DNA of 64,000 bases, taken from assembly GCA_964030475.1 (NCBI GenBank), contig CAXIPT010000007.1:5794916-5858915 (forward strand). The letters are read 5' to 3'. Origin of the DNA: Tethya wilhelma (taxonomy: Eukaryota > Porifera > Demospongiae > Tethyida > Tethyidae). The notes below the pieces were generated by a model. That model was not told the DNA's origin. It ran no database searches and saw nothing but the letters and a program-made list of their open reading frames with translations. Position numbers and translations under genes: made by a program. Every line of letters begins with the position of its first letter. The first letter of the stretch is position 1. Shown in pieces: positions 1-64,000 of this stretch.

Positions 1-70
<70 letters not shown>
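1..70. repeat. (CA)n microsatellite
   Basis: The window opens with an uninterrupted CA dinucleotide tract of about 70 bases. A shorter CA tract follows at about 101-116. The remainder up to about 660 is non-coding sequence in which I see no gene. Confidence 0.95.
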
Positions 71-72
<2 letters not shown>

Positions 73-714
73 AAGGAGAAATGGACCAGCGACAAGGACA
101 CACACACACACACACAATCACACACCGACACAGAGAAAGGAAACAAGGAATAGTGTGGGAGGGAGAGAGAGAGAGAAAGAACAACGAGAAAGCGATCATT
201 TGTTGACAAATGAAGCAGGAACCCCCTCCTAGTAAACACTATGGATAGAGGAAGTCTAGAAGCAAAGGTAATGGCACTATGAGGTCACACATCGAAATGG
301 GTTAAAACGAGACAAGCTAGCTAGCTACAAAGCCTTCCACGTGGATATATGCACTTGTGTACAGAACAATACATCATACAGCAATGGCAGCATTCAAACG
401 ATGGCAGCGTTCAAATGATGTCATCGTTAAGGTTACGAAATAGGAATGTTGCTAAAATTAGGCCTGTTTAAAGAGAAGTGTAAAATGGACACTAGAAGTT
501 AAAGTTTGCAACAGTGCTGACAAGAGTCACTCAATTCACAACACAAGAATTGTGACACACACACCCATAGAGAAGCCTACAGACACACAGTGTAGCTTCA
601 ATCAAATTCCCTTGTACAAACAAGTTTACAAAATGTACTTCCAAGCTCCTCCCAAACACAATTTTCAGCCCCCAACACCTCCTTCCTGCCCACCAACAGA
701 CCCGCTGTCCCTAC

Positions 715-1072
715 CTGCAAGTGTTCTTGGAACTTTATGGGTAAATTCTGTGCCATGTTTGAAAATGTTCACCGTCTCCTCCCCTCTGTGAGGAGATACA
801 GATAGAATGAATTTTACGGAAAAGTTCTCAGGTTTAGAGCGTGCCGCTTTGGACAGAACTTCGACCAGTAGTTCTTTAGTCTTTTTCCGTCTTCCAACAG
901 TTTTAGTAGCCTCTGAAACAGTCTCTGCACTACTCAATACCGAGGTGCTTGAAGCACTCCCCACAGTTCTTCCGGCAGGGTCACAAGAACAGGCACGTAC
1001 TGAGCATGCGCAGTGAGGAATCTCATGAATATTCATTATTAATTGTTGCTCTTTATTTAGAACGCAAAACAT
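715..1072 (-). CDS. Possible 5' exon of an unrecognised gene
   Basis: An open minus-strand stretch runs from an ATG at 1072 (a second in-frame ATG lies at 1036) to a good donor after 715 (CTTGCAG then GTAGGG). The peptide of about 119 residues is Ser/Thr-rich in its first half (ASSTSVLSSAETVSEATKTV), then basic (GRRKKTKELLVEVLSKAARS). It ends in a stretch that looks folded (FSVKFILSVSPHRGEETVNI). I recognise no family. If real, the gene continues leftwards out of the window. A TGCGCATGC-type element lies close to the start. It could be a chance open frame. Confidence 0.3.
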
Positions 1073-2321
1073 GGAGTTTGTCCGCGCTGTGCAGAAGGTT
1101 GTAGCATAAACTAGCGCTGGAAGAAAGATTGAACAAGCTGCTTTAAAAATGGGGTCTAACTAACGTAAGTCTGCGTCCTTACTAACTAGAAGGGCTGAGA
1201 TGGCTGGCAGAGAGACATGCAAATGGTCTCGTGGGCCTCAAAACACTGCACATGATCATCTAGCTAGTAGCTGCTACCAAAACCATCAAGCCCTATAGAA
1301 GAAAGATTGAACAGGTCTCTCTGCCAGCAATCTCATCTACTATGTCTATGATGTATAATATTATACATAGGTTGAGCAAGCCTTGAATATTTGATATTAT
1401 TGAAAATACTGATTGAAATCTTGAGTGGCAGTTACAACATTCTGTGATTGCACATGGAAAGTGGCATGCAGTTACCAGACATTCATTTTCCTAATGACAA
1501 ATGTTCCCTAATTTTATGGGTCTTTTATGTAGAGAGCCCCTTGTTAGTCTCACTGGCAAGACGTTCCGAGAGGGAAAATTGTTCTAATAACCTGGACTGG
1601 ACACCCACCTGAGAAATGTTCACAATACCGTGGCATCCTACCTGTGACTGGAATGTTTTTTTCCTGTGTCAGCTCAGCTGAATGGTTCTATTGACTGGCC
1701 GCGCGAGTATATCATGCATTACACAACCGATCTGCAAAATGGTCTTCAATTATTAATATTGTATAATTATGTCAGTGTCAGCATTTTGATATCTTTCTAT
1801 GGATCTATTGGTCTTTAATTGAATCTCTTCAACGATTTGATATTCTTTAGCATGCATAATTTCATGACCATATATAGGTTGACAAGATTGTAGGTTTTCT
1901 AAATTATAATTTTATAAGCCCCATGCAATGCATTACTATGCCAGCTCAATAGCATGGCGTTTATATAATAAATGTATAATATTATAGTCATGTGCTGAAA
2001 TTGAGACATAATAATGATGTGCTTCATTACTTTTTCAGTACTGCCCATGCCATTTGTACACTACTATTTTCTTGAATTTTTTTGCTATAATTATACAATA
2101 TTATTATATTCTAGCTGAAATAATAATATAATGTACATTAACTCTACAACCCTATTTACATTACGCATATACAAAAACTAGGATGTAACATTCTACAAAC
2201 ACTGCAAAATTAATATTAGCTAACAAGTTAAGAGTTGAAATAATTACGCATAAGAAAGGAAGATATAATACACATTTACGATTCCTATAAACATAAACAA
2301 ATATCCATTATTACTAAAAGC
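1073..2321. other. AT-rich intergenic region with a small inverted-repeat element
   Basis: I see no gene. About 22 bases around 1195-1216 (GAGATGGCTGGCAGAGAGAC) recur inverted at about 1315-1336, defining a short MITE-like element of about 140 bp. The rest, especially 1740-2300, is AT-rich and low in complexity. Confidence 0.5.
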
Positions 2322-3990
2322 TCACATTCTGTTCCTAGATCGAGGTGATGGAATCTTGTTAAGAGTGTTCAAGATAGACGCCATGGTCGGATGGTCTGAG
2401 GGGTGTGGCTTCGTACAAGAGATGATGAGATTGTACATGAGCTGCCACATTCTTTGGACTCGTCTAAACAGGTTTCTCCTGTTCTCAGTCGTTGGCATGG
2501 TCTTGGTGATCACCTCTGCTAAGAGGACGCCATAACTGAACACATCCACCTTCGGTGTCTGGGGTGGGAGTTGGGCATCAGGATCTGCAGGGGGAAACAC
2601 CTCAGGGGCTGTGTAGCAGATGGCACCGGGAGCAGCTGTCCTCGAGTCCTTCACTTTGTTTGCGGATCCAAAGTCAGAGAGCTTGGCTCTGTAGGACCCG
2701 CCCTGAAGGCTCTCCAGGAGGACATTGGGTGCACTCACGTCCCTATGGATGATGGGCTCCTGGTGCTCATGGAGATAGTGGAGGGCATAGGCCACGTCAC
2801 GGAAGATGGACACTCTGGCTGGCCCAAGATCCATGGTACTGTAGGCGTGGCGGAGGTCCATGTCCAACAGCTCCACCACCAGGAGTGGTGTCTCCACACC
2901 CCTCTCCACTCTATCGTCAATGACAGCTGCCACGAAACGAACCAGGTTGGGATGTTGTACGCTGGCCATGATCTGTATCTCCCTCTTCATCTGACGGATG
3001 GTGTAAGGTTGTTGGAGGATCTCTTTGAAGGCCTTCTTCACAGCAACGGGTTGACCTCTGAACCTTCCCTTTAGGATGAGGCCCCACCCCCCTCGTCCTA
3101 TCTCCTCAGTGACCTCCACCTCCTCCCTAGGGACGTTCCAAGATCCCTCGTCACCCTGAGGGGGAACGACCACCGCAGTGGATTGGGGGGCACGGTTTAC
3201 AGCTCTTGCCTCTTCTAGCTGTTGACGGAGTTCTTCCACTTGAGCTTCAAGTCTCTCTCTCTCCTCAGCTGATGATCTTCTCTGTTCCTCTAATGCCACT
3301 CTCTGTTCTTCCACTTGAGCTTCAAACCTCTCTCTCTCCTCAGCTGATGATCTTATCTGTTCCTCTAATGCCACTCTCTGTTCCTCTAATTCAGCTCTAT
3401 GCACCTCTAATAGTTGTACTCGTTGCTCTTTCAATTCCACTTTTTGCTCATCCAACTTTTTCTGGAGGCTTGTATTTTCTTTCTGCAAACCAGTTAGCAA
3501 CTCAGAGTTCAGTGTAAGTTTCTGTGCAAGTGATTCTATAGGTGGGACTATATGTTTGAGACAAAGATAGTATAATTATTATTTATGGTATACACATGCA
3601 CATTAACACTCTAATGTAACCAGCAATAAATTAATCATGCCAATATTATAAACACTCACCAGTATAATAGTTAGATTTTACTTGAACAGCTTTCCCATAA
3701 AGATGAGCAAACCCCCACATTGGTTTGTCTGTGGTGACTCCACTCCAAGCTACGCCTTGGTCAACTCCATCAATGAAATACCTCAGTTCTCCCTCTTTGT
3801 TTACCATACAACCTACTGATTGGCCAAGTTGAACTCTTAGATTGAAGTCTTTAAATTGATTCTTTTTCCCATTGTGATAGACTATATTATTTGAGATTAC
3901 CCAGTACTTTGGACTATTTTTATATGTTGCACTCACTGGAGGAACACTTATGTTGTCAGGACACTCTATTGTAAATCCAATTCTTAGCAT
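2322..3990 (-). CDS. NHR-coiled-coil-protein kinase fusion (5' end missing)
   Basis: Two exons are visible: 3990-3660 and 3535-2322, joined in phase (G + AA). Exon 1 encodes the second half of a Neuralized homology repeat (NHR; LRIGFT, VGCMVNKEGELRYFIDGVDQG, GFAHLYG). Exon 2 begins with a heptad-rich coiled coil made of repeated E-E-Q-R-V-A-L-E-E-Q units (about residues 115-200). A complete kinase domain follows: glycine loop IGRGGWG, VAVKK lysine, HRDVSAPNVLL catalytic loop, DFGSAN, and YTAPEVFPP. The catalytic loop has HRDVS where most TKL/Ser-Thr kinases have HRDLK, so the substrate-loop lysine is absent although Asp and Asn remain. The start codon and the first half of the NHR lie beyond the joint at 4052. 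Predicted role: cytosolic signalling kinase with a protein-binding NHR. The substrate is unknown. Confidence 0.8.
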
Positions 3991-4060
3991 CTATGTGTGT
4001 GTGGTGTGTGTGTGTGTGTGTGTTGTGTGTGTGTGTGTGTGTGTGTGTGTGNTTTTTTTT
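3991..4060. repeat. (TG)n tract ending in an assembly joint
   Basis: A GT-rich microsatellite runs from 3991 to 4051 and is followed by a single N at 4052 and a T run. On the minus strand it reads as CA repeats directly before the kinase-gene acceptor. Two truncated genes meet here, so the N most likely hides a gap of unknown length. Confidence 0.85.
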
Positions 4061-4210
4061 TTGCTAGAAATGTTTGTTTGCTAACTCTTTGACTTTGTGA
4101 ATGAGGACTTGTTGAATTAGAACAACCCATTTTTGTTACATTTTTTCCCTTCTTTGTATATCTTTCTTTATTGACATTCCCTTTTTCTCTTGTCTTTCTA
4201 CCCCCTTTAG

Positions 4211-6603
4211 GTGTGCAATGAGAACTCCCTCTTCAAGAGCGAGGCCCGCTACCTTGTCAGACGTCGTGACCCTGAGCTGTGGGCTACTGTTCTGGATGTG
4301 GAAAACTCGTACCGCCGTCCTCTCATTGACCAGGTGGTCCAGACGGCCCTCAGCGAGACCCAGGATCCCGAGGATGTCTCCATCACGGTCAAGGCCTTCA
4401 TGACAGCTGACCTGCCCAATGAGCTCATCGAGCTGTTGGAGAAGATTGTCCTTGATGAGAATTCCATTTTCAGAGACCATCGGTAAGATGGCTGCAGCTA
4501 GTCTCTGTACTGTACATGTAGTGGACTTACAAATTAAATTATCTGCCGTATTTAAAGTGGCCTGCAAATACATGTACATGTGGTTTCCATTCCTTTTAGA
4601 TGTGATATGCAAGTTGCTTAGTTTTTACTAGTCTCGTTCCCTGGCTCCTTTTTTGCAAATATTTTCTTCAAAATTAAGCAATATTTGTGAAGCAATAGCT
4701 TAAGATCGAAGCTAACTTTAAACACAGTCATATCATCACACAATATTCTCATAATGTAAGAGAATTTGACCTTATTTTTTTTCATCTTCTCCTTGCAGTA
4801 ACCTTCAGAACCTGCTCATCCTGACGGCAGTCAAGGCCGACAACACCAGGGTCATGGAGTACATCAATCGTCTTGACAATTACGATGCTCCTGACATTGC
4901 CAACATCTGTATCAGCAGTGAGCTCTTTGAGGAGGCCTTCGCCATCTTCAAGAAGTTTGATGTCAACACCTCGGCCATTGACGTAAGTGATAAGTCTTCA
5001 GCTCAATGAGATCTTTTAAGTGTTATAGTTTTAAGTTTGTTTTTTGTCAAGACCATGTTTCACTGCAAATAATGATCACAAATTTCTAAATAAAGCACAC
5101 CATTTAAAAGCTCTTTACTGCTGTGTGAATTAAAACAAAATATCAATGAGAATCTTTGATGTACATAAAAGTTAGAAAGATTTTCATCATACATAATTAT
5201 ATCCTTTCTCCCTCCCTCTCCTCAGGTTCTCATCCAGCATGTCAGCAACCTGGACCGTGCCTATGAGTTTGCTGAGCGTTGCAACCAGCCTGCCGTGTGG
5301 AGCCAACTGGCCAAGGCCCAGCTGGACGCTGCCATGGTGAAGGAGGCCATTGACTCCTACATCAAGGCTGATGATCCCTCCACCTACACCGAGGTCATCC
5401 AGGCCGCCAATGGAGCAGGTCAGTGGCTGGAGTGGGGTGTATTTATATGCATAGGCTGGTTGTATTGTACACTGTTGTATGGCTGTTTGATCCACAACTA
5501 AGATAGTTTTTGTATATTTATATTTGTGTATTTAATAGAAATGTTCCCAGGTTTTTTAACTCGTTTTGTGAGTATTCATATATTCAGCTTTTTTTGGTTT
5601 ATATAAGAAAAATTGATGACCGTGTGTAAACTTTTATCTTTTCTTTTTTTTCTTTCTGTAGGTAACTTTGAAGACCTCGTCCGCTACCTTCAGATGGCTC
5701 GCAAGAAGACCCGGGAGACGTTCATTGAGACTGAGCTTGTCTTTGCCTTTGCCAAGACCAACCGTCTAGCTGACCTCGAGGAGTTCATCTCAGGACCCAA
5801 CCACGCCCAGATCTTGGAGGTGGGAGAGAGGTGCTACGAGGAGAAGATGTACGAAGCTGCCAAGCTCCTCTTCAACAACATCTCTAACTTTGCCCGCCTT
5901 GCCTCCACTCTTGTCCATCTTGGGGAGTTCCAGAATGCTGTGGATGCTGCCCGCAAGGCCAACTCCACCAGGAGCTGGAAAGAGGTGAGGGTCACTTTTT
6001 CATTGTTCACTGTTCACAGTTGACAGTTTTGACCAGTTCTGTTTAACAATCTAGAAATCCATGACAGTATCTTTTAGAGACCATTTCTTCTCACAGAGAT
6101 ACCACCATTTGACCAATGGAGATATCAATACTATCCCTCTCTTCTGTTTCCCCACAGGTGTGTTTTGCGTGTGTGGACTCCCAGGAGTTCCGTCTGGCCC
6201 AGGTCTGTGGCCTGCACATCGTGGTCCATGCTGACGAGCTGGAGGACCTCATTAACTACTATCAGAACAGGGGCCACTACAACGAGCTCATCAATCTCAT
6301 GGAGGCCGCTCTGGGCCTGGAGAGGGCTCACATGGGCATGTTCACTGAGCTGGCCATCCTCTACTCCAAGTACAAGCCTTCTAAGATGAGGGAGCACTTG
6401 GAACTGTTCTGGTCTCGTGTCAACATCCCCAAGGTAAGGAGAGTTGAAGGGAATAGGGAGGAGTGGTTCATTGAACAGTTGCCAGTTAATTCAGTTATTT
6501 TAGTTAGTTAGCTAGTTACAGTGTAATGCACGTGTATTGTATTTTTCCCAATGAACTATATATAATGTAAAAATATGCTTGTAATAACAGTTTACTAAAT
6601 GAA

Positions 6604-6676
<73 letters not shown>

Positions 6677-8274
6677 CTCTCAGGTTCTTCGTGCTGCTGA
6701 GACTGCCCACCTGTGGTCTGAGCTGGTCTTCCTCTATGACAAGTATGAGGAATACGACAATGCTGTCCTCACCATGATGGCCCACCCCACGGAGGCCTGG
6801 AAGGAGAACCACTTCAAGGACGTCATCACCAAGGTGGCCAACATCGAGCTCTACTACCGTGCCCTCCAGTTCTATCTCGATCACAAACCACTCCTTCTCA
6901 ATGACCTCCTAGTCGTTCTCACACCTCGTCTCGACCACACTCGCAGCGTCAGCTTCTTCAAGCGTGCCGGCCATCTCAAGCTGGTCAAGCCTTATCTCCG
7001 TACCGTCCAATCCAACAACAACAAGGCTGTGAACGAGGCTCTCAATCAGGTGCTCATTGACGAGGAAGATTATGAGGGGTTGAGAAAATCCATCGATACT
7101 TATGAGAATACTGATTTCATCGCTCTCGCTCAACAGTTGGAGAAACACGAGCTGCTTGAATTTAGACGTATCGCTGCCTACCTCTACAAGGGCAACAACC
7201 GCTGGGCCCAGTCAGTGGAGCTCTGCAAGAAGGACAAGCTCTACAAGGTACTGATAGGGGGATGCTTTGAATGGTGCAGTTTATTTCAGACAAGTTGTGT
7301 CTGTATTGACAAAATTTTCCCTCTCATAAAACTTGAGATATTTTAGAAAGAGTTTTTCAAGCAAAATTTTAACACAATAGTGGTGTATTTTTTTACGCTA
7401 AGATTACATGTATACACGTGTAATTGTTTCAAACTTTATTTGCTGTGTGTGTGTGTGTGTGTGTTCAGGATGCCATGCAGTATGCCTGTGAGTCCAGGGA
7501 TATTGAAACTGCTGAAGGCCTCATCGCCTGGTTCCTTGACATCGGCAAACCAGAATGCTTTGCTGCCTGTCTGTACACGTGCTATGACCTCCTCCGACCT
7601 GATGTCATCCTGGAGCTGGCCTGGAGACACAACATCATGGACTTTGCCATGCCCTACCTCGTGCAAGTGCTGAGAGAGGGTCTCACCAAGGTGAGGGTGT
7701 GAGGGGTGTGGATATGAAGGTGTGAGGGTGTGTGTGCCTACTGCAAGCCTATCTTTGTGAGTTTGTATTGATTTAAATATGTCTACTATTTGTGTTCTAG
7801 ATTGAGAAGCTTCAACAGTCTGATGCCCAGAGAACCGAAGAGCAACAAGAACAGCAACCTCCCTCCATGATGAGTAAGTATAGAAATCAGTTTATAATGT
7901 ACTCACACTCCACTGTGTACTAGCAATCCTATGTTAGACCACATACATTGTTAAGCCTTGTGCATTCTATTGCTTATAAAATAGACCTTACTTTGCTTTG
8001 TGAAGTGAGAATTGCAGTACTGTACATTTATTGCTTGAATTGTTTCTAAAGTGCCCGAGGATTGCAAAAATATGTGTCATTTTGCTTGCATCTTTGTACA
8101 TTAATTTTATACTTTTTTCATTCACTCACACACCACCCAGCTGAGATGCCCCTCATGATCACTGCTGGTCCCTCGATGGCGGGAGTCATGCCCCCCGGTA
8201 TGGTCCCCCCTGAGGGGATGGGCTTCATGCCTCAACAACCCCCAGCTGGAGGATTTTATGGGCAGCAGTACTAA
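4211..8274 (+). CDS. CLTC: Clathrin heavy chain, C-terminal half
   Basis: Nine exons encode the distal leg, proximal leg and trimerisation region of clathrin heavy chain: 4211-4482, 4799-4982, 5226-5418, 5662-5984, 6158-6433, 6684-7247, 7469-7690, 7801-7873, 8141-8274. All borders are GT-AG and phases agree. Hallmarks include [75 protein letters not shown] sequence (here [11 protein letters not shown]) and CYDLLRPDV. The protein forms triskelia that coat endocytic and Golgi-derived vesicles. About 800 of the usual 1,675 residues are present. The N-terminal beta-propeller and linker are lost at the 4052 joint. The tail is Met/Pro/Gly-rich and ends [14 protein letters not shown]-type signals occur near 8325. 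Confidence 0.97.
6609..6675 (+). repeat. (CT)n microsatellite before a splice acceptor
   Basis: A nearly pure CT tract of about 65 bases ends eight bases before the 3' splice site of the clathrin exon at 6684. It acts as, or replaces, the polypyrimidine tract. Confidence 0.9.
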
Positions 8275-8885
8275 CTTTTAGCTCTTTTTGCTTGAGTGTA
8301 TATTAAATTATGTAAAGGAAAAGAATAAAATAAAAAGACTAGTTATAAACTTATTCAAAATTAATACTATTTGACTGTCCTGTAAAGTGTATAAGATGTA
8401 AAAAGAAAGTGTACTAGTCTAGGCGTTCGAAATTCTCATTATATTGTTGTTGTTGTGTACATACACTGATGTTGTGTTTTTCTCTTGTATTTTTGCTAAT
8501 GTTTTAGGATATTTCTTCTAATTATTGTTTAAAAAATATTGTTGACGTTTTTACAGCGAAAGAGCATTATTTTCTTGAGAGAATTGCAAGCATGCATGCA
8601 AAAGTTTGGCTCGCTATTTGACATGCGCGCATGCAGCGCTGCAACTGTTCACGCACCGCCCACAGTGGTGCGCATTATTTAGAAAGTGTTTACTGAAGCT
8701 GCCCACCACCACATATGAAGGAGCTCGGTTGTGTTCGGTTTTGACCCTGTAAAACCCTCTTTTGTGCAAGTATATGTAAATATGATTGCTAAATCACTTT
8801 GTGTGAGTAAAAGAATATAGTCTAGTCGGGAAAATTGGGCAGAAATTCTATCAGGAAAGCTGAACTAGCTTTTCTAGTTGAAACA
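8275..8885. other. Clathrin 3' flank and SETD1 upstream region
   Basis: The first part is AT-rich 3' UTR-like sequence with polyadenylation-type hexamers. Around 8600-8640 there is a GC-rich alternating purine/pyrimidine stretch (CATGCGCGCATGC) that may be part of the downstream gene's promoter. I see no other gene. Confidence 0.5.
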
Positions 8886-9729
8886 ATGGCTAATGCCGAC
8901 CCTTCTCTGAAGAAGAGGAACAATTACAAGTTGCTGGTCGATCCTGAGCTAAAGAAAGGCCNGTGTGTGTTCATCTCTCCTCTTTTCATTTTCTCAGAAA
9001 CAACTCCAAAAGCCTGAACCTGGTCAACAGCAGCCTACTACTGGTGTTTCCTCGTCCACTGCTCCTGCTGACTCGGCAGAAAGAGACAAGCCAAGCCGAC
9101 CCATTGAACCTTATCGACGGATGCTTCCAGGGATGACCGTGAAGAAGGAGGAAAAAGAAGAAAATAAAGAGCTGGCGGAGGAAAATGAAGAGGAGCCCAC
9201 TACCCCCTCGGTGCTGACCCCTCGAAAGAGGCTCATGAATTTCAAGATCCCCCTGGTGAATCGAGGGGGAGGACAGCGCAGGGACCAGCACCACTCTGTG
9301 GTGGCCAGGAGAAGGCTTTATGGAGGTACGTGTGTGGGAACTAAATTATAGATTGGATTTTTTGTTTCAAACAATTTTTTTTCTATTTATGAGTGGTGAA
9401 GTTAAGGATTTGCTAAACTTTGTTTTATATGGCCATACATACATACATCTATGGGGGTACATATGTGGGCACTAGGCCATAGGTTGAGAAATTTTGTTTT
9501 TGTTTCTTCAAAGATTTTTTGTTTTCATTTATAAAAATTAAGCATTTGTTTTGTATGGCCATGCATCAATCCTTACTGAAATAGTAAAATTACAAGTGGT
9601 ATTTTTTGGCAGATATTTCAGACATCAGTAGCTCGGAGGATTTCAGCTCAGAGTCGGAAGGTGAAAGGTCATTTGAAGAGGAGGAAGAAGAGAGTATGGA
9701 TGAGGGAGTGAGAGTGGAGGAGAGCTCAA

Positions 9730-9771
<42 letters not shown>

Positions 9772-12470
9772 GGCCTTGTAATAGGATAAGAAGCTAGGAA
9801 TTCTTGATTTCAGTTGATACACTTTGCTTACAGCACATGTAATATACATTCATTTCTCTCTCTCCATTTCTCAGTGAGGATGAAGAAGCAACTCTCCACG
9901 AAATATTCGGCAGCTCTAGTGAAAGTGAATCTGATTTCGAAGCATTTGTTGCCAAGGCCAAGAAGAAGCCTCCATCACGGAGGGCCAGTACAAGGAGTGA
10001 CCTCTCCAGTGAGGAGTTGCCCACCAAGAAGAAGAGAGGTAGAGGAGTCAAAATGAAAGCCAAGAAGCCAGTGAAACAAAAGATGGAAGAACAAGATGAT
10101 GACTTTGAGCCTGGCACAGTGGAGGGCACTAGAACTAGTAGCGTTCAAGATAGAGTTGAACGATTGTTGAAGAACAAAGAGAATCTATCGCGGATCAATG
10201 AGATTGAGCCAGCTGTGAAACCGCCTCCTCCAAAACCAAAGTACAAGAAGCGAGCGGTGAAGATGGAAGAAGAGATTGTGGAGAGGTTCCTGGAGCAGGG
10301 TCTGGACAAGGAGGATGTGCTGATGTTCAAGTTGGCAGTGGGGAGGTTAAAGGAAGAGAGAGAGGACCTGGTGGAAGACATACCTTGGGCTCACTACCCT
10401 CACAATATCCTCTCTATGTTATTGTATACTTGTACACACACACACACACACACACACATCGTTTGAAAGATCCCTTCATGCTGATCCTAATGGTACAAGT
10501 CTCAACTCTGTATGTCTTTCCTAGACTGAGATATGCCAAAATGGATTCTTATAGTTAAACAATAGTTTATCTCAGCCTAGGAAGGTTGTGTGAAACCTAT
10601 TGCAATTTGCAATCAGTATGAAAATGGCTTTCTAATGGTGTTAAATACATTAGTTTATTTGGGAAATTGCAAAATGGTCATTTTTGTCACAAAAATCCCA
10701 CACATATATTTCTTAACTCTTCTCTCACTTCCTCCGAGTGCCCCGCCCCCTAAGCGGAGACGCTATCTGGAGCCGTCCGAGTGTGAGGATCATGTGACTG
10801 GCTGTGCGAGGTCGGAGGGCTACTACAAGATCGACATGAGAGAGAAGGTCAAGTACCTCCCTCACCACAGGATGAAGAACACCACTACACCAGCACAGCA
10901 GAAGAAGGTATGCCTTGCAGTTTGTGAAGGCTCTCGAGCTGAAACATCTCTTTGAAAATACAAGTTTATCTACCTGCTATGATGTAATATATGCTCAATA
11001 ACAACCTTCAGTTCATATAGTTAGCACGTAGCAATGAGCCTGACGTCAATCATCTCATTTTATACCATACACCTGCTGCTTTAATATTTGTAAATGTAGA
11101 AAGTGAAATTTTGCAGCCAAAAATTATTATGTAAAACTGTGGATTTTGCTGTTTCTGCATTAGGTGTAGCAAAGCTGTATGTATGTACATGGGCATTATT
11201 TAGAAATCATGGGACTTTGTAGCTGAAAATTTTAACACTCCAAAAATTCTATAGACATAAAGTTCGTGCACCTAGCTAACAAACTGTATGTACATGGGCA
11301 TTATTTTTAGAGATCATGTTTTACCACAAAGTTTAGCATGAATGTACATAATATGTATGTACTGGACATTATTCAACGATTCCTCGATCTCTCTCCCCAG
11401 AACAAGAGCAGTGGTCGTGTGAACAGAGCTAACCAACGTAAGCTGGCCTCTCTCTTCAGTGCAGGGGATGTGTCCAGTGACCTGGCCAAGTACAACCAAC
11501 TCAAGGTAAGGCATTGTTGTTGTCACTGAATTATTAGTCCATTGTCTTTGTGAGCTACAATAATGGCCGGGTTTTGTATGTTTTACATCTTTGATCTTTC
11601 CCATGCTCTTGTTTACACAAAAGAAGGAAGGAGAGAGAGAGCGCACTAGACTACATAGCTATTTATTGGTGTGTTTTGTTCTTCATGTTAATGAAGGACT
11701 AGAGAGTGAGGGAGAGAGAGCTTAAGAGAGAAAGAGGCTACATACATGAAGCTGCTGCATGTTTATTAATGTGTCTCTCCTCTCCATATCCAGGCGAGAA
11801 AGAAGCTGCTCAAGTTTGCCAAGTCCACCATCCACAACTGGGGGCTCTTTGCCCTCGAGAACATCGCAGCAGATGAGATGGTGATAGAGTACGTGGGTCA
11901 GATGGTGCGCCAGGCAGTGGCTGATGAGAGGGAGAAGAGATACGAGGCAGCTGGCATCGGGAGCAGCTACCTCTTCAGGGTGGACCACGATTACATCATT
12001 GACGCCACGAGGAGAGGCAACCTGGCACGGTTCATCAACCACTGTTGTGACGTGAGTGAGAATCTAGCTGTTAGGAACAGAATTGTTAGAGAAAAGTTGA
12101 GAAGAAAGTTCAAAAAACATATTTTGAGAAAAGGTTTTTATTTCAAAAAGTTAGAGACACTCAGAAGGGAAAGGTTGTGTAGCAGTTTGTTCCCCAATAA
12201 TCTCTTATTGTCACACAATGGTCATGCACATAACACATGACATTGTAGTTAATTAAACCGGAAACTGATATTAATTGTGATTTTGTTTCTCTCCAGCCCA
12301 ACTGTTACGCCAAGGTGATCAACTTTGGTACCCTGAAGAAGATTGTCATCTACTCGAAGCGTGACATCGCCATGGGAGAGGAGATAACGTACGACTACAA
12401 GTTCCCCATTGAAGATGAAAAGATCCCTTGTCTGTGTGGCGCTCCTAACTGCAGGGGAACTTTGAACTGA
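8886..12470 (+). CDS. SETD1: SETD1-type histone H3K4 methyltransferase (middle missing)
   Basis: The start at 8886 gives [20 protein letters not shown], matching the N-terminus before the RRM in SETD1 proteins. A single N at 8962 follows, and the RRM and middle region are absent. Later exons: 8998-9325, 9613-9730, 9875-10423, 10739-10907, 11401-11505, 11794-12051, 12297-12470, phases consistent. The donor at 10424 is weak. Acidic and Lys-rich linkers lead to an N-SET region ([14 protein letters not shown]) and a SET domain with [40 protein letters not shown] and the post-SET zinc motif [13 protein letters not shown] at the very C-terminus. The last feature and the N-SET motif favour SETD1 over MLL. 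The expected role is catalytic subunit of a COMPASS complex in the nucleus, using S-adenosylmethionine. Confidence 0.93.
9731..9768 (+). repeat. (GA)n tract after a splice donor
   Basis: A GA dinucleotide tract begins at the SETD1 donor (GTGAGAGAGA). It lies at the 5' end of the intron, unlike the CT tracts that precede acceptors elsewhere. Confidence 0.85.
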
Positions 12471-12824
12471 TATCGCTGATGGACTTGAGCTATGATGTAA
12501 TGTTTATACTGTCTGGGTTGTATCATACTTGTCTATAAAATACACACACACATGCAACTTTAAAGAAAACAAAATTACAATTTTTATGTGATGAACAAAT
12601 TGAACAGTATAAGGATTATTTATATGAAAAGGGGCCTGCATGGGCCGGGGGAAAAGTGATGTGAGATTGACACTAGAATGGCCAAGTATGATTGTGTATG
12701 CATTATGTATCCATGGCAATGCATGCATGTACATGATTGATGGTTAATTACAAAGATCAACTCTACGTAAATTGCTAATTGAAAGAGCTAGAATTATAGC
12801 TACATGTTTAAGAGTGTTTCTAAA
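12471..12824. other. Convergent intergenic region
   Basis: This spacer lies between two convergent genes. It is AT-rich, contains ATAAAATACA-type polyadenylation sequence near 12535, and holds no gene that I can see. Confidence 0.5.
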
Positions 12825-15212
12825 TTAATCCAAGGGCTTTGGTATTTGTAGTCCCATTTCAATTCCCATTCGTACACGATCCTTCCAGGGACCTCCATCA
12901 TAGAACTGAAAAAAGTCCAGTACAAACTTCTTCAGCTTTCTTCCTCCACTCTTCTGTTTCCAGCTCTCGTACATCATCTTAATCAGCTCACAAAAATCTC
13001 GGTCCTGACGACGCTCAAGATAAATTTTGAGACTGAACTGGGAGAGGTTGGGAAGGGAGAACAAGGTATTGGAGAAGAGGATGACAGCCTTTGGGGGGAA
13101 AGGTTTCCTGGTAGGACTGTATCGATACTCCTTGTCCCTACCTTCTGTGATTGTGATCTCCTCCAAGGTAGTCTGTGAGGTTGGAAGTTGTTTCAATAGG
13201 TGCTCAGCTAGGTTGGTGAAGTCCACAGCACCATTGCAGAGTAAGAGCTCAAGACTTTTCAGCTCTCGGCTTTGCAGAAGAGCTTGAATAGTTTCAGCCG
13301 ATACTCCAGTAGGTTGACACAGAGATAAACTCTTCACATGAAAAGTTTTGGTGGCAACTGGTAGACAGATGACGTGAGGAATGAAATATCGATTTGGATT
13401 GATATTACTCCGCCTGTAAAGTTGATCATGACAAGAAAACTTCAAGCTATTCAATCGGAGCGGCAGTGAAGAGAAAAACAGAAAAGGAAAATGTTCCATC
13501 TCTCGGATGCTGATCTCGAGAGTCTTGTACTGAGAGGCAAGTTCAGGGATTGGAAACTGAGCCACCTGCCCACATCCATCACCATCTTCAGAGAGAATAA
13601 TGCCACTACATTTGAGAACTTGAGTGTGTGCACAAGAAGAGCTGAGAAATCCTACAACCAGGCTTTGAAACAACTTCTGAGAAAATGTCAAAGCTACAAG
13701 CGAAACACTCTCGAAGTTTGTATTCCCAAACAACCCAACGAGAGCCTCAACAAAAGACTGACTACAGGAGCAAAACTTGGCCATCTCATAGTCAGTGACA
13801 GTGTGATCATCATACCAGTACTTACAGTCTGAGTCATCACTTGAATCATCAGGAAAGAATGAGGTAAGGGAAAAAGATGTAAGGGATTGCTGGCTATTGA
13901 TGACTGTTGCAAGACTGTCAAGACCACTAGCACTAAACCTGCCACTGAGAGAGAGCTCTCTCAGTGAGGAGAGAGGGGAAGCTGGTGGAGATAAGGCTGG
14001 AGGAATCAAGGACAGCTTGGCAAGAACTTGTAAATGATCGTCAGCAAGTGGCTTTGGCTTTATATCTTCACTATATTTATTTTCAGGCCCACACTCTGGC
14101 CAACAGCTAACCTTCAATGTAGAAAGCACTGGCTTTGGGTTAGACAATATTGCAGTTAGCAATTCTTCAAATTTTTTCACACCATCATCAAATCCTTCAA
14201 AGCAAAGCTTTAGCGATACAACATCACTTAGAAACTTTTGCAGGAGATCAAGGTTCCATTTCTTTGAGCTGAAAGGGGCAATGGATATGACCAGGTCCTT
14301 GGGAAGAAAGCCACACTTTTCCATCATCAAGGTGATGGCATCTTCATCCGATAGTCTAAAGTTGTTGCGAGAGTTAGCATAACTAGAATAGTGAGGTGGG
14401 ACATATTGATGGCGCAGGTTGGTTTCACTATAAATGCAACTCTTCAAGACACGTTCACCATGTTCGGGACCACAGTATGATGAAAGATATCTGTCTTGAT
14501 GTTCATTGGCATAATCCGACACAGCAGTGATAACAAGCTCACCTTTAGCACATGCATCATCCAAATCAGTTTCCTCCTCACTATCATCTGCTTCTTCATC
14601 TCCTTCTTCATCTCCTTCTTTGTCTTCATGTTCTCCCTTTTTTTCTTTGTCTTCCTCATTTCCATCCACCTCAGTCTCTGAATCAAGTGACTCAGAACAC
14701 ACGGTGTGGACACCCTCTACCTTCATTCCTGCTACTATAGTATTCACTATGTCGACTGGAGCACTGTGTATAACTGAAGGTGGAGGCTCTTCATAAACTG
14801 AGTACCCACAAAAATTATTCTGCACTGCAAAGCATCCACTTGGGCGCTCACGGTTTAGGAGAATGTGGGCAAGGATCGAAAAGAATCTCTCTCGAAATGT
14901 CATGTCTTTTCTCTCTAGAGATTTTCTGACCTTCACCAGCTCCTGGAGTGCTGGGAACCCCTCCAAGAGGTCAAAGTACAATGGAATTTGTTGCTGGTAG
15001 ATGTGTTCCCAGATGCTGTCTTCTTCAATCCCCTCAAAGACACAGGTACCTGTCAGCTGAGAGATGTCCGCTAGTGGGAGGTGGCCCAGAACTAGCAGCT
15101 GTCGTCGGAGGGTGGGGGGCAGGCAGGCCAGGAGGCTGAGGGGGTAGTGATCAAACTGCTCAGCAATCTTGAACAGACTCAGGTTCTGAAGAGAAGGCAG
15201 TGAGGAGGCCAT
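12825..15212 (-). CDS. F-box-like / leucine-rich-repeat-like protein
   Basis: This is a single-exon gene of 795 residues if translation starts at the ATG at 15212 (MASSLPSLQNLSL). An in-frame upstream ATG lies at 15251, but the decayed neighbour's ATG aligns with 15212. Residues about 25-75 are F-box-like (LPLADISQLTG followed by a Trp-containing helix). Residues about 190-230 are a highly acidic/Lys linker. The remainder holds repeated Leu-rich segments (LSSLRELSLSGRFSASGLDSL, RLNSLKFSC, VKSLSLCQP, LKSLELLLCN) like irregular LRRs. If it is an F-box/LRR protein it would recruit substrates to an SCF ubiquitin ligase. That is inference from layout only, and I cannot name a family. Confidence 0.75.
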   Translation of the reverse strand: MASSLPSLQNLSLFKIAEQFDHYPLSLLACLPPTLRRQLLVLGHLPLADISQLTGTCVFEGIEEDSIWEHIYQQQIPLYFDLLEGFPALQELVKVRKSLERKDMTFRERFFSILAHILLNRERPSGCFAVQNNFCGYSVYEEPPPSVIHSAPVDIVNTIVAGMKVEGVHTVCSESLDSETEVDGNEEDKEKKGEHEDKEGDEEGDEEADDSEEETDLDDACAKGELVITAVSDYANEHQDRYLSSYCGPEHGERVLKSCIYSETNLRHQYVPPHYSSYANSRNNFRLSDEDAITLMMEKCGFLPKDLVISIAPFSSKKWNLDLLQKFLSDVVSLKLCFEGFDDGVKKFEELLTAILSNPKPVLSTLKVSCWPECGPENKYSEDIKPKPLADDHLQVLAKLSLIPPALSPPASPLSSLRELSLSGRFSASGLDSLATVINSQQSLTSFSLTSFFPDDSSDDSDCKYWYDDHTVTDYEMAKFCSCSQSFVEALVGLFGNTNFESVSLVALTFSQKLFQSLVVGFLSSSCAHTQVLKCSGIILSEDGDGCGQVAQFPIPELASQYKTLEISIREMEHFPFLFFSSLPLRLNSLKFSCHDQLYRRSNINPNRYFIPHVICLPVATKTFHVKSLSLCQPTGVSAETIQALLQSRELKSLELLLCNGAVDFTNLAEHLLKQLPTSQTTLEEITITEGRDKEYRYSPTRKPFPPKAVILFSNTLFSLPNLSQFSLKIYLERRQDRDFCELIKMMYESWKQKSGGRKLKKFVLDFFQFYDGGPWKDRVRMGIEMGLQIPKPLD

Positions 15213-15251
15213 TTCCGCTATATGGATAAAATGTGCCACGAAATGTGTCAA

Positions 15252-16239
15252 GTATGAGTATATAAGTTAGTGGTCTCATAAAACATAGTGGTCAGTGGTT
15301 ACAAGATCTACTTTATACAAACCCTGATTTAGAAAAAGAAAAAAAGGGGAGAGAGCCTGCATGGTACACAATATTTGTGCATGCTCTTAAGTTTTTTCAG
15401 TATAATGATATATGATTATTATACACGTTGTACGATATAGTGCAATGGTAACCAGGTTAGCAGTTGTGACATGGAAACCGTTTACTTTATGATGGTCCAC
15501 ATGGAAATTAATCAAAGGTGTCTACCCTGTTACACCACAAGTAGCATAAAGTCAGCTGGTATGATCATGAGGCAGACCCTTTGCCAACCAATTCCACCGA
15601 TGTACACCCCGGTGCGTCAGAAAAAAATACCTATATACACTTGCTGTTGGTGCTTTATTAACTATAGCGTTGTGCCAAATCAGTAAATTAATAGACTGAA
15701 CAGGGCTCTGTGACACTTAGCCTAGAACCCAGGGAGGGACCTGCCTCACTGTCAGTACTGATCATGAAAGGAGTCGCCGTCTATATGATGTGATGCGGAC
15801 TGATGAGCCAATCTCAGTGTCACAGAGCCTCCTACGTACCCATGCATGAATATATATAAGCTTATGCACTTACTTTAACTGAAACTGAGTGATAGATGCT
15901 AGTTCAATGAGACGGATGATGAGCTGGTGCCCTTTTAATATCTGTCAGTTACACTGGTTTCTGTCTTGAACTTTGGACTTGGAATTAGAGTTCGCGTGGA
16001 TGAATATGCGCAATCAAACACTAAATTCAAGTGCATGCATGTTTCAATGAATCATGCTTAGGTTTTGTGTTTTTTCTCGTGTCCACATCACATGGGCTGA
16101 ACTGATTATATAGTTAAACTTTCACGCTGCATAATAATGAAACATCTATAGACATTGATCACAACATAATCATGTATTGTGTATAAAAATAGAGGATATT
16201 CATTTCACAGTTAGCACATTAACTACAGTGCTCTTGCAC
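15252..16239. other. Intergenic region with an inverted repeat
   Basis: I see no gene. GGCTCTGTGACACT near 15705 recurs inverted near 15815-15828 (AGTGTCACAGAGCC), bounding about 125 bp that could fold as a hairpin or be a small MITE. The rest is AT-rich. Confidence 0.45.
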
Positions 16240-18579
16240 TCCAAGGAAATTGGTTTATTTGTAGCCCCATTTCAGCTGTCAATTCTGCACAACCCTCAGG
16301 CTGTGTACCTTGCATCAGGGGCAACTCCAGTACAAACTTCTTGAGCTTTCTTCCTCCACTCTTCTGTTTCCAGCTCTCAAACATTGTCTTAACCAGCACG
16401 GAAAAATTTCATCGTTGACGAAAACAGAGAGACATTTTGAGACTGAGTTGGGAGACTTTGGGGAGGGAGAACAAGACATCGGAGAAGACAGTGATGGCCT
16501 CTGGAGAGAAGGGTTGCATGGTGGGATGATGGTCTGGATACATTTTATACTCCTCGGTGTTTCTTCCTTCTGTGATTGAGATCTCCCCCACAGTAGTCTG
16601 TGTGGTCAAGAGTTGCTTCAGTAGATGCTCGGCTAGGTCGGTAAAGTCCACAGCATCGTTGCAGAGTAAGAGCTCAAGACTTTTCAGTTGTTGGTTTTTT
16701 CAGAAGAGCTCGAATAGTTCCAGCTGATACTCCAGTAGGTTGGCACAAAGATAAACTTTTCACTTGGAAAGTTTCGGCTGCAACTGGTAGACAGATCTGG
16801 TGAGGAACATATTGATTTGGATTGGTATAACTCCGTTTGTAAAGTTGATCATAGCAAGAAAATTTCAACCTATTCAATCGGAGAGGCAGTGAAAAGAAAA
16901 AGAGAGAAGGAAAGCGCTCCATCTCACGGATGCTGATCTCGAGAGTCTTGTATTCAGAGGCAAGCTCAGGGATTGGAAACTGAGCCACCTGCACACACTC
17001 ATCACCATCATCAGAGAGAATAATGCCACTGCATTTGAGAACTTGAGTGTGTGCACAAGAGGAGGTGAGAAATCCTACAACCAGGCTTTGAAACAACTTC
17101 TGAGAAAACGTCAAAGCTACAAGTGAAACATTCTCAAAGTTTGGTTTCCCAAACAACCCAATGAGAGCCTCAACAAAGGACGAACTACAAAAGCAAAACT
17201 TAGACATTTCATAGTCAATTTCAGTTTGATCTTCATACCAGTACTTACCGTCTCTAGTATCACCCCTTAAGTCAGCTGGAAAGAATGAAGTGAGGGAGAA
17301 AGATGTAAGACATTGCTGGCTATTGATGACTGTTGCAAGACTGTCAAGACCACTAGCACTAAACCTGCCACTGAGAGAGAGCTCTCTTAGTGAGGAGAGA
17401 GGGGAAGCTGGCGGAGGTAAGGATGAAGACAGCTGGGCAAGAACTAGCAAATGATGGTCAGTAAGTGGCTTTGGCTCGTCACAATCTTCAGGCCCGCACT
17501 CTGGCCAACAGCAAACCTTCAGTGAAGAAAGCACTGGCTTTGGGGTAGACAATATTGCAGTTAGCAATTCTTCAAATTCTTGCACACCGTCATCGAATCC
17601 TTCAAAGCAAAGCTTTAGCGATACAACATCACTTAGAAACTTTTGCAGTAGATCAAAGTTCCATTTCTTTGAGCTGAAAGGGGCAATGGATATGACCAGG
17701 TCCTTGGGAAGAAAGCCACACTTTTCCACCATCAACGTGATGGCATCTTCATCTGATAGTCTAAACTTGTTGTGAGAATTAGCATAATTTGAATAGCGAG
17801 GTGGGACATATTGATACCGCAGGTTGATTTCACTATACCTGCAGATCTCCATTAGCCCTTCACCATCCTCCTCATTGACGTGCCACTGAAGATCTCTGTC
17901 TTGATACTCAATGGCATAATCCGATACAGCAGTGATAACGACACAACCATTAGCATACACACTGTCTAAGTCTGGTTTCATCTCTGTCTTTGTCTTCTTG
18001 TTTTCCCTCTCCAGTTTTGTCTTCTTCATTTTCATTCATCTCAGTCTCTGAATCAAGTGACTCAGAACACATGGTGTGGACACCCTTTCCTGCTACTATA
18101 GTATTCACTATGTCGACTGGAGCACTGTGTATAACTGAAGGTGGAGGCTCTTTTAAAAAGTATCCACTATAATTTTTTTGCACTATACAAAGTAACCACT
18201 AGGACGCTCACGATTGAGGAGAATGTGGGTAAGGATTGAAAAGAATCGCTCTTGAAAAGTCATGTCTTTTTCTTCTGGAGATTTCTTCGACTTCACTAGC
18301 TCCTGGAGTGCCGCAGGAAATCCCTCCAAGAGGTCAAAGTACAATGGAATCTGTTGCTGGTAGATGTGTTTCCAGATGTTGTCTTCTTCAATCCCCTCAA
18401 AGACACAGGTGCCTGTCAGCTGAGAAATGTCCGCTAGTGCTAGTCAGTGGGAGGTGGACTAGCAGCTGTCGTCAGAGGGTGGGGGGCAGGCAGGCCAGGA
18501 GGCTGAGGGGGTAGTGATAAAATTGGTCCACAGCCTTGAAGAGACTCATGATCTGAAGAGAACTCTGGAAGGAGGCCAT
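16240..18579 (-). pseudogene. Decayed tandem copy of the F-box-like/LRR-like gene
   Basis: Strong similarity to the neighbour at 12825-15212 runs from the equivalent ATG (18579, MASFQSSLQIMSLF) to the equivalent C-terminus. The reading frame is broken several times. A CGA-to-TGA change follows LLACLPPTL. Indels follow in the next 60 bases, and another frameshift lies near 18180. Near 16690 an extra run of T breaks the frame after a GTIRALLKKP stretch. The longest surviving open part is 16674-18035 (about 450 residues). The acidic linker is also shortened. It probably arose by tandem duplication and is not functional as a full protein. Confidence 0.8.
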
Positions 18580-19116
18580 TTTCTAGTGACACTGTATGAA
18601 GCCTGAGATTGTGAATAATGATATACTGAGTTGACGCAGTTATTGTGGTGCACCGGCAAAGCCACAGCATCTTCACACACCAGCACACAACCAATTAGTA
18701 ACATATGCCAACCACTGTATGTAAAGACACGCAGCATAGTCTATTAGATAATATATTCCCTGTGGGGAATATATATAATGCACGCAGTCTCAGTCTGTGC
18801 GGCATGCATGTGTATCTAATTAATGCCCACCAAGGCCGGTGAACTCAGTGGTGCCGGGCCACCTGGTTCTTCTGTAATTTTAATTCATACATGTCATAAA
18901 AAGCATAAAAAGTGGACATAGAATGTGCATAAAATTATATACTTACTGTTACATAGAAGATCTGCTGAGTCTCATCCCAACTTAGTTCGCGCACGCAAAT
19001 TATATCATTGCGCATGCGCAAACAATTTGCTCTCACGCAGAGTTGTTTCTTAGCTTGTAATATAGGCCTATTTCCACGTTGTTCTAAAGAGTAATAGTTT
19101 ATCTACCTCATTGACC
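18580..19116. promoter_or_regulatory. Upstream region of the CARD-GBP gene with a TGCGCATGCGCA palindrome
   Basis: A perfect TGCGCATGCGCA palindrome occupies 19009-19020, about 97 bases before the ATG at 19117. It matches the NRF1-type site known from animal promoters. The same palindrome lies at 29625-29636, upstream of the related gene. No gene is seen in the interval. Confidence 0.45.
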
Positions 19117-22100
19117 ATGATGGCTTCCCAATCTGTTCGTTATGAAGTCGTTCGGAGGTACCTCGATCGTCTAGTGAGAGCAGTACAGCCAGTTGTGGTT
19201 GAATTTGCCGTGAAAGCATTTGCATATGAGCTGATCTCAGATCGAAGCCAACATAATGCTTCAAATGATGCAGTAGACCCATACATTAGAGCAAATAATC
19301 TGCTGACTGACATTCTGAATCAGATCGAACAAGACGAAAAACATTTCGATACGTTTGTTGACATCTTGAAAGAGGTTCCTACATTGAGGGGCGTGGCAAA
19401 AGAGCTTGAAGAGTTCAGCAAAAAAACATCCATTGTGGCGTCTAGCGAACGAAACAGCACACCTGAAGTGAGCTCCAGATCTAGTTCTGGAAATAGGAAT
19501 TCATCTGAAGACAGCGGCATCTTAAAAGCTGCTACTGTAAGCTTTCAATGTTCTTGTGGTAAAAACTGTAGCCTGGATACCTTTGTGGGGGGTGAGTGCT
19601 TAGGCCAGCTCCAAAATTTATTTCCTTTTCTTGATCTGAGCCAGATGGATGAAAATGGCAAGGAAGCAGTTGTTCGTAAGCTAGTGTCTGAAACAAATGA
19701 AATAATAATGAAGTTCGAAGAATTCAAATACAGCATTTTCAAGTCTCTGAAGGATCAAAAAACCTCTACTAGTGATCTTAAAGAAGTTATCCTTTGTTTT
19801 GGTGAAGTAAGTCATCCAAAGTCAATTTGTAAAGAGCACAGTCAGCAGTTGTTACTAGCTACAACAATTGCTCAAATTCATTCCTTCCTCACTGCCCACA
19901 ACTACATTACCTTCATCAACTACAGACTACTGAAGAAAATAGTGGACCATCTTGGTACATCTGAGGACAAAGCACGCATGGAAGAATACCTCAGAATCTT
20001 CCGTGAATTCTGTAAACGCCAAGTATTTGAAGTTCCAAAGTGTGTCTTTCAGGCTAGTCCATCACCCACTAACAGTATTGATACACAACTTGTGGTGAAA
20101 GTAAATGAGAAAGCCTGGTTTAAAGCTAAGCGTGGATCATCTGAATGTATATTCAGTCTAAATGAAATATATGTCATTGAAGAGACTATTGCTAAAGAAA
20201 TTGATCTTGATCCTCATTCTATTCTTATACAAGATGTGGAAGATGGATGTGTACCACTTTCAGTCACTGTTTTGACAGAAAAAGCCACTTTACATTTCCT
20301 CAGCTATAGTGCTGTACAACTAGACACTGGTATTGCCATTGCTAAGCAGCCTTTATCCCAAACAAAATCAGACCACTTAGCCTCTGTTCTACCTACCAAT
20401 GTACCTCATGACCAAAAACATCTCAATAAAGGTAATTAAATTCTTAGGAAACAATTGTTATTAATTCTGTCAATACATTACTTTTGGTAATGCATGAAAA
20501 TTCACAACCCAAACCTAAAGGAATGGCCTGCTAATGCCTGCATGCTCATGTACAAGTGCATAGATTTTAATTGCTTTTATACATGCACACAAAGGCATAT
20601 AATCACTATAATTATTATTATTGTGATAAAACACACCACAAGGATGCACAAATGGACTATGGCATTTGAATGACACTAGCATATTATTGGGGCGAGCATG
20701 AGTGAGCCCCACATAAGATAGTATAATTATATAGTGCCACAAAGCTAGGTGCTAAGGAAATTATAAAATTATGACAATGGTAGGAATCAGGTCTGGGTGT
20801 CCCACTGACACAATACATAATCTTTGTAAGTCTTCAAACATGCTTAGAGGCCTCCCTCTGACAGTTTTTTTAACTACATTTATCAACAAAAACTTATAGT
20901 TAGAAGCCACAACAGTGCAATATTGCATTCTTTCTTCTTTCTAACTGACAAACTTGAATACAATTTCCAGAAAAACAAAAGGTGTGCACTGAGCCCACTT
21001 TAATTGACTGTACAAAGTATATTGAAAGCAACTTTGTTTCATCCAATATTCTTTTGTACTCATTTATACTACCTAACTTACAAGGAACACATGTACAGAG
21101 CGTAAATAGCCGGGCAAAGGTGGGAAAAGGGCAGTGGGGTATTGTAATGTATGCATGTGCGCAACACATGTACAATGATGATTATTATACACACAAGTAT
21201 GATGTTGATATAGTTATTATTATCATGTATTGCCCACATAGTGTATGTGCAGCCAGGCGTAGTCCCAAATTAACACATGTTATACATAGTATAAATTTAT
21301 TGACCCCAAATCACCATCAATGAATAATAATTATACGTGCATTTGTATAATAGGTCCCAATGCCAGATATCTTAGGGCTGATTCAAACATTGGTTCCAGT
21401 CTATCTCCATTAATTTCACTGGCTAAATTTCAAGCTGATGGAAGGCTACATCTCAACGAAGAAGCACTGGACCTATTGAAGACAATACCCTCTGACAAAT
21501 CAGTTGCTGTGCTGTCAATTTGTGGGCCATATCGAACAGGAAAGTCCTTCTTTCTTTCTCGTATGTTGGGCATTGATGACACTTTCAAAGTTAGTTCTGA
21601 AGGTGATTCCTGTACCAAAGGAATTTTGATGTCCACAATTGTTCTTGAGTGCAACAACTTTGTTGTGGTTTTTTTTGAAGATGCTACTCAAGAAGGACTG
21701 TCTCAGTCTACTACTGATATGACCAAACTGCTGGTCTTTATAACACTTATGAGCTCATATCTCATCTACAACACAACAGCATCTCCAAAGAGAAGTGACC
21801 TAGATAAACTGAAGTGAGTATGAACATAACACAATTTATGCACATGCCAGCCAATAAATATTAGTGTATTGAGAAGTGTTTCCACATGAACATGCACCCA
21901 CGCTATCCAGTGAATTTATAAACTACAGTGAGTGAATTTACATTTTAGATCTGCAATTTTACATTAATTTTGGTGATTCAGTCCTGCATGCTAAATTGCT
22001 AGTCTCGTCCCGGCCTAGAGTACATTGCATACGCGTGCAAATGCATACAAAACATACTGTTTGGCAATTTCATGAAAATTAATTTGCCAAATTTACCCGC

Positions 22101-25100
22101 CGATGGTATTGGGCTGGTTTGCATATTAATTGTATTATTCAGTATGCCTCTGAATATTCTGCAGTTGCTTTTCTCATATTGCTGAAAGCATCGAACTAAG
22201 TGAGGGATCTCATCCCAGTGATCTTGATCATGAACAAAACTTGAAGAAAATTTTCCCAACCTTTCTCTGGATGCTATATATACAACCTGAAATCAATGAT
22301 CAACTTATATCCTTCAAGGAGCACATTAAGCAACAGTTAGTTCTCATTTTAAGTGCCGACAACAGTGCTGTACACACCATTCAAAACCTCTTTCCAACTC
22401 TGGAATTCTGTTCAACTCCACCTACATCTGACCCACTGATTGAGGACCAACAGTTTCGAAATGCAATTGATGGAACTATTGATTCTGTGCTAGCCAGTAT
22501 ACTTCCAAAGAGAGGTTTTGAAAACCAAGTACCAATTAGTGGTGCTTTGCTGTCAAATCTTGCTGAACAATATGTACAAGCTTTGAATGAGCCTGGTGCA
22601 ACAGTCAACCTTGAAATTTCTTGGTTAAAAGCAGTTAAAAGTCATCTTATCAATTGTTGCCACACATTTGTTGAAGAGTATCGTCAGGAAATGGAACAGA
22701 GACTTCAAGGGAGGCTTCCCATTGAGGAAGGAGATTTGAGTGATCTAAAAACCCAACAATCACCAGACACACTCGCTGGAATACACCAGGATATCTTTAA
22801 AGAAAAACTAAGAGTTACTAAAGCTGAAGCTATCCGTACTTTGCCATCAACAAATAAAAACACAAACACAGCAGATGAGCTACTCATCACTCATTTCCAT
22901 GAAAAGATAGTTCATGTACAAGATGAAAGAATTAAAGGAGAACTATCATTCTTTATTGCAGTAAATGACAAAAAATCCCAGCAAATTAATGAAGAACTGT
23001 TTAAAAATCTCAGTAGTAAACAAACTGATATTAGATTGCAACAACTAAAAGCTGACTACTTAAAGAAAGCAGTTGGACCAGCAAAAAAAAGAGTGTTTGA
23101 GAAAGAAACAAAAGACATACCTGGTCCTCCACAGAGTATAAGTATTGAATGCAAACATGTTTGTGAAGTCAAAGTTACTTGGAAACAGCCAGAGTTCAAT
23201 CCTGCAGCAGCAAGAGAGTATGAAGTGCATGTATCAGAAGCTCAAAAAATCTCCTGGGAAGAACATATCTCTGCCATCAAGGAGATTCAACTTAAGGTCA
23301 AGCCTAATGCCAAGTATAAACTTCGAATCCGAGGAGTAAATTACATCAAAAATGGAGAATACTCTGAAATTGTGACCTTTAGTACTCCACCAGGTAGACC
23401 TGAAACACCTCAAAAACCAACTATAGAACTTCATTCACTTACAAGAGCAACATTTTATATTCAGCGACTGTCTGAGCAGCAAGAAAATGGCAGCCCAGTG
23501 TCTCATGTCATAGTTGAGGGTTGTGTTCAAAACGATAAGTTAAACCTTAATTGGAAACCATTGCATACAGAAATTGTTATGCCTCTATTGCAAGATACAA
23601 TGCACAATGTCATATTTGATGTTGATATTACAAAGCATGAATCTTCTGAATCTAATGAAGAATCATTTCTATATCGAGCTCGAATGAAAAATGAAGCTGG
23701 TTTAAGTGATCCAAGTGATCTCTCAGTTATTGCAACCAAAGAGATTCCTCCTGGCAGAGTGCAATATACCACACAGGAATGTCAAACAGAGGCAAGGAAA
23801 GTTGTACTGTCATGGCAACCTCCCAAATACTACCCCTCATCTGCTCAGTGTTTTTATGTCCGCTACAAGAATGATTTAAGCAGCAGCTTCTCACAAGAAG
23901 TTAGATATGAACAGAGGAAAGCTACCATAGAAAATTTACAGCCAGCCACTAGCTATACATTTGAAATTTGTGCAGCTAATGCTGCAAAGGGTAAAGGTGA
24001 ATGGCGTGCAATCTATTTGAAAACACTAGCAGATCGTCCAAGTACACCAAACCAACCTTCAATAGTTGTGGTGTCTCACAACACAATCAAACTCATTGTT
24101 AAACCACTGACAGAGCAAGAAGAAAATGGCAAGCCAGTTCACACTGTTGTTGTCCAACAGAAGAAATCGTACAGTTTGAATGAAGGGAACTGGGGAAATG
24201 TTGCCAGTAAAAGTGTAAAGCTAAGTCAGAATCCATCCACAGGATCTGGATCTGAGAATATTCAATTTGAGTTACAGTTTGATAGTGACTGTCTTGAAAC
24301 TGATGACACAAAGCTATTCTATCGAGTTATGATGAAAAATGATATTGGCTTGAGTGATCCTAGCAATGAAATTGAATTGAAAGCAAATTATTTGAGGCCA
24401 GGTCCAATAAGTTTAGACAGAGTATGCTGCAAGAGTAAACCTACTTCTCTTACCCTCAGGTGGGGATTGCCATTCAACTCTGCAGCTGTCAAGCACTACC
24501 TTGTAGAAAAGAAAATTATTGCTGCCAATGAATGGAAATCATTACAACAAATCTATAAGAGAAAAGATTTGTCATTCACTGAAACCGACCTCCAACCTAA
24601 TACTGAACATACCTATAGGGTCACTGCAGTTACTGAGCATTTTACTGAGACTTCAAATGAACTAATTCTTCGCACTGAATCAGCTTGTCCCAAACAATCA
24701 ACTATTAAACCAATGAAGGATATAATCTCTTCAACTAAAGTTCTGCTCCAAATGCAAAGAGCTGAAGTTGTCTCTCAATACTACCAATGTGCTGAAAAGT
24801 ACACCCATGTTCCTTTTATTGATCCTGTCACGGTGGTAGCCTGTGATCACCGAGGCATTGAACACACTCTAGAGGAACATGACATCACCTTGAAGATTCT
24901 GCCAGGTTCTATTCCTAAAGGGAAGTTGGTTCACTTTGAGCTAGCTGTGGCATTGTATGGTCCCTTCAGTTTCCCTGACAACACACGTCCCATCTCCCCC
25001 ATCTTATGGCTGTGTCCTCAAGAGGAGATTGAGTTTAACCTTCCGATCATGGTGACTCTTCCTCATATCTTGAATGCAGGACTTAGTCAGGAGGATTTAG

Positions 25101-27708
25101 CTCAAATGGAAATCGGTTTCGTTAAAGCTGACCACAATGACTATTCTGGATCAAGCGAGAACCAAAATGTGTTATTCAATTTTAAGTCATGTTCTGTCAT
25201 GCCTAAGTTTAGCTACACTAAAGAGAAACAAGGGTTTGCCACTTTGGAGACGACCCACTGCTGCTATTTCTGTCTAAAAAGTAAAAAGTCTCCGCAAGTT
25301 GCAAGAGAAGCTGGGTTTGTTTTCTCTCGTATCGATCACCTGTCAAAATCATCGATTCATGTGGTTACCTTCTGCGTGACATTTTTTTTGGAATCTTGTT
25401 TGAAGGTACATGCATGCATAAAACTGACAAGTATTGCATTTTTTGTTGTTGTTGTTTTTTAAAATTTCACCTATGAAGGCTTTATGACTACATAATTATT
25501 GTACATGTAGGTGCTGATGTCTCAGTTTCCATCTTCCTCAGTGATAGATAAGCGAACGTATCGATTTAGTTTAAAAAATGATAGTGAAGTTGATGTTAAT
25601 GCAGGATCAGAATTAAAAATTTCACTTCAAAATGTTGATGTATTTGAAGAAACATACGTTGGTGACATTCATCCACTGGATGGAAAGGTAATCAACACTA
25701 AGAATAATGTACTTTTAAGTCTTGCATGCATGCATGTGACTCAGTCATGGATATCATAATCTTATATACTGTTGAGTTTCTGTTTGAACCATCAAATATA
25801 TATATATATATTTTTTTTCTGGCTGTACACATGCAGAATTATCATGTGATTATTCACACATTATCATACGTACGGTAGTACGTATAGTAGGAATGGGCCG
25901 GCTGTCCCATAGACACAATACAAAATGTTTATGATCATAAAAAGGCTAGCAAAACAAAATTGAGTCTTCAAACTTGCTCACAGTCTCTCACTGACAGATT
26001 ACCAATTGTATGCAAGGCCTAAAACTCACAGAACCTTTCCCCAGCACTCGTAGAGAGAGCTAGTGGGAAGCCACAATAGTGCAATTTTTGTTCAACCAGA
26101 AAGTGTTGAGCCAACTTTGACAGCACAAAGTAACTCCTTTTCATAGGTACTACATTCCTTGATACTCGTTTTCATCACACTGAATAAGCCTAAACAAAAA
26201 CTAGAAAGCTTTGAAACTTAGAGTATAAATTCACGTACTTCAATGTAGCCATCTTCTTGTAGGTAGAGTTCAAAGGTCATCCACGTGGCATTAAACGCGC
26301 ATGCGCATAAGCTGCTCTAGCAGCCAATGTAGTTGCTTCTCAGATAACTCAAAGCTTTTTATAGGAACTAACCAGTCTCTGATAGTCTCTTCACTGTAGT
26401 GTTGAAAAAAGTGAATGAACAAGTAGTAAAAATTTCAAAAAAATAAGCAGTGTAGGAATGGGTAGTGCATTAAAAAGTATTGGAACAAGGAACGGTCCCA
26501 ATTTCGGCACATGACTACTTCATTTTTGTGCCCAAGTCTTGGCTGGTATTAATCTAATCCTGCATGCTATATATATACTAAGTTATTCCACTTTTAGCCA
26601 AGTGATAAGATTGGCAGGAATTTGAACCAAGCTATTCAAGTACAGATCATTCTTTGAACCATTTACGACAATAATAGCTATGCGTGAGGGATAAAAATGA
26701 AAATGAAGTAGTCATGTGCCGAAATTGGGACCATTCCTTGTTCCAATACTTTTTAATGCACTACCCATTCCTACACTGCTTATTTTTTGAAATTTTTACT
26801 ACTTGTAANAAGCAAGTGGCTCCATTCAATTGTGTCCAGCAACTCGATTGCCTTCTCAAAGTCAGCCAGAGAGTATCTCCAGACCTTCCTAGGCACAGCT
26901 TTCCTCTTCCTTGGTTTGTCAACATATGAAATAACAGCAAGACTTAAACCAAAATGGTCAGCACTAGCTAGAGGAGGTATTGTGGTACATAATGATACAT
27001 TAATAGCTGGTGATACAAACATAAGGTCTATGAGAGTTGAGGAACTGCTGGTGACTCGAGTAGGCTCAGTGACAATTTGAGTAAGGTTAAAACATGATAC
27101 AAATGATAATAACTTAAAGTACAAATTAGAAGTAGTAAGAAAATCTACATTGAAGTCACCAAGAAGAATAAAATTTTGAGGTAGAGATGTGAAAAAATTA
27201 CAAAAAGAAGAATGTAACTCATCAAAAATAGTGACATTTGAGCTGGGAGGTCTGTAAAACAAAGCAATACCAAGACTAGGAGGACTAGTAGTAACAACTA
27301 GCAATTCAAGGTTGTTCCCGCCTTGGAACAAGACTGAGCAAGGCATTAATTTTTTAAAAAAAATTTAAGTTTACAGCTGTGTTTTTGGACATGCATGCAT
27401 GACTATAATTATTGTTAGATGCCAGCAATGATCATACTACTGTTTGTGGATACTTAAGAAGATTAGACAGAAGACAGATTGTGCATCTTGGAGGAGAATT
27501 AGGCTTGGACCCACATAATCTTGAGAAGATGGTGGACCTTCCTGAAGATATGGTGAGAGCTTGGCTCCGCAGAGAACATTGTGTATTAGACAAGTGTGGT
27601 AGTACACTCACTTGGGATGTTTTGATTGAGTTTCTCAGGAGAATGGGACAACGAGGCATTGCTGATGAGATTTATAGAGAGCAAGTGTGTACATTACACT
27701 CAGTCTAG
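19117..27708 (+). CDS. CARD-GBP-FN3-ZU5-UPA-Death multidomain protein (copy A)
   Basis: Exons: 19117-20431, 21354-21813, 22165-25405, 25511-25687 and 27419-27708. Phases agree over the first four (1,731 codons). The last exon needs one extra base, so a small exon is missing or a weak alternative donor at 25719 is used. Domains: CARD-like death fold (about 8-103; RANNLLTDILNQIEQDEKHF); unrecognised module (about 145-410); GBP-type GTPase (439-591, P-loop GPYRTGKS) and GBP helical domain (592-about 905); five FN3 modules plus a truncated sixth (about 910-1470); ZU5 (about 1475-1640; ITLKILPGSIPKGKLVHFEL); UPA-like segment; Death domain (LRRLDRRQIVHLGGELGLDP). The GTPase lacks the DTEG (G3) and LRD (G4) motifs. 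I infer a cytosolic death-fold signalling protein. The ligand is unknown. Confidence 0.82.
20776..21090 (+). mobile_element. Degenerate copy of the cluster repeat (5' part)
   Basis: This lies in intron 1 of copy A. The sequence GTAGGAATCAGGTCTGGGTG followed by GTCCCACTGACACAATACA is a diverged version of the 5' part of the repeat at 25862. Further matches continue through TCTTCAAAC, CTGACAG and the CCACAACAGTGCAAT segment. No terminal hairpin arms are present. Confidence 0.5.
25862..26807 (+). mobile_element. Cluster repeat, copy 1 (non-autonomous, about 108-bp inverted arms)
   Basis: The element starts ATCATACGTACGGTAGTACG and GTAGGAATGGGCC. It carries a CACGTGG box with GCGCATGCGC (26297-26306). 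It ends in a large hairpin whose left arm (about 26420-26528) is repeated inverted at about 26699-26807. The arms contain TATTGGAACAAGG and TTTCGGCACATGACTACTTC. It has no coding capacity that I can see. It sits in the intron between the UPA-like and Death-domain exons of copy A, and ends at the single N at 26808. Confidence 0.8.
26809..27346 (-). mobile_element. Non-LTR retrotransposon endonuclease fragment
   Basis: A minus-strand open frame of about 178 residues resembles an APE-type endonuclease/exonuclease/phosphatase domain of a non-LTR retrotransposon. It shows LLGDFNVDF, STLIDLMFVSP and the C-terminal SADHFGLSL (SDH-type) motif. It is cut at the N at 26808, so the reverse transcriptase is not present. 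It lies antisense in the last intron of copy A. Confidence 0.8.
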
Positions 27709-29941
27709 CTGATTATTTTACTGTAATGTTAACCCTGCATGGTTGTGAATTTTTGCTTTTGCACTGATCATGATCATGTGCCCAGATATTAATTGCCATG
27801 AATGCATTATTATGTCAATATTATAATTGCATGATTGTACAGTGTATACACAGTTTTTTAACAAGGAAAGTGTAATGTTTAATGTACTTTTATAGTTACT
27901 GTAGAGTTATTATTACAAAAACATTAATTTTGTTATGGTACCTATGCATGCTTGAATAGCTAAGTTTATTCAAACACTAGGCTCATGAACTGGCAATAGT
28001 TAAGAGTGTAGTCTACATACTGCCCAGTACCAAATGAGACTGCTCCTTGAACTGGTCACCATGCACCTTCCACAGGGATCAGATGGAAGAACTAGCCATC
28101 GATCGTGATCGGGTGTACCTGGAGCAAGCTAGGTAGGATGGCAGAGAAGGAGTACTCACACTAAAGAAGGAGTACTCACACTCTGTTTCACCGGATGGAA
28201 AAGGACCATTGACACAAAGGAATGACTCAATTTGACCCAAAGTTGGATAGAATTTGGAAATTGTACTTGTGATCTTTGCCAGATGACTTCACGAGAGTAA
28301 GTATACAACCATCTTTGTAAGATGGATGGTTGTCCATGTATCCTGAGCTGACAAAGAATCCCCACTGCCAATTACTGCCACCTTTCACCTTATGATTGCT
28401 ACACAAATAGGCTTTAGCACCATAGCTTGACTCCAACCTCAAGTGCTTATATAGTTGTTTTGCACAACATTCACCACATTGCTGTTCATGTACTTCATCA
28501 CTTCCTTACCTTCTGATGTCTTGTTGAGCTCAAAACCAAGAGCAAATTAAGATCTTATAGCTATTCTTGATTTCATCTCCATATAGGCTGGTTCTGAGCA
28601 CTACTTTATAGTGAGCAGAGGATATCAGCACAGGATGACATTTGACCGTTTGAAAGAAAGCCTTTGCCTGTGCAACTACAATGCTATTCTTACGAAACAC
28701 TAATTTAAAAACTGGTGTCATGGCATGGTGAGTTTGTTGCCTGAGAGGGGCAGGTAGAGTGCATGCTCAGTGTGGTAAAATACTCATGCATGTATCATCC
28801 ATTGAGTTGACACTCCAATCAAGTGCATGATGTCATCTTCACTTTCATATTTCCCATAAATGACCACCATAGAGTGTTTGTCACCACAGATGATCCTCAC
28901 TATTTGAGCAGCAGTTTCTGGGTATATATATATGGGAGCACCCATTAGTGTGCATGATGATGCTAAATGACTTAGAGGGTACATATTGTGTTACACTGAC
29001 ATTGTCATAGTCCTGTGTGGGTATTCAATTAGGAATCTTCCTGACCCGTATCGGGACCATTGGACACCAGCTGATATTGATGGTTGAGATTGTAGGCCCT
29101 AGGGAATCCAGTCTGATGCAGGCGCCAACAGCCATCCTAGACTTCTGGGGAGAGGGATGTATTGTGGATAACAGATACAGGGTGCCTGAAGTTACTAGAA
29201 GAGGAACTGATTTGTATTCATATTTGTACTTCTTGGGATACTCAGAGTAAGGGTACATGTACTTGAGGTCTTGGTTGGTTGAGTAGTTAGGACGCTTGGC
29301 ATTTCTCCAGTCATCAAAAGAGGAAGCTTGGAGGAAGCTTGCATGGAGAGTTTGTGCTCCTTTTGCAGTATGTCTTTCTCTGCCATCATTATAGGCTGCT
29401 TGACTTGACTCCAGTTGAAAACAAGTCACCAGTTTAATTCAATCTACAGGAGATATATATGCTGTAAGTCTGACTATCAGCATAACTGATATAAGAGCTA
29501 TGTATAGGCTAGCTAGCTCAATCATTAGGCCTTAAGTGTGCAGAGAAGTTAAAAGCACGAAAGTGAATGCATAGACAAGCACTTTTACTCTATCTAATAT
29601 CTGCTGCATCCGGGTCCACTCTTGTGCGCATGCGCATGCCGTATCTACTCACGATCATTTCACTCACTGACTGCTGTGTTTGCTGGTTTCTAACCATAGA
29701 ACAGACTTGGTTCTACCATGCCGTGCATAGAAAATGTATGATTATGTACGGTTTTGTTGGTTTTTTCCGATGCATTGTCAATGACTCATCTTGCTAGTCG
29801 GCTCATTCTAGCACGCGCGCGCCGCAGTTTTAAAGAAGGCGTGGCTCCTCACATGATACGTACATGCATGATCGACCATACTAGGAGAGTGATCCAGACT
29901 GTCTTCCTTTGCACTGAGAGACTCAGACAGTGACTTCAGCT
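27709..29941. pseudogene. Spacer with minus-strand coding-like remnants
   Basis: Between copy A and copy B I see no intact gene. On the minus strand, short open pieces at about 29429-29025, 28721-28530 and 28442-28227 read like protein (GAQTLHASFLQASSFDDW; VLRTSLYGDEIKNSYK; WQWGFFVSSGYMDNHPSYKD) but are separated by stops and frame changes. I do not recognise the family. They may be a decayed gene or chance. The last 300 bases are the upstream region of copy B, with TGCGCATGCGCA at 29625-29636. Confidence 0.3.
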
Positions 29942-31676
29942 ATGTCAGCCTCTAATTCTGTACGCTATCGAGTTGTTCAGTCTAACTTTGATCGTCTGGT
30001 GGCAGCAGTAAGTCAAGTTGCATGTGGTTGAAGTTGCTGTGAAGGCGTTTGCTAAATCTTTGATCTCTAAGCGTAACAAAAGTGATGCTGAGAATCCCCA
30101 TAATAACCCATATGATAGAGCAAATATTCTATTGACTCATATTCTGAACAAGATCGAGGAAAATGAAGCTCATTTTGATACGTTTATTGCCATACTAAAG
30201 GAAATTGATGTCCTGAAGGGCGTGGCTGATTACTTAGTCAAAGCAGTGACAGCTAAACAGAAAATGACTACAACTATAACGAAGTTCGTCGATAGGCCTA
30301 CCAGTCCATCTACTCCTGCGAGTACTACAGTTTCTGAAAAGTCAATTCCTAGGCCACCTGTACAACATATACCTCAACACAGAATAGTAACTGTTCCTTT
30401 TACTCCTGCAATTGTCAATGCTCAGTCACAAGCTTAAGAATCTACTAAAATAGCATCATTACCTAAGCCTAGACTCTCTGGATCCTGGAATTTAGAATCA
30501 CCCACTTCAGCTGGCTGTGTTTCACAGCAACCAAGAGGTATATGTATGATATATGTGCATAAAAATTAAATTTTATCTGAGCTATATCATTCCAAGTCAT
30601 GTGACCGTGAAAAGTACCAATGAGTTCTAGAAATTTTGCTGTTACTAATTCAATTAATTGCAGTTTAAGATGCCTCCAAAAATGAATATTAGCAAAAATT
30701 CATAGTAATACTTAATATGAACTAAAATCCTATAGATTTTGTACAATAATTCCTTCATTCAACCATGCTGACTATCATGTATGCGCAATACTAGCCTCGT
30801 CCCCAGGCCCAAAAGAGGGCCTGGTATCTATTGACTGCGCATGCGCCAGTTTGTACCCAAAATCTGGGTACATCGTAAATTTCACCGTAAAATTGTCCGT
30901 ATACTCTGTTGACTGGATTACGTCATAGGTATTTTCGAAGCGCTAGGCATAGAAAAGCTAAGAGAACGCTTGTCTCTTTCCAAGCACTTACTTGATATAT
31001 TTCCAGAAGAAAAGAGTGGAATAGCAGCAGTAGCCAACCCAGGTAGGACTGTAGATCAATCTTTTTTTCGCTGAAATTACGCGCATGCGCAGTCAGTAGA
31101 CACCAGGCCCTCTTTTGGGGGCCTGGGAACGAGGCTAGCGCAATACCTTCCAACAATAATGATTATTTTGTATACAGGTTCCAATGCCAGCTATGTACAT
31201 GCCTTTGAAAAACGACAGCTACGTCTTAGGGGTGATTCAGATATCACCCTTCCCCCATCAATCTGGCTTTTAAAGTTTCAAGCTGAAGATGGAAAATTAC
31301 AGCTAAACAAAGAAGCACTTGAGCTTCTGAAGACAATTTCTTCGAACAAACCAGTTGCTGTGCTATCAATCTGTGGGCCATATCGATCAGGGAAGTCCTT
31401 CTTTCTCTCTCGTATGTTGGGCATTAATGATGCTTTCAAAGTCAGTTCAGAGTGGGATCCATGCACAAGAGGAATTTGGATGTCCACAATCATCTTAGAA
31501 TGTAATGACTTTTTTGTCATTCTTCTTGACACTGAAGGAACAGATGCTGCTGAAGCAGATGACAATTTGTCTGCTACTTATGCGACCAAACTACTGGTTC
31601 TTACAATTCTCTTGAGCTCTTACTTCATCTACAATACACAGGGATTTCCAAGAAGGGGTGACCTTGACAAACTGAG
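29942..31676 (+). pseudogene. CARD-GBP gene copy B (frameshifted CARD, partial)
   Basis: The ATG at 29942 gives MSASNSVRYRVVQ, parallel to copy A. Compared with A, four extra bases near 30015 shift the frame inside the first CARD helix. The shifted frame then continues the CARD (AFAKSLISKRN, RANILLTHILNKIEENEAHF) and a Pro/Ser/Thr-rich linker to an in-frame TAA at 30435. Open sequence continues past it to a donor near 30536. The unrecognised module of copy A is absent. The GTPase exon 31178-31676 is intact, with GPYRSGKS and DTEGTD, and has the same entry and exit phases as in A. No helical/FN3 exon follows before the next GTPase exon at 37673. It is either a pseudogene or the 5' part of a gene shared with copy C. 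Confidence 0.65.
30791..31138. mobile_element. MITE with about 58-bp terminal inverted repeats
   Basis: The ends read CTAGCCTCGTCCCCAGGCCC and, inverted, CTAGCCTCGTTCCCAGGCCC, and extend through the palindromic GCGCATGCGC. The 348-bp element lies in the intron between the CARD and GTPase exons of copy B. It contains an open stretch (about 30930-31042; EALGIEKLRERLSLSKHLLD) with splice-like borders that could be mistaken for an exon. Solo ends of the same type occur near 4630, 22000, 38985, 54220, 54395 and 56310. Confidence 0.75.
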
Positions 31677-31680
31677 GTAA

Positions 31681-32718
31681 ATCATACGTACGGTAGTACG
31701 TATAGTAGGAATGGGCCGACTGTCCCATAGACACAATACAAAATGTTGGCCACCATAAAAATCTAGTCAAACAAATTTAAACCTTCAGAGTTGCTCAGAG
31801 GCTCTCATTAACAGAATATCAACTGCATGCAAGGCCTAAAGCTCACAAAAACTTTCCTCAGCACTCGTAGAGAGCGTTAGTGGGAAGCCACAATAATGCC
31901 ATTTTTGTTCTGCTAACGTACGTACGTACGTACGTACTTACTTACTTACTTCCTAACTGACTTACTTGAAAAGGATTTCCAGGGAACCAGAATGTGTTAA
32001 GCCAACTTTGACAGCACAAAGTAAGTTCATTTCATGGGTACTACATTCCTTGATACTCGTTTTCATCTTAAATAGGCCTAAACAAAAACTAGAAAGCTTT
32101 GAAACTTAGTGTATAAATTCACGTACTATACAGTGCAGCCATCTTTGTAGGTAGAGTTCAAAGGCCATTAATTGTCTATCCACGTGGCATTATTATGCGC
32201 ATGCGCATTAGCCTCCTTTAGCAAAATTAAGTGTGACATTGTTGTAGCTGCTACTCAAGCTTTTATAGGGACTAACCATGCAGTCTCTGATAGTCTCCAC
32301 ACTGTAGTGTTCAAAAAAGTGAATGAACAAGTAGTAAAAATTTTTAAAAAATAAGTAGTGTAGGAATGGGCAGTGCGGTAAAAAGTATTGGAACAAGGCA
32401 GGTCTCAATTTCGGCACATGACTACTTCATTTTTTATACCCAAATTTTGCCCAGCAGTCCAGTTTAAGTTACCTCTCTGTTATAGTTTACTCCACTGCTT
32501 AGCCAACTGATTAGTAGGAATTTGAACCAATGAAATAAGCCGCTATAGTATAGTATTGTACAGATCATTGTATTTGAGGATCCATTTGAAGGATCAAAAA
32601 AAAAAAAAAAATGAAGTAGTCATGTGCCGAAATTGAGACCTGCCTTGTTCCAATACTTTTTACTGCACTGCCCATTCCTACACTACTTATTTTTTAAAAA
32701 TTTTTACTACTTGTGCAG
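31681..32718 (+). mobile_element. Cluster repeat, copy 2
   Basis: It begins CATACGTACGGTAGTACG immediately after the copy B GTPase exon. It has the same internal order as copy 1, including CACGTGG and a perfect TGCGCATGCGCA at 32196-32207. It ends in the inverted arms at about 32327-32435 and 32608-32718. A run of ACGT/ACTT tetranucleotides near 31916-31950 is private to this copy. Confidence 0.8.
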
Positions 32719-33787
32719 TTATAACTGTGCTGCATGCATGGGTACACATGGACTGTATATAAATCTAATAAATCTGAGCTGAAACTGTAATAGTGACTAT
32801 CCTATGTATAGTATGACTTTGCAGATCGTCTTCTTCAAGCCTTTCCTAAAACTCGAGTTTCATCGTCTGTGTCGTCTCCAGAGCATGAGCTCTCCCCTTC
32901 AATCTGTTGTCCATTTCCATTTCCTAAGTTGGGGTATTGGTAGCTCGAATTTCCCCAGCCAACTTCACAATCAGTGCAAGTTCCTGTCAGCTTGACTTCC
33001 TCTGCTCAAAAATCATACTGGTTTTAAGTTTTTAACTGAACTATGTAGTCCTGAAAGCATTGCCAAGTTATAGCTGTAGAAGTTGCTGCTAATTTACAAC
33101 TGGCCACGTGTAGTAGGAATAATTATTATAATTATCTCCCATACACTGTTAGAAATAAGGTGTAAGTTAACACCTTTTTGGGGTGTCCCGCGTAATGTTT
33201 AAGTTTTGCACCCCTGGAGTGTTATAGAGCACCCCTCAAAATTCACTAGAGTGTTACATAGCACTCTTTAATGTGCCATATAACACTCCAGTGTTGTTAT
33301 TGAGCACCCAGCTATACAACATTCTGTAGCTACACAGCACCTGTAATGTGTCAATTTCATGTACAAAAATCAATTGAAAACAGCAAAAATTGTTTCTATG
33401 ATCTGTCTAGAGTCTTTCGTGACAAATGTCCAGGCGGGAGTTGCTGCTTGTAGGTATACCTGTACAGTAATGGATCGAGGTTATTATTGTTTGATTGACA
33501 TATGGCTACATAACATGTATATTTAGCCTTTCCACCCCTTTTAATTTGTACACTAATATTATGTATACTTATCCGCCACACATACACACCTGTAATGATG
33601 CTTACACTTACATCAGTCTTTTTAGCATGATGAATGAGTGTATTTCAGGCTTTTGTGTTACTCTTCATTTCGCCACAACTGCCATCACTGTTCCTAAGAC
33701 CAAGTAAGCCTTTCTCTCACAGGTTCAGGTTTAGCGCGCTGATCTACAAGGGTTCAAAGTTCACAATTTGTCAACCATACAGCTTAT
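32719..33787. other. Spacer with a possible decayed linker exon
   Basis: At 32825-33000, after a TTTGCAG acceptor-like sequence, one plus-strand frame reads DRLLQAFPKTRVSSSVSSPE and continues Pro/Ser-rich, with one stop. It resembles the linker of copy B in composition and may be a dead exon. From 33150 to 33350, short units such as GTGTTATAGAGCACCC and its variants recur, a locally repetitive MITE-like sequence. Nothing else is supported. Confidence 0.3.
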
Positions 33788-33930
33788 AATAGTAAAAATT
33801 TCAAAAAAATAAGCAGTGTAGGAATGGGCAGTGCATTAAAAAGTATTGGAACAAGGAATGGTCCCAATTTCGGCACATGACTACTTCATTTTNNNNNNNN
33901 NNNNNNNNNNNNNNNNNNNNNNNNNNNNNN
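33788..33930. repeat. Solo left arm of the cluster repeat and N gap
   Basis: About 105 bases match the left hairpin arm (GTAAAAATTTCAAAAAAATA, TATTGGAACAAGG, TTTCGGCACATGACTACTTC). The sequence then breaks into 38 Ns (33893-33930). The other arm is not seen, so the gap or joint probably removed it. Confidence 0.8.
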
Positions 33931-34164
33931 TAGGATTACTTCTCTTGTGCTGGTGGCTGCTTTCAGCCTCGGATACACACCGAACAGGGTCTGCTTGAAC
34001 CTCTGGATGAGCCTCCACTAGCTTTTCAAATTCTTCCAAAAACTTCCTTGGAAGTTCATTTTTGTACTGCACTTGTAGCTGGATGATATTACACTCAATA
34101 AAAATTGTTGTCAATTCAGTGTGCACTATACCTTGAGCGTTGCCAGGGGACTTCCAGAAGCCAT
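33931..34164 (-). CDS. Small 5' gene fragment of unknown function, cut by the N gap
   Basis: A minus-strand ATG at 34164 opens MASGSPLATLK (34164-34132, then GTATAG). After an intron of about 53 bases ending CATCCAG, the frame continues in phase 0 at 34078 with LQVQYKNELPRKFLEEFEKL and an acidic/His-rich tail until the Ns at 33930. The agreement of phase, start and splice sites suggests a real 5' end. I do not recognise the family, and a transposon gene cannot be excluded. Confidence 0.45.
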
Positions 34165-34509
34165 GGTTTTTACAACTAAGTGTCTCCGTGTAAACTACAG
34201 CTGGTTTGTTTTGTCAAGTGGCATTTGTATCTTACCGCCCTTTTTGCATAAAGAGTGTCGTGAATAGTGTTGTGGTAATGTGTAAAAAGTGCGACAGATT
34301 CTGAGACCATCTTCGAGACTCAGCTGTCAAATTTTGAAGTTAGCGCAAAGGTCAAAGTACGTGCCCTGGGCATGCGCTTTAAATACCCGCACCTCCGGAA
34401 GTTTCCTAACTCGGGTAATAAACCCCGCCTCCTCGTTTAATTAGATTTATATTTCCGGTGCCCTAACGTGAGCAAGCCTTAGCTGGACCATTACACGAGG
34501 CTAATACTA

Positions 34510-36093
34510 GTCATACGTACGGTAGTACGTATAGTAGGAATGGGCCGACTGTCCCATAGACACAATACAAAATGTTGGTCACTATAAAAATCTAGTTCAG
34601 CAGAAAATAACCTTCAAAGTTGCTGAGAGGCTCTCACTAACAGAATACCAACTGCATGCAAGGCCCAAAACTCACAAAAACCTTCCTTAGCACTCGTAGA
34701 GAGCGCCAGTGGGAAGCCACCATAGTGCCATTTTTGTTCTCTAACGTACTTACGTACTTCCTAACTGACTTACTTGAAAAGGATTTCCAGAGAACCAGAA
34801 TGTGTTGAGCCAACTTTGACAGCACAAAGTAAGTTCTTTTCATGGGTACTACATTCCTTGATACTCGTTTTGATCATAAACATGCCTAAATAAAAACTAG
34901 AAAGCTTTGAAACTTAGTGTATAAATTCACGTACTACAATGCAGCCAGTTTGAGAGTTCAAAGTTCATAATTAATTATCCACGTGGCATTATTATGCGCA
35001 TGCGCATTAACCTCTCCAGCGTAATGTAGCTGCTACTCAAGCTTTTTGTAGGGACTAACCAGTCTCTAATAGTCTCCACACTGTAGTGTTGAAAAAATTG
35101 AATGAACAAGTAGTAAAAATTTCACATATGGAGAAGTTTGCAATGAAAATGGACATTTCAACTACAAGTTGTTGATTAATCAAGCCTTTGATGCCATTAT
35201 GTGTTAAATAATGTAAAGAAATTCTTGCACTAATTCGCACTTAATGGATCAAAAGAAACCATGGTAACATACTCTGTATGTTGACTGAGATGTCCCCATA
35301 TACCTTAAAAAATACTCGTGTAAACAACCTTCATTTTTTATGAAATTATGTCAAAAGAATCCTTATGAATCACTCTATGAAAGCCTGAGTTAAGGATTTT
35401 GATATTGTCATTCAAATCAGAAAAATGCAATTCAGAATTGAATATCAACACTTTTTGACCCCATTTTGTATACATTTAGCATATGTAACATGTTTCTATT
35501 TGTTGCTAGTTACTCAACTTAATGCCAATTAAAATAGAAAATTTTGGTCTCTACTTGTGCCATAGATGTCACAGAACACAGAATCACTTTAAGGATTTTG
35601 AGATCATGTCCTGAGTAAAACATTTTATAAAAATTAGTCCAAAATCAGGACAAATTTTTTGCAAAACCTATACAAAAAGGTGTGACCAACTGAGAATTGA
35701 GGCAAATGTCACCAAACTTCCCTATATGAAAAAATAAGTAGTGTAGGAATGGGCAGTGCGGTAAAAAGTATTGGAACAAGGTGATGTCTCAATTTCGGCA
35801 CATGACTACTTCATTTTTTGTACCCAACTTTTGCCTGGCCAGCAGTCTATATAGTCCACTACTTACCCAACTGATTAGTAGGAACTGAAATTAAACTGAA
35901 CTGAATGCAATAATAAGCCGTGGTACTATTGTACAGTTCTGAATCATCGCATTTACGACACTGAGGATCCGGATCAAGATTAAAAATGAAGTAGTCATGT
36001 GCCGAAATTGAGACATCACCTTGTTCCAATACTTTTTACCGCACTGCCCATTCCTACACTACTTATTTTTTTGAAATTTTTACTACTTGTACT
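34510..36093 (+). mobile_element. Cluster repeat, copy 3, with a nested insertion
   Basis: It has the same 5' start (TCATACGTACGGTAGTACG), a CACGTGG box and a perfect TGCGCATGCGCA (34995-35006). The left hairpin arm begins at about 35107, is interrupted at about 35126, and resumes at about 35727. The right arm ends at about 36093. Apart from the insertion it is collinear with copies 1 and 2. Confidence 0.8.
35125..35727. mobile_element. Nested element inside copy 3
   Basis: About 600 bases are inserted into the left arm. The ends are roughly inverted (CATATGGAGAAGTTTG at the left; CAAACTTCCCTATATG at the right). The disrupted host sequence can be rejoined exactly by comparison with the other copies. 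No open frame of note lies inside. It is a non-autonomous DNA-transposon-like element younger than its host copy. Confidence 0.65.
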
Positions 36094-37672
36094 ATTAAAA
36101 ATCAGTTTCTGTATACATGTATGGATTAATCTTAATAATCACATAACAACTTGAACATCATTGTATGCATATGGGGTTAGCATGATCTGTGAATAGATTG
36201 TTGATCAGCAAATAAAAAAGCAAGCGCTCAGGCGCTAGGCGCATCATATCGTAGCGTGATGCAGTGCAGCTGAAACTAAGGAGGCTATATCTATGTACAA
36301 GTACAAAAGAAGCTAAAGTGAAATATAACTAGGCCTATATAGTGAGTACCAAGTATCACTAACAGTCTACCTATACTCTTCTAAGAGCGTATTTGCTTTT
36401 CCATCCAAGTCGTGAAAGGGGTGACCATTTTTACGAAGGATGCGTGATTTCCCGTGTATATCAGTCACCCGGGTTCCCAAATGAACGGTAAAATGGGCAC
36501 CCGGGTGACTAGATTTTACCGTGAGATTAGTCACCCGGGGTGACTAAAATGGGGGGTGACCAATTTCACATGACATCAGGTACCAGCTCCGGCCGCTCAG
36601 GCTGGGCTTTCAAAGTTTATTGCAATGAGTATTGACCTAACTTGGTTTGAATCAGAAATAGTAGATCTACCCTTCCTTTTGTATCTTAGTCATTGTTTTA
36701 CCAGGACAATAGCTTTTGTTGAAGCATAGAGGCCCTGCACGTTTCACAGTTCAATCATGCATAACCCCGTGACATGTATTATTGTGTTTAGCTCTATACT
36801 GTATAGCTAGCTATACCATTGCGTTTGTCTGTCAATTCGTCATTTGCAATCGAGCATATCCTGTAATATCAATGGCAACAAAAGGTGAGTGATATTATAT
36901 GTCGGGCTTATTTCTGCTTACAGTAACAGTTATATTCTGCATGACTGTATATATATATATATATATACAGTATACAATATATATATATATACAAGGAGTG
37001 TGGCTCGCTTCGCTCGCCACGCTCCTTGCATGTATATGAAGTATACTGATGTTTCCTGTAGATGCATGCAAGTATAGGCATCTGCATAATAATAACTGGG
37101 CAGTGAAAGGTTAACCATGCGCATGCATTCACTGCTCCTCTTTGCAATTTGGCCAGCTCAACAATTTACTCAGTTACGTGACGTCACAGACGACCCTTTT
37201 CCGACTTCCGCCATTTTTGCAATCAGCTGACAAAGAAACTCGTTATCTGGCTAGCTGTGTTTCGTGTACAGCGACAGAGAAGCAGACTCCTAGAAGCAAA
37301 AGTTCTCTCCTTACTACGCTTCTTTTATGGAAGATTGGCTGCTCTATCACGCTTCTTTGTCGGATACGGGTGGCACTGGTAAGCCTTGTTAGCGCGGATC
37401 TCAAAAACTGTCAGCCATACTTGTAGCGCCTGTGATTCTATCCTAGGCTAGCGCTATCTAAGCTAGCTATCTAGGCACTCTTTTCGTGGCCTGCATTTTC
37501 CACAGCCCAGAGAAAAAGTAGCATTTTAGCTCGAGGTCGCATCACTTCCGGTGAACTTCCGTGACACACAGACGGACACACAAAACTTTGCTTATAATAT
37601 GATATAATATATATACATATATATACATACATATATATATACATACATATATATACATATATATATATACAG
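36094..37672. other. Spacer upstream of the copy C GTPase exon
   Basis: I see no convincing gene. Notable pieces are several GTCACCCGGGT-type units between 36460 and 36560; (TA)n tracts at 36946-36990 and 37605-37670; and a hairpin (CAAGGAGTGTGGCTCGC with its inverse, about 36991-37028). A CARD exon for copy C is not found here. Confidence 0.5.
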
Positions 37673-40600
37673 CGGAAAATCGTCAATTTCGAAATCTAAA
37701 CTTAGCTGTCAAAAATACTGAATCTTCAATCCAGTTGGTCGAATTTTCAAAAGAAACTCAAGGAAAGCTACTCTTAAAAGATGATGCCTTAGCACTCTTG
37801 GAAAACATACCACGCAACAAACCAGTTGCTGTGCTGTCAATCTGTGGTCCCTATCGATCAGGAAAGTCCTTTTTCCTCTCTCGTATGTTGGGCACCACTG
37901 ATGCTTTCAAAGTCAGTTCTAATATGGATGCATGCACGGAAGGAATTTGGATGTCCACAACTGTGCTAGAATGTGACGATTTTGTTGTAGTTCTTCTTGA
38001 CACTGAAGGAACAGATGCTGCTCAAGAAGGGCAGCTGCAGTCCACTACTGATATGACCAAACTGCTAGTCCTTGTAACACTTTTGAGCTCATATCTCATT
38101 TACAACACACAAGGAGCTCTGAAAAAAAGTGAACTAAATAACATGAGGCAAGTTTATTATTAATAGCCCAGGCATGCAGTTACTGTAGTAATGAAGGCAC
38201 CTACGGTGCATAAGCCTCGGCGCACTCAACTAGCATGTACAACTAAACATGTACATACAAATATTATAAAAGACAATCAGTACTGAGACTTCAGCAAGTT
38301 CAGCAACTTGCAAGGTGGCCTGAGTCACCGGCGGCAGCCTGAGCCTAACACGGTTTACTATCTGAAATTCTAGCTTCTGCAATCAAGAATGTGCTGAGCT
38401 GTGGTCAACCTAGCTATAATAACCCTCTGTTAAGAAACTGGATGGTCAGTAAACAGTAATACTTTGATGCTTATGGCAGTACTAGTACTGCCCCATGATG
38501 ATCACACTGAAGGCCAGTCAGGCACTGATACAAAACACACAACTAACCTATTTCTACACAAGCATTACCTCACTATATTCAACTTGCAATCATTGAGTTA
38601 CTTACCTGTCCAAGCAGCCAAGCCAGCCAAGAAGCTCAAGTCCATCTATGTCTATGAGGCCATGATCCAAGCCTACAGTATTTCTAGATAACGCACACTA
38701 TATGGGGCGTGATCAATGGGTGCGGTTTCGAAGCCTAAGCGTTCAGAGAAGCACAAAAGCCTCAGAGCTCAGAAACTACAGCATTTTGCAAGATTCTACA
38801 CGTCAAATTTCAAGATAATATCGATTCATGAACGTAAGTACCTTCCATTTTGACTCTGGAGCTGCCGTTCTTCAGATAATTTAGTAACAGACAGACAGAC
38901 AGACACACAGACAAAACGACTACCGTAATCCTCTGCACGTGCTACGCACGCGCCGAGGCTTAATTATCAGTAACAGCCCTAGCCTCGTCCCTGGGGACGA
39001 GGCTATAACAGCCCTAGCTCCCACCTATTGTATTATCATACGTACGGTAATATGTATCTAGTAGGAATGGGCCACATGTCTCATAGACCCAATACAAAAT
39101 GTTTATCACCATAAAAATCTAACAAAACAAAGTCAGTAAGCCCTGTAGGTAGAGTTCAAAGGTCATTCGTTATCTATCCACGTGGCATTGAACGCACATG
39201 CACATTAGTTACTCTAGCATCTGATCACAATGCATGTAGCTGCTACTCAAGCTTTTTGTAGGGACTAACCAGTCTCTAACAGTCTTCACACTGTAGTGTT
39301 GAAAAAAGTGAATGAATAAGTAACAAATTTTCAAAAAATAAGCAGTGTAGGAATGGGCAGTGCTGTAAAAGTATTGGAACAAGGCATGTCTCAATTTCGG
39401 GCACATGACTACTTCATTTTTTTTGTGTTTAAGTCTTGGCCAATATAATCTAATCCTGCCTGCTATACTTCATTCCACTATTTAGCCAAGTGGTAAGATT
39501 TGCAGGAATTCACGATCGAACCATTATAGTATGTGATACTGTTGCTCAGCTGATAAACTTCATCTACAGATAATTCTGAAACTATTTATACCACAATAAT
39601 TGAGGGATCAAAAATGAAAATGAAGTAGTCATGTGCCTGAAATTGAGACATGCCTTGTTCCAATACTTTTTATCACTGCCCATTCCTACACTGCTTATTT
39701 TTTGAAATTTTTGCTATAATGCATTCATGAATTTTATACTTTACCGGACTCTCACTCCATTGCAATGCAGCATGTATTATGTCAATACACATAAATATTA
39801 TTGAATGCATGTAAATAACTGCATGTGTTATTAAGTTATACTTTCTTTATATATGCAGCTGTTTTTCTCAAATAGCTGAATCAATTGTACTTTGTGAAGG
39901 TTCAAATGCTAGTGATCATCTTCATGAGCAAAACTTACAACGGTTTTTCCCACGATTTCTCTGGTTACTACGCGACAATCAACTTCAGGCAAAACTTAAT
40001 GATAAATCTGTTTCAGTCACAGATTATGTGAAAGAGAGAATTCTTAACGTACCAAGCAGTGATCCTCAGAATCATCAAGAGCGTGTTCGAGTTGAGATTG
40101 CACGCACTGTTACAAAGCTATTCCCATCACTGGAGTGTAGGCAAACTCCACCTCCTAGTGATCTAAATTCTCCTTCAGATTCTAAATTCCTTGATTCAAT
40201 TGATGAAGTGGCAATATGTTTACTAAACTCTATACAACCAAAGGAGAGTTTTGGTGACCAAATTTCTATCAACGGTTCGATGCTAGCAAACCTTATTCAG
40301 CAGTATGTGAGAGCACTAAATGAGCCAAATGTAGTACCCAATATTGAGCTCAGCTGGATAGAAGCAGCTAAAAATTATCTTTTAGGTCGCTGCCATGAAT
40401 TGGTCACAGAATATTCAAAGGAAATGCACCAGAGGCTTCATGGGAGGCTTCCCATTGAGGAAGGAGATTTGAGTGATCTACAAATCCAACAACTACCAGA
40501 CACACTTGCTGGAGTACACCAAGAAATCTATAAAGGAAAACTAAGTGTTATCGAAGCTGAAGCTACCCGTATTCTGCCATCAAATAAAGAAGCAGATAAA

Positions 40601-41378
40601 CTGCTCATCATTCACTTTCAAGAAAAAATAGTACATAGTGTACAAAATGAAGGTATTAAAGGAGAACTATCATTTTTTGTTGAATCAAATCACAAAAAAT
40701 CCCAGCAATTCTGTGAAGAACTGTTTGAAACACTCAGCAGTAACCAAACTGATATTAGATTACAACAACTAAAAGCTGACTACTATGAGAAAGCAGTTGG
40801 GCCAGCAAAAGAAAGAGTGTTTGATAAAGAAACAAAGGACATTTCTGGTCCTCCACTGAATGTAAAGATTGAACACAAAAGTATTCATGAAGTCAAAGTA
40901 ACTTGGAAACAGCCAGAGTTCAATCCCACAGCAGCAAAAGAGTATGAAGTTCACATATCAGAAGCTCAGATAATTTCCTGGGAAAAACATACCTCTGCCG
41001 TCAAGGAGATTCGAATAAAGGTCAAACCTAACACCAAGTATAAGCTTCGAATCCGAGGAGTAAATAATGCAAAATGTGGAGAATACTGTGAAATTGTAAC
41101 TTTTAGTACTCTAGCAGGTAAGCCTGGAACACCTCAAAAACCAACTGTAGAACTTCAATCATCTACAAGAGCAACGTTTTATATTCAACGGCTATCCAAA
41201 GAGCAAGAAAATGGTAGCCCAGTGTCTCAGGTCATAGTTGAGAGCTGTGTTCAAAGTTGTAACCTTGATTGGAAACCACTACATACAGAGATTGTTATGC
41301 CTCCATTGCAAAATGCAATGCACATATTTGATGTTGATATTACAAAGCATCAAGCTTCTGAATCTAATAAAGAAATAT
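37673..41378 (+). CDS. GBP GTPase-helical-FN3 gene, copy C (3' cut at joint)
   Basis: Exon 37673-38147 encodes a GBP-type GTPase with all key motifs: GPYRSGKS (G1), VVLLDTEGTDA (G3), and in the next exon FLWLLRDNQL (the GBP RD motif for guanine recognition). The intron has a GC donor (AG then GCAAGT) and ends at 39858. Exon 39859-41378 encodes the GBP helical region (GRLPIEEGDLSDLQ, PDTLAGVHQEI), the first FN3 module (VKVTWKQPEFNPTAAKEYEV) and most of the second, ending at the N at 41379. Entry and exit phases of the GTPase exon equal those in A and B. No own CARD exon or start codon is visible. It may share the copy B 5' exons, or these may lie outside what was assembled. Confidence 0.8.
38209..38966. 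mobile_element. TIR element in the copy C intron
   Basis: CATAAGCCTCGGCGC at 38209 recurs inverted (GCGCCGAGGCTTAATT) at about 38950-38965. A run of ACAGACAGAC lies near the right end. The element of about 760 bases has no recognisable coding sequence. Confidence 0.5.
39034..39716 (+). mobile_element. Cluster repeat, copy 4 (internally deleted)
   Basis: The 5' end (ATCATACGTACGGTAATATG, GTAGGAATGGGCCACATG) is followed by a shortened middle and both hairpin arms (about 39320-39420 and 39610-39716). The GCGCATGCGC palindrome is degraded to CGCACATGCACA. It lies in the intron between the copy C GTPase and helical exons. Confidence 0.75.
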
Positions 41379-41379
41379 N

Positions 41380-41586
41380 CCATTGTAAGCCAGACGACAG
41401 AGTTCTACAAAGTTCTCTTGGAGATCTTGTGGTAGCTTCTGTAAACTGCTTGCTTTAAGAGTTGGATTTTCTCGTGACATTGTCATCAGGATGTTGGTCT
41501 CATACAACTTGGTTCGAGTGTTTGGTAGACCAGAACCATCTTCAAACATTTTCTTACACACCTCAACAGTGAGAGCACACTGGAGA
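41380..41586 (-). pseudogene. NLR (NACHT-associated) gene fragment between two joints
   Basis: The 207 bases between two single Ns are open throughout on the minus strand. They read LQCALTVEVCKKMFED, LPNTRTKLYE and LPQDLQENFVELCRLAYNG. This pattern (P-L followed by a hydrophobic helix, then P-x-T-x-T-x-LYE, and L-x-x-LAY-x-G) is typical of the region after the NACHT ATPase in animal NLR proteins. It is a fragment placed inside the GBP gene by assembly or by insertion. It interrupts the plus-strand gene and is not part of it. Confidence 0.65.
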
Positions 41587-41587
41587 N

Positions 41588-44500
41588 CAGATTATGTAAA
41601 CGAAAGAATTCTTAAGGTGCCACGCAATAGTGACCCCCACAAGCAACAAGAGTGTGATCGAGTTAAGATTGCACATACTGTCACAAAGCTATTCCCATCA
41701 CTGGAATGTAGGCAAATTCCATCTCCTATAGATCCATATTCTCCTTCAGATTCTAAATTCCTCAATTCAATTGATGAAGTGGTAACATATCTACTGAATT
41801 CCATACAACCAAAGGAGAGTTTTGATGACCAAGTTTCCATCAATGGTCTGATGCTAGCAAACCTTATTCAACAGTATGTGAAAGCACTGAATGAGCCAAA
41901 TGCAGTACCCAATATTGAGCATAGCTGGATAGAAGCAGCTAAAAATTATGTTGTAGATCGCTGTCGGGAATTGGTCACAGAATACTCTAATGAAATGCAC
42001 CAGAGACTTGATAAGAGGCTTCCGATTGAGGAAGGAGATTTGAAGGATCTACAAACCCAACAACCACCAGACACACTTGCTGGAATACACCAAGAAATTT
42101 TTGAAAGAAAATTGGGAGTTATTGAAGCTGAAGTTACCCGTACTCTTCCATCAAATAAACTGGAAGAAAACTCAGCATATAAGCTGCTCATTACTCACTT
42201 CCACAAAAGAATAGTTCATATCCGAGATGAAGGCATTAAAGGAGAGCTATCATTTTTTATTCAAGTGAATCACAAAAAATCCCAGCAACTTTGTGAAGAA
42301 CTGCTTGAAAATCTAAGTAGTATTACTATACAAACTGATATCAGATTGAAACAACTAAAAGCTGACTATTATAAGAAAGCAGTTGGACCAGCTAAGAAAG
42401 GGGTGTTTAATAAAGGAACAAAGGACATTTCTGGTCCTCCACTAAATGTACAGACTGAATGCAAAAATGTCCATGAAGTTATAGTCACTTGGAAACAACC
42501 AGAGTTCAATCCTGCAGCAGCACAAGAGTATGAAGTTCACATATCACAAGCATCAACAAATTCCTGGGAAAAACATACCTCTGCAGTCAAGGAGATTCAA
42601 CTTGTGGTCAAGCCTAACACCAAGTATAAGCTTCGAATCCGAGGCGTAAATGACATCAAAAATGGAGAATACTCTGAAACTATATCATTTAGTACTCCAC
42701 CTGGTAGACCTGAAACACCTCAAAAACCAACTGTAGTACTTCATTCACCTGAAAGAACGACATTTTATATTCAACGACTGTCTGAGAAGCAAGAAAATGG
42801 TAGCCCAGTGACTCATGTCATAGTTGAGAGCTGTATTCAAAGCTATAGCCTTGAATCAGGTTGGAAAGTATCGCATACAGAAATTGTTAAGCCTCGAGCT
42901 GTGCATAATGCAATGCACATATTTGATGTTGATATTACAAGGCATGAAGCTTCTGAATCCAATCAAGAATCATTTCTATATCGAGTTCTATTGGAAAATG
43001 AAGCTGGTTTAAGTGATCCAAGTGATTGCTCTGTTATTTCAACTAAAGAGATGCCTCCTGGCAGAGTGCAATGTACCACACAGGAATGTCAAACAGAGGC
43101 AAGGAAAGTTGTACTGTCATGGCAACCTCCCAAATACTACCCCTCGTCTGCTCAGTATTTTTATGTCCACTACAAGAATGATTTAAGCAGCAGCTTCTCA
43201 CAAGAACTTAGATATGAACAGAGTAAAGCTGTCATAGAAAATTTACAGCCAGTCACTAACTATACATTTGAAATTTGTGCTGCTAATAAAAAGTACAGAA
43301 GTGAATGGTATACAATCTGTTTAGAAACACTAGCAGATTGTCCAGTTGCACCAAACCAACCTTCAATAGTTGTGGTATCCCACAACAAAATTGAACTCAT
43401 TGTTAAATCACTGACAGAGCAACAAGAAAATGGCAAGCCAGTTCACACTGTCGTTGTCCAGCAGAAGAAATCATACAGTTTGAATCAAGGCATCTGGAAA
43501 GATGCTGCCAGTATAAGTGTTAAGCCAAATCATGATCAGACTCTGTCGGACTCTACAGAATGTGAAAATTTTGTTAAATTTGAGTTACCGTTTGATAGTG
43601 TTACAACTGATGACACAAAGCTATTCTATCGAGTTCTGATGAAAAACGATGTTGGTTTGAGCAAACCTAGCAATGAAACTCAATTAAAAGTCAGTGATTT
43701 GAAGCCTGGTCCAATAAGCTTAGGCAAAACCTACAGCAGGAGTAACCCTACTTCTCTTACCTTCATGTGGGGGTTACCATTCAACTCTGCAGCTGTAAAG
43801 CATTACCTTGTAGAAAAGAAAATTATTGTTCTCAATGAATGGAAATTACTACAACAAATTCAGAGAAAAAATGACTCGTCATTAAAATTCATTGAAACTG
43901 ACCTCCAACCTAACACTGAACATACCTATAGGGTCACTGCAGTTACTGAACGCTTCACAGAAACTTCAAATCAACTAGTTCTTTGCACTAAATCAGATTG
44001 TCCCAAACAACCAACTATAAAACCAACAATAGATATAGTCTCTTCGTCTGAAGCTGTGCTGTGTATGCCTAGACCATTTAAACATGATGGTAATGGAAGT
44101 CCCATTAACACAATTGTTGTTGAAAGAAGTTACGACAATGGAAATAGATGGGAACAAGAAGACATTAAATTTTCTCCTGGGAAAGGACTCATAAAACTGA
44201 ACTTATCTATACCTAAAACAGCAGGTATAAATTTAATTTGCTTCCGTGTACGATTACAGAATGCAATGGGAAAGAGTGACCCTAGCCCAATATGTGAAGT
44301 AACACATGACATGCTCATTCCAGGACCACCATTAAATGTAACTCACAAAGTAAGTTCTCATGATATTCATCTCTCTTGGAAGAAACCTACTGTACATCCA
44401 AATGCAGTGCACTGGTATGGTGTTCAATACAAGGAACGTAAAAGTTCCAAATGGACTTCTCCTCAGCGATCTACTGATCTCTCATGTACACTGCCCAATC

Positions 44501-47421
44501 TAACTCCCAACACTGAATATGAGTATCGAGTTTGTTCTGTTAACAAGAATAGTAAAGTTGGAGAGTTCTATTCGTGCACTGCAGTGGTAACAAAAAAATG
44601 TGTTCCAAGGAAACCAATAAATGTAGGAATTAGAATTATTTCAGACTGCAATGAAGCCAAAATAACAGCCCACCACCCCAACTTAAGTGAAAGTGGATGT
44701 GCCATTACACGTGTTTATTCACATTTATATGACAGAAATGACCAGAGGTATAAGTCAACAAAACATAATGTAGAAACCAATGATAATAATCAAGTGATAA
44801 TAACTGTGCCAATTGAAGATGATAAAACCCATTCAATTAGGATTAGTTTCATTAATGAGATGGGAGAAAGTGACCCAAGTGATCCACTTGAGATTAAGAC
44901 ATTAGAATTAAAACCTGGAAGAGTTTCATCTCTTTGTCTGAAGGAAGCCAGTAATGATCGCCTCACTTTATCTTGGAAGAAACCAGAGAACATGGGAAGA
45001 CCAGCTATTATGTATGAAGTTTGGATTCAAAATAATGGAGAGCAGAAATGTCTCAAGACAATATCATCTACAGAGACAGAAATACCCAATCTTAAACCAT
45101 GTACAACATACAAGGTTGCCATTCGGTCGGTAAATGGTGACTTGAAGAGTGAATTTAGTGAGATTAGTGCAAGCACAGTTGCTGCTCGGCCATCAAAACC
45201 AACCACTAAACCAATTGTAGATGTAGTCTCTTCAACCGAAGCTCTGCTCCATATGCAAAGAGCTGACAAAAGTGATGAAAATGGAAGTCCAATTTCAACA
45301 ATTGTAGTTGAAAGAAGCTGTGACAATGGGAATCACTGGGAATCAGAACACATTAAAGTTTCTCCTGGAGAAGGAAATATACAAAAGAAAATATTATTAC
45401 CTAAAACTGCTGTCAATTTGATATCTTTCCGTGTACGATGGAGAAATGAAAAAGGTACCAGTGACCCTAGTCCAGTATGTGATGTAAGGTCAGATGAACT
45501 CATCCCAGGCCCACCTTCACAAGTAACTCACAAAGCAAGTTCCCATAGTATTGAGATCTCTTGGAATAAGCCTCTTTTACATCCAAATGCAGTTGCTTGG
45601 TACTACATTCATTACAAACCTACCACCGAATCCAGATGGACCTCGAGCTCCACTCAACCTCAGCAATGTACTGACCTCTCATGTATACTGCCCAATCTAA
45701 CTCCTAATACTAAATATGAGTATCGAGTTTGTGCTGCTAATAGTAAAAGCAAGGAAGGACGGCCTGTTTCAGGCACTGTAACTACTAAAAAATGCCCTCC
45801 TAAGAAACCAACAATTTTAGGAATGACAATCATTCATCCAAACAAAGCAAAGATTACAGCTCAAAAGCCAAACATAAAAGAAAGTGGAAGTCCTGTTATT
45901 CAAACCCAGTTGTACTTGTATGATGATAGCCATGAACAATTTTCCTGTGTCAAAGATGACTTAACAGTTGGTGATGACCGAGTAACAGTAATTATGACAA
46001 TTGGAGATGAGAGGACCCATTTTATTCGAATCAGTTTCATCAATGAGGTAGGAGAAAGTGAAAAAAGTGAACCACTTGAGATTAATGAATCTGACATAAC
46101 CCCTGGAAAAGTGTCAGACCTTTGTGCAACAAATGCTAGTTTTGATCGCTTCACTTTATCTTGGAAGAAACCTGAGTACATGGCAAGAGCTGTTAAGAAC
46201 TATGAAATTAAAGTAAAAACTAATGGAGAGTGGAAATCTCACTACACACAATCTGAGACAAAAACTGAAATAGAAAATTTAAAACCATGTTTGAAGTACC
46301 AAGTTCGTGTTTATGCCACTAATGGAGAGCTAAAGAGCAGGTTCAGTGAAATTGAAGCTAGCACAGTTGCCTCTTCACCTATGAAACCTAGCATTAAGAG
46401 TTTAGTAATGCATGCTTCTGATTCTAGCAAAGCAATAATCAGATTTTACAGGTTAACTAAAGAACAAGAGAAAGGAAGTAAAGTCAAGTCAGCTAAACTG
46501 GAGTGGTCTCATGATACTAGTGAATGGAAGTTTGGATGTAGCTGGAATATTGAGGATGGAAATAACCAAATAATTGAAAAGGAATTTGGTCTTCCAGAGT
46601 CCATTACTACAAAACAAACCAAGAGTGCTTACTTTCATATTACTATGTGCAGTGAACATCTACAAAGTGAACCAAGTGACCCTATTGTATTTGAATCATC
46701 AGATCTCTGGCCAGGATGTGTTCAAAACCTTACAGTAATGGAGAGACAAGTCCATTCTATCAAAATTGGGTGGAGTGCTCCAAAAGTCAATCCACATGTA
46801 GTTAAACATTATGCCATTCATTGCTATGAGAAAAAAACTGCCAGTGAGTTGACACCATGTCAAAACCATGAAGTCAAATCAGATTTTGAAACAATTGAAA
46901 TTGAACGGTTAGCATCAAACCGAACCTACCTGTTTGAAGTGTATGCTAAATCAGATAAATATACTGGACCACAAAGAGAAGTAGAAGCTAAGACTAAAGA
47001 AATTATTTTTGGAGCACCTGAAAACATTCGTGCTGAATTTAGACAACGTGAAGCAATAAAAATTCGCTGGTCCAAACCTTCCCAGTCAGGAACACCAGAA
47101 TCACCAACATACTACAAAGTGTCAGTACCTCGTGTTGGGTTCACTAGACTAACAAAAGGGATGTCAACAGTGATCAGAGGATTAGAACCATCAGAAGAGT
47201 ACACTATTAAAGTGACTTCAATGAATGACAATAATAAATCTGGCACTAAATCTACTGGAAGTGCAACTATTGAAACAACCATGAGCATGGCAAAGCGAGT
47301 ATTTGGTGCATTTGCAGTTGGTGTGCCAACCTTAGGACTTGGCACAGCATTGGTCCTTGAAAAAACTAAACAAGCTGTTGATAAAGACATGGTTGAAACA
47401 GATGAAGAGTATGTACCATAA
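41588..47421 (+). CDS. GBP helical-FN3(16) protein, copy D (5' cut at joint)
   Basis: One open exon of about 1,944 residues starts after the N at 41587, in the GBP helical domain (TVTKLFPSLECRQ, KRLPIEEGDLKDLQ). From about 42430 to 47280 it encodes 16 FN3-like modules of about 100 residues. Canonical W-x-x-P types (VTWKQPEFN, LSWQPPKYY, LSWKKPEN) alternate with divergent ones (FYIQRLSEKQENGSPV). The C-terminus is a hydrophobic stretch (VFGAFAVGVPTLGLGTALVL) followed by a charged tail ending EEYVP. There is no ZU5 or Death domain, unlike copy A. The hydrophobic tail could insert in membrane, parallel in effect to GBP lipidation; this is inference. The GTPase is not assembled. The 5' part duplicates copy C sequence from about 40024 onwards. 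Confidence 0.85.
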
Positions 47422-47750
47422 CTTAAAGTTTATAAAGTGTTTAAAGTTCAAAAAATTATTACAATTAATTTTAGCTAAGACTTTGTAATTAATTTGTTTT
47501 GATAATAATACGTAGTTATTTATAATAGAAGTAGTGTTGTTGTTTTTTTTTTTCATTCTATATACAGCTATACTATACTAACTCTAACATGGTTTTCTAG
47601 TACATACGGTAGTCAGTTTTAGAATACAAGACTAGTTTTATTTAGCTAATATAATAAGAATAATTATTGTTCAGGAATTAATCAAAGTTTAATAAGAAAA
47701 CTACTTTATCATAAGTCATACATGAAGCATGGGACTTCTAATATTATGAA
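47422..47750. other. Convergent intergenic region
   Basis: AT-rich sequence between copy D and the secreted-protein gene, with polyadenylation-like A/T runs on both strands and no gene that I can see. Confidence 0.5.
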
Positions 47751-48870
47751 TCAGTGCAGCTTTGACTTAAACACATTCCTGTACCTCAGGGTCTGAGAGT
47801 GCATCTGATGACTCTCTCTTGGCTCTCCCATAGGCTCCAACTTGCAGTAAGTTGGAACATCAAAGACAGAGGCTGGAGGTGGACTGCCTTCATACTTGTT
47901 GAAGACAATGACTCCAGTAGCATCTGAGCTGAAATAGTACAATGGCTCATTGGGGTTAGTGGCCAGGACACCAACCTCAAAATATGTCATCTCCTCTTTG
48001 TTCTGAATACACAAAGATACATAATTATAAAAATTTAATGTTTATTACATTATAAAAAATTTGACGGTTTGCTCCACAGAACGTAGAATAAAAATATTGA
48101 TGAATTTAAATTTGACGATTGGCGCGTCCGCATAATACATTCATATACGGCACCCAAAATATTGGCGGATTTAAATTTGACGATTTGGACTTTGACCGTC
48201 AAACCGTCAAATTAAAATCCCCGTCAATATTTCCGGCTTATATACAGTATACGTATTGCAGTGTGATGAATGCAATGCAGCTTAAATGTCAATCTCTATA
48301 GCTATCCTATAATCAGTGCTTAAGACAACTGTATACACTTTCAGCCTCCATGGATGACGGTAAATAACATTCATTAGCACTAAAATTTAATCATGCATGA
48401 CATTGTTTGGTATAAGTACATCACATGATAACACAGATATGCCTCCCAACCTCGTATGCCCAAGCATCCACTTTCTGACCATTGAACACCTTGGTGCCAT
48501 TGTAGGTGGCCTTCTTGAGCCAGTACCAGAGATCAGCAAATGCAACATCATAGTCACTTTCATCACCAACACAGTAGTCCATTGGTCTGTGTACCACAAT
48601 AATTAGTAATAAGTTTAGGTAGTAGAGGCTCACACTAAGTTTTTAGTTCACAATCATAATTATGAATTACACCATTATGCATGCATGTAGATACGTAGTG
48701 TTAATGTATGTACTTTATGTTGTTGTATTCAATGGTTTTGTTCTTGTGGACAATCTCCCAAGTATAGGCTGTCATGCCAGAGTCAGCACTGCCCAGAGAA
48801 ACAACTTGCAGCTGCTTCTTCTCTTCAACACTCGCGTAGTATTTCACTGCATGGATGAGACATGGCCAGG

Positions 48871-48926
<56 letters not shown>

Positions 48927-49279
48927 CTGAATCAGACATGCAATAGACTTCTTTTTCATATATTAAGAGACGTATATACTGAGATGAAGCTAACCATTAA
49001 TGTATCTAACCAACATACCATGTATTTCTTCTCCAGCAGCAATAACAGTGAACTGCATGAATAAAAAATGACAAACCATTGCATTAAAATAATAATCAAG
49101 AGCCAACTATAAATCTACTATAAAGTTTTAGCATGATTGATTGATGCTGGGTGACGTACCTCTGCTGTGAAGGAGGAGAGCTCTGGTCGTTTTGGAGTCT
49201 GCGCAGAACATCCTTGAGGAAGATGAATCAGGCCCAGCCAACCAATCACAAGTAGAAATGAAACTTTCTTGGGAACCAT
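47751..49279 (-). CDS. Secreted protein with signal peptide, ependymin-like in style
   Basis: Five exons (49279-49160, 49052-49019, 48846-48714, 48586-48451, 48002-47751) join with consistent phases to give 224 residues. The donor at 48450 reads GTTGGG. The N-terminus MVPKKVSFLLVIGWLGLIHL with CSA at about 24-26 is a clear signal peptide. The mature part is a short beta-rich domain with few Cys (YCVGDESD, VPTYCKLEP), an N-glycosylation site (NKT), and a closing FDVPTYC motif that recalls ependymin-like secreted proteins. The family call is tentative. No transmembrane segment follows, so secretion is expected. Confidence 0.75.
48057..48236. mobile_element. Palindromic TTTGACGGTTTG repeat
   Basis: TTTGACGGTTTG at about 48059 recurs inverted (CAAACCGTCAAA) at about 48202. 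Further internal units TTTAAATTTGACGATT repeat in the same orientation. It is a small MITE-like element in an intron of the secreted-protein gene. Confidence 0.6.
48873..48920. repeat. (TG)n microsatellite
   Basis: An uninterrupted TG tract of about 48 bases upstream (minus-strand sense) of the third exon of the secreted-protein gene. Confidence 0.9.
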
Positions 49280-49797
49280 CTTGCCACTCTAGAATTTCTT
49301 TTTTCTGTTCACTGCAACTGTTCTAGATACAAAATCTGAAGAGCTGGATGCACTGATATCTATATGTCTGAAAACTTAGTTGTTGAACTATGACGAGTCT
49401 AGACAACACTGATGGAGAAATAACGAAAGAAAAACAAAAAACAAAAACCCAATTGTGTATTAAACTCAGGAAAGAAAGACAACTATTATTATAGTGCACT
49501 CAAATCACAATATTATTATAGAACTATGAAAATGAAACCAAATTATTTACAATACATTACAGAAACTCTATATACTCATTTTAATAATAAACTTTGTGAT
49601 GGTGATAACATTATCATACTAACAGAATCTATCGTACAGCATGTATAATAAAATCAGTATACACACATTAATGTAACAAGGAAAGTATATGTGTGGGATA
49701 GAGAGCGATGCAAGCATACACTATTTTATAATCAAAATCATTTTATTTCTAAACAAAGACAACCAACAGTCACTAAGACATAAGATGTGTGTTCATT
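49280..49797. other. Intergenic region
   Basis: The sequence next to 49280 is the 5' flank of the secreted-protein gene. The rest, AT-rich, is the 3' flank of the paxillin-like gene. I see no gene. Confidence 0.5.
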
Positions 49798-49944
49798 TCA
49801 TCCAAACAGCTTGATGTAGCACGGCTGGCAGTAAGGGTTGTGACGATGTTCTTTGAACGTTCCCTTGTTGAGTAGCTTGAGACAGAAGGCACAGTTGAAG
49901 TGTTCAGGATGCCATTTCTTACCCATTGCAGTTATACACTTGCC

Positions 49945-50006
<62 letters not shown>

Positions 50007-50552
50007 CACAATAAATAGACTACTCTTATTAATGCACTCCATATAGATCTTAATAGGCTAGAATACTGGCAGTAATCAAATGTACAGCTCTTACCTGTGA
50101 CTGGTTTCTGGCAGCTGTTACAGAGGGTGCCTCTGGAGGCGTGGTAGTGGATCTCACAGTGAGGCTCCCCCTCGTGCTCAAAGTAGTTCCCTCGGGGGAA
50201 CGTCACACCACACACCTACAGGGGGATATAAACCAGATGGAAATGAATGCATAAACCTATTACAGGGGGTCTATTCGATAATCTAAATTAATGACCAGGG
50301 GCCTACCCACCTTGCAAGAGAAGCACTCAGGGTGCCACTGTGCGTTGAGGGCGGTGATGTAGCCCTCCATGATGGCCTTGTCACATCTCTTACAGCGAGG
50401 GGCAAACTTCTCATAGTAGCACTCCCGACAGAAGGCCTTGGCATCCTTCTCATGGAAGCCCTCAGGGCCAAAGTGCTTGCCACAGAGAGAGCAGAAGAAG
50501 TGCTCAGGATGCCACGTCTTGCCCAAGGCACGCATCACACGCTGGAGGGAGG

Positions 50553-50607
<55 letters not shown>

Positions 50608-51547
50608 AGGGTGGAAGAGAAATGAAAGAATTAAAGTTTTGGTAAACCATATAGCGGATAAATTTGGTGAATTATTCTTAAAATCACCAAACAAATGTAC
50701 ACGTAAGTTTGCACATACATACAATGCAGCGTGTGGAACTAAATCGCCAACATGCTAAAGTGGGAATTCGCCAAACCTCAAGCCCACCAAATTACCCACT
50801 ATATGGTATATAATCTACTACAGTGGGAGGAAAGCTTCATGGACAATAAGTTTCTCATCAAATTTTCATACAGATCATTTTACTCCTCCAATAATTCCCA
50901 CTATTGAGTTAACACAATGAGTATATGGGTCTATCACAACTGGTGAACAGATCAATGAATGGGAATTGGAGGCAATCAGAAAAAGGAACCAACCAATAGG
51001 AGGAGGAATTTAGACCATCAGACTCATCAAAATATAACCTAGGCTCCTTGACACGCATGCATACGCACACACACACAACAAAAGAGCTGTCCTCCATCCC
51101 AACTTTGTTTCATGAAGTAGAAAAGGCAGTTTCCAGCATACACTAACTGTAACACGACCGTCACTAACTCTCTCTCTCATACACAGACACACTCACAATG
51201 TACCATCTTTGTAAGCTCTTTATCACAATCCCCAGCAATATCTCTATCCCTCTATCCAACTAGCAGCTGTAACCCTGCCCACTGCATTCAATTAGTGACT
51301 ATGGTGAACTAAAGAGAACAGATAGAAGCAAACAAACAAGGCCCTTTGTGTCTGTACACCAAGAGATGGAGAGTTTGTGTAGAGACAAGTGGTTTTGAAT
51401 GACCACTGGTTCATTACAGTACCCCCACATACAATAACACTGACTGTATGTATTGTACACAATCATAATATTATGCTTAGAAAACATAATTATAAACGTT
51501 TATACAAATACACGAAAAACAACTTATTTACAGCACATCAGTCAGTG

Positions 51548-51580
<33 letters not shown>

Positions 51581-52996
51581 CCACTCACATCAAGAATCGG
51601 TCCATTGCAGTAAGCACAGCGGGGGGCATACAACTCATGATAGTCCTTCTCGCAATAAGGCTTGCCATTACTCTCATAGTAAGTCGTCTGACCTAACTCC
51701 ACATCACACGAGGCACAGGTGAAATGCTCAGGATGCCAAGGCCTTCCAAGAGCGTTCACGACTTTACCCAAAATGGGATTATTACAAGCAGCGCAGTTTC
51801 CCTTGGTGACTGTGTCCACACCGTGACGGGTCACCATGTCTTGGTTCAGCGAACCCAACATCGAGCTGAGATCGTCCATGGCAGATTTGGGTTTCTGAGG
51901 TCGGCCATTTCCTCCCTCCTGCCCCTTGGCCCCTCCCTCGGCATTGGAAGGGGGCTTGAAGTTCTCGAGGTTTTGCATCAGCTCATCCAGCTCCATTGTT
52001 GCTGAGGAGGCAGTGATCTTGGAACGGGCGGAGCCTCCTTCACTGTCGAGGGATTCGCTGTCATTGCCCGATTTTTGTCCCCCGCTGAGTTTTTCTTCGA
52101 CCTCTGTGAGTTCGTCGACCAGGTTACCCACAGAGGGACGAGTGACGGCTGGGTCAGTGCTGGAGGTCTTACGCTTGGCTGAATCTGTGAGGGTGTGTGT
52201 GTGTGTGTGATGATTTAAAATTGAAGTTTTATTATAATTATATTATTGAGCTAATAGTGGACAATACAAATTGATAATATTTTAACAATTGAGGTTCAGT
52301 TTTGTACAGAGAACTGCACAGCTTTGTTCATAAACCAGGCCTGCCTTGATTTTCCTGCCTTTTCTTTGAAGGTTTGAAAGGTGTGGCTCATAAGGTTATA
52401 GCATTAACATTCATCTCAGCCTATGAAATACTCCTAGTTCAAGCCATTATCAACTTAGAGCATGGGTTGTGCAAGAGATGGAGTGACAATGTTTGTGCAC
52501 AAGTTGCATAAACACACAATTTCCTACTTTAGAAATAGCCCCTCCATATTTCCCAAGAAGAAGTATAGCTACAAGTTACAATAACACTTGACCCATCACT
52601 GACCCAGCCAGTCACATCTGACTAGCTATCAATGGTCAAGGGACTAGTCAGGCAATAGACAGACAATACAGTCTGCAGGGAAGTGACAATACTTAGACAG
52701 AGGTTGGACTTTTAAAATGAGATCACCACCTGGTCATGGAGAGACTTCCTCAGGATGAGATATGTCTCACTGCCTGTCATATGGTTCCAAAAAACACCCC
52801 ATTTTCTCAAGTTTCAACAAACTCTCTCTACAGCTCAATTGTAAGAAAGACAGCTTTGGAAGTAGGCTACAACAATAAGCACACTAAATGAGACAGCTCA
52901 CAATGCACTATATTGATCACACATACAATAGCCTTGCTGTGTGTGTCATATTCTATCCCCATGTACAATGGAGCTAGCTAGCTATGACTGTGTGAG

Positions 52997-53068
<72 letters not shown>

Positions 53069-53648
53069 TATACCCACATACAACAGAGCTAGACATGACT
53101 GTGAGCAGCCTATCCAGCCAGTACCACTCCTGGAGTCAATTCACTCAGACAGTCTTGTACACCATTGTCTAATTGGAAACAGCTACATCCATAGCCCATA
53201 CACACCCACCTTTGGTACAAGCCACGACAACACACACACGTACGTAACTCTCATGCTCACACAAACACACACTTTTAAATCGCTTCTTCTTCTCCTGCCA
53301 GCCTTGTAACGGTACATTCTTAGACAAAGCTCCACCCACCACAGCATGTCTCGGTCTTGCTTTAGCACCAGTGCTACTACTACCAGCCACTCCATTGACC
53401 ATCAGTGCTCCTTCATCAGCATCCATTGCCCAAAGCTTCCGGTGTAGCTTCAAGGCATCTTGGACCAAGTAGGACAATGTCACATTAATGTTCAGCTCTT
53501 CGGCAGTCTTCATGATCTGTTCTGTGAGGGTGGCTGGAGGTTTGGGTCTTGATGACTTTGGCTGTAAGGTTGCTGAACGCTTGTCACGAAAGTTTGTTCT
53601 CCTTGTCTTTATGGAGAGAGACCTTATTCTATCAGCTACCAATGACAT
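49798..53648 (-). CDS. PXN: Paxillin-family focal-adhesion adaptor (LD motifs + four LIM domains)
   Basis: Exons 53648-53273, 52184-51589, 50541-50311, 50215-50095 and 49943-49798 join in phase to 489 residues. The C-terminal half holds four LIM domains with all zinc ligands ([85 protein letters not shown]). It ends FG, as paxillins do. Two LD motifs precede them ([14 protein letters not shown] and [12 protein letters not shown]), equivalent to LD4 and LD5. The expected role is integrin-adhesion scaffolding, binding FAK/PYK2-type kinases through the LD motifs. The first exon ([20 protein letters not shown]) has no LD1 and is not recognised. Its phase fits but its donor is weak, so it may be an alternative first exon. 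Confidence 0.9.
49946..50003 (-). repeat. (CT)n microsatellite (minus strand) before the LIM4 acceptor
   Basis: GA on the plus strand, hence a CT polypyrimidine tract in gene sense, directly adjoining the 3' splice site at 49944. Confidence 0.9.
50561..50603 (-). repeat. (CT)n microsatellite (minus strand) before the LIM2 acceptor
   Basis: GA on the plus strand; in gene sense CT repeats followed by CCCTCCCTCCAG at the acceptor of the exon starting at 50541. Confidence 0.9.
53000..53067. repeat. (GA)n microsatellite
   Basis: A GA tract of about 65 bases in the first intron of the paxillin-like gene, not next to a splice site that I can see. Confidence 0.9.
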
Positions 53649-54746
53649 GGCTAGGGGTTCTTTGTTTGAAGCTTCTTGGCTTGAAATGTTCTCAACTCTT
53701 GCAGCACTAGCTGACTAGAATAGCACTTGAAGGGTTATGACTGCTAGCTCTTTAGCAACACACAACTGGGAAAGAATTTCAAAAAGTTATGCTAGTTTAC
53801 GAAAGCTTCAAAAATGCTCAGTTATGCTAACTGTAAATCTCTTCTGATAACAGGATATCTACTCACTGGCTAACCAATCAAGACGATCAGCCACCGAACA
53901 ACTGCTTTTATAGCCACATGATTCTAATTAATGCCCACCTCCTCATTCCAGTCACAGGATACTCCCACGGGATGCTAGACAGATCACAGCAAAGGACATA
54001 AAGGGAACACAGCTGCTTTCAGCTTACTAACAAGAAAAGGAAACGCCTAATAAGCACAACACAAAGCTCCTATCATGTCATCTACAGCTGCTCAGTGCAA
54101 TACATACATACATACATACATACATACATACAGACATAGTGATACACTAACAATAGTGCACACGCCACCAATATTTAGACACCCACTCACACAGCTAATG
54201 ATGACAGACACATGTTTTCGAGTAGCCTCGTTCCTAGGCTCTTCCTTTGCAAATATTCTTAGGTTCTCTTGCCCAAACTTATGTGGTTAAAACAGATCTA
54301 CCACTAGTTTTGACGCAAAATTTTTTCGAGTTCTGGAGTAGTTTTGATGGCAAAAAGTTTTCAAATTCTTCCATCATTTATAAAGGTTCTCAAGTAGCCT
54401 CGTTCCCAGCCTCCTCCTTCACAAATATTATCGTGTTCTCCAGTACTATACTTATACAGTGTACGTAGTTCAAAAGGCTTTTAGGTTTTCCAGTAGTTTT
54501 AATGGCAAAAGTTTTCAGGTTCTTCAGCCACAAAGGTTAATTTTTCTCTCTGGTATATCTAGTTAGTGTCAAATTACGTCATAATGACATCATCTATACA
54601 ACAATCCCTCCTGCCTATGATCTAGCCACATAGCTAGCTATGACCACACAGGACCAGACGGACATTACCAGAGAGCAAACAATGGCCACCATAGTTTCCA
54701 CTTCCTGCCTCAATCACACACATACATGTATACACACACACTTCAG
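53649..54746. other. Region between paxillin-like and PP4 genes
   Basis: The divergent 5' flanks of both genes should lie here. I see a (CATA)n tract at about 54103-54132 and two direct copies (about 54218 and 54392) of a repeat starting GTAGCCTCGTTCC, related to the 30791 MITE ends. The expected first exon of PP4 (about 50 residues) is not recognisable here. Confidence 0.5.
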
Positions 54747-55554
54747 GTTTGTGGTGATATACATGGACAGTTTTACGATCTCAAGGAGCTCTTCAAAGTG
54801 GGTGGAGACGTCCCTGAGACCAATTATCTCTTCCTGGGTGACTTTGTGGACAGAGGGTTTTACAGCGTGGAGACATTCCTGCTCTTATTAGCACTGAAGG
54901 TGAGGGCATCCTTTAGGTCTATACTTACTGCTTGTTGTCCTGCTAGTTGACCCATTGTTTGACCTGATCATTGTCCTGTCCTGCAGGTCAGATATCCTGA
55001 TAGAATTACACTGATTCGAGGCAATCATGAGAGTCGCCAGATCACACAGGTCAGCCTCGCTTATCTTTCTAAGACCTGAACCATTGTATGTCTGCATGGA
55101 GGGTCGAGTTTTTTTGCACTTTTATCTTTAATCTTTACCACACATCAATGTGTGGTAAAGATTGAAAGATTGATGTGTGGAAAAAGATTAGAAGATTGGG
55201 GTTTGTACAAAATTACATTATTAGACCTTTCCTACCCATATGTATATAGGCGGGATTTAGTGTTTGGGGGGTATGCTATTTCCCTGTGGAAAAATAATTA
55301 AAAGATTCATGTGCAGTAAAAGATTAAAAGATTGTTAAGTCATATAATTAATGTGTGTGTATGTGTTTGCCTACAGGTCTATGGGTTCTATGATGAGTGC
55401 AAGAGGAAATATGGTTCAGTGAACGTTTGGAGATATTGCACTGAAATCTTTGACTACCTCAGTCTATCAGCAATTGTGGATGGACAGGTATGACCACAAA
55501 CTGACACAAGCATCATTCTAGCATTAACTGTTAATGATTCTACATCAGTTTTAT

Positions 55555-55603
<49 letters not shown>

Positions 55604-56842
55604 ATCTTCTGTGTCCATGGTGGTCTCTCTCCCTACATCACCACCCTGGACCAGATCAGAGCGATTGACCGTAAGCAGGAGGTCCCTCACGATGGTCCCA
55701 TGTGTGACCTCCTCTGGTCTGACCCAGAGAGTGAGTCAATAAGACAATGATACCAAGGTGCTAGTACACGAGGCAATATTGATGATTGTTTGTGTGTTTC
55801 TACGTGTAGATATTGATGGCTGGGGCATCAGTCCCAGGGGGGCAGGCTACCTCTTTGGCTCTGATGTTGTGGAACAGGTATATAGCTATAAATTATGTTA
55901 TGGTAGTGTGTTAGAGTTGTACGGTTACAATTGTGTTTCTAGTTGTTGCCTATCAATCTACAATATTCCATCTTCCGATGTTTTTCTAATTAATGCCCAC
56001 CACCTTGCATCTTACTCTCACATGCATGTCAATCTCACACACATACACACCTTATTCTAATTAATGCCCATCACTTCTAATAGTGTACTTGCACCATTCA
56101 AATAAACGACACTCCCTGTGTTTCTTTGCCAACACACCATCTCTCCATTGCAGTTCAGATCAGATAACAACGTGTCGATGATCTGCCGAGCCCATCAGCT
56201 GGTCATGGAGGGATACAAGTGGCACTTTGCAGAGACAGTGCTAACAGTGTGGTCAGCTCCAAACTACTGCTACAGGTGAGAACATATCCACAGCTGTTGT
56301 ACCAACACTATAGCCTCGTATATACCAGTCCCTCTCTGTACTTGGCGTGAATCATAGTGGGAAAAGCCTGGTTTATGAGGCTAGTACTACACCATGTTTA
56401 GCCTCCTACCCAAGCTCTCTCCTTTGACCATTTTTCGAGGAGGGAAGTTAATTATTATGCTAGAGCATGCTTGAAAGTAACAACAGAATGAGATAGATCC
56501 TTTGAGATCAAATCATAAACACACTGTCTTTACTTCACACCATCAAGGTGGTGAAAGCTAGTAATGTGTCCTAGCAAAGTCCTAGTTGTTGTGTTTCTCT
56601 TCTCTTAGATGTGGTAATGTGGCGGCCATTTTTGAACTAGACGAAAATCTACAAAAGAATTACACGATATTTGAAGCAGCACCAAATGTAAGCCATTACC
56701 AATGTGGATTGTGCCATTCATCTACCTACACTTAGTACAAATGATCTAAAATTTTAAGAGTTGCAATAATTTTTTGTCATATTTTCCACAGGAGGTCAGA
56801 GGTGAGCCAACCAGGAAGCCCATCCCAGAGTACTTCCTCTGA
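54747..56842 (+). CDS. PPP4C: Serine/threonine protein phosphatase 4 catalytic subunit (N-terminus not found)
   Basis: Eight exons (54747-54899, 54987-55049, 55377-55487, 55604-55730, 55810-55877, 56154-56275, 56609-56687, 56792-56842) give 257 residues in consistent phase. They contain the PPP metal-binding motifs GDIHGQ, GDFVDRG, GNHE, and later HGGL and the RAHQ loop, and end EYFL as PP4 and PP2A do for methylation and regulatory-subunit contact. [17 protein letters not shown] and [20 protein letters not shown] favour PP4 over PP2A and PP6. The family is about 307 residues, so about 50 N-terminal residues are missing. PP4 dephosphorylates DNA-damage and centrosomal substrates. The histidine in GNHE and all visible metal ligands are intact. 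Confidence 0.93.
55134..55163. repeat. Short perfect hairpin in a PP4 intron
   Basis: CTTTACCACACAT and its inverse ATGTGTGGTAAAG lie almost back to back, followed by related AAAGATTGATGTGTGG repeats. Probably the edge of a small inverted-repeat element. Confidence 0.6.
55199..55290 (+). repeat. Dispersed repeat shared with 59945-60035
   Basis: The stretch containing ACATTATTAGACCTTTCC and GGGGGGTATGCTATTTCCCT recurs with few differences, inverted, in a CCDC42-like intron at about 59945-60035. Confidence 0.7.
55557..55602 (+). repeat. (CT)n microsatellite before a PP4 acceptor
   Basis: A pure CT tract runs straight into the CAG acceptor of the exon at 55604. Confidence 0.9.
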
Positions 56843-57398
56843 TGTTGGTCCACTGGCTGTATTGGTAGTAGGAGAGCATTTGAAGTAACTTATATACACT
56901 GTACATTATCTGATGCATCATCACAGCATGCCATGGCAGTCCTGCACTAGATCAACCCTTGTGTGTGGGTGTATTTATTGTCTTGGTCGCATTATTTTTC
57001 TTTCTTGTTTGTTTTTTTTTTACTGCCACTGACTGTTCACTCTCGGAGTGATGGTATGTCTCATTCACTTACATGCAGAGACTGTGTGTGTGTTCTGTAC
57101 ACTATTATACTAACTATTTCATTACAGTGTAATGTTATTTAAAGTGGAGAAATTTTAGAATCAAAGTGCTAAATTATTGGATGCTTCTGGGCATAATAAT
57201 TATTGCTGATGTCATAATTATTAATTTTTCACATAAATTAAATGTCATGTTTCACATCAAATATTCACCACTCATGTTTCGAGATCTGTCTGTTGTATAT
57301 ACACATGCAGCATTGCAACTGCAATGTGTGTGTATGTAATATATGCATGTATATATGTGTGTGTATGTGTGTGTGTGTGTGTGTGTGTGTATGCTAGG
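56843..57398. other. Convergent intergenic region
   Basis: 3' flanks of PP4 and the CCDC42-like gene. It holds T-rich and AT-rich sequence and a (TG)n tract at about 57356-57390. I see no gene. Confidence 0.5.
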
Positions 57399-60300
57399 CT
57401 ATTTGGCTGGTGTGAGTTGCAGTAGTTGGTAGTTGGGGACGGCAGCACTTTCAAGTCTCTTGATCTCGTTGGCAATCTCAGTGAAATCTTTAATAAATGT
57501 CTGAATCTGAAACAAAACAGACAAAAGAAGAATAACCAACGTGACCTAGCAGCCTAGCAGTTAATCTAGTCCTGGAACTTTTACACTAGCTTAAAGGATT
57601 CTAGTGTCACAGACTATAATACAGCTGTGACCGTGCAGTGAAGAATCAATCTGAGGAGGTGTACCTTTTGCAGCTGCAGTAGTGTGTTCTCTGATTCGTG
57701 TGAGGGTAGCTTTCTCTGGAGGTGCTTGTACATTAGAGTGAACAGGTTGTGAGTAGCCATCTTGATCTGACCAAGGAGCAGCGTCTTGGACGCTGATGTC
57801 GTTTGAATCCTAACCCACTCACTCTCCCTGGAAGAAGAAGGGGAAAAAGCAACAAGAAAGAACACTTAAACAATAACAACTTAAATTTCAACTATCACTT
57901 TAACCACTATCAGAGTGTTCTACGTATAGGCCTTAATAGATTATTATGCCAGCATAATTTCGAGCATAATAAGCTAAATTTTGTGACCATCCCAGCATGA
58001 TAGGCTGGAATTTTGTTGGATTAACAGCACCTGAATGCTCTGCCACGGTGTATATATGTGAAGCCCGGCAGTAAAAATCAAAGATTAAGTATACCCTAGT
58101 AAAATCTAGTTACTGTGGTCCAGAGATTGTGTGATATGTCCACTACAAGCACACAAAGTTTGAAGGCCTAACTCTGCAATTGTAGGTAATTATAGCGTTT
58201 GTAATAGCATGCTAGAAGTGGTTGTAAGCTAAGTACATGTGGTAAATTCATTACTGTTCTTGTGTAAACACTCACAGTTCTCTTCACAAGCACGTGTAGT
58301 TGGGTCAAAGGTCATGTTGCAATGCAGTCATGTCCAGAGGAGGTACGACACGAGTGCGCCTTTGCTGAGCTGGCAAGTCTGTTAATTGCATTCCAATCAT
58401 GTGACCGCAATACTTCACAATGAGAATTGATCACGTGCACCAGTTTGCCAGCTCAGCAAAGGCGCTCTCGTGTCGTACCTCCTCTGAGTCATGTCAGTAT
58501 GTAAACTATATCCATGAAACCTTACCAGTATGCTAAATAGGTAGTAGGTATATAATGTTGTACACATGATTATAATCTTTCTTGTATTCTAAATATTATT
58601 AATAGGTAAACTTTAATTGAGGCTATATTGAAACTACCATTTGTACATTATCTTTGATTTTTACTGCCGGGCTTCACATATATAGTCTCCGACTGTTTCA
58701 GCAGTCACCAGTATTGTCTGTTACACATTCTTTAGTGTTCTTTTGATGAAACAGGTTAACTCACAAAGTGTGAATTAACAAGTATAATTACAGAAACACA
58801 TAACTATCATAATGGTCTTTCAATTTGTTCGTGGTTCTGTTCATTAAAAATCAATAATTTCTGCGACATTATTTGGTAGTAATAAGCATAATAGACAACT
58901 TGAGAAGCATAATAGGCAGATTTTGAAGCATAATTGGGTCATTCTTTGAGCATAAAAGAAAAGAAAAATAGGTAGAGTCTTTAGCATAACCTATCAAGGC
59001 CTACATATGTAGCCAGCTACCTAAATCAGACCTAGCTACCTAAATCAGACCTAGCTACCTGACTGAGAAGAAGTAGAAGTGGGAGAAATAAAATGCCAAG
59101 ATAAAGGTGTGCCTCATTTACAATGCTATGTGTGTTCTGTGGATGTGCTCACCATTTCACCACGTTCCCCTTTGCCTCCTCGAACTTGGCTTGGAGTCGT
59201 GCCAGCTCATTGTTGTAGCTGAGGATCTCATTGTGTTTCTCTTCAGTGAACTTCATCAGATAGGCTCTCTCCATTTCAATGGCATCCTGACTGTCATGGT
59301 CATGACCTACCAAATCCTAGAGCAAATCACAAAGAATAACGCTGGAAATTACGCTATTCTTAGGCTGACTATCACAATAGCTTTGTGTGTGTGTGTGTGT
59401 GTGAACCATCCAGGCATTATTGATGCTTTCTACCATAGGCTGTATACCTGTTTGGTCTGCCTCAGTGTGTCGTGACGTGCTATGATCTCGTGAGCCTCAT
59501 CAAACTGTGCATGGTGAAAAATGAACATTCTCACAATCATCACTGCAATACTAACACTATGACAGTGATGGCTATACTCACTTCATCAGCCTGGTCTAGC
59601 ACTTTCTCCATAAACTTTTGGTAGACACTGAACTTTGAAATGGTTGCTTTTTGTTTCTTCACGACCTTGCTCAACCCATCAATCTCTTCTTGGAGTCTCT
59701 CGATTTCTTTATCCTTTTGCCGACCTAGTTCCTGTTCTGCTTTCGCCTTTTTCAGAGCTCTAGCACGTTTCAAATCATTCTCCTAATTAAGTGAAAGAAA
59801 TTTAAGAATTGTATGTGAATTGCAGGCTGGGCAAAATCTCAGCGTACCCAATGTTAAAAATCCCACCCAAATATATAGGAGGATCTAGCATTGGGGTACG
59901 CTATTTTCCTCCATCATTTTGGCCAGCCCGCCCACAATAGGAGGGAAATAGCATACCCCCCACACTAAATCCCACCTATATATATGTATGGGTGGGAAAG
60001 GTCTAATAATGTAATTTTGTATGACCCCCAGTGAGTGCATACTTTAAAATTTTGTGATTTGCTCTTCAGAGATTCTAATTGTTACTCATTTTCACCTTTA
60101 GAAATTTATCAAACTTTAGCAGCGATTCCTTCAACTGTTGCTCTTTCCTCTCCAGTTCATCTCTCCTCTGCTGAAGTGTCTCCATCTTCATCTGGAACTC
60201 CTGCAGGTTCAATGACAATGAGACAAAATTAAATACATACATGAGCAATGTGTGCTTGCATGCAATGTACTAGCTCTTATACACCAAGATCGATATCATT

Positions 60301-60857
60301 TGGAACTCCTGCAGGACTGGTTCTTGGCAAATTAAGACACAACATACATCAGATTTATGTACATGCATGCAATGTACTACTAGCTCTTATCTCAGAAGTA
60401 AGCTGCTGACTGCCAATAAATAGTTTCATTAATAATCTTATTTTTTACTGCTGAATCTGTGCTGTGGTAAGGTTGCTTCCAGCTTAATTTAGATCTCAGA
60501 GACTTTGCAAATGTAGCTGATCAGTTCAATAGAAAGCCTGATACTTTGAGTCTACGTCTTGTGCACACAAGATGAAGCTATTCCATACCTCCTTCTGTGT
60601 CCCTAAGGCTTGCTCCACTTCCGCCATTTCTCTCCTCTTCTCCAGGAGTCGTGTGGCTGGAGTGAGATGCTCTGATTCCTCAGGCATCTTGCTGCACAAA
60701 GAAACACGTTAATGATCTCCCAATCAAAGTACAATGATGTGCTAAACCTTGCAGGTCATCATCAAGAAGCCTCATACAATAGAGACACTTACACTAAGAG
60801 CTTGTCCTCAAAAGTCGTCTTGAAGTAATCATCCATTCCTCCTCCTCCGGTTGCCAT
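57399..60857 (-). CDS. CCDC42: CCDC42/CFAP73-type axonemal coiled-coil protein
   Basis: Eight exons (60857-60793, 60691-60589, 60200-60096, 59782-59582, 59504-59448, 59316-59153, 57827-57665, 57506-57399) join in phase to about 321 residues, almost all coiled coil. Diagnostic stretches are TRLLEKRREMAEVEQAL, QLKESLLKFDKFLKEND, KRARALKKA, NNELARLQAKFEEAKGNVV, then W-E-S-x-W-V-x-I-Q and KTLLLGQIKMATHNLF. The family functions in sperm flagella and motile cilia (CCDC42 in head-tail coupling and flagellar assembly; CFAP73 as part of a modified inner-arm docking complex). The length matches CCDC42. Choosing between CCDC42 and CFAP73 would need a tree. The start at 60857 is 202 bases from the divergent WD40 gene. 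Confidence 0.88.
58053..58684. mobile_element. Nested inverted-repeat elements in a CCDC42-like intron
   Basis: The outer arms, about 34 bases including GTGAAGCCCGGCAGTAAAAA, lie at 58053-58086 and inverted at 58650-58684. Inside, arms of about 50 bases including GAGGAGGTACGACACGAG lie at about 58326-58376 and inverted at about 58444-58497. The two palindromic units share no sequence, so one seems to have inserted into the other. Confidence 0.75.
59826..60035. repeat. Composite dispersed repeat
   Basis: The 59945-60035 part is the inverted partner of 55199-55290. The adjacent 59826-59935 part contains its own short inverted ends (GGCTGGGCAAAAT and ATTTTGGCCAGCC) and related GGGGTACGCTATTTTCC units. 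Located in an intron. Confidence 0.6.
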
Positions 60858-61059
60858 TGCTGCGCTGTTCGTGTGTTGGCTCCTGTTCAGAGGCAGGTAG
60901 ATTTGTTGAGCAAAAGACAAATCAATGGGCTCCAAATGGAAAGTTTTTGTGTATGTGACTATAGCAACGTAAGCCACGCCCATAAAATTAATCTGCAAAA
61001 CGTGAGGGCGGTGAGCCCCACCCACTTTTAGTTTTCTCGTAAACAACAAGACACTCAAC
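60858..61059. promoter_or_regulatory. Candidate bidirectional promoter
   Basis: Only 202 bases separate the start codons of the divergent CCDC42-like and WD40 genes. The interval must hold both 5' UTRs and core promoters. I see no TATA box I would trust. Confidence 0.5.
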
Positions 61060-63219
61060 ATGCCGGTTTTAACTGAAGAACTAGCGCGATTCAAAGCGCA
61101 CAGGTGGCAAATCTCCTGCTTAGACTTCAGTCCCGACGGCTCTCTGCTAGCAAGCGGCGCATGGGACAAGGAAGTCCATCTGTGGGACCTCAGCAACCTC
61201 GAGGCGGTTCACACTCTGAAAGGAGCTCACGATGTGCCCATCACTTGCGTTAGCTGGCACCGTCCAAACGGTCTGCTGGTGTGCACGGGGTCTGCGGACA
61301 ACACTCTGGCTCTGTGGAACACTGAATCTGGGCAAAACGTGGCCACTCTGGCTGAACATTTTGGTTGGGTTCTTGGGTGCTCGTTTTCTAACTCTGGAAC
61401 GCTCTTAGCAACAGCATCTTGGGACAAGACGGTGAGAATATGGGACGCTAACACTGCCACACTCATCAATAACTTGAATGGGCACGCGGCTGGTGTGTGG
61501 TCTGTGGAGTTTCATCCAAAATCCTCCACACTTTGTTCAGCCAGCGAAGATGGCACGATCAAGTTGTGGGATCCAAGAGTCAGCACCGTAGTTCGTACTT
61601 TTTCTGGCGGACACACTGATGCTGTTTACTGTGCCAAGTGGTCACCAGATGGAGCAATGGTTGCCTCTGGTTCAGCCGACACAAATGTATGTTTGTATGT
61701 GTAGTCTCCCCGGCTTCTCGCGAGACTATTGCACTATGTATGTATGTATGTGCTTGATAGAAACGAAGTGTGTCTTCAATTATGTGTTTCCCACCTATAG
61801 ATATCTGTTTGGGAGCCCGGTACTGGGACAGTCATTAATACAATCTATGGACACGAAGACACAGTAAAGAACATTTATTTCAATCCCAATACACGCAACG
61901 TCGCTGTCCCTGTACTAGCATCAGCTGGTGACTTCACAGTACGTCTCTCGGATCCAAGACCGACACAAAAGGCCGACATTCTTACTCTCTTGCCTCATCT
62001 TCCTGGTAAAGAAGTGGAAGCCGTCTGCATTTCACCAGATGGTTCTCTGGTTGTCTCTGGAGGCAGAGATGGTTTGATTGTGGTGATGAACCTATTCGTA
62101 CCTACGATTATTCCTGAATCTGAACAACCTTCGCTGTCGTCTGCGATTCGTAATAGCCGAGCATTTCGTGATCGCTCCTACATTTACGATGCTACAGCTG
62201 ATGATATTTCTGAGATGAATTTCAACTCTGAAGAGGATCTCTTGGCTGCACTGGAAATTGACGAATTGGATAAGATTTTGGAGAAACCGGGAGATATGCA
62301 GAAACTGAAAGGTGATGAGCACGATGCATCTCGTCTGTCAAAGTTGAAACGTAAGAGCAGGCTGGGTGAAAAGGCTGTTGATCTTGGCGATCATGCCACG
62401 CTCAAGAGAAAAGGACCAAGTGCACGAGAATCTCGTGAAAAACGTGTCAAAGAGAAGCTAGTTGATGTTCCAACAATGGTCGCTCACTTGTCAGCTGTGA
62501 ACCGAGCTTCATATGCTGCACAGGAGAAGAGCAGTAGTAGTGAGACTGAGAGTGAGGAGGAGGAATCATCTGAAGAAGATGTGGTAGATAGTCGTCACGA
62601 TCTCTTGGTTAACATTTCTGATCGTGTGGCAAACTTTTCTGAACGGAAACGAAAGACGACTCTCCAGGAAGTGAGATACAGACCTCCCCCACAGAGGCTC
62701 TCGCTGCTACCAGATCAAGTCCCAGGAGAGCTGAAGAACCGAAGAGAAATGTTTGAAAAGAAACCAGAGGCGGCACAAGCCACTCAGAGTGAAGATGGAA
62801 GTCACACAGAACTAAAAGGCGAAGAGAGTAAAACTCAAGTGACTGATGATAAAGTAGTTGAAGGTGAAAGTGTTTACACAGCCGATGGTGAAACTGAGCA
62901 AGAATTCTTGAACAAGTATGGCCATTTAATGCCAGGTGGCGATGAATCTGAAGTGGATACAATGCAAAGGACGAGGAGCAGTGATGCATACGACACAGAA
63001 TCACTCATGCACGAATCGGGCCACTACTCCATTAAACCTGACTACCTGAACACGAGTCTTCAAGGATTGGAGTTTGGGAGTCCGACCCACGAGAGCACAG
63101 CAAGGAATGTGTTCTCTCCCTCACTAGCTCCTCCGTCAGAGCACGATGAAGAGGAGGAGACAGACTCCTCCATGACAGCTGTGGAAGAAGAAGATGATGA
63201 TACTCTTAGTGTGATATGA
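61060..63219 (+). CDS. WD40-repeat protein with acidic C-terminal tail
   Basis: Two exons (61060-61686 and 61801-63219) give 681 residues. The first 340 or so form a WD40 beta-propeller with about seven blades. Clear blade ends are GAWDKEVHLWDL, GSADNTLALWNT, ASWDKTVRIWDA, ASEDGTIKLWDP, GSADTNISVWEP and SAGDFTVRLSDP, with a weaker last blade (SGGRDGLIVVMNL). The remaining 340 residues are low-complexity and charged, with Lys/Arg-rich and Ser/Glu/Asp-rich segments (SSSSETESEEEESSEED) and a very acidic end. WD40 propellers are binding scaffolds, and I cannot assign an orthologue. The divergent, close CCDC42-like neighbour makes a cilium role possible, but that is only positional inference. Confidence 0.85.
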
Positions 63220-63543
63220 ATTGTGTGCAAATGATGTCAAGCAATAATTAATTTCAAAATTAGCTATAATATTTTATTAGCTAGAGTTCGAATAATTAGA
63301 ATTAGCGAAGGCAAAGCAGCGGCACATGTTGTCCGTATATTCAAAATATCCGAATTTGAAATTTATATTTTTAGCGAGCAGCTCAGGTGATTATCGTACC
63401 ATGCATACACCACATGGTAACCATACACGCGTATTTTTATGTACAAATCCGCATTATTTATTGAACTACAGTGATCAAGTATCATCGTATTATATAGACT
63501 CTGAGACCCTACCAGTGGTACAGAGCTAACTGAAGCCGCTACT
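63220..63543. promoter_or_regulatory. Short tandem-gene spacer
   Basis: The 324 bases between the WD40 gene stop and the next ATG hold AT-rich 3' UTR-like sequence and then the upstream region of the next gene. No distinct motif is claimed. Confidence 0.4.
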
Positions 63544-64000
63544 ATGCCTTGCGACGGAGACGAAGCACTGATACCGCCCGAGGAAGAATCGGCCAAACAA
63601 GGTGCGCGCAGGAAAGGTCAACCCGTGCGCCGATTCACCTCGAAGGAGCTGAGCCAACTGAACAGACCCCACAACGCTCATGTAGCCGTGAGAGGGAAGG
63701 TAAGAATAAATAGTGTCTGTGTTTAGTTTAGGAGTGCGTAGATGCTTAATAGCCAGCTTCACAAGTTTGTAGCATATCGAGCTTGTTTGCATTTTTGTGG
63801 TTTCTTGCCAGCGGTTGACCTTCTAACACGCAAAAGGTCACGAACATGATGGGATGTTAGGGTGACTATTCTGTGTATGCCAATGATCAACAGAGCTATG
63901 TTTTCAGAAATCACATCCAAAAACTTATTATAACATTGACTCTAGTTCTTTGGGTACATATTGGTGCTGAAAATTATGTATTTTTTCTCTGACAGGTGTA
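63544..64000 (+). CDS. First exons of a probable cytochrome b5-domain protein
   Basis: The ATG at 63544 opens MPCDGDEALIPPEEES, a basic linker, then RRFTSKELSQLNRPHN and AHVAVRGK, ending at a GTAAGA donor after 63699. The next acceptor (GACAG, 63995) is followed by GTGTA, giving VRGK-VY. F-T-x-x-E-L-x-x-x-N and V-x-V-R-G-K-V-Y is the start of a cytochrome b5 haem-binding domain. Its HPGG motif would lie beyond the window. Whether it is a free b5, a desaturase or another b5 fusion cannot be seen. Confidence 0.7.

Follow-up and report, generated by a model that had tools for sequence, protein, structure and literature searches.

Organisation of the locus

Does a sponge encode GBP-type GTPases fused to death-fold domains and, if so, are all of these domains carried on one chain? 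The question is raised by a 64,000-nucleotide stretch of the Tethya wilhelma genome (contig CAXIPT010000007.1, positions 5,794,916 to 5,858,915; hereafter the window), in which a tandem family of at least three or four copies joining CARD, GBP, FN3, ZU5-UPA and Death domains had originally been predicted. Coordinates are those of the window, and the coding features described here lie on its + strand.

We found three GBP first exons, belonging to copies A, B and C (Pfam GBP, E 6e-19, 2e-23 and 1e-22, respectively; 69-83 bits with the GBP N-terminal profile against a cut-off of 21.1). All three carry the P-loop GxxxxGKS, and coding repeats with DNA identities of 63-94% tie copies A, C and D together. 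A count of four copies is generous. The predicted sharing of exon phases was borne out, as the splice models of A and C both place a phase 1 intron before the GBP exon and a phase 2 intron after it, and a gene on another contig (C5) has the same phases.

Copy B comprises a CARD relic (29942..30437), sharing 61% identity with A across 71 aa, in which a 4-base insertion relative to A disrupts the frame near the start, and a GBP exon (31178..31676) with GPYRSGKS and DTEGT intact. No second GBP/FN3 exon was found downstream, where 38 Ns at 33893-33930 could conceal something. The GBP exon of copy C (37673..38147), which has a GC-AG donor, and its exon 3 (39859..41378), which encodes the second GBP part, the helical GBP_C domain and FN3 and ends at an N, together retain GPYRSGKS, DTEGT and LLRD. 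No CARD exon was found upstream of copy C; a short first exon considered at 37327-37378 was dropped as a repeat, similar sequence being present in two other loci (L055 and L057). Exon 3 of copy D (41588..47421) encodes GBP_C, a long FN3 array (nine Pfam stretches, against three in A) and a C-terminal hydrophobic tail (about 47284-47421). GBP_C scored 29.1 bits in C and 26.2 in D against a cut-off of 24.3, and gave no Pfam match for A at E<=0.1.

Single Ns (41379 and 41587) mark the junction of C and D, so that the two may belong to one gene or be separate genes. We took each single N, including a third at 26809 in an intron of copy A, as a possible, unproven join. Forced joins at Ns could mean that the C/D region, the intron of A and a part of C5 are chimeric in the assembly only, and the local repeated sequence flanking Ns at C5 and at another locus (L032) fits such an artefact. 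However, the dS of 0.33 between C and D is larger than we would anticipate for alleles, and in copy A no N lies between exons 1 and 4 or at the FN3-ZU5 join. We regard an assembly artefact as possible but rather doubtful, and it would be compatible with the explanation favoured below. A and D were ruled out as alleles (dS 0.54). In the A-D and C-D comparisons the start of D is misaligned, since D begins at an N, so that the figures for the FN3 part (w of 0.61 for A-D and 0.51 for C-D) are safer.

Hydrophobic C-terminal tails were found in D, C5 and a further locus (L012) and, by eye, in P0007 and P0008, which rules out a ZU5-Death end as the normal C-terminus of the family. P0005 and P0006 lack such a tail, different hydrophobic stretches are found at the ends of P0010 and P0015-P0017, and P0019-P0025 were excluded as they matched via FN3 (the named ones are neogenin and fibronectins). 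Both ends vary among copies and other loci carry different end modules, in agreement with the proposed diversifying family of death-fold-linked GBPs.

Copy A combines two kinds of genes

The in-frame part of copy A (19117-25687) consists of four exons, which the splice model reads as 1731 open codons and which would form a single transcript. Exon 1 (19117..20431; donor phase 1) carries an N-terminal module described below. The GBP GTPase exon (21354..21813) is bounded by phases 1 and 2. Exon 3 (22165..25405) encodes the remaining GBP part, an FN3 array broken mid-domain, ZU5 and the start of UPA, and exon 4 (25511..25687; phase 0) encodes the first half of UPA, as indicated by tblastn to the paralogous ZU5 loci L016, L018 and L019. 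A three-way comparison with D and L016 located the fusion point at 24736..24800, where D-like FN3 coding sequence joins the interior of a ZU5 exon in frame.

The GTPase of copy A has lost motifs. Its P-loop reads GPYRTGKS, the DTEG of G3 is absent, and MLYI replaces the LLRD of C and C5, the RD residues of which we take to be the GBP G4 motif; both the G3 DxxG and the G4 RD residues are therefore lost. Because the GTPase lacks these residues and the FN3 array meets ZU5 within an FN3 domain, copy A is, judged from its sequence, a chimera of a GBP-FN3 gene and a ZU5-UPA gene.

Profile searches supported the predicted GBP and FN3 domains, and recovered ZU5 above the Pfam cut-off of 21 in a trimmed piece only (22.4 bits; the whole exon scored 19.9, just below). 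No PDB sequence matched the ZU5 region at E<=1. A second UPA exon is present at eight of 12 paralogous ZU5 loci (not at L022, L026, L027 and L028 at E 1e-5), but was not found in the window. The N at 26809 lies in the intron where the paralogues place this exon and could conceal it; the same intron holds a retroelement fragment. The F-S autoproteolysis site was not found at the ZU5 boundary, which reads HCC in 12 of 13 ZU5 sequences including A, in contrast to the HFS motif of FIIND and PIDD; this says nothing on a Cys-based cut.

The predicted Death domain is less secure. The exon (27419..27708) scored 14.4 bits, under the Pfam cut-off of 22.6, but has at least 150 relatives in the genome, three of seven of which matched Pfam Death at E<=0.1 (best 0.018). 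It requires incoming phase 1 and is out of frame with exon 4, which ends in phase 0. Most of the predicted domains are real, but their union on a single chain was not confirmed for copy A.

Could A instead be a dying pseudogene of joined pieces, with genes of the D/C5 type alone working? The loss of the G3 and G4 residues, the FN3 domain interrupted midway, the failure to find a second UPA exon and the retroelement fragment in its intron would all agree with decay. Nevertheless, the four exons are open and in frame, whereas in simulations of neutral evolution stops are to be expected unless the branch is very short (at a length of 0.02, 44 of 500 runs were stop-free). The ZU5 part shows a w of 0.15-0.22, which also speaks against decay, though most of the divergence may predate the fusion. 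We give this possibility serious weight, somewhat short of an even chance, and it is compatible with our explanation for the family as a whole.

The N-terminal module

Exon 1 of copy A contains a CARD (residues 5-103; 19129-19425), a four-Cys motif (19543-19599), a DED-like bundle (residues 195-303) and a TRADD-N-like domain (residues 322-411). These assignments are based on the splice model, an alignment of 19 modules, a model with fold matches and motif counts. Of 20 module loci, L053 was left out of the alignment for an internal stop, and L049, copy A's own, was represented by the window reference. The predicted CARD was missed by Pfam, both in the 19 module sequences (none at E<=0.1) and in searches with single exons, but a six-helix CARD fold was recovered by fold matching. 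The putative DED bundle and the RRM-like fold expected of a TRADD-N domain stood out less clearly from the model and fold matches, later rows of which (ACE2 neck, RRMs) we read only as a common alpha/beta arrangement. The TRADD-N domain is recognised by a tiny residue followed by Ser, at times Cys, in its beta2-beta3 turn, and the corresponding Gly-Cys pattern occurs in 18 of 19 modules and four of five A3 rows; at L056 the pattern caught a nearby G-S with GC next to it, and L051 is without the region. Pfam NCOA6_TRADD-N gave no match in the genome at E<=1 and none in the control genomes either, an NCBIfam search gave no result, and the best PDB sequence match of the module reached only E 0.15. 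The original prediction had included neither the DED-like and TRADD-N-like parts, nor the loss of GTPase motifs in A, nor the occurrence at other loci of the C-terminal tail.

The module occurs at at least 89 places in the genome, mostly beside other partners. This count is a lower bound, since scoring covered 93 of 276 candidates. In the neighbour survey, 100 module rows were merged into the 89 loci, and were compared with 102 of 102 NACHT, 27 of 27 CARD, 23 of 39 GBP and 34 of 35 ZU5 rows (without C4:57233), plus four added, in part from the window. At 83 of the 89 loci, no NACHT, ZU5, GBP or Pfam CARD was found within 15 kb downstream, and several GBP-FN3 loci lack the module. Together with the out-of-phase Death exon, these observations would suit a wrong joining of separate neighbours, namely genes for a module-only adaptor, a GBP-FN3 protein and a ZU5-Death protein. 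Nevertheless, FN3 and ZU5 of copy A share a single open frame of 1102 aa, and A and C5, which lie on different contigs, agree in the order, spacing and exact phases of module and GBP. We consider separate genes an unlikely explanation.

A possible origin and role of the family

The explanation towards which we lean, if only just, is that GBP-type GTPase genes form a cluster here and that death-fold adaptor modules were shuffled onto them, A being a later chimera; the products are probably caspase-recruiting membrane sensors. The commoner gene form comprises the GTPase with its helical middle domain, an FN3 rod and, at the C-terminus, a short hydrophobic tail. In the lineage of A, the relic B and the C5 gene, the module has its place ahead of the GBP, with a phase 1 intron at the joint in A and C5. 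The GTPase may assemble on a membrane or an invader, positioned by the tail and the FN3 rod, and the clustered CARD/DED modules may then recruit a caspase or another death-fold adaptor in an inflammasome-like manner. Copy A would have arisen later by an in-frame break within FN3, joining a ZU5-UPA gene, with loss of the GTPase motifs; it could act as a decoy or regulator, or else be heading for decay. With one hybrid copy that ends in another tail, the family resembles a modular alarm system with parts exchanged between genes, and its putative role would be in immune defence.

It is attractive, albeit on tentative grounds, to speculate that a one-protein GBP inflammasome was built independently outside vertebrates. 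Its members would be lineage-specific intracellular sensors operating without interferon, anchored in a membrane, given reach by FN3 and capped by an N-terminal, caspase-recruiting CARD-DED-TRADD-N unit. The end modules (tail, ZU5-UPA and Death) would be swapped via phase 1 introns and illegitimate in-frame fusions, and A would serve as a pseudo-GTPase regulator of active copies. We think this full scenario rather improbable.

Comparison with known systems

In vertebrate GBPs, a large GTPase domain bearing the P-loop, DxxG and RD motifs is combined with a helical GBP_C; these features recur in the T. wilhelma family, all of them in copy C. To our knowledge, mammalian GBPs carry neither FN3 nor death-fold domains. 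Some vertebrate GBPs end in a lipid-modified CaaX tail, whereas the sponge family has a hydrophobic segment. GBPs and CARDs cooperate in vertebrate inflammasomes, and in fish they form a single protein. Putative death-fold GBPs in a distant animal, with the opposite order and an FN3 rod, suggest that the GBP-CARD partnership was invented more than once, and the order of invention would become testable by genome comparison. Copy A would also be a clear example of a domain swap with its breakpoint captured.

The claim that no described protein combines these domains stands in part. Zebrafish Gbp3 and Gbp4 likewise link a GBP GTPase to a CARD, which is C-terminal rather than N-terminal, and inflammasome activation by Gbp4 requires Asc and GTPase activity (PMC4932187); copy A, by contrast, has lost its GTPase motifs. 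In the legend to the figure in which human GBP5 is drawn beside the two, a FIIND, equivalent to the ZU5-UPA of A, is named too, with no carrier protein stated, while FN3, DED and TRADD-N do not appear (PMC4932187). The DEDD2 clade of TRADD-N proteins includes fusions to GBP, FIIND and UPA-ZU5, for which the text gives no animal, according to Kaur et al. 2021 (PMC8195603), who also describe Death-like and TRADD-N expansions in marine invertebrates, Amphimedon among them. The Amphimedon-type expansions resemble our family in a constant N-terminal unit of death-fold and TRADD-N domains with a variable C-terminus; SH2 is among the sponge partners (PMC8195603), and a weak SH2 match was seen here at L055. 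The main text of that article contains no occurrence of FN3 or fibronectin, and the parts of it consulted name no GBP for a sponge and do not mention the four-Cys motif. Among the titles and abstract openings covered, neither a GBP with an FN3 rod nor a protein of this domain order was found.

A further comparison concerns the NLR-like protein P0001, encoded on an ENA contig. Neither the Gly-Cys pattern nor the four-Cys motif is present in P0001, which differs from A in having NACHT and LRR in place of GBP. Its CARD-containing N-terminal region (Pfam CARD, 27.3 bits) nevertheless aligns with A over 313 aa (E 3e-20), and it also carries one FN3 and, by eye, a second CARD-like stretch.

Organisation of the GBP locus

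The genome searched comprised 124.6 Mb in 204 contigs, the window lying on contig C7; its genes are compatible with the presumed sponge origin. On the forward strand, between 19.1 and 47.4 kb of the window, we identified GBP first exons in copies A, B and C, and GBP/FN3 exons in copies A, C and D. The original prediction of a tandem family is borne out insofar as the GBP family is genuine and modular, some of its members bearing death-fold caps; the copy supposed to carry every domain on one chain is a chimera that has lost GTPase motifs and whose Death exon is out of phase. The explanation that we narrowly favour is one of GBP-FN3-tail GTPase genes, one lineage of which is capped by a CARD/DED/TRADD-N module, with copy A being a later chimera. 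Our confidence in it is slightly reduced by the weakness of the Foldseek result and by the CARD being incomplete at C5, a module-bearing GBP-FN3 gene on another contig. Titles and abstract openings, mostly from outside subscription journals, contained neither a GBP with FN3 arrays nor a CARD-TRADD-N-GBP-FN3 protein.

C and C5 have all of the GTPase motifs examined, whereas the relic B retains the P-loop and G3. In copy A, the DTEG residues are absent and MLYI stands in place of LLRD, and thus this copy very probably does not hydrolyse GTP. A hydrophobic segment following the last FN3 forms the C-terminal end in D, C5 and a further locus, L012. Four long proteins of other public contigs (P0005-P0008) share GBP or GBP_C together with FN3; judged by eye, similar tails end P0007 and P0008, and none is seen in P0005 or P0006.

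Copies C and D are separated by 207 bases with a single N on each side, and may represent one broken gene or two. At L032 and C5 (module locus L051), repeated sequence lies on both sides of single Ns, perhaps marking unmerged assembly overlaps.

Association of the module with GBP genes

In A and C5, ~0.9 kb separates the module from the GBP exon that follows it, and the donor and acceptor phases are identical; the relic B keeps the same order at 0.7 kb. For nine GBP exons, 0.004 modules would be expected by chance in the 1.1 kb upstream. Counting against the module as part of the GBP gene, none was found at C or at three GBP-FN3 loci (C7:2.64-2.71 Mb), and the C5 module contains an N and leaves the first residues of CARD unmatched. 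Death exons also occur upstream of a GBP-FN3 gene at L037 (C1:1395 kb; 26.2 bits, ends in phase 1 as judged by eye) and, at L069, 0.3-0.4 kb beyond the end of a GBP gene (C2:3300 kb; compatible phase 1 by eye). These GBP genes thus seem to differ at their ends, exon swapping being the apparent cause.

When the genome was searched at the protein level, at least 100 module matches were obtained, merging into at least 89 loci. Among the 89 loci found, the first partner in the following 15 kb of the same strand was GBP at two, NACHT at two, ZU5 at one and Pfam CARD at one; the remaining 83 had none of these four within that distance and strand. The module reads on into CABIT at L067 (E 1e-9) and, at L055, into a weak SH2 that falls slightly short of its cut-off, and is joined to an ATG16-like coiled coil (under cut-off) at L066 and to a glycine-rich hydrophobic segment at L062. 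This pattern of a constant unit with varied C-termini is the same as that of the Amphimedon proteins which PMC8195603 describes as having a constant death-fold and TRADD-N unit and variable C-termini.

Copy A as a chimera

The splice model of copy A joins exon 1 (19117-20431), the GBP exon (21354-21813), exon 3 (22165-25405) and exon 4 (25511-25687), all on the forward strand, through GT-AG sites in phases 1, 2 and 0, giving 1731 open codons. The proposed single chain from CARD to Death thus stays in frame across exons 1-4 in this model; its extension to Death is unproven, as the Death exon (start 27419) requires phase 1 whereas exon 4 ends in phase 0, and as the additional UPA exon, present at this position in 8 of 12 paralogous ZU5 loci, was not found in the window. 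The intron before the Death exon holds a non-LTR-type retroelement endonuclease fragment (26816-27364, reverse strand; Exo_endo_phos_2, E 1e-9) and a single N at 26809, so the UPA exon may have been lost or may be hidden at that N.

The FN3 array of copy A matches that of D until it breaks off halfway through an FN3 domain; from there it runs on, in frame, inside a ZU5 exon, and the sequences share a brief similarity where they join. Copy A, with exon 3 free of stops, is more than simply old debris: under neutral simulation, this exon gained ~15 stops at a branch length of 0.125 (stop-free in 0 of 500 runs), and stayed stop-free in 44 of 500 at 0.02. The substitution-rate ratio w of its ZU5 against five relatives is 0.15-0.22, similar to that among the relatives themselves; for A-D it is 0.56, higher than for C-D (0.40) and D-C5 (0.36), the start of D being misaligned in these comparisons. 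At the ZU5 boundary (window 24770-25405 and L016-L028), 12 of 13 sequences, copy A included, carry HCC, in contrast to the HFS of PIDD and FIIND; HCC is a candidate site for a Cys-based cut.

Neighbouring sequences

The reverse strand carries two long ORFs that are related to each other and show no introns, at 12828-15266 (813 aa) and 16677-18035 (453 aa), the second shortened. They gave no Pfam match at E<=0.01, and appear leucine-rich by eye. A dispersed repeat beginning TAGTAGGAATGGGC occurs in introns of A, B and C (25.9-39.7 kb) and near the paralogues L019, L021, L050 and L053; it is possibly a short DNA element able to aid recombination.
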